A stretch of 32,177 nt of DNA from Bacteroidetes bacterium MED-G20. GTDB lineage: Bacteria; Bacteroidota; Bacteroidia; Flavobacteriales_D; Parvicellaceae. The notes beneath the pieces are model-generated. The model was given only the letters and a program-made list of their open reading frames with translations. It was not told where the DNA came from and did not search any database. This document shows, piece by piece, positions 1 to 32,177 of the stretch. Positions within the stretch are counted from its first letter, which is position 1. Every line of letters starts with the position of its first letter. The translations under genes and the position numbers were made by a program. The stretch covers positions 1-32,177 of the forward strand of contig NTKH01000009.1 in NCBI GenBank assembly GCA_002457645.1, read 5' to 3'.

Positions 1-1296
1 GTCAGTATCACAAGTTCCGTAACAATGTAATACTGTTGTGTCAGACGTGAGTGCAGGCATCAGCCTGTCACTCCATTGACCATCAGCACATGATTGACCA
101 GAAATATCTTCTTTAGCATTCCAATCACCACCACCATTGGGATTTTTGAGGAAAATATAATTTCCTCCAGCTGCAGGAAAACTTGCAATTCCTGTCCATG
201 TTCCGTCACCATCAGGATCAGATAATGCAACAGCATCAGATCCACCTAATACACCTCCACCAGCGTAAACAGTATTGACACCTGTTTCATTACTCATATT
301 AACCGATAAATTAACATAGTGAGAAGTTGGTTGCTTGTATAATATAATTTTCTGTACTTGACATAGATCACCACTGCTAATTCCCCATGGTGTTCTAAAT
401 CCTACTCTAGCAATATCACCAGTATATGTTCCAGTAGCAGGTGACTGAGTCAAATCAATATCGACTGTTTGGAATGTCGAAGAGTTGTTGAAATTGACTG
501 GTATATTAAATACTGACTGAGCTGCATTGCCTCCAGCTAGAGTGTAAAAATAAAGCTTCGCAACACCCGTTGGAGTAAATGGTGTTTTGAAAATAACCTT
601 TGCTCTGTCAAAATCTGCAGTATTTACACCTAAATTGGCTGCAAGAGCACCTGATCTAACTAATACAAAATTTGCTGTAGCATTGATATTCATTGCGTCA
701 TTTCCTAAAGTTACACTACATCCACCTCCACTGATAAATCCTTCTTTGGAATCATTGAAATCAAAAACTAAATTATCGTCAGCACAAGAAGTACAAGTAA
801 CTCTAATCTTATCAATGTTAGCTAATTGGCCTGCAGTCTTTACAAACTGAAAACTTGCTACTTCATTCATTGTTGGAGTGTAAGTACAAGAAAGTTCTTC
901 CCATGCGCCATTTGCAGAAGTGTTTCCTGATGTTGCAACATCTGTTCCTCCAGAATTGATTCTAAGGTCAACATATATCCTACTATTGACTGTTTTGACC
1001 ATGGCCTTGAACTCATAAGTATTCCCCGCATAAAGCTGAATATCTTGAGATGCAACTTGATTATTACCAGCTGATCCAAGTTGAGCAAAACAGTTTGATC
1101 CAGATGCTCCTGCACCAGTAACTATTTTGTGTACAAAGTCACCCGATCCTGTAATAGACCATCCACTGGTGTTAGTAGTCATACTTTCATTGTGAGCATA
1201 TGAGCCCCCAAAGTTCTCAGTATGAATCGTTTTTTGTGCATTGATTGTTGACGCTACAATGAATGCTGACAATAAAAAAGTGTAAAATCTCTTCAT
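1..1296 (-). CDS. Secreted multi-module protein (binding-type beta-sandwich modules), 3' end cut by window edge
   Basis: Open frame on minus strand from ATG at 1296 to position 1 with no stop (432 codons); absent from ORF track because it runs off the edge. Translation begins MKRFYTFLLSAFIVASTINAQKTIHTENFGGSYAHNESMTTNTSGW (signal peptide), followed by a module homologous to one in the 604-aa ORF at 6370..8184 and an E-set-like stretch (HYVNLSVNMSNETGVNTVYAGGG...DPDGDGTWTG). Confidence 0.85.
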   Translation of the reverse strand, partial: MKRFYTFLLSAFIVASTINAQKTIHTENFGGSYAHNESMTTNTSGWSITGSGDFVHKIVTGAGASGSNCFAQLGSAGNNQVASQDIQLYAGNTYEFKAMVKTVNSRIYVDLRINSGGTDVATSGNTSANGAWEELSCTYTPTMNEVASFQFVKTAGQLANIDKIRVTCTSCADDNLVFDFNDSKEGFISGGGCSVTLGNDAMNINATANFVLVRSGALAANLGVNTADFDRAKVIFKTPFTPTGVAKLYFYTLAGGNAAQSVFNIPVNFNNSSTFQTVDIDLTQSPATGTYTGDIARVGFRTPWGISSGDLCQVQKIILYKQPTSHYVNLSVNMSNETGVNTVYAGGGVLGGSDAVALSDPDGDGTWTGIASFPAAGGNYIFLKNPNGGGDWNAKEDISGQSCADGQWSDRLMPALTSDTTVLHCYGTCDTD

Positions 1297-1449
1297 TTTA
1301 TATTTATTAGTTTGTTATTCTTTTGTTATTTTTTTAGTTAGTTTACATGAATTAACAGATAAAAAAGCTAGTTGTTAACTTTTTTATGTTAATAAACGAT
1401 TGTCTAATTTAAAAAAAAAACCATAAAAACAAATTTTAATCTAATCTTT

Positions 1450-1478
1450 TTGATTTGTTATTAAACAAAAATAATTTG
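1450..1478 (+). promoter_or_regulatory. Possible Bacteroidetes-type promoter upstream of the 1524 gene (TTG-N19-TAaTTTG)
   Basis: TTG at 1450-1452 and TAATTTG at 1472-1478; the -7 box is one base short of consensus TAnnTTTG. Confidence 0.3.
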
Positions 1479-1523
1479 CTAAGTTTAACTCATCATAAAT
1501 CTGGTAGCAGAAATTGAAATATA

Positions 1524-3254
1524 ATGATTTACAAAAAATATTTAATACTTTACTTAATCTTTTCCATTTCGTGTAACAACTATTTAAATGGTCAAAATTC
1601 AGATATAGTTCTCAAAGAATTAACGGTAACTAGCAAAGATTATAAAAAAAATAGGCCACCAATGCATGGCGATCCAGGTATTTTTTTAGAAGATTGGGAG
1701 GAGAAAAAAAATCCAAAAATTAAGTTAGATGATATTGAAATAAATGTTAATGAACCTACCACAGTTTACGGTGAAATTGATTTTTCCAAACCTTTAACAA
1801 AAATATCTAAGTATGTTTATGGAAATAACTTAGGTCACTGGACCAACAGAAAATTTCTTGACAATGATAAATTTATCTTCAATTTTAAAGATGCTGGCTT
1901 TAATGTGGTAAGATTTCCTGGAGGAAACGCCTCCAATGATTATTTCTGGGATGCAGAAAACATTGGTCAATGTCCTGAAGGAACACCCAACACTATATAT
2001 AAAAGTGATTTTAAAAAATCAACTTCACCTAAATTAGGGAATCAAGGAACATTTAGAACACGCCCAGAGGATTATTATGATTTTTTACTTAGGTCAAAAT
2101 CCACAGGATCTATATGCGTTAACTATAGTTATGCACTCTATTCTGAAATAGAAGATGAAAATGAAAGGGTGAATAAAGCTGCAGAATATGCAGCAAGCTG
2201 GGTACATGATGCCAATATCAAAAGAAACCTAAATATTAAGTTCTGGGAAATAGGTAACGAAAATTGGGGAAAGTGGCAAGCTGGATACAATGTAAAAGAA
2301 AGAGGAATAATAGATCCTAAAAAATACGGCGAACATTGTAGAATATTTATTGAAAAAATGAAGGCGGTTGACCCAACCATAAAAATAGGTGTTGTTGGCT
2401 ACCAAAAACCAAAAACTAGAAACCCTGTTCAAAAAAGATGGAATGAATTGGTAATTCCAGAAATAATAGACGTTGCAGACTTCTATATATTACATGACTA
2501 CTATGCAAAATACGGAGCCATACTAGATCCCAAAGAAATGTTAAAAGCAATTGATACTACATATTCACATATCAAAGTGGTAAATCAAATTATTGAAAAA
2601 TATACTGACAAAGACAAAGGTTTTCTGCCCATTGCACTGACAGAATTTAATACCAGAAGCAATGCTTCAGTTTCAAAAAATGATGGGGCAACCAATGTAT
2701 CTCACTGCTCAGGAATATTTTTTGCTCATGCCATTGGCGAGATTATAAGACAAGGAATTGGAATGTCAATGGTTTGGGATATTGAAAACGGATATAAAGA
2801 TGGACACGACCATGGAATGTTTGCATCATCAAAAGAAAATGGAATAGATTGGTTATCACCACATCCCTCCTATTATCATTTCTACTATTACAATAAGGTT
2901 TTTGGTGATACCTATTACGAATCTTTAACAACTAACTCTAACATTAGAATTCACTGTTCAACTTTTTCATCTGGTGAAGTTGGTTTAGTAGTTGTGAATA
3001 TTTCTGATAAAGAAGAAATTATTGAAATTGATCTTAAAAATATTGACACAAAAAGTTTTGCTGGAGTATATGAAGTCTACAATGAAAATCCACTTTCGCG
3101 AAGAACTGGGATTAATAATATTTTCACGAACAAAGATGCAGGAGGACCAGAAAATTTCAAAAAAATAAAGGCAAATAATTTAAATATAAAAAACAATGTA
3201 ATTAAAATAAATTCAAAGCCCTACAGTGCAAACTATATTCTAACCCAAAAATAA
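1524..3254 (+). CDS. Clan GH-A glycoside hydrolase, GH51-like (arabinofuranosidase/agarase-type TIM barrel), exported
   Basis: 576 aa; N-terminal signal, NVVRFPGGNASNDYFWD, FWEIGNENWGKWQAGY (acid/base Glu region), ALTEFNTR (nucleophile Glu region). Paralogous to the ORF at 18252..20078. Confidence 0.75.
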   Translation: MIYKKYLILYLIFSISCNNYLNGQNSDIVLKELTVTSKDYKKNRPPMHGDPGIFLEDWEEKKNPKIKLDDIEINVNEPTTVYGEIDFSKPLTKISKYVYGNNLGHWTNRKFLDNDKFIFNFKDAGFNVVRFPGGNASNDYFWDAENIGQCPEGTPNTIYKSDFKKSTSPKLGNQGTFRTRPEDYYDFLLRSKSTGSICVNYSYALYSEIEDENERVNKAAEYAASWVHDANIKRNLNIKFWEIGNENWGKWQAGYNVKERGIIDPKKYGEHCRIFIEKMKAVDPTIKIGVVGYQKPKTRNPVQKRWNELVIPEIIDVADFYILHDYYAKYGAILDPKEMLKAIDTTYSHIKVVNQIIEKYTDKDKGFLPIALTEFNTRSNASVSKNDGATNVSHCSGIFFAHAIGEIIRQGIGMSMVWDIENGYKDGHDHGMFASSKENGIDWLSPHPSYYHFYYYNKVFGDTYYESLTTNSNIRIHCSTFSSGEVGLVVVNISDKEEIIEIDLKNIDTKSFAGVYEVYNENPLSRRTGINNIFTNKDAGGPENFKKIKANNLNIKNNVIKINSKPYSANYILTQK

Positions 3255-4672
3255 TGAAAAATAAAACTTTATTAATCCTAACTCCATTTTTAATTTTTTG
3301 CATATTTATACTGCTAAGTTTAAAACCAAATAACAAAGGAAATAAAAATGACAAACCCAACATTATTTTTATCTCAATAGATGACTTAAGACCACAATTA
3401 AATTGTTATGGGAAAACAGAAATAATTTCTCCCAACATAGATAGTTTAGCTTCAAGAAGTTACTTGTATGAAAATGCAGTTTGTAATTTTCCAGTTTGTG
3501 GTGCTTCTAGAGCTTCCCTACTTACAGGACTTAGGCCCAATGAAAACAGATTTAAGAGCTATAAAACAAGAATTGATGAAGATGCTGATAGCTATCCTAC
3601 CATGGGCGAATGGTTCAAAAAAAATGGTTACTATACCTTGAGCTACGGAAAAATTTCACACCATAAAAATGACTCACCTGAAAGTTGGTCTGAACCTGCT
3701 TGGAGAGCTGATAAAAATTGGAGAGACTACCAAACAAAAGAAAATATTCTTGTTGCAGAAAAAAATAATGGGGTTTCAAATGCCTATGAAATTGGAGAAG
3801 ACATGAAGGATAAATATGCGGACACCAAAATGATTGACAAATCCATTGAAAAACTTCCTTTATTAAAAGATATGAAAAAACCTTTTTTTCTGGCTTTAGG
3901 ATTCTTAAAACCTCATTTACCATTTAATGCCCCATCCAAATATTGGGATTTATACGCTGAAATTGAAATAGAACTTGCCAATAACAGATATCAACCAAAG
4001 AATGCTCCCAAAATATCTATGCACAACTATGGAGAACTAAGAAAATATACCAACATACCTAACGATATTAACCAATCAATATCTGATTCTATACAGAGAA
4101 AATTAATACATGGTTACTATGCTTGTGTGAGTTATATAGATCACGAAATTGGTCGTCTTATTAAGCGATTAAAAGAATTAAAAATTTATGACAATTCTCT
4201 AATTGTTTTGTGGGGAGATCATGGTTGGCAACTAGGCGAACATAATCTTTGGGCAAAACATTGCAACTACCAAACCTCACTAAAAGTTCCTTTAATTATT
4301 AAATATCCGAACCAAAAAAAACAAAAAAGAGTTAATACAGTGGTTGAACTATTGGACCTTTACCCCACTCTATGTGACTTATCTCAAATTGAAAAACCAG
4401 CTCATTTGCAAGGAAAAAGTTTGGTGAAAATTAACAAATCAAATCCTGAAAACTTTAAAGGTTATTCTAGGTATCATAAAGGATTTACAGTAACTACCAA
4501 TGATTATTCTTACACAAAATGGGCTAATAAAGAAAATACTTTTAAAACAGATATGATGTATAATTTAAAAAATGACCCTGATGAAAACATTAACATTTCA
4601 GTCATTAGAAATAATGACTCTGTTATTAATAAATTTAGATACTTATTAGATTCTGTTAGCTCTGTAGATTAG
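3254..4672 (+). CDS. Type I (formylglycine) sulfatase, iduronate-2-sulfatase-like
   Basis: 472 aa; NIIFISIDDLRPQLNCYG, FPVCGASRASLLTGLRP (C-x-A-S-R formylglycine motif), LWGDHGWQLGEH. Stop/start overlap TAATG with upstream GH. Confidence 0.9.
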   Translation: MKNKTLLILTPFLIFCIFILLSLKPNNKGNKNDKPNIIFISIDDLRPQLNCYGKTEIISPNIDSLASRSYLYENAVCNFPVCGASRASLLTGLRPNENRFKSYKTRIDEDADSYPTMGEWFKKNGYYTLSYGKISHHKNDSPESWSEPAWRADKNWRDYQTKENILVAEKNNGVSNAYEIGEDMKDKYADTKMIDKSIEKLPLLKDMKKPFFLALGFLKPHLPFNAPSKYWDLYAEIEIELANNRYQPKNAPKISMHNYGELRKYTNIPNDINQSISDSIQRKLIHGYYACVSYIDHEIGRLIKRLKELKIYDNSLIVLWGDHGWQLGEHNLWAKHCNYQTSLKVPLIIKYPNQKKQKRVNTVVELLDLYPTLCDLSQIEKPAHLQGKSLVKINKSNPENFKGYSRYHKGFTVTTNDYSYTKWANKENTFKTDMMYNLKNDPDENINISVIRNNDSVINKFRYLLDSVSSVD

Positions 4673-6366
4673 TTTTTTATAAAACTACTTTCATATTGAA
4701 AACCGTTTGTTGTATGCAGTCTTAAAAAATACATCCCTCTTTTTAAAGATGATACATTAAGAGAACCATCCAATAAATGTTTGTTAGAAATTTCAATAAC
4801 AGATCTTCCATTAACATCACTTACAACTACTCTGTGAATATTTGAATCCATAGATTTGAAATTTAAAGTGTTGGTAACCGGGTTGGGAAAAATACTAATT
4901 TCATTATATGAATCTTCTTTAACACTAACAGGTAAACATACATAATCAGATCCATAAACATTAACATAGTCTAAATGATAAGTTCCAGCATCCAAGAATT
5001 GAAGTTTTAGTAGTCGGATATCACCCAAAATGGTTGAGTCATGAGAAAAAGAATAACAATATTCTGTCCATTGGTCATAAGTAGTAAAACCATTGGCAGA
5101 AAGAGCTGTATATGGCGGAGAAGCAAATGATGTAATGGCATTAAAACCTAAATTATTGGCAGAGCCTTTCATCCAAAAACTTACATAATATAATGAATCC
5201 TTGAGAACATCCGTTTTACAACTTGTAAGTTGGATTGAACCAGTGGTATTACCTAACGTATTCACTAATATCATAGCAGATTGAAAACCATTTTGAGCTT
5301 GAGAAGGCGTAATACTCATAGAAGCTATAGCACCATTATTTATTGTTTGTGTCCAATTAGATAAATCGGTTTCAAAATCTCCATCACAAACAAATGGCTG
5401 TGGAGGAACTTCTTCATACCAAACATTATCAATATAGTAAGTACCGTCTTCTGAAAATTTAAATTTGGCAAATCTTACATTTCCAAATATGGTTGAATCA
5501 GATTCACTCAGAAATGTATATTCTGTCCAATTAGTTGTTAAAGTAAATGATTCTATTCCATAATTCGTATAAGGTGGTGAACTAAGAGAACTTGTAGCTG
5601 TAGCTAGTTGTCCACCCAAAATAGATTTTGCCCAAAAATGAATACGGTATTTTTTATTTTTCTCAATATCTGATTTACAACTAGAAAAAATAGGTTGTCC
5701 ATTTACTGTATTTGAAATAACCACCTTAGCAGAAAAATTCCCGTTTTGGAATGTTGAACTATCTGAAACAGCAGTAATATTAGCTCCACTATTTGCTTGA
5801 GACCAGGGAGAAACACCAGTTTCAAAATCACCATTACAGATTTCAGTATTGGTTGGAAGCATGGATACTGGATAAAAATTGAAATCATCAAAACTATAAA
5901 CGCCATCCGACTGTGGCTTGATTTTTATTTTGAGATTATTTACAGCTGCAGTGTCTGTGGTATTAAGCTCAAATTTTTTCCAGGTATTAGTAAAAGTGAA
6001 AGTTTTTTGAGCATAGTTGGTGAAAGGAGCAGAAGTCCTCTGGAGCACTACCAATACATCATTGGATGAATTGGATTTAGCCCAAAATGAAATCATATAA
6101 AATTTTCCTTGTTGCAAGTTTACTGCACAACTTGTTAAAGCACATGTATTGGAAGGAGGAGAAATTGAAGTTAAATCCATTTCTAAGCCTAAACTCCCAC
6201 TGTAAGCAGATGAACTGTCCACAGAAAAATTTCCATTTGAACTACCATTACAAAATGTTCCCCAGTTATTGAGAGAGTCCTCAAAAGATGGATTACATAT
6301 TGTATCAGATTGGGCATTAATAGTAAGACCTGTTAAAATTAAAATTAAAGTATATAATTTATTCAT
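4669..6366 (-). CDS. T9SS-secreted protein with three tandem binding-type beta-sandwich domains
   Basis: 565 aa; three repeats beginning ICNPSFEDSLNNWG / ICNGDFETGVSPWSQ / VCDGDFETDLSNWTQ, each ending in YxxDxxxxY; C-terminal ISIFPNPVTNTLNFKS...GMYFLRLHTTNG sorting domain. Confidence 0.8.
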   Translation of the reverse strand: MNKLYTLILILTGLTINAQSDTICNPSFEDSLNNWGTFCNGSSNGNFSVDSSSAYSGSLGLEMDLTSISPPSNTCALTSCAVNLQQGKFYMISFWAKSNSSNDVLVVLQRTSAPFTNYAQKTFTFTNTWKKFELNTTDTAAVNNLKIKIKPQSDGVYSFDDFNFYPVSMLPTNTEICNGDFETGVSPWSQANSGANITAVSDSSTFQNGNFSAKVVISNTVNGQPIFSSCKSDIEKNKKYRIHFWAKSILGGQLATATSSLSSPPYTNYGIESFTLTTNWTEYTFLSESDSTIFGNVRFAKFKFSEDGTYYIDNVWYEEVPPQPFVCDGDFETDLSNWTQTINNGAIASMSITPSQAQNGFQSAMILVNTLGNTTGSIQLTSCKTDVLKDSLYYVSFWMKGSANNLGFNAITSFASPPYTALSANGFTTYDQWTEYCYSFSHDSTILGDIRLLKLQFLDAGTYHLDYVNVYGSDYVCLPVSVKEDSYNEISIFPNPVTNTLNFKSMDSNIHRVVVSDVNGRSVIEISNKHLLDGSLNVSSLKRGMYFLRLHTTNGFQYESSFIKN

Positions 6367-6369
6367 TTC

Positions 6370-8184
6370 TTATTTTTTTATAAAATGAAACATTTGATTT
6401 TTAAAAATGGGGTTTTTTATTTCTATTAAATAAACTCCTGAATTAAGTGACGAAATATTGATATTTTCAGAATTACCATTTTTTATCTCAATGTTTTTAC
6501 TTAGAACTAATTTTCCTGTTAGGTTGAAGAAATTTATTTGGGTTGGATTATTTATTTGAAAAATAGAGTTTAAAGTAATGTTGTCATAAGAAGGATTTGG
6601 AAAAATTTGAATTTGATAATTAATATCATTTTCAATACCAACAAAATTCACTGTAATTGTATCTGAACCTGAACAGTTATTTGCATCTAGCACATCAACA
6701 TAAAAATTTCCATTATTAATTGGATTAATTGAAGAAGTTGTTTCCCCAGTATTCCATAGATAGGTATAGGGACTAATCCCCCCTGAAACATTAACAGTTA
6801 GCTGTGGACTAGATGAAATAATTTGAGGGATGGGATGATCATTAATAGTAAGGTCTAAAACTGCTACTGAGTCACAACCCAAATAGTTTAGAGTAATAAA
6901 TGAATGATTTCCTGATTGAGAGTATGTCATTCCATTCCAAACATAACTTCCACATTCAGAAACAGAACTTAAGGAAGATGATGAATTTAATATGGTTAGA
7001 TTTAAATTTCTTATACTGTCACAGGCAGGATAAAGAGAAAGTGTATCAAAATAATTTCCGGATGTAGTAATTATATTTCCATTTGAAAGAATTAGAGAAT
7101 CACACGCAGAAATGGTATCTAAAACTACTACATCACAGTTACAAGAATCAATTTCTGAAAGGCCAATGGCATTATTTAATCCACTAGAATCACCTATTGA
7201 AAGGTAATCAATAAATAATGGAGAAGACATATCTACATTTCCAAAATCAAAAAAAACTCTAAGTTTTGAAATTATGCTTTTATCTACATTATTTTCTGTA
7301 AAAGCAGCATCAGGAAAAACAAATGATAATTGAGATACAGAATTTAAATTTGAACTAGTTGAAACTGTTATTTTACCATTATTTCCATTTGTAACATTTC
7401 CAGTTGAATCCTCAAAATCTATTCTTATCGAGAAACTGCTACTGGACCTTTCACCAATAGTTATTTTTTCATATCCTGTTATATCCATTATGGTATCAAA
7501 TTCGTATGTTACATAGCCATATGCAGGAGCAGACGACAAAGAGTCACTAAAAACTTTTAGTTCTTGGCATGCTGTTTCAAAGAAATTAAACTTAGGAATA
7601 GTAGAAATAGTTAAGTTTCCCCAGTTAGAAACTGTATAATCGTTAAATTGATCTTCATATAAGTTTCCCATTGTCTGAGAACTGGTGTTGCTAACCACCA
7701 TGTTTTCCCAATAAATTGTATCACCACTCCCGACACCCCATGGGCCTCTAAGTCCAAATCTTGCTATGGTTCCTGAATAAGTTCCTGAAGCAGGTGTTGA
7801 ATTTAAATCTATTGTATAAGTAGAAAAACCAGTCATAGCAGTATCAACAGCAAATACGTAGTAACATGAAGCAGTATTAGTTCCTGGAGGATAAATATAA
7901 AGTCTTGTGTTACCATTTCCAGTTGTAGGATTTTTGACACTTATTGTAACTTGATTATAATCTGTAGCATTCAATCCAAGATTCGCTTGTAAATTACCAC
8001 TTCTCATTAGAGGGGTTGTGTTGAAAGCATTCATTGACATGGACCCAGGAAGCGCAGTAAGATTACAACCTCCTCCACTTATCCAACCCTGCTTTGAGTT
8101 TTGCCAATTATAGACAACAGGAGACTGTGCAATAGCTGACCCAATTAAAAAAATTAAAATAATACTGAATAATTTTTTCATCAT
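6370..8184 (-). CDS. T9SS-secreted multi-module protein with module shared with CDS at 1..1296
   Basis: 604 aa; signal peptide, NWQNSKQGWISGGGC... module, short Cys-Asp-Ser repeats (SACDSLILSNGN..., SECGSYVWNGMTYSQSG...), C-terminal IQIFPNPSYDNITLNS...GVYLIEIKN sorting domain. Confidence 0.8.
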   Translation of the reverse strand: MMKKLFSIILIFLIGSAIAQSPVVYNWQNSKQGWISGGGCNLTALPGSMSMNAFNTTPLMRSGNLQANLGLNATDYNQVTISVKNPTTGNGNTRLYIYPPGTNTASCYYVFAVDTAMTGFSTYTIDLNSTPASGTYSGTIARFGLRGPWGVGSGDTIYWENMVVSNTSSQTMGNLYEDQFNDYTVSNWGNLTISTIPKFNFFETACQELKVFSDSLSSAPAYGYVTYEFDTIMDITGYEKITIGERSSSSFSIRIDFEDSTGNVTNGNNGKITVSTSSNLNSVSQLSFVFPDAAFTENNVDKSIISKLRVFFDFGNVDMSSPLFIDYLSIGDSSGLNNAIGLSEIDSCNCDVVVLDTISACDSLILSNGNIITTSGNYFDTLSLYPACDSIRNLNLTILNSSSSLSSVSECGSYVWNGMTYSQSGNHSFITLNYLGCDSVAVLDLTINDHPIPQIISSSPQLTVNVSGGISPYTYLWNTGETTSSINPINNGNFYVDVLDANNCSGSDTITVNFVGIENDINYQIQIFPNPSYDNITLNSIFQINNPTQINFFNLTGKLVLSKNIEIKNGNSENINISSLNSGVYLIEIKNPIFKNQMFHFIKK

Positions 8185-8185
8185 T

Positions 8186-9787
8186 TTAAGATTTTTTATT
8201 TTTCAATTTATTTGGTTCGTTGTAAGCTCTTTGAATTACAGTATCTGTCATCACTTTCATCTCTTCGATTGTGATATCATCTTTATACTCACGCTGAAGA
8301 GACTTTAATTGTGATTTTAATTCTTTAATTAATTCTTCTGGAGCCTCATTATAAATATTATTCATTTCATTTGGATCTTTTTCTAAATCATATAACTCCC
8401 ACTCATCCATTGAATAATAAAAATGAATTAGCTTATATTTTGAAGTTTTAATTCCATAGTGAGGTTGGACCTTATGCCATAAAGGATATTCATAATAATG
8501 ATAATAAACTGCCTCTCTTCCAACATGATTTTCATCTACAAATGAAGGTTTAAAACTTTTTCCTTGCATTGAATTTGGGACTTCAAGCCCAGCGAAATCT
8601 AAGAGGGTTGGTCCAAAATCAATATTCATAATTAACTCTTTAGAAATGATATTGGAGTCAATAATTCCAGGACATTTAATTAGGAAAGGCATTTTAAATG
8701 ACTCTTCATACATCCATCTTTTATCAAACCAACCATGCTCACCTAAATAAAAACCCTGATCAGAAGTGTAGACAACTAAGGTGTTTTCCGCTAATCCATT
8801 TTCCTCTAAATAATCTAAAAGTCTACCAACAGCTCTATCTACACCCTTAACACATCTCAAATAATCTTTAATATATTTTTGGTATTTCCATTTTTTTAAA
8901 GCTTCACCATTTAAAGTGTCATTTGGAGACCAAAATTGACCTTTATCACCATATGCCAACCAACGCATAGAGTCTCTTCTAGAAAGTCCAGAAGGAGCTA
9001 TTAATTTCATGTCTCTTCTGTTGAGGTGGTTTTCTATTTCCATCATATTTTCACTTGCTGCTAATCTGCCAAAATAATTATCATTAAAAGTAGATGGTTC
9101 AGGAAAATCAAAATCAGAAAACAATTCATGATAAATAGAGTCAGGTCTCCAATCTCTATGTGGAGCCTTAAACTGGTACATCAACATAAAAGGTTTGGAA
9201 GTATCTCTACTTGAAAGCCAATCAATACAATCGTCTTCAATTACTTTGGTAGAATGTCTCTTTTTTTCAAGGATTGTATCCTTTCCATTTAAACAAAATT
9301 GTGGATGAAAATAGGTTCCTTGGCCTCCCCAATTAACTAACACTTTAGAGTAATCAAAACCTGTTGGAGTTGTTCCCAAATGCCATTTTCCTATGACAGC
9401 AGTTTCATAACCATTTTTTTGAAAGATTTTTGGAAAAGTAAGCTGAGAACCATCAAAATCACCGCCATCAACATTTTTATAAAAGCCATTTACATGAGAA
9501 AAATTACCTGTTAGGATAGAAGCTCTACTTGGTCCACATATAGAATTAGTACAATAGACAGCATCCATTAAAGCTCCACCAACTGCAATTCTATCGATAT
9601 TGGGAGTTGGAGCCAGTTCACTTATTTTGGAACCATACGCACTAATGGCTTGATAGGCGTGATCGTCAGCCATAATATAAACAACATTAAGCGGTTTTTT
9701 TTCTGGAGGATTTGTAGAGGTTTTATTTTCACTATTGCAAGCTGACAGAAATAGCATCGAAAGACTAAAAAAAATTATTTTTTTCAT
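8186..9787 (-). CDS. Type I (formylglycine) sulfatase, lipoprotein
   Basis: 533 aa; lipobox LFLSAC; NVVYIMADDHAYQAISAYGS, CTNSICGPSRASILTGNF (C-x-P-S-R), VVYTSDQGFYLGEHGWFDKRWMYEES. Confidence 0.92.
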   Translation of the reverse strand: MKKIIFFSLSMLFLSACNSENKTSTNPPEKKPLNVVYIMADDHAYQAISAYGSKISELAPTPNIDRIAVGGALMDAVYCTNSICGPSRASILTGNFSHVNGFYKNVDGGDFDGSQLTFPKIFQKNGYETAVIGKWHLGTTPTGFDYSKVLVNWGGQGTYFHPQFCLNGKDTILEKKRHSTKVIEDDCIDWLSSRDTSKPFMLMYQFKAPHRDWRPDSIYHELFSDFDFPEPSTFNDNYFGRLAASENMMEIENHLNRRDMKLIAPSGLSRRDSMRWLAYGDKGQFWSPNDTLNGEALKKWKYQKYIKDYLRCVKGVDRAVGRLLDYLEENGLAENTLVVYTSDQGFYLGEHGWFDKRWMYEESFKMPFLIKCPGIIDSNIISKELIMNIDFGPTLLDFAGLEVPNSMQGKSFKPSFVDENHVGREAVYYHYYEYPLWHKVQPHYGIKTSKYKLIHFYYSMDEWELYDLEKDPNEMNNIYNEAPEELIKELKSQLKSLQREYKDDITIEEMKVMTDTVIQRAYNEPNKLKNKKS

Positions 9788-10755
9788 AAAGAAGAATTAT
9801 AAGTTAAAATTAAATAATCTACGAAATATCCAAAATTTCCAAATGAATTACCATTTTGACTACATACAACGTCCAATCTAATAACATTTTCAACATTTAG
9901 ATTTCCATCAATTATAACATTACCAGCAGTTTGATCTACCGTAAAATTATCAAAATTAAAACTTTCCTTATTCCAAGATCCATTTGAATTCAATGAAAAT
10001 TTATAAGTCCATGCCTCGTCAATACCTTGGTCATAGCTTCCATCGCTATTTTCATCTTCGAACATTTTAATAACTACAGCACTTCCATTTAAATCAGATT
10101 TAAAAAATCCATTAAAATATATATTTGATTTGTCAGTTTCATTAATACTTCCAGATGGCAAAGATACACGTGTTGCTCCAAAATATGTGTTTGATCCTTC
10201 GCCGCTAATGTCTAAAAAGTTGTTTCCATGAATTGCTACCGATGGATTACTTAAAACTTGTAATTGAGTAGTGTTTTGAGAATTAACTAAACCATATTCA
10301 CTTGGATCTTCATAACTAGTTAGCAAATAACCCAAATTTGAAAAATCTCTTTCTCCCAATATCAGAATAGAATCTGACAATGTAGTATCACTATTATCAA
10401 ATGAAAGAACTACATCACACCACTCATACTGTTTAAAAAATATATTATCAGAGTTTCCAGCCCAAAAAACATTTGATAAATTGTTCCCAACGTCACTAAT
10501 ACTAAAATTTGCCCCAGAGTTTCTACCAACTATGTCAATATTAAAGTTTGCATTAATGGAAAACTCGGCAAAAAATCTTACCGTATCATTTAAAGAAAAA
10601 TCTACACCAACAGGTTTATCAGAGCTAAAAGACTCTAGAATTTCAAGCTCACCAAATTGACCTTCAATTGGTGGGCCGATATAATCATCTTTTTCACAAG
10701 AAATTATTAGATGAAAAAGAAAAATTAAAATTATATAATTGAAATATTTTACCAT
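9784..10755 (-). CDS. Module lipoprotein C1 (putative surface glycan-binding-type lipoprotein)
   Basis: 323 aa; lipobox FHLIISC followed by EKDD; homologous to 22594..23631 (EGQFGELEILESF / NEIFGNFQLNSSF; WAGNSDNIFFKQYEWCDVVLSF / WNGNTSQVPFFKKELCAVELSF). C-terminal jelly-roll-like ending (FVDYLILTYN). Confidence 0.75.
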   Translation of the reverse strand: MVKYFNYIILIFLFHLIISCEKDDYIGPPIEGQFGELEILESFSSDKPVGVDFSLNDTVRFFAEFSINANFNIDIVGRNSGANFSISDVGNNLSNVFWAGNSDNIFFKQYEWCDVVLSFDNSDTTLSDSILILGERDFSNLGYLLTSYEDPSEYGLVNSQNTTQLQVLSNPSVAIHGNNFLDISGEGSNTYFGATRVSLPSGSINETDKSNIYFNGFFKSDLNGSAVVIKMFEDENSDGSYDQGIDEAWTYKFSLNSNGSWNKESFNFDNFTVDQTAGNVIIDGNLNVENVIRLDVVCSQNGNSFGNFGYFVDYLILTYNSSL

Positions 10756-12450
10756 TTAAAATTTAATTTGGACTAAAACAAAAAACTGATTAATACTAAA
10801 TGAGTTGTTAAATAATTTATCAGTAAAATTAAGAATTTGATAATTAATCAAAACACTAGATTTTTTATTAAAATCATAGCCAATTCCAAGAGAACTAATC
10901 TCATGAACTAAATCGCATTCAAAAGCATTATATGATTCTATTGTAAAATCATTATTTCTTATGGGAAGATAATCTAATCCATTGGAAAATAATCTTTTAT
11001 AAGATGATAAAATTGATAAATTTTTTAAAACTTCAAATTCTAAACCTAAATCAAATATATTACAATTTAAATTTATATTTTGAACATTCATGTATTCTGG
11101 ATGTTCTCTTTTTGAAGTTGAATTTGAATACCCACCACTAAACAAAAATTGATTATCAAAGCTTAATAATTTATCTATAAATAAATTAAAAGCAATTGAA
11201 TAATTCATATAGTTTCTTTTGGTATTGATTCCCTCTCCAACTAAATCATTTAAAAAAGAAAAATGAGCATTTACATTAATAATTTTAAGTGAATCTGAAA
11301 AAGTTAAATCCGAAGTGATTCCTCTCCTATTAGGAGTGGCTAAACCATAAGGATCAATAACTCCAAAAATTGGATTAAAAGTATCCAAGCCATAATCAAT
11401 TTTTCTATTGTAAAATGAGTTGGATCTTATAAAATCTACATCATAGATAATATCTGCTATTGAAATATCTCTGCTAATCGTATTGTTATTGGATTGAGGA
11501 AACAAAAATGGAGCCATAGAGTAATTGATTCTTTTGGACTGACTTCCAGGAGAGGAAAAGTCTTCACTAACCGATCTAAAACTTGATGAAAAAGATAAAT
11601 TATTAGAAAAATTTATATTAAATCCAATATTAAAAAATTCTCCATTAATCCATTTACTATCAAAATTATTAAGTGTATTGGTTAACCTTGAAAAACCAAA
11701 TTCAGAATGAAGTTTTAATTTTTTAAAATTCAAATCAAAGTTGGAAGAAATAACATGATTATTTAAGTTGGTATCATAGTTAATTCCTTTATAATTAGAG
11801 AATAAATCAATGTGATTTAAACCAAAAGAAAATCTATTGGACTTATATTTAATTTCTGTTCCATAAAGGAATACATCGGGAGTTGAAATCTCGTTAGATG
11901 CCATCTCTCTGGTACCAAAAGTTTTATACTTTACACTATCTCTTTTAAAAATAGGTTTGAAGCCATTTATGACCAATCCTTGTCTTCTCCAAAAATTACC
12001 ATTATTAAAATTTTCATATCGTTGGATCTCTCGAAAATTATTGGCTAATCTATTTTCATTTACTATTCCTTCTTCTTGAAAATTCCATAGAGTAAATGGA
12101 GTCATTTTAAGATCAATATCACCAATTTCAAATGAAATGTTTTTATTAAGATTTCCATAAATTAAAATTCTTCTTAAATTCAAGTAAGAAGAAGAGGTGT
12201 CAAATACTTCAAGACTATTTCCTAGCCTTAACTCACTGTAAAAATTAATAAATTTATTTAATTCTCCTTTGACTGCTAAATCAAATACTAAATTAAAATC
12301 TTGGTTAACATCGTTATTTACAGTGTCATTTTGATCTAAAAAAGAATTATCTGCCAATGCTCTAGACAAACCTCCAATTTCAAATTTTGGAAACTGTGCA
12401 AATATGCTCAGAGTAGAAAAAAGAATTATATACGTTAAAAGGATTCTCAT
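10756..12450 (-). CDS. Module protein B1, putative outer-membrane beta-barrel protein
   Basis: Signal peptide MRILLTYIILFSTLSIFAQ, alternating amphipathic strands throughout, C-terminal aromatic strand FFVLVQIKF; paralogous to 23628..25376. ORF track starts at TTG 12453; ATG at 12450 overlaps the A1 stop (TGATG). Confidence 0.75.
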   Translation of the reverse strand: MRILLTYIILFSTLSIFAQFPKFEIGGLSRALADNSFLDQNDTVNNDVNQDFNLVFDLAVKGELNKFINFYSELRLGNSLEVFDTSSSYLNLRRILIYGNLNKNISFEIGDIDLKMTPFTLWNFQEEGIVNENRLANNFREIQRYENFNNGNFWRRQGLVINGFKPIFKRDSVKYKTFGTREMASNEISTPDVFLYGTEIKYKSNRFSFGLNHIDLFSNYKGINYDTNLNNHVISSNFDLNFKKLKLHSEFGFSRLTNTLNNFDSKWINGEFFNIGFNINFSNNLSFSSSFRSVSEDFSSPGSQSKRINYSMAPFLFPQSNNNTISRDISIADIIYDVDFIRSNSFYNRKIDYGLDTFNPIFGVIDPYGLATPNRRGITSDLTFSDSLKIINVNAHFSFLNDLVGEGINTKRNYMNYSIAFNLFIDKLLSFDNQFLFSGGYSNSTSKREHPEYMNVQNINLNCNIFDLGLEFEVLKNLSILSSYKRLFSNGLDYLPIRNNDFTIESYNAFECDLVHEISSLGIGYDFNKKSSVLINYQILNFTDKLFNNSFSINQFFVLVQIKF

Positions 12451-14198
12451 CAAAAAAATATTTTTAGTTCTGCAGTAATTTCATAACCTTGATAATGATT
12501 ATTGGAAAAATTCTTTTCATTGTAGTTTACATTTTTAAATCTAAAATAAAAACATGACTTAGAGCTTATACTATAATCAAAACCTAAGCCCAAGACATTT
12601 CCAAATCCATTTCTTGGTAAATATTCATTATTCTCAGAAAGTACATCTCCTAAGCCAGAAAATTCGTTTCCCTTTATTAGTTCCGTGCCATAATAGCCAA
12701 TTAAAGAAAGTTTTTTATTGATATTAAAATACAAATCAAATTCGTGGAAATGGTTCCGTAGAATAGCCTTATTTGAAAAAATGGGAATTGGAGACAAAAA
12801 GGATTGTAAAGAATGAAACTCACCAAGATAAAAAATGAAAAAATCTTTATTAAAAATTTTCGCACGATATTTTAAATTTAACAGAAAAACATTAAATGAT
12901 TTACTGATAGTACTATTTAAAGAATCATCAATATAAACATTTTCATAATATCCTCGAAAGAAAGTAGTCAAGTTCCCTTGAGGACCAGTAGATGATTGAA
13001 ATCTTTCTATTCTTGATAAATAAAGGCCATTGACTTTGTGAAAAAAAGATACCAAATTAGTATCGTTCTGAATCTCTCTGGATAAACCATTTCCGACATT
13101 TACTTTTAAATTTCCAATATTAAATTCAGAATTTAAATTCAATCCAAAACGATTATTTGATTTAATATGCATGGGATTCATCACCCCTCCGTAGGGCCTA
13201 GCTCCATCTGGTATTCCCTCTCCATTAAAGGAAGTTGTTTGAGAGCTAAAAGATGGAACAGAGCCATTGATAAGAGAGGAGTGAATATTTACAAAGTTTG
13301 GACTGATGTAATATCCTTCTATGAATATTGGAAAGCTAATTAATCTTGGACTAGGTTTTATGGTTATTTGACTTGCTATACCAGATTCTGATAATCCATT
13401 TGACTCAAAAGAATACTTACTATGAGCTAGTTCACTGCTAATTTTCCATTCATTTATATTTCCTTCATAGGTGAAATAAATAATATCGTTTTTAAATTTA
13501 TTTCCGTTAATTAATGCGTCAATGCCACTTGAATTAAGAAAACCCCCATTAAAATAATTGAGTCTTTGCTTCTTCCCTATTCTAAACGTGGTAATATTAT
13601 CAATGGGTGAAATATTGAATGGTGTTTTACCATAAAAAATTTCTAAATCATATAATTTTGGCAAATCAGTTGCTTTAAAATGAAAACCTGAAACTTGTCT
13701 TTTACCCCAGTCAGCCGCTCTTATATAGTTTGATTTGTCCAGATAATTATTAAACTGGACATTTACTGGCCAAACAGCAGTCCAAGCATTTCTATCAAAT
13801 AAAGAATTTCTAACTTGCCTAGCAGAACTTAAAGAAAAATCACTAAAACGAATAAAATTGATTCCTCCGGTTGTAAGTTTTAGATTACCAAATCTTGTTT
13901 TTTTCCCCATTTCTAAGGAAACCCCTTTTCTATTTAACTTTAAAAAATTTTTATCAGAAATATTTCCTGTAAAAGGCTCAAATAAATACAACTGAGTTTT
14001 AATATATCCTGAACTTTTCGATTTAAAAAGTAGATCTAAATTAAGTGTAGGAGAATTAAATTCATCATCGACCCTGAACACAATTGGATTTATAGAATCA
14101 CCAAATAAATCAGGAACCTTTCTATTGTAACCCATAAATCTATAATACCCTTTTATGGAAAAATCAACTTTTTTTGACTTCATTAAAAATGGAGGCAA
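12450..14198 (-). CDS. Module protein A1, putative outer-membrane beta-barrel protein (true start probably upstream of 14198)
   Basis: 582 aa from TTG 14198; C-terminal YEITAELKIFF strand; paralogous to 25373..27310. In-frame codons upstream to about 14267 encode a signal-peptide-like KFSIYIFYFLLFSVSSIGQ. Confidence 0.75.
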   Translation of the reverse strand: MPPFLMKSKKVDFSIKGYYRFMGYNRKVPDLFGDSINPIVFRVDDEFNSPTLNLDLLFKSKSSGYIKTQLYLFEPFTGNISDKNFLKLNRKGVSLEMGKKTRFGNLKLTTGGINFIRFSDFSLSSARQVRNSLFDRNAWTAVWPVNVQFNNYLDKSNYIRAADWGKRQVSGFHFKATDLPKLYDLEIFYGKTPFNISPIDNITTFRIGKKQRLNYFNGGFLNSSGIDALINGNKFKNDIIYFTYEGNINEWKISSELAHSKYSFESNGLSESGIASQITIKPSPRLISFPIFIEGYYISPNFVNIHSSLINGSVPSFSSQTTSFNGEGIPDGARPYGGVMNPMHIKSNNRFGLNLNSEFNIGNLKVNVGNGLSREIQNDTNLVSFFHKVNGLYLSRIERFQSSTGPQGNLTTFFRGYYENVYIDDSLNSTISKSFNVFLLNLKYRAKIFNKDFFIFYLGEFHSLQSFLSPIPIFSNKAILRNHFHEFDLYFNINKKLSLIGYYGTELIKGNEFSGLGDVLSENNEYLPRNGFGNVLGLGFDYSISSKSCFYFRFKNVNYNEKNFSNNHYQGYEITAELKIFF

Positions 14199-14343
14199 AT
14201 TATAATTCTGTCCAATTGATGAGACACTAAATAGTAGAAAATAAAATATGTAAATGCTAAACTTCAGAGATGAATTTATTTATATTTCAATTTAAAAGTA
14301 ATAAAAAGATTGCTTGTATGTATATTAGTGTAAAAAAAACACA

Positions 14344-15939
14344 ATGTTATTAATATTGGTAAGTTGTAAAAGAAATATAATTTTAACATTATTATTAATT
14401 TCCTTTTTTAATAATTTTTCACAAAACAAACCGAACATAATATGGTTGGTATGTGAAGATCAATCACTATTTTTTTCTGCTTACGGGGATAGTAGCGCAC
14501 AAACTCCAAATATAAATGAACTTGCTTTAAACGGAACTGTGTATGATAATTTCTATACTGTTTCACCTGTTTGTTCTCCTAGCAGAAGCAGCATTGTAAC
14601 AGGAATGTATCCGACAACCATTGGAACTCAACACATGAGAGCCTACAAAAAAAATAAGGGTTCGATAAATAGTAAAACTAATTTACCAATTTACAGTGCT
14701 GTTCCTAAAAGAAAAGTTCAATTTTTTACAGAAATTTTAAGAGCAAATGGATACTATTGCTCCAATAATTCCAAAGAAGACTACAACATGGAAATGTCAC
14801 CTCTTGCTTGGGATGAAAGCAATAAAAATGCTCACTGGAGAAAAAGAGCTAAAAACCAACCTTTTTTCTCGGTTTTTAATTTCAACATCACCCATGAATC
14901 TAGAATCTGGAAAAACCATGAAAAACATTCTGAAGAGGATATTAACAAAATAATTCTTCCACCATTTTTCCCTAAAAACCATACGATAAAGAACGATTTT
15001 GTAACCAATTATAAAAATATTGAAAAATTGGATGAACAAGTAGGAGAAATAATTGAACAACTAAAAGAAGATGGATTATATGATAAAACTATAATTTTCT
15101 TTTATTCAGATCATGGAGGACCATTTCCAAGGTACAAAAGATCTATTTATGATTCTGGTTTGAAATGCCCGCTAATTATAAAATGGACTGAACCTAAAAT
15201 TAAACCTAGAAATGATCAAATGATTAGTTTTATTGATTTAGCTCCTACTATACTAGAATTAACAAAATCACAGACAATTCATAAGATGGAAGGTGTTTCT
15301 TTTTACAATCAGAATAATAGAGACTATATTTTTGCTGCCACTGACAGGTTTGATGAATTTACTGACAAAAGAAGATGTGTTAGAAATAATGAATTTAAAC
15401 TGATTATTAACTGGGACACTAAATCTTCGGCAATGAAACCCGTTTCATACAGAAAAAATATGAAAACGATGAGAATTTTAGATTCACTTAATGATTTGAA
15501 AAAAAATACTAATTCAATGGAAAATTGGTACAAAAATACCAAACCAAAATATGAACTTTATGATATTGTTAATGACCCTTATGAGCTTAACAACTTATAT
15601 AGCAATAAAGATTATGATAATGTTTTTAATGAACTAAAGAAAAAACTAAATGATTGGATAGATGACTCTGATTATGGAAATATAACTGAACCAAAAATGA
15701 TAGAAGAAATGTGGCCAAGTGGAGAAAAACCTGATCTAAAAGATCCTAAAATTATAAAAACAGAAAGGGGTTTTAAAATAATTTCCAACAATGAAAATTC
15801 TTCACTGGGATGGAGGGATAGCCCAAATGAAAATTGGCAAGTTTACCTCATAGAAGAAATAATATATCCTAAAAATAATTTTGAAATTATAGAATTTAGT
15901 CCAGGTTATGGATCCAAAAAGAGTTTATTTAAAATCTAA
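14344..15939 (+). CDS. Type I (formylglycine) sulfatase, exported
   Basis: 531 aa; NKPNIIWLVCEDQSLFFSAYGD, VSPVCSPSRSSIVTGMYPTTIGTQHMR (C-x-P-S-R), FFYSDHGGPFPRYK. Confidence 0.92.
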   Translation: MLLILVSCKRNIILTLLLISFFNNFSQNKPNIIWLVCEDQSLFFSAYGDSSAQTPNINELALNGTVYDNFYTVSPVCSPSRSSIVTGMYPTTIGTQHMRAYKKNKGSINSKTNLPIYSAVPKRKVQFFTEILRANGYYCSNNSKEDYNMEMSPLAWDESNKNAHWRKRAKNQPFFSVFNFNITHESRIWKNHEKHSEEDINKIILPPFFPKNHTIKNDFVTNYKNIEKLDEQVGEIIEQLKEDGLYDKTIIFFYSDHGGPFPRYKRSIYDSGLKCPLIIKWTEPKIKPRNDQMISFIDLAPTILELTKSQTIHKMEGVSFYNQNNRDYIFAATDRFDEFTDKRRCVRNNEFKLIINWDTKSSAMKPVSYRKNMKTMRILDSLNDLKKNTNSMENWYKNTKPKYELYDIVNDPYELNNLYSNKDYDNVFNELKKKLNDWIDDSDYGNITEPKMIEEMWPSGEKPDLKDPKIIKTERGFKIISNNENSSLGWRDSPNENWQVYLIEEIIYPKNNFEIIEFSPGYGSKKSLFKI

Positions 15940-18252
15940 CTATTTATATTCTACTCTGTCATCTATAAATAAAGAATCTAAAATTAAATCAGAGGAACTG
16001 GACGAACCTCCAACCATAAATTCGAACTTTCCACTTTCAACACAATAGTCCATATCCAAATCATAAAATGCAAGACTTTTTATCGGTATATTAAAAATTA
16101 AGTCTCGACTTTCATTTGATTTCAATGATACTCTTTCATAATCTATTAGTTCTTTAACTGGTCTAGTAACAGAACTATAAGAATCTCTAAAATAAAGTTG
16201 AGCAACTTCTTCTCCATCGTAATTACTATTATTTGTAAGCTTATATGTGATATCTATTGTAGATTTATCCATATTTGACTTGGTAGCTTTAATATTTGAA
16301 TATTCAAAATTAGAATAGCTTAATCCATATCCAAATGGATAAAGTGGTGAAATATCTTCAAAGGCATATTTATGAAAATATTGAGACGGCTTATGATTGT
16401 ATATCATTTGTAATTGACCAACACTTCTTGGAAAAGTAAGCGGTAATTTTCCGCTTGGATTGACATTTCCAAAGATTATTTCACCAACTGCTTGACCACC
16501 AAAACTTCCAGGTTCCCATGCTTCAATAATGGAATTAATATTATCTGCAATCCAGGGCTCAGCAATAGGCTTTCCATTTACATAAACTACTATTAAATTC
16601 TCCACTTTTTTATGTAATTGCTTTACTAATTTTAACTGATTTCCTGCTAAGTTTAAATTTGCTCTAGCCATATTTTCTCCAGCAGTTTTCTTTTTATTTA
16701 GGTGTCTTAATGAGTTATCTCCAACAACTACAATTACATAATCGTAATCTTTAGCAATATCAACTGTAGATAAGATGTCTTTTTCAGAAATATTTAAAAT
16801 ATCACTATTTGAATCGTAGAAATCTACTTCAAAACCTTTTTCAGAACCAATATTATTAATTCCTTCAAAAATAGTAACTACATTTTCTTCAGGTTGTGGC
16901 TTGGTCCAATCTCCTAAAATAGCGTGATTATTAGCATTTGGTCCAGTAACTAATATTTTGTTTTTATTAATATTATTAATTGGCAAAAAACTATTATTTT
17001 TCAATAAGACAATGGATTTACGAGCAATTTCTAGTGATGTTTTCTGATGACTTTCTGTAAAAATATTTTCATTCATATTGGAGATATCAATAAATGGATT
17101 TTCAAAAAGACCTAGTTTAAATTTAGCCAATAATATTTTTCTTGCAGACTCATCAATTCTTTTTTCAGAAATTTTATTTTCTCTTACCAATTCAACAATA
17201 AAATCTAAAAAATATGGACCATGCATATGCATATCCATTCCAGCATCAACAGAGTAAAATGAAGCGTCCTTAAGATTTTTAGCAACTTTATGAAGCGTAT
17301 GAATTCTTTCAATGTCCATCCAGTCACTTACAATAAAGCCTTTAAAATTATATTCATCTCTTAAAATTTCTTTCATTATGTACTTATTCATATGACATGG
17401 AACTCCATTTAATTCATTATGAGCTGTCATAATAGAGTAAACACCTGCATCAACCGCTTTTTTAAATGGTTTAAGAAAAACTTCTCTTAAATTACGTTCA
17501 GAAACATCCATTGGAGACGAGTTTAGACCATTTATTGGCTCTGATCCTGCTATAAAATGTTTAGCACAAGCGATTACTTCATTGCTTTTTTGAAGTCCCC
17601 TTATCATCCCAGCACCCATATTAGATACTAAAACAGGGTCCTCACCAAAAGTTTCTCCTACTCTGCCCCATCTTGGGTCTCTCAAAACATCAATGTTTGG
17701 TGTAAAGGCCCATTGAGACCCAGTAGCACGCATTTCAATTGCTGTTTGCTCACCTACTAAAAAAGATAAAGTATCGCTGAAAGTGGAAGAAATAGAAATT
17801 GGAGAAGGATAAACAGTAGTTCCTTTCACCATTCCATTACCGTGAATGGCGTCAATACCAATAATAAGAGGAATTTTTAACCTTGACTTTAGTGCAAGAG
17901 ACTGAAGAGCATTGGATTCTTTAGGTTCTAAAACATGTAAGAATGATCCTATTTTTCCATCCACGACCATTTGAGCAATGTCCTTTTTAAAAAACCCTTT
18001 GTAAGAAGCTTTAGAATCACTATTTAAAATTTCTTCTGCAGTCAATGTATCCTCATCTGATTCTAAATAATTTAATCCAACATATTGACACATTTGAGCA
18101 ACTTTCTCCTCAAGAGTCATTCTTGTTAATAAATCTTCTACTCTTTCTTGATCAGAATAATTACTGTCTAGATATATAGACTCTGATTTATCATTGCAAG
18201 TTGTTAATAGAAATAAACATAAAACTGAATTAAGAAAATATTTAAACTTCAT
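15940..18252 (-). CDS. Glycoside hydrolase family 3 (beta-glucosidase/beta-xylosidase-like) lipoprotein
   Basis: 770 aa; lipobox LFLLTTC; PRWGRVGETFGEDP, ACAKHFIAGSEP, GFIVSDWMDIERI (nucleophile Asp region), PSGKLPLTFPRSVGQ, YPFGYGLSYSNFEYS (C-terminal Fn3-like). Confidence 0.95.
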   Translation of the reverse strand: MKFKYFLNSVLCLFLLTTCNDKSESIYLDSNYSDQERVEDLLTRMTLEEKVAQMCQYVGLNYLESDEDTLTAEEILNSDSKASYKGFFKKDIAQMVVDGKIGSFLHVLEPKESNALQSLALKSRLKIPLIIGIDAIHGNGMVKGTTVYPSPISISSTFSDTLSFLVGEQTAIEMRATGSQWAFTPNIDVLRDPRWGRVGETFGEDPVLVSNMGAGMIRGLQKSNEVIACAKHFIAGSEPINGLNSSPMDVSERNLREVFLKPFKKAVDAGVYSIMTAHNELNGVPCHMNKYIMKEILRDEYNFKGFIVSDWMDIERIHTLHKVAKNLKDASFYSVDAGMDMHMHGPYFLDFIVELVRENKISEKRIDESARKILLAKFKLGLFENPFIDISNMNENIFTESHQKTSLEIARKSIVLLKNNSFLPINNINKNKILVTGPNANNHAILGDWTKPQPEENVVTIFEGINNIGSEKGFEVDFYDSNSDILNISEKDILSTVDIAKDYDYVIVVVGDNSLRHLNKKKTAGENMARANLNLAGNQLKLVKQLHKKVENLIVVYVNGKPIAEPWIADNINSIIEAWEPGSFGGQAVGEIIFGNVNPSGKLPLTFPRSVGQLQMIYNHKPSQYFHKYAFEDISPLYPFGYGLSYSNFEYSNIKATKSNMDKSTIDITYKLTNNSNYDGEEVAQLYFRDSYSSVTRPVKELIDYERVSLKSNESRDLIFNIPIKSLAFYDLDMDYCVESGKFEFMVGGSSSSSDLILDSLFIDDRVEYK

Positions 18253-20078
18253 TATTTTTTGATTTTTATTACTTTAACCTGAGATGAGTAATTAGACTTA
18301 TATAATTTTAAAATATAAATGCCTTTTTTTAAGGATTTTGTATTGATTATATTTCCAGAAGTTTCGAGGACTTTTTTGCCATTAACATCATATATGATAA
18401 TATTATCAAATTGAATATTTGGAATAAAGGAAATAGATTCATCAAAAGGATTTGGGTAAACTTTAATTTCTAAGTCATTAAAATTTTTAACTGAAGTAAG
18501 ATCATTTGAATTAGCAATAAAATTTACAGAGTATGGTTTAATATTAAATTTATAATTGCTATTTACAGGTCTGTAGAATGCTGGAACATTATTAATATCA
18601 GGTCCACCTTCTAGATTAACAGTAGTGAGATCATTGACATATATTTTTTTATCTGTTTCATCTGTTGCATTCATTTCATACCAATAAAAATTATCTTTTG
18701 TAAAACTAGATGTTGCGTTAAATTCTATAGTTTTATTAGACTGAGAAGTGTTGATGACAATCATTCCAATTTCTCCACTTGAAAAAGTTGAAACATAACA
18801 ATTAATGTCTGGATCGTTAGAGTAAGAGAATACTAACTTATCCCCTAAAAACTTATTTAAATAGTAATAAACATAATAAACAGGACGTGGTGTATTATTT
18901 TGAACAACAGTACTATTTCTAGCTGTCATTCCATGATCGCCTCCATGAGAGTCTAAACCATTTTGGAAACTCCAAAGCAAAGACATACCAATATTATTTT
19001 TTATTTGCTCACAAAGAACCTGAGAAATAAATATCGCATTGGCCATAGAAATTTCTCTCTCTCCAGTTTTTGAATTAAACTCAGTCATTGCAATTGGAAA
19101 ATATCCTGAAGGTTTATTGGTATAAGACGTAACCATATTGTTCACATTACTTACATTTTGTTGTACTTCAGAAATAGAATTTAACATTTCTTGATAAGTA
19201 ACGTTATTTGGATTCGGTTTTCTCCTAAAATAATCATGTATAATTAGAAAATCGGCAGTATTTTGAACCTTTTGAAGAACATCTTTAGACCAATCATTAT
19301 AAACACCATCATGAGGAAATAAAACTGCACCAATTTTTATCGAAGGGTCAGCAGCTTTCATGGAATCAACAAATACATTAAATATGTCGCCATACTTAGT
19401 CCCATTTATGGTATCTCCATTTACAATATGACCTGCCTGCCAAGGACCATAATTCTCATTACCCACTTCCCAATATTTGATATTAGCTCCTAAAGTCTGA
19501 TTCATATGTCTTACAAAATTGGCAGCATATGCAGCAGCAGTCTGAATTGGATTTGCAGAGGTTCCATATCGTGCATAGGAAGCATTTACTGCTATAATAC
19601 CATTGCCATTTACAGAATCTAAAATTTTCACAAAATCATCAGGACTTATTCTCCAACCAGAACCGTCAATGAGATCATTAATAGTAATTTGAGAATCATT
19701 TAATATGGAGGAAGGTATATTACCATCCCAAAAAAATTGATTAGAACCATTTCCACCAGGGTACCTGAATGTGAAATTATTTAATCCTTTTATATTTTCC
19801 ATAAAATCTGCTTGATTTAAAACTGATTCACCAAGAAAATGAGTTAGATTGGTTCCAAAATGAGATGGCAGAATATCGCCTAAAATATTTGAAGTATTAA
19901 AATTAATCGTAACATTTGAGCTAGTAGTTGGATCATTTTGTAATAAACTACCTTCAGGGAAATTAAATAGCCTTGGTTCCCAATCCTCATAAAATGAATT
20001 TAACTGAGAATTAAAAATCAAAAAAGAAACATTAGATAGAATTAAAAAAACAGTTTTTATTATAAAATTTTTAGACAT
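18252..20078 (-). CDS. Clan GH-A glycoside hydrolase, GH51-like, with T9SS sorting domain
   Basis: 608 aa; FTFRYPGGNGSNQFFWD, YWEVGNENYGPWQAGH, IAMTEFNSK; C-terminal IKVYPNPFDESISFIP...GIYILKLYKSNYSSQVKVIKIKK. Confidence 0.8.
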   Translation of the reverse strand: MSKNFIIKTVFLILSNVSFLIFNSQLNSFYEDWEPRLFNFPEGSLLQNDPTTSSNVTINFNTSNILGDILPSHFGTNLTHFLGESVLNQADFMENIKGLNNFTFRYPGGNGSNQFFWDGNIPSSILNDSQITINDLIDGSGWRISPDDFVKILDSVNGNGIIAVNASYARYGTSANPIQTAAAYAANFVRHMNQTLGANIKYWEVGNENYGPWQAGHIVNGDTINGTKYGDIFNVFVDSMKAADPSIKIGAVLFPHDGVYNDWSKDVLQKVQNTADFLIIHDYFRRKPNPNNVTYQEMLNSISEVQQNVSNVNNMVTSYTNKPSGYFPIAMTEFNSKTGEREISMANAIFISQVLCEQIKNNIGMSLLWSFQNGLDSHGGDHGMTARNSTVVQNNTPRPVYYVYYYLNKFLGDKLVFSYSNDPDINCYVSTFSSGEIGMIVINTSQSNKTIEFNATSSFTKDNFYWYEMNATDETDKKIYVNDLTTVNLEGGPDINNVPAFYRPVNSNYKFNIKPYSVNFIANSNDLTSVKNFNDLEIKVYPNPFDESISFIPNIQFDNIIIYDVNGKKVLETSGNIINTKSLKKGIYILKLYKSNYSSQVKVIKIKK

Positions 20079-20092
20079 TTTATGGTATAGAT

Positions 20093-21367
20093 TTATAATT
20101 GTTCTACTTTAAAAGGGATGTTTGCTACACTTGTTTGATTAATTTCATTTCTTACAAAAACAAAAATTCTATAAAAACCTTTTTTACTAGGTACATTAAA
20201 TATTATGTTATTTTCTGATTGTTTTATAATATCAAAATCTATTTCATCTGGTGACTCCTGATAGTCCCCACCCCCTTTATTAGAAAAAGTTTCTGGATAT
20301 AATTGAAAATCAAATATCAAACTATCATTATCATATTTATTGTAAATATATTCTAATGACACCTTTTCTCTATTTTTAAAAACATGATTTTTTTTCCAAT
20401 TATCTCCGTTCAATGTGATTTCCATGATACTTGGAGCTCTTGGCTTAGGCCATAGGCCACTCCAACAGTATTGCATAACATCTACTGCTTCAGTAGGATG
20501 TCCATTACTTAAATACATACCGTGCCATGTTGATGTTGATTCTTGTTTTTGTCCCCACAAAAAGCAATAAGAACCCAAACACAGTTCTTTATCTTTTTGA
20601 ATGATTCTTTGATATCTTCTTAGACGTTGGTTGGCTTTAAATCCGTTGGTTGGCTCAATTTTGGCTCCCCAAGAATTTACTTTTGCTTCAAATGGTCCGT
20701 TAACTCCCCATTCAGTGACAATGTAGGGTTTATCCCAGCCATACCTTCTCACATTCAAAGGGGCGTTCTCTATTGCTCCATAAACGTTAATTCCTAATAT
20801 GTCAATACTGGGACAATACTTTTTAATCATAAAAACTTTTGATGGATCTAATCCTGCAATAACAGTTGCTGTAGGATGATTGGGATCTACCTTTTTAATG
20901 AATTTTGCAATTTCTTCAATAGTTTCCCATACTTTAAAATTGGAATATTGCAAATCAACTTCATTACCAATTCCCCAAAGAATAACCGATGGATGATCTT
21001 TCAAACGTATGATTTCTTTTTTTATCAGTTCAATTTGACTCCTTACATTGTACTCATCATTATAATTAAATCCATTTCTTTCTTGGGCAACCCAAATTCC
21101 AAGACATACACTCAAGTTGTATTTGTAGGCAGAATCTAATAATTCACTTTTATTAGTGCTCCATATTCTAATAGAGTTAGCACCACTCTCCACCACTTTT
21201 TTAAAATTACTTTTTGCACCTGCTCCTTTAATGTAATAAGGCTCATCATTTTTAATTAATTGAAATCCATTGGATGTTTTATTAATAGAAACTTTGGCAG
21301 CTTGTGAAAAACTAATAGCTGGAAAAATAAATAGAGCAATAAAAAATAAACTAATTATACTTTTCAT
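20093..21367 (-). CDS. Clan GH-A glycoside hydrolase (GH2-like TIM-barrel only), exported
   Basis: 424 aa; signal peptide ending SFSQA; GFQLIKNDEPYYIKGAGA, HPSVILWGIGNEVD (acid/base), KPYIVTEWGVNGPFE (nucleophile). Confidence 0.75.
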   Translation of the reverse strand: MKSIISLFFIALFIFPAISFSQAAKVSINKTSNGFQLIKNDEPYYIKGAGAKSNFKKVVESGANSIRIWSTNKSELLDSAYKYNLSVCLGIWVAQERNGFNYNDEYNVRSQIELIKKEIIRLKDHPSVILWGIGNEVDLQYSNFKVWETIEEIAKFIKKVDPNHPTATVIAGLDPSKVFMIKKYCPSIDILGINVYGAIENAPLNVRRYGWDKPYIVTEWGVNGPFEAKVNSWGAKIEPTNGFKANQRLRRYQRIIQKDKELCLGSYCFLWGQKQESTSTWHGMYLSNGHPTEAVDVMQYCWSGLWPKPRAPSIMEITLNGDNWKKNHVFKNREKVSLEYIYNKYDNDSLIFDFQLYPETFSNKGGGDYQESPDEIDFDIIKQSENNIIFNVPSKKGFYRIFVFVRNEINQTSVANIPFKVEQL

Positions 21368-22593
21368 GACTTAATCCATTTTTTTGGGTTTTGTGGATTT
21401 CCTCTAAACTCAATTAATTTAAAATCTCCGATTTCAAACTCGCCACTTTCTAAAATTTTAAACCTTAACTCTTTCATTGAGGACCAATCTATTTTTTCGT
21501 GATTAACAAAGGATTTTAAAGGAATATAGTATTCATAAATTTGATCGTTTGTTACATAAATATTATTTTCTTTAATGATTTTAGAAATTCTTCTAGGCTT
21601 CCCTTTGTATGAACTCATGAAAATCTGAATTTTTGGAGCTTTATATGCTTTAACTTTAAAATACAATGCAGAGGTTGAATATATTTTAGAGATATCAGCG
21701 AATTGCCATTTGTGAAAAGGAAAACCAAATAAATTCCAATTTTTATTTTCATTTGTTATATCATAATTGACTAAAAGAGATACAGATACATTAAGCTCTG
21801 GCAATAGATTTTCAAAATCTGAGTCAGAAATAGAATCTTTAAATTTAGAATTAGTAATAAATTTAAAATTATCAGAGTATTTATTGTTTACACCCCACCA
21901 ATATTTTTTTTCATTACCAAGGATTACTGGAAAAGAATGAAATTCTTTATCAATTAAATCAGAATCAATTGAGTAAGGATGATGATGGGGTACAATTTTC
22001 ATATCATCAACATGAAAGTTTCCTTTATTTTGTAATTGTATTCTTAACTCTTTGATATTTGAAATATTAACTCCTTTTTCTTTATACTTAAAGGTAGAAA
22101 GAGGAATTGTAATTTTTCTCCAATTTTCATCTACTATTCCATCTTCAAAACCTAAATAACTCATTTTAGAAAAACATTGTTTTTCACTGTAATCAACCAA
22201 TGCAAATAACATAGGAACCTTAAAAAACTCTCCTGAATCACTTCGAATTCTAAATTGAATAGCACTGTTATCAATGATTGGAGTTAAATTTTTTGACTTG
22301 AAGTTTCCCCATTTAAAACCAAAACCCAACCATTTACAGTCCTCAGTTTTAGACCATATTAAATGTAGGTGATCTTTACCGACATAATTATTAGTGGTAT
22401 CAAAATAAATTTCTTTGCAAGAATTATTTTTACCCCAAATACCAGTAGCATTACTTTCAGAGAAAATATCTTTAAATTCAAAAGCCTCGTATGGATCAAT
22501 ATTTTTTTCTTCTTTATCGTAAATACTCAATGTATTTAATGAATCGCAAGAAGCGAAAAAGAAAAAAAATATAAAATATTTAAAGAATTTCAT
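21364..22593 (-). CDS. Lipoprotein with two tandem carbohydrate-binding-type beta-sandwich domains
   Basis: 409 aa; FFFFFASC lipobox; internal repeat ITIPLSTFK...ISNIKELRIQLQNKGNFHVDDMKIV / YYIPLKSFV...WSSMKELRFKILESGEFEIGDFKLI. Confidence 0.65.
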   Translation of the reverse strand: MKFFKYFIFFFFFASCDSLNTLSIYDKEEKNIDPYEAFEFKDIFSESNATGIWGKNNSCKEIYFDTTNNYVGKDHLHLIWSKTEDCKWLGFGFKWGNFKSKNLTPIIDNSAIQFRIRSDSGEFFKVPMLFALVDYSEKQCFSKMSYLGFEDGIVDENWRKITIPLSTFKYKEKGVNISNIKELRIQLQNKGNFHVDDMKIVPHHHPYSIDSDLIDKEFHSFPVILGNEKKYWWGVNNKYSDNFKFITNSKFKDSISDSDFENLLPELNVSVSLLVNYDITNENKNWNLFGFPFHKWQFADISKIYSTSALYFKVKAYKAPKIQIFMSSYKGKPRRISKIIKENNIYVTNDQIYEYYIPLKSFVNHEKIDWSSMKELRFKILESGEFEIGDFKLIEFRGNPQNPKKWIKS

Positions 22594-23631
22594 TTATTGA
22601 CTTAATAAATCTGATCCTTGAGTTAAAATTAAAAAATCAACATCTGTTCTCACATCAATTCCCATATTTTCTGGACAATTTGCATTGGCACCAGGGCAAG
22701 ATTGACATTGGATCTTAATTGCTGTTATATTTTTTGGCTCTCTTAAATTATTTCCACCAGAAGATTTTACTTCAAACTGATCATAGCTTAAAGAAATCAT
22801 CTTCCAACCATACCAATCAACAGGCCTTATTTGATATTTATATACCTCCATTGTATCTTGAAAGACGTCAGAAGCATTATTGGATAAATCATCATTAAAA
22901 GGATAAGTAGATTCTGAGACTAAAATATTAATAAATTGATCAGATGCTGTTTCTCCATTAATTCCCGATAATACACCTAGATTTATATAAAAGTCAGTGG
23001 CTGGAGTATTTACTGATGCTAAATCTAAAGGAATATCCAAACTACCTAAAAACCATTCATTCCAGCCCATTCTTCCTCCCATTTTAAAATAATTATTTCC
23101 CTCCAGAGGGTCATCATTAGATATATCGAAAGTCATATTCATAGAAAATTGATGAAAAACAATGGCTTCCTGAGGAATTCCATTTTCAAAATCTGCAACA
23201 ACTATTCCATCATAAACTTTAGTTTCTAATATATTTATTGTATCTCTTAATGTGTCAACTTCATTTAAAAAAGATAATTCTACAGCACATAATTCTTTTT
23301 TAAAAAATGGGACCTGAGAGGTATTCCCATTCCAATTAATCTGATTTGAATCAATCAAATTTGAAAAACCCGAAATTTCTTTTAAACTTCCTGATTCTAA
23401 ACCCAAAATTGAAATTTTCCATTCTATACTTTTATTAAAATCACAATGAAATTTTACCAATTCATTACTATTGGAAAAATCAGGTGAGTTATTACTGATA
23501 ATAAAAGAACTATTAAGTTGAAAATTTCCAAAAATTTCATTTAATAATGGACCTTCAACCTCGTCTTTTGAACAACCGAAAGAAATTATTAAAAATATAA
23601 CTGATAATTTGTAAAAAGTTTTTGACATCAT
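22594..23631 (-). CDS. Module lipoprotein C2 (putative surface glycan-binding-type lipoprotein)
   Basis: 345 aa; lipobox LIISFGC followed by SKDE; paralogue of C1 at 9784..10755; jelly-roll-like C-terminal segment ending DVDFLILTQ. Confidence 0.75.
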   Translation of the reverse strand: MMSKTFYKLSVIFLIISFGCSKDEVEGPLLNEIFGNFQLNSSFIISNNSPDFSNSNELVKFHCDFNKSIEWKISILGLESGSLKEISGFSNLIDSNQINWNGNTSQVPFFKKELCAVELSFLNEVDTLRDTINILETKVYDGIVVADFENGIPQEAIVFHQFSMNMTFDISNDDPLEGNNYFKMGGRMGWNEWFLGSLDIPLDLASVNTPATDFYINLGVLSGINGETASDQFINILVSESTYPFNDDLSNNASDVFQDTMEVYKYQIRPVDWYGWKMISLSYDQFEVKSSGGNNLREPKNITAIKIQCQSCPGANANCPENMGIDVRTDVDFLILTQGSDLLSQ

Positions 23632-25376
23632 AATTTAATTGAAAAAATAAATAAAAATCTTTGGAAATTTAAATCAGGGTAATTTGAATTGTTGAAATTT
23701 GAGTTCCACAAGTTATACTGAAGATTTATGTAAACGTTTTCTCTGTATTTATATTTAATTCCATAACAGTATAAATTATCAACCCGAATAATATTAAGAG
23801 ATTGGAAAGTGAAAATTTCACCATATTCATTTCTTTTATTTATATACTCATTACCTTTAGATTCAAATCTTTTTAAACTCAATTGTAAAAACAGCTTACT
23901 TAGAATTTCCTTTTCGATCAATAAATTAAAGTGTTGAGAATTTAAATTAACTCTTTCTATGCTATCTCCTTCTCTAGAAGTAATTTGATTCATTGTAGAA
24001 AATGATAAGTCAAATTCTTTTGTGTGATTAAAAATTTCTTTTAAATTAATATCACTTGACTGTAAAATGGTGAAAAAGTTTCTTTTTTGAGTGGTGCCCT
24101 GTCCAATTACTTCATTGAAATAAGATGTTTTAAAATTAATATTTAAGATTTTATTTTTACTATTATACTTACCGTCTAAAAATATTCCTTGTCTATTAGG
24201 AGTAGCATCTCCATAAGGTAAAGCATTTGAAAAAATAGGATCAAAACTCATAAGTGTTCCGGAAATATTCTGATTGTAAATATTGGGGTCTGTAACAATA
24301 TCAAAAACAGAAATTGGTCTAACTAGATAGTCATTTGAATAAAGTGAATAGATAGAACCAACATTGGTCTCATTCATTTCAATTCTCCTTGTTTGTGCAC
24401 CAGAGCTTCTAAAATTAGGGTCTACGTATCTATATCCAAGATTTAAGGAAAATGTAGAGTCTATTTTAAAATATGAACTTGAGAATTCGGCAAACATTCC
24501 CTTATTTAGTTCTGATGTAGAATCATCTACCGATTTATAGGACCAATTTCGTTCAGAAAATCCTGCTTGAAGTTTGTGATTTATAATTGAGTTTTCCGAT
24601 TTATTATTATAATTTATTCCCATTTGATAAACTGGATTTCTAATGGCTCTTTCAACAGTTCCTGTAGCAGGTAATTCTTTTAGTAAAACATAGTTGAGCT
24701 CAGCTGTAAAAGATTTATTTAATTTAGAGACCATTGAACCTCCTGAAATAAGCATATCGCTTATAGATGTATTCAAACCGCTATTTATTTGACTTGATCC
24801 TCTTGGACGGGTAGTAAATAAATCAAATTCTAGGGTTCTTATAAACCTATCAAATTTATAAGAAAAATTAGTTTGGATGCCTTGTAATCTCCATCGATTT
24901 TCGAAATAGAAATTTTCATAATCCACAATTTCTTTATAAGAACTATTGTAGTTATTCTCAAAGAAGTTTAATTCTTCGTCGTAATTATAAAGAGTAAATT
25001 TATTTTGCTTTAAAAATAAATCACCCACAGAAAACTTTACTTTATTTTTAATGATTCCACTAGCTCTTAATTGTCTAATGTCTATTTGAGTTCCAGAACC
25101 AAAAAAACTCCCAAATTCATTTTTTATCCTAACCTGTCCAAAAATTTCAATTGTTTCAAAAGGGTTGATATGGGTATTTAAATCAATTAAATTATATCCA
25201 CTTGAAATATTTGATGCTGAAATGGTGTCCTCTTCATTAATTTGGGCATCACTTGAAAAGAAGGACCTTCCTAGACCATCTATCCAAATTTTATCACTTT
25301 TTTGAGAAAAATATAGATTGGGTAAAACTATATAAAGAACTAGTAATAATAAAGATCTATATTTTTTCATCATCAA
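23628..25376 (-). CDS. Module protein B2, putative outer-membrane beta-barrel protein
   Basis: 582 aa; signal peptide ending NLYFSQ; paralogue of B1 (VGDLFLKQNKFTLYNYDEE / IGDIDLKMTPFTLWNFQEE; PYGDATPNRQGI / PYGLATPNRRGI). ATG at 25373 overlaps the A2 stop; 4-nt overlap with C2. Confidence 0.75.
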   Translation of the reverse strand: MMMKKYRSLLLLVLYIVLPNLYFSQKSDKIWIDGLGRSFFSSDAQINEEDTISASNISSGYNLIDLNTHINPFETIEIFGQVRIKNEFGSFFGSGTQIDIRQLRASGIIKNKVKFSVGDLFLKQNKFTLYNYDEELNFFENNYNSSYKEIVDYENFYFENRWRLQGIQTNFSYKFDRFIRTLEFDLFTTRPRGSSQINSGLNTSISDMLISGGSMVSKLNKSFTAELNYVLLKELPATGTVERAIRNPVYQMGINYNNKSENSIINHKLQAGFSERNWSYKSVDDSTSELNKGMFAEFSSSYFKIDSTFSLNLGYRYVDPNFRSSGAQTRRIEMNETNVGSIYSLYSNDYLVRPISVFDIVTDPNIYNQNISGTLMSFDPIFSNALPYGDATPNRQGIFLDGKYNSKNKILNINFKTSYFNEVIGQGTTQKRNFFTILQSSDINLKEIFNHTKEFDLSFSTMNQITSREGDSIERVNLNSQHFNLLIEKEILSKLFLQLSLKRFESKGNEYINKRNEYGEIFTFQSLNIIRVDNLYCYGIKYKYRENVYINLQYNLWNSNFNNSNYPDLNFQRFLFIFSIKL

Positions 25377-27310
25377 AATAATATTTTAAGTTCTAACATT
25401 GTCTCACTTCCTTTTAAATTATTTAAAACAAAATTAGGATCATGATAACTATATAAATTGTGTCTAAAAAAAATCATTGCGTCTTTCCCGATTTTATAAT
25501 CCAATCCCATTCCAATAAGTCTGTTTCGTTGGTTTCTAGCAAAATTAACTATCGAATTAGTAGGATTTAATCGGTTTAAAATCATATTTATAGGAGAACC
25601 AGAAGAATCAGTATTATCACCAAGATCGGTAATATGATTCCCAATTATTCTTTCCATTCCAAAATTTAAAATTAGAGAAGCATTGTTACTAACCTCCAAA
25701 TTAAAATCAATTTGGTTAGAGATTTGACTAATAAGAACATCTAAATTGTATTTTGGAAAATAATGTAAGCTCCTACTACAAGAATTAAATCTTGACAAGA
25801 AAAATATATAGAACTTTTTAGAACCTAAATTTCCCGAGTACTTTGCTTGAAATTCAAAATTTGCAAAATACTTCTTAAAATTTGCAAGACCATTTATGTT
25901 TGTATCGCTAATAGAAACATTTTCAAATATATTTCTATAGGTGGAGTTGAGTACATTATAAGGACCCCAATCACGAGCAAAAAGATACAATCTTGAAAGA
26001 GTTTGTGCATTTACATTGTATCTGTAAGAAATACTTGATATAGATGTATCAATTTCTGATGATATACCAATTCCAGCATTTATTTTTAATTTCCCGAAAG
26101 AATGTTGAGTATTTACAGAAATTCCTTGTCTATTATTTGTGTGAATACCTAAACCAACCATTGGACTATTAAATTGTGGTCTTATAGTAGTCGCTCTGTT
26201 ATTGGAACCAGTGTTTGGAAAAATTTCTAGAACCGAAGTATTTAAAAAATTTCCAGTTAAATTGACAAATTCTGAACTTATTCTATATGCTTGAATATCA
26301 ATAGGATATTTAGCTTTTTTTGATGAACTTATATTTAAAATTAAAGCTTCTCCGTTATTAAAATTATTTTCTGGAGAATAATAATTTCCTAAACCAGCTT
26401 CTAAATTAATAGAAAATAAATTCCATTTTTTTGAAAACTCTAAGGTATTAATTGAATAACCTCGGAATTCATTATTAACAGTATCAATTAAATTAGTTGA
26501 GTTTAAATAATTGTAAGAAAAATTAAAATTATTTTTAAATTTTTTACTCACTCTAAAACATCCAGTGTAATTATTTGATAAACTATCTAAAATTGAACGA
26601 TTAAAAGGAGTTTTTCCGATTACTCCCTTTAAAGAAAAACCTTTGGGTAAATTTTGACCATTTATAAAGATTCCTTGAAAAGCTCTGTTTCCATACCTTA
26701 CTCCTTCATCAATTAAGCCATCATTGTAATAATTTTCATATCTTAAATGGGGAGTGCTTGTCAATCTTGTTTGAGGCCTTCTGTGATAGATACTTTCCCT
26801 GTTAAAAGATCGATTTCCCCAAACAGTTAACCTGCTTTGTCTGTACCAATTTACTCCACCAGAACTTACATTAAATTTCCCAAAACTTGTTGTGAAAGAA
26901 GATCTTAAATTTAAACCAAGTTCTAATGTTAATTGATTATTTACATTTTCTGGTCCTTTGTAAGTACTATTAAGCATAAAATCAGCACCAAACGAAATTT
27001 TATCTTTTGTTAAACCTTTTAATTTTAATAATAACATTGGTTCTCTGAAATTATCTCCTGACAGTAGAACCAAAGTTTTTCCACTGTTATTTGGAAATAC
27101 TTCAGTTTGATTTCTTACAAAACCCAAAAATCTGTAAGAGCCAGCAAAAGATATTGAACTTGAATTTGATTTTATATTTTTAATATTACTAGTGAAAATT
27201 TGATTTAATGACTCATTTTCTTGTCCATATATCTTGCAAGTTGAAATTGTAAATAATGTAAGGGAAAGCGTAATGAAATACTTACTAATGAATATATTAA
27301 AGTCTTTCAT
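25373..27310 (-). CDS. Module protein A2, putative outer-membrane beta-barrel protein
   Basis: 645 aa; N-terminal export signal ending CKIYGQ; paralogue of A1 (SYRFLGFVRN / YYRFMGYNRK; IGKTPFN / YGKTPFN; final SETMLELKILF / YEITAELKIFF). Confidence 0.75.
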   Translation of the reverse strand: MKDFNIFISKYFITLSLTLFTISTCKIYGQENESLNQIFTSNIKNIKSNSSSISFAGSYRFLGFVRNQTEVFPNNSGKTLVLLSGDNFREPMLLLKLKGLTKDKISFGADFMLNSTYKGPENVNNQLTLELGLNLRSSFTTSFGKFNVSSGGVNWYRQSRLTVWGNRSFNRESIYHRRPQTRLTSTPHLRYENYYNDGLIDEGVRYGNRAFQGIFINGQNLPKGFSLKGVIGKTPFNRSILDSLSNNYTGCFRVSKKFKNNFNFSYNYLNSTNLIDTVNNEFRGYSINTLEFSKKWNLFSINLEAGLGNYYSPENNFNNGEALILNISSSKKAKYPIDIQAYRISSEFVNLTGNFLNTSVLEIFPNTGSNNRATTIRPQFNSPMVGLGIHTNNRQGISVNTQHSFGKLKINAGIGISSEIDTSISSISYRYNVNAQTLSRLYLFARDWGPYNVLNSTYRNIFENVSISDTNINGLANFKKYFANFEFQAKYSGNLGSKKFYIFFLSRFNSCSRSLHYFPKYNLDVLISQISNQIDFNLEVSNNASLILNFGMERIIGNHITDLGDNTDSSGSPINMILNRLNPTNSIVNFARNQRNRLIGMGLDYKIGKDAMIFFRHNLYSYHDPNFVLNNLKGSETMLELKILF

Positions 27311-27506
27311 TTATGAATATTAATTCAAATATGGAAAAAATTCCTTTTAATTAACAACTTATGATATTGTTTCTTTAGTTTTTTATAAATAATAAATTCA
27401 AAGATAAAACTAAAATTATTTTTCTCGCTTTAGATTAATTTTTTCTTGATTTTAATGACTTAAATATATTTAAATTGAACATTTTTAAGAGATAATTTTA
27501 ATATCA

Positions 27507-27514
27507 TATTTTTG
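27507..27514 (+). promoter_or_regulatory. Candidate Bacteroidetes -7 element TAttTTTG upstream of YceI-like gene
   Basis: Exact match to TAnnTTTG, 16 nt before the ATG at 27531; no TTG at the usual -33 spacing. Confidence 0.4.
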
Positions 27515-27530
27515 TGTCGATTATTATACC

Positions 27531-28187
27531 ATGAATAAAAAAGTTAGTGTTACCATATTAGTTGCCCTATTTTTATTAATCGGGTTTATAGTTTTAAGTG
27601 ACTGGGGAACACCTGAAAGCAAACTTGACAAAACCAAAGTTAATGAAAGTGCAAAAAATGATTTTGGCTATATATTAGGGACAACATGGACCAATAATAA
27701 AGACGATATTTCAAGTTCTGAGATAAGTTTTTATGTTGAAGGATTAAAAGATACTAAAGGTTTTTTTGAAGATTTTGATATACTTTTCAAAGTATCTGAT
27801 GATGAACCAGAAAACGCTAAATTGAAAGTTTCAATAAACGTAAATAGTATAAACACTGATAATGATATAAGAGATAAAGCCATTATGGAAGAAGATTTTT
27901 TTTATTTGGAAAAATACCCAACTATTGAATTTTACTCTAAAGAAATTAAAAAAGTAGATTCTGTGTTTATAAGTAAGGGTTTAATAAATATGATGGGACA
28001 AAGTAAAGAACTTTCATTTTCATTTAATTATTCGGGAATTGCCAACAATAAAAATGGTAGTAGAGTTGCTATTTTCGATGGAAGCCTTGACATAGACAGA
28101 ACTTCTTTAGGAATGGAACATATAACTTCTGTAGGTGATATGGTCTCCATTGAGTTCTATTGTGAATTGATAGAAGCTAAGAAATAA
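27531..28187 (+). CDS. YceI family protein
   Basis: 218 aa; N-terminal hydrophobic anchor; SSEISFYVEGLKDTKGFFEDF, DDFF-type EEDFFYLEKYPTIEFYSKEI, GLINMMGQSKELSFSFNY. Confidence 0.85.
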   Translation: MNKKVSVTILVALFLLIGFIVLSDWGTPESKLDKTKVNESAKNDFGYILGTTWTNNKDDISSSEISFYVEGLKDTKGFFEDFDILFKVSDDEPENAKLKVSINVNSINTDNDIRDKAIMEEDFFYLEKYPTIEFYSKEIKKVDSVFISKGLINMMGQSKELSFSFNYSGIANNKNGSRVAIFDGSLDIDRTSLGMEHITSVGDMVSIEFYCELIEAKK

Positions 28188-28219
28188 TTTGAAAATGGTG
28201 ATGCTACTAAAAAATTACC

Positions 28220-29119
28220 GTGCTTAAAATATCTTTTGACGATATTTATATTTTAGATCTTCCTGAAAATCACAGATTTCCAATGTTAAAGTATGAATTA
28301 ATTCCACAACAATTAATTTATGAAGGGATAGTCGCTAAAAATAATTTTTTTTCTCCAAAATCTGTTAAAGATTATTGGTTAAGCAAAGCCCACAATCTAA
28401 ATTATATTGAAAAACTAAATAATCTTAATCTTTCGAAAAGTGAAATTAGAAAAACAGGATTTCCACTTTCAAAGCAGTTGGTTAAAAGAGAATATGTAAT
28501 TACTCAAGGAACGTTAGACTGTGTAGATTATGCGATGGATTATGGTATAGCAGCTAATATAGCAGGTGGGACACATCATTCTTTTAGAGACAGAGGAGAA
28601 GGTTTTTGTTTATTTAATGATGTGGCTACTGCGTCATTTTATGCCATAGAAAGATATAAAATAAATTCTATTTTAATAATAGATTTAGACGTTCATCAGG
28701 GTAATGGAACTGCTTCAATTTTTAAAAATATCAAGGAAGTATTTACATTCAGTATGCATGGGGAAAGGAATTACCCATTTCAAAAAGAAAAATCTGATTT
28801 AGATATGCCTTTAAAAGATGGTATAAAAGGAGACGAATATTTAAAATTACTTAACAAAAGTCTTGAGGAAATTAAAAATAAACTTAGCCCTCAATTAATA
28901 TTTTTTATTTCTGGTGTAGATATTCTTGATACAGATAAATTAGGAAGGTTAAAAGTTTCTCGAGAAGACTGTAAGAAAAGAGATGATATGGTATTTGAAT
29001 TTGCTCAAAATTGCAAAGCTCCGATAGTAACTGTGATGGGTGGAGGTTATTCAGAAAAAATTTATGACATAGTTGAAGCGCATTGCAACACATTTAGATC
29101 TATGATTCAATTGATTTAA
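28220..29119 (+). CDS. Histone deacetylase family / AcuC-like deacetylase
   Basis: 299 aa, GTG start; GGTHHSFRDRGEGFCLFNDVATA, LIIDLDVHQGNGTASIF, FFISGVDILDTDKLGRLKVS, TVMGGGYS. Confidence 0.93.
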   Translation: MLKISFDDIYILDLPENHRFPMLKYELIPQQLIYEGIVAKNNFFSPKSVKDYWLSKAHNLNYIEKLNNLNLSKSEIRKTGFPLSKQLVKREYVITQGTLDCVDYAMDYGIAANIAGGTHHSFRDRGEGFCLFNDVATASFYAIERYKINSILIIDLDVHQGNGTASIFKNIKEVFTFSMHGERNYPFQKEKSDLDMPLKDGIKGDEYLKLLNKSLEEIKNKLSPQLIFFISGVDILDTDKLGRLKVSREDCKKRDDMVFEFAQNCKAPIVTVMGGGYSEKIYDIVEAHCNTFRSMIQLI

Positions 29120-29152
29120 TTAAACAGAAAGTAATCTGTAATTTTCAAAATG

Positions 29153-29160
29153 TACATTTG
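29153..29160 (+). promoter_or_regulatory. Candidate -7 element TAcaTTTG just upstream of photolyase-like gene
   Basis: Exact TAnnTTTG match ending 4 nt before the GTG start at 29165; overlaps a TGTACA hexamer at 29151-29156. Confidence 0.4.
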
Positions 29161-29164
29161 AGAA

Positions 29165-30256
29165 GTGAAAAATATTTATAATAAACTTATACTAAAAGTT
29201 CAAAAATTTGATGCAGTTAGATACGGTTATTCTAGAAATTATATTGATGGTGGAGTAACTAGACTTTCACCATATATTTCAAGAGGAATTATAAGTACTA
29301 AAACTATTTACAACCATATTTCAAATGCTGGGTATGAAATTAATCAAATTCAAAAATTTTTACAAGAGTTATGTTGGAGAGACTACTGGCAAAAAAAATG
29401 GCAGCAAACAACAAATATTGATGTTGATTTAAAAAACATTCAATCTCCTACTCTTTATCATAATCTACCATCATCTATAGTTAAGCATCATACTTCAATT
29501 GATGCTATTGACCATTCTATTAAAGAACTTTATGAAACTGGTTATATGCACAATCATTTAAGAATGTATACTGCTGGTATTTGTTGTAACATCGGACAAT
29601 ATCATTGGCTCAGACCTGCAAAATGGATGTACTTCCATTTATTAGATGGTGATTGGGGAAGTAATGCTTTAAGTTGGCAATGGGTAGCTGGAACCAATAG
29701 CAATAAAAAGTATATAGCTAATCAAGAAAATATAAATAAGTATTGCCACACTAAGGACAAAGGAACTTTTTTAGATAAATCCTATGAAGAACTCACTAAA
29801 TATAACCTTGTTCCGAAAGAATTACAAGAAGAAATATCTCTAGAATATAACTATGATTTACCAAAAAACGAATTACTTAAAATTGATAAAAAGCTTCCTA
29901 CTTTTATTTACAACAGCTATAATTTAGACTCCAATTGGAAAAAAGAAGATAATGCTAATAGAATATTACTTTTTGAACCATCTCATTTCAAAAAATATCC
30001 AATTTCTAATAAAGTAATCAACTTTATAATCGAACTTTCTAGAGAAATAGAAGGAATAATAATTGCTGTTATGGAATTTGATGATCTTATGAAGATTGTA
30101 AAAAAAGAGTCCAATATATTTTTTAAAGAACATCCATTTAACAAACATTATAAAGGAAATATGGAAGAAAGGGATTGGATATTTCCAGAATTAGAAGCAA
30201 GGGGATCATTTTTTAGTTATTGGAAAAAAGGAATTAAAACATATTCAAACAAATGA
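29165..30256 (+). CDS. Cryptochrome/photolyase-like FAD-binding domain protein lacking the usual N-terminal photolyase domain
   Basis: 363 aa, GTG start; FLQELCWRDYWQKKW, GYMHNHLRMYTAGICCNIGQYHWLRPAKWMYFHLLDGDWGSNALSWQWVAGTNSNKKYIANQENINKYC, typical of the photolyase FAD-binding domain. Confidence 0.88.
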   Translation: MKNIYNKLILKVQKFDAVRYGYSRNYIDGGVTRLSPYISRGIISTKTIYNHISNAGYEINQIQKFLQELCWRDYWQKKWQQTTNIDVDLKNIQSPTLYHNLPSSIVKHHTSIDAIDHSIKELYETGYMHNHLRMYTAGICCNIGQYHWLRPAKWMYFHLLDGDWGSNALSWQWVAGTNSNKKYIANQENINKYCHTKDKGTFLDKSYEELTKYNLVPKELQEEISLEYNYDLPKNELLKIDKKLPTFIYNSYNLDSNWKKEDNANRILLFEPSHFKKYPISNKVINFIIELSREIEGIIIAVMEFDDLMKIVKKESNIFFKEHPFNKHYKGNMEERDWIFPELEARGSFFSYWKKGIKTYSNK

Positions 30257-30900
30257 AGCATTTTACAAAAAGCAATATAAAAGATCTTGATAAAGTTAAG
30301 AGACTCAACATTATTAACAGTATTACAGGAATTAAACCAAGTAATTTAATTGGAACCATTAATAAAGAAAAAATGACCAATTTGGCAATTTTTAGCAGTG
30401 TTATTCATCTTGGTAGTAATCCTGCATTACTTGGTTTCATATTAAGACCTCAAGAAAGAGTGAGAAGAGATACTTATAATAATATCCTTGAAAATGGTTC
30501 CTACACCATAAATCATCTTCCAGAAAACTTAACACTAAATGGTCACTATACTTCTGCTAAATTTGATAAAAATCAGTCTGAATTTAAGTATTGTAAGTTT
30601 ACCGAATGGTACGAAGATGGTTTTCAAGCACCATTTGTAAAAGAAAGCAATTTAAATGTAGGTCTTAAATATCAAGAAAGTGTTCCTATTAAGGCCAATA
30701 ATACCATTATGATTATTGGAAGTGTTGAACATGTATTTGTAAAAGAAGATGCTATTAGCGAAGAAGGCTATATAGATTTGGAAAAATTAAAAAGTACAGG
30801 TATTGGAGGCTTAAACAGCTATTATAGACTTAGAAAAATTAATTCATACCCCTACGCAAGGTTGTCTGAGTTACCAAAATTTAGTAATGAAAGGACATAA
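30253..30900 (+). CDS. Flavin reductase-like (FMN-binding split-barrel) protein
   Basis: 215 aa; SVIHLGSNPALLGFILRPQERVRRDTYNNILENGSYTINHLPENL; ATGA overlap with upstream photolyase-like gene. Confidence 0.8.
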   Translation: MKHFTKSNIKDLDKVKRLNIINSITGIKPSNLIGTINKEKMTNLAIFSSVIHLGSNPALLGFILRPQERVRRDTYNNILENGSYTINHLPENLTLNGHYTSAKFDKNQSEFKYCKFTEWYEDGFQAPFVKESNLNVGLKYQESVPIKANNTIMIIGSVEHVFVKEDAISEEGYIDLEKLKSTGIGGLNSYYRLRKINSYPYARLSELPKFSNERT

Positions 30901-31015
30901 AGAAAAATTACCATACAAAATCTGTATTGCTTGTGAAAGACCATTTTCATGGAGAAAAAAATGGATAAATAATTGGGATTCAGTTCTTTACTGTAGCAGG
31001 AAATGTAAAAGTTAA
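30887..31015 (+). CDS. DUF2256-like 42-aa zinc-binding protein
   Basis: ATG 30887 to TAA 31015: MKGHKEKLPYKICIACERPFSWRKKWINNWDSVLYCSRKCKS; paired CxxC and CxxxC. Overlaps flavin-reductase-like stop by 14 nt; below ORF-track length cutoff. Confidence 0.88.
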   Translation: MKGHKEKLPYKICIACERPFSWRKKWINNWDSVLYCSRKCKS

Positions 31016-31054
31016 TTTTGTTTAATTATTTTATAAATTAGTTAAACAATTTAG

Positions 31055-31062
31055 TAAATTTA
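31055..31062 (+). promoter_or_regulatory. Candidate -7 element TAaaTTTa upstream of ABC transporter genes
   Basis: One mismatch from TAnnTTTG; ends 4 nt before the GTG start at 31067. Confidence 0.3.
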
Positions 31063-31066
31063 CATC

Positions 31067-31966
31067 GTGAATTCATCTAAAATATTAGAAATACAAAATT
31101 TGCATAAATCATTTGGGGACTTTAAAGCTGTCAATAATATTAGCCTTCATGTTAACAAAGGGGATATATATGGATTTTTGGGACCTAATGGTGCTGGAAA
31201 AAGCACTACCTTAAGAATGGTACTCGGTTTAATTAAGCCTAATCAAGGCCATATTTTTATAAATAAAAAAAACATTTCTGGAAATAACAGAAAATTTTTA
31301 AATGATATAGGTGCACTTATTGAAAAACCAGATTTCTACAAAAATTTATCTGCTTTAGATAACTTAAAAATTCTCTATAAAATGTCTAATCTCAAAAATG
31401 ATGAAAGAATATTTGAGGTACTTAATGAGGTAGACTTATGGGATAAAAGAAACCAAAAAGTAGGAGGTTTTTCTCAGGGAATGAAACAAAGGTTAGGAAT
31501 TGCTCAAACGCTACTTCATGAACCTTCATTAATAATTTTAGATGAGCCATCAAATGGACTAGATCCCCAGGGTCAAGCAGACATGAGAGAACTTATTTTG
31601 AGAATTAACAAGGAGATGCAAATCACCATTATTATATCAAGTCATATTCTAAGCGAAATTGAAAAAATTGCCAACAGAATGGTCGTCATCAATAATGGTG
31701 AAAAGATTTTAGAGGGTAATGTGAACGATCTCATGGCTAAAGAGTTACTTAAAGTAAGTTTTAAAAGTTCGAATACTGTTCAACTTTCTGATTTTTTAAA
31801 AACTGAAAATATTGAATTTGAAGAAAGAAATGAGAATATAATAGCACTTATTAACGAAGAATCTATTCCCAACGTAATTCATAAAATAACTCAAAAAAAC
31901 ATTCCTATTTCAGAAGTTAAGCAAATGAGAACTCTTGAAGAACTTTTTTTAGGATTAACCAAATGA
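31067..31966 (+). CDS. ABC transporter ATP-binding protein
   Basis: 299 aa, GTG start; Walker A GPNGAGKST, signature VGGFSQGMKQRLGIA, Walker B LIILDEPSNGLDPQG, H-loop IIISSHIL. Confidence 0.96.
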   Translation: MNSSKILEIQNLHKSFGDFKAVNNISLHVNKGDIYGFLGPNGAGKSTTLRMVLGLIKPNQGHIFINKKNISGNNRKFLNDIGALIEKPDFYKNLSALDNLKILYKMSNLKNDERIFEVLNEVDLWDKRNQKVGGFSQGMKQRLGIAQTLLHEPSLIILDEPSNGLDPQGQADMRELILRINKEMQITIIISSHILSEIEKIANRMVVINNGEKILEGNVNDLMAKELLKVSFKSSNTVQLSDFLKTENIEFEERNENIIALINEESIPNVIHKITQKNIPISEVKQMRTLEELFLGLTK

Positions 31967-32177
31967 TACAATTAACGCTTATAGAACTATTTAAGATAAT
32001 CAAAAGACCTAGAACTTACATTGGGTTTCTGGCTATTTTCTTAACAGTTGGAGCCATGCAATTGGCTATGTATTATGAAGGAGAAGAGCTGATATCAATT
32101 GCTATTCAAAATCTTGAAAACGACTTTAGGTTAGAAGGTAAAATTATCAATACTAATTTAATGACGTATATTCTTCT
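31963..32177 (+). CDS. ABC transporter permease (N-terminal part, cut by window edge)
   Basis: ATGA overlap with upstream ATPase; MIQLTLIELFKIIKRPRTYIGFLAIFLTVGAMQLAMYYEGEELIS..., open to window end. Confidence 0.82.
   Translation, partial: MIQLTLIELFKIIKRPRTYIGFLAIFLTVGAMQLAMYYEGEELISIAIQNLENDFRLEGKIINTNLMTYIL

Follow-up and report, generated by a model that had tools for sequence, protein, structure and literature searches.

The closest described system is chu_1276-chu_1280 of C. hutchinsonii, which was published as an "atypical PUL" for cellulose (PMC12016534). The family has received little study; C. hutchinsonii needs it to use cellulose. Mutant phenotypes have been published for CHU_1276 and CHU_1277. 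According to the open papers, through which alone we know those studies, CHU_1276 is involved in glucose uptake, CHU_1277 is involved in the assimilation of cellooligosaccharides (PMC5553014), and cell-associated beta-glucosidase activity is lost in the mutants as well. Growth on low glucose is affected when CHU_1276 or CHU_1279 is missing, and the C. hutchinsonii authors noted structural matches between CHU_1276 and TonB receptors. In the openly available literature on SusCD-independent PULs, we found just the studies of C. hutchinsonii and a single comment about a laminarin PUL without susCD. We know of no experiment on these genes outside C. hutchinsonii.

We analyzed a stretch of 32,177 nucleotides from Bacteroidetes bacterium MED-G20 (contig NTKH01000009.1; "the window"). 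It contains two copies of a three-gene module, A-B-C, with these features:

25373..27310, minus strand: A2, predicted outer-membrane beta-barrel of the CHU_1276 family, 645 aa, with a signal peptide (ORF, model, profile)
23628..25376, minus strand: B2, predicted outer-membrane beta-barrel of the CHU_1277 family, 582 aa (ORF, model, profile)
22594..23631, minus strand: C2, putative lipoprotein (Cys20) of the CHU_1278 family, 345 aa (conserved residues, lipobox, profile)
21364..22593, minus strand: D, putative lipoprotein that would bind glycans, matching CBM30/CBM11-like and SGBP-B-like domains and occupying the CHU_1279 position (Pfam, PDB, hhalign)
20093..21367, minus strand: E, GH158 (endo-beta-1,3-glucanase family), catalytic pair E136/E219 retained (PDB profile, residues)
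18252..20078, minus strand: GH51-like glycoside hydrolase with a T9SS sorting tail (phmmer; Por_Secre_tail)
15940..18252, minus strand: GH3 beta-glycosidase, last gene of operon 2 (Pfam)
14344..15939, plus strand: sulfatase, divergent from A1 (Pfam)
12450..14267, minus strand: A1, predicted outer-membrane barrel of the CHU_1276 family, probably 605 aa (homology to A2; CTG start)
10756..12453, minus strand: B1, predicted outer-membrane barrel of the CHU_1277 family, 565 aa (homology to B2)
9784..10755, minus strand: C1, putative lipoprotein of the CHU_1278 family, 323 aa (homology to C2; alignment)
8186..9787, minus strand: sulfatase, probably a lipoprotein, the next gene downstream of C1 (Pfam)
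6370..8184, minus strand: T9SS-exported protein with no recognised catalytic domain (Por_Secre_tail)
4669..6366, minus strand: three CBM4_9 domains and a T9SS tail (Pfam)
3254..4672, plus strand: sulfatase (Pfam)
1524..3254, plus strand: second GH51-like glycoside hydrolase (same cluster, c9, as 18252-20078)

Homologues of the 6370..8184 protein adjoin sister modules (cluster c16), and the triple CBM4_9 protein is retained beside type-1 modules (cluster c15).

The initial annotation described A1-B1-C1 and A2-B2-C2 as collinear and tightly coupled, with each pair homologous, and these points hold. All six ORFs are at the coordinates and of the lengths given in that annotation, on the minus strand. 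Four-base overlaps join A2 to B2 (25373-25376), B2 to C2 (23628-23631), A1 to B1 (12450-12453), and C1 to the downstream sulfatase (9784-9787); D abuts C2 (22594/22593) and B1 abuts C1 (10756/10755). By BLASTP, the pairs are 28-29% identical (A1 vs. A2, 29% over 598 columns, E = 1e-52; B1 vs. B2, 29% over 557 columns, E = 1e-46; C1 vs. C2, 28% over 353 columns, E = 2e-21). A1, however, is without its signal peptide when read from the TTG at 14198 (582 aa). Its frame is open 5' of this TTG, but without an ATG. The CTG at 14267 is the probable start: it yields a protein with a signal peptide and 605 aa, as long as the copies of related species. (A frameshift, suspected from the absent ATG, was ruled out by reading the frame.) Similarly, "duplicated" is right in that there are two homologous copies, but not if it means a recent local event. 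In the tree, the copies lie in separate clades, both with full support and each including members from two different families. Because both copy types recur across families in this way, a recent tandem duplication is ruled out. An AU test of the copy types as each other's closest kin gave P = 0.07, which leaves that kinship unresolved. The conserved unit is more than three genes, as copy 2 also has D and usually the GH158 gene (E); D is absent from copy 1.

A, B, and C had not been recognised as a named family. Indeed, they have no match over the cut-off in Pfam or NCBIfam, and they match no PDB family. (In Pfam, A2 matched DUF6845 below the cut-off, with E = 0.0025 over 41 residues.) But members of the family have already been studied. 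Our profiles, which were built from Flavobacteriales sequences only, match three consecutive genes of C. hutchinsonii: A matches CHU_1276 (1.3e-111), B matches CHU_1277 (5.4e-147), and C matches CHU_1278 (7.4e-40), with the A-B-C order on a single strand common to both. (C. hutchinsonii is not among the best 80 of the profile scan of contigs; we reached it via the family of a Cytophagaceae match.) The fourth C. hutchinsonii gene encodes 375 aa, among them Y253, F256, and F343; one relative has it at 89% identity, others at 49%. CHU_1279 has the same length, residues, and identities (PMC12016534), so the matched locus is chu_1276-chu_1280. Judging by their sequences, A, B, and C are members of the CHU_1276-CHU_1278 family. 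A and B are also homologous to each other (E = 5e-17, with negative controls). In the alignment of C homologues, Cys20 and Gly27-Pro28 of C2 are invariant, and most homologues have a lipobox. Pfam found no SusD/RagB domain in C or D, up to E = 1.

Beyond A, B, and C, the two loci share the absence of SusC/D and, at copy 2, a fourth gene for what appears to be the same kind of product, a bimodular glycan-binding surface protein, which is followed by glycosidases. D matches CBM30 (6e-12) and SGBP_B_XBD (0.001) in Pfam and CBM30/CBM11 in PDB, and any kinship to the CHU_1279 family is only remote (hhalign probability 84, E = 8e-6, 318 columns). The loci differ in that the window has two modules in one island, of which copy 1 is without D, and in their enzymes: C. 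hutchinsonii has a GH9 endoglucanase for cellulose, while the window has GH158, GH51-like, GH3, and sulfatase genes. In copy 2, the fifth gene is GH158 instead of a GH9 endoglucanase (CHU_1280), which makes it a variant form rather than the cellulose PUL itself. E matches the profile of PDB 9oro (GH158) at 5.6e-128, and its N135-E136 and E219 align with the catalytic N136/E137/E220 of BuGH158 (PMC7157763). On both kinship and catalytic residues, the sequence of E is that of a GH158. The 18252-20078 protein matches GH51 arabinofuranosidases (phmmer, 2.7e-12).

We then surveyed synteny across 139 distinct module loci. A is directly upstream of B in 137 of these, and C is directly downstream in 130 of 136. 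The expectation that A-B-C would recur in this order near CAZymes or sulfatases is supported by these loci and by an enzyme context for many substrates. GH158 (81 loci), GH3 (63), and GH16 (55) are beta-1,3-glucan enzymes, and they are found in most loci; sulfatases are in 13 and GH9 in 8. Other loci have genes for cellulose, xylan, starch-type glycans, pectin, or chitin/amino sugars, or sulfatase genes. For example, single loci have GH10/GH43/GH67 (xylan), GH97 with GH13 (starch-type), a pectate lyase, or GH18 or NagB/PIG-L. Cultured carriers of the module include Cryomorpha ignava, whose locus is of the beta-1,3-glucan type, and Roseithermus sacchariphilus. Frequent neighbors include regulators (NrtR/AraR-type NUDIX, Reg_prop/Y_Y_Y/GerE, or hybrid two-component) and many T9SS cargo proteins with sorting tails. 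The A profile matched in 6 of 398 genomes in a phylum-wide draw, and the B profile matched in 45 of 397 near-complete genomes drawn from a class; because the draws and the profiles differ, we do not give a single prevalence figure.

The suggestion that the module is a functional alternative to SusC/SusD gained support. SusC is near the module in just 3 of the 139 loci, and 7 of 35 module-bearing genomes have no SusC over the curated cut-off. (The source genome has two, elsewhere than the window.) Also, the gene content parallels that of the Bacteroides beta-1,3-glucan PUL, 1,3GUL (PMC7157763): sister loci repeatedly contain GH158, GH16, GH3, an SGBP-B-like protein, and a sensor-regulator, but with A, B, and C in place of SusC/SusD. 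Unlike 1,3GUL, the window has no GH16 and does have sulfatases.

AlphaFold models of A2 (pLDDT 85.4, pTM 0.84, about 24 strands) and B2 (pLDDT 90.5, pTM 0.88, 22 strands) are confident and agree with the original view of A and B as barrels. In both models, the barrel is predicted to lack a plug. The long loops come after odd strands, so they would be extracellular if the N terminus is periplasmic; loop 319-394 of B bears a conserved PYGxATPNRxG motif. Like SusC/SusD importers, the module opens a CAZyme operon with a large outer-membrane barrel and a lipoprotein. A and B might be divergent SusC-like TonB-dependent transporters, and the module a variant of SusC/SusD: the 22 strands of B are the number in TonB receptors, ZnuD and BtuB are among the Foldseek matches, and CHU_1276 has the published matches described above. 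We consider this improbable. Pfam finds no Plug domain in A or B, and in the models the barrel begins at residue 30 in B and residue 52 in A, so there is no space for one. By hhalign, A or B against 18 SusC proteins gave a probability of about 1, which is no detectable kinship by sequence, versus 98.8 for A against B. We rejected a SusC/SusD variant on this profile comparison and the absence of a plug. The module also has two barrels instead of one, and its lipoproteins do not match SusD.

The Foldseek matches (TM 0.21-0.55) range from porins and ushers to AlgE and some TonB receptors, and the fold therefore favors neither uptake nor export. A and B could be a platform that carries or anchors secreted CAZymes, sulfatases, and CBM proteins, with other porins performing uptake. 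The top matches include pilus ushers and AlgE, which exports alginate; many neighbors are T9SS cargo; and the loss of cell-associated beta-glucosidase activity in C. hutchinsonii mutants, as far as the open papers describe it, could point to a role in display or as a scaffold. But T9SS cargo is exported by its own route, many loci include inner-membrane sugar symporters, as needed for uptake, and the accessible reports link CHU_1276 to glucose uptake and CHU_1277 to cellooligosaccharide assimilation. Export or display seems unlikely to us. It is even harder to believe that the module solely senses surface glycans and signals to the regulators that often adjoin it, as A-B-C is constant while the types of regulators vary, and the loss of CHU_1276 or CHU_1279 alters growth on low glucose.

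We think it likely that A and B are paired plug-less barrels which, with C (and D in copy 2), form the outer-membrane part of a SusC/SusD-free PUL and import oligosaccharides. The homology, the synteny, and the membership in CHU_1276-1278 are established; the direction of transport, the independence from TonB, an A+B+C complex, and the substrate are our inferences. C and D would hold the glycan at the cell surface, surface or secreted enzymes would cleave it, the A/B barrels would admit oligosaccharides to the periplasm, and sulfatases and GH3 would complete their breakdown. An inner-membrane symporter, which is found in many sister loci but not in the window, would then import the sugar. The locus headed by copy 2 contains GH158, the GH51-like enzyme, and GH3; the one headed by copy 1 contains a sulfatase and the triple CBM4_9 protein. 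Given these enzymes and CBMs, we infer that the two operons probably act on one or two polysaccharides that are sulfated and, at least in part, resemble beta-1,3-glucan. Perhaps the substrate is a sulfated, GH158-cleavable glycan, but this is unproven.

More broadly, A/B/C(/D) might be a second general outer-membrane import system for PULs in Bacteroidota and Rhodothermota: a TonB-independent hetero-pair of homologous plug-less barrels, with surface lipoproteins, that diversified, alongside SusC/SusD, to handle beta-1,3-glucan, cellulose, xylan, starch, pectin, chitin, and sulfated glycans. We are evenly divided on whether this is correct. Overall, the module is a widespread and likely alternative to SusC/SusD, paired with enzymes for many polysaccharides. 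PULs in genomes are usually recognised by their SusC/SusD pair, so loci with this module would be missed or called mere CAZyme clusters, and the glycan-degrading capacity of Bacteroidota is therefore likely undercounted. What was an oddity of one cellulose-specialist group becomes a broad family whose members seem to serve many substrates, so the mechanism of transport could be tested in easier systems, such as those for soluble beta-1,3-glucan.

The six open reading frames of the duplicated module, which in each minus-strand copy comprises two outer-membrane β-barrel genes (A and B) and a lipoprotein gene (C), were found where the initial annotation had placed them, and the homology and tight coupling that it claimed both hold. 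A1 and A2 are 29% identical across most of their length (E = 1e-52), as are B1 and B2 (29%, E = 1e-46) and C1 and C2 (28%, E = 2e-21), and adjacent genes abut or share 4-base overlaps. A1 (window 12450-14267) lacks an ATG or GTG start at its signal peptide; it likely starts with CTG at 14267, which gives 605 amino acids including the signal peptide. (The start codon is TTG in a sister copy, L068.) Downstream of copy 1 lie a sulfatase and a pair of T9SS-exported proteins, of which one carries three CBM4_9 domains. Copy 2 is followed by D (a CBM30/SGBP-B-like lipoprotein), E, a GH51-like enzyme, and GH3. The GH51-like enzymes at 1524-3254 and 18252-20078 are distant from solved arabinofuranosidases (2.7e-12), and the catalytic part of both has no match in Pfam; they possibly represent an unassigned glycosidase family. 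No glycan role is evident for the genes at 27531-31966 (YceI, histone-deacetylase-like, photolyase-like, flavin reductase, and ABC ATPase), which are syntenic in genome G001 (locus L069) and form the edge of the window's island.

A, B, and C do not score above any Pfam or NCBIfam cut-off, and they match no sequence family in PDB. E belongs to GH158: its family profile matches PDB 9oro (labelled GH158) at 5.6e-128, and E136/E219, which are invariant, correspond to the catalytic E137/E220 of the endo-β-1,3-glucanase BuGH158 (PMC7157763).

Among the 150 genomes nearest by kinship, 58 encode A and 58 encode B, and among the matches listed, A adjoins B wherever both share a contig. The gene order A-B-C-D is repeated across 41 stretches (the window and 40 from these genomes); GH158 is present in 33 of them and GH3 in 24. 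Other neighbors are GH16 laminarinase-type enzymes, SSF or MFS symporters, and regulators (NrtR/AraR-type NUDIX or Reg_prop/Y_Y_Y/GerE). Pooling all sources gave 139 distinct B genes. A is directly upstream in 137; of the 136 whose sequence extends far enough, 130 have C as the next gene downstream; and SusC lies within 9 kb in just 3. In L160 and L162, C was not found immediately behind B. Among the named carriers are Cryomorpha ignava, Saprospiraceae, Cytophagaceae, rumen Bacteroidales MAGs, and members of Rhodothermota, for example Roseithermus sacchariphilus. In the latter (L230), a GH158 ORF of 813 amino acids has two domain matches and the B- and C-like ORFs are 917 amino acids each; these are either fusions or over-long ORF calls. 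L166, L168, and L214 are MAG contigs that also bear the module; their titles are Bifidobacterium breve, Chryseobacterium gleum, and Chitinophaga pinensis, and at least the first looks like a misnamed bin. SusC above the TIGR04056 cut-off is absent from seven module-bearing genomes (G029, G084, G104, G111, G124, G127, and G137).

The module of the window is a variant of the atypical PUL for cellulose of Cytophaga hutchinsonii (chu_1276-chu_1280; PMC12016534). On a 4,433,218-bp chromosome from the family of a Cytophagaceae hit, the gene order is A-B-C, a 375-aa protein, and GH9. Residues Y253, F256, and F343 are present in the 375-aa protein, whose identity to its counterparts in relatives is 89% and 49%, as reported for CHU_1279, and the genome has two SusC above the cut-off, as reported for C. 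hutchinsonii (PMC12016534). Profiles built from Flavobacteriales match the first three genes of this locus (A, 1.3e-111; B, 5.4e-147; C, 7.4e-40). Because of these matches, and because the locus agrees with the published description, A, B, and C are homologs of CHU_1276, CHU_1277, and CHU_1278. D resembles CHU_1279 in position, size, and CBM-like make-up, but their sequence kinship is only remote.

Structure prediction bore out the claimed barrels for A2 (pLDDT 85.4, pTM 0.84; about 24 strands by our own count on the DSSP string) and B2 (pLDDT 90.5, pTM 0.88; 22 strands, starting straight after the signal peptide). Neither model has room for a plug. Foldseek against PDB found porins, ushers, AlgE, maltoporin, and a few TonB receptors, all with low TM, which is a barrel fold without a solved close relative. 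In B, even strands lead into short turns and odd strands into long loops, so the long loops are predicted to be extracellular if the N terminus is periplasmic. One loop (319-394), in which 18 columns are at least 80% identical, terminates in PYGxATPN, with RxG after it. By hhalign, A (65 sequences) and B (66 sequences) align over 493 columns (probability 98.8, E = 5e-17), with NNRxG of A against PNRxG of B, while neither resembles a set of 18 SusC (probabilities 1.4 and 0.8). A and B therefore probably share one ancestor, and judging by sequence they are not SusC. (Both families have an N-R-x-G motif that follows a long loop.)

In the tree of B, copy 1 groups with genes from G005, G007, G095, and G127, and copy 2 groups with nine others; both clades are fully supported. 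Because each includes members of two families, f1 and f9, either the split predates those families or modules moved between them. That the two types are sisters was not rejected (p = 0.07).

The transporter family appears to serve many substrates, like SusCD, albeit with one or a few loci for each non-glucan case. The B profile has up to 8 matches per genome in the Cytophagaceae G830 and G845, which hints that the module has expanded to many substrates there, as SusCD has. The window's own family has sulfatases together with a formylglycine-generating enzyme, as do a few other loci; a sulfated substrate for the window's module is an inference. L080, L088, and L093 (cluster c0) encode T9SS-tailed proteins of 950-1270 amino acids with arrays of CBM48/AMPK1_CBM-like domains, adjoining GH158/GH16 loci. 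Such domains are known for α-glucans.

Given the plug-less barrels, and the sugar symporters in many sister loci, our best reading is that a porin-like A/B pair would import sugar with help from surface lipoproteins; complex formation and TonB independence are inferred. Overall, the interpretation in the initial annotation is supported, and A/B/C is likely, though not proven, to be a general second import system for PULs.
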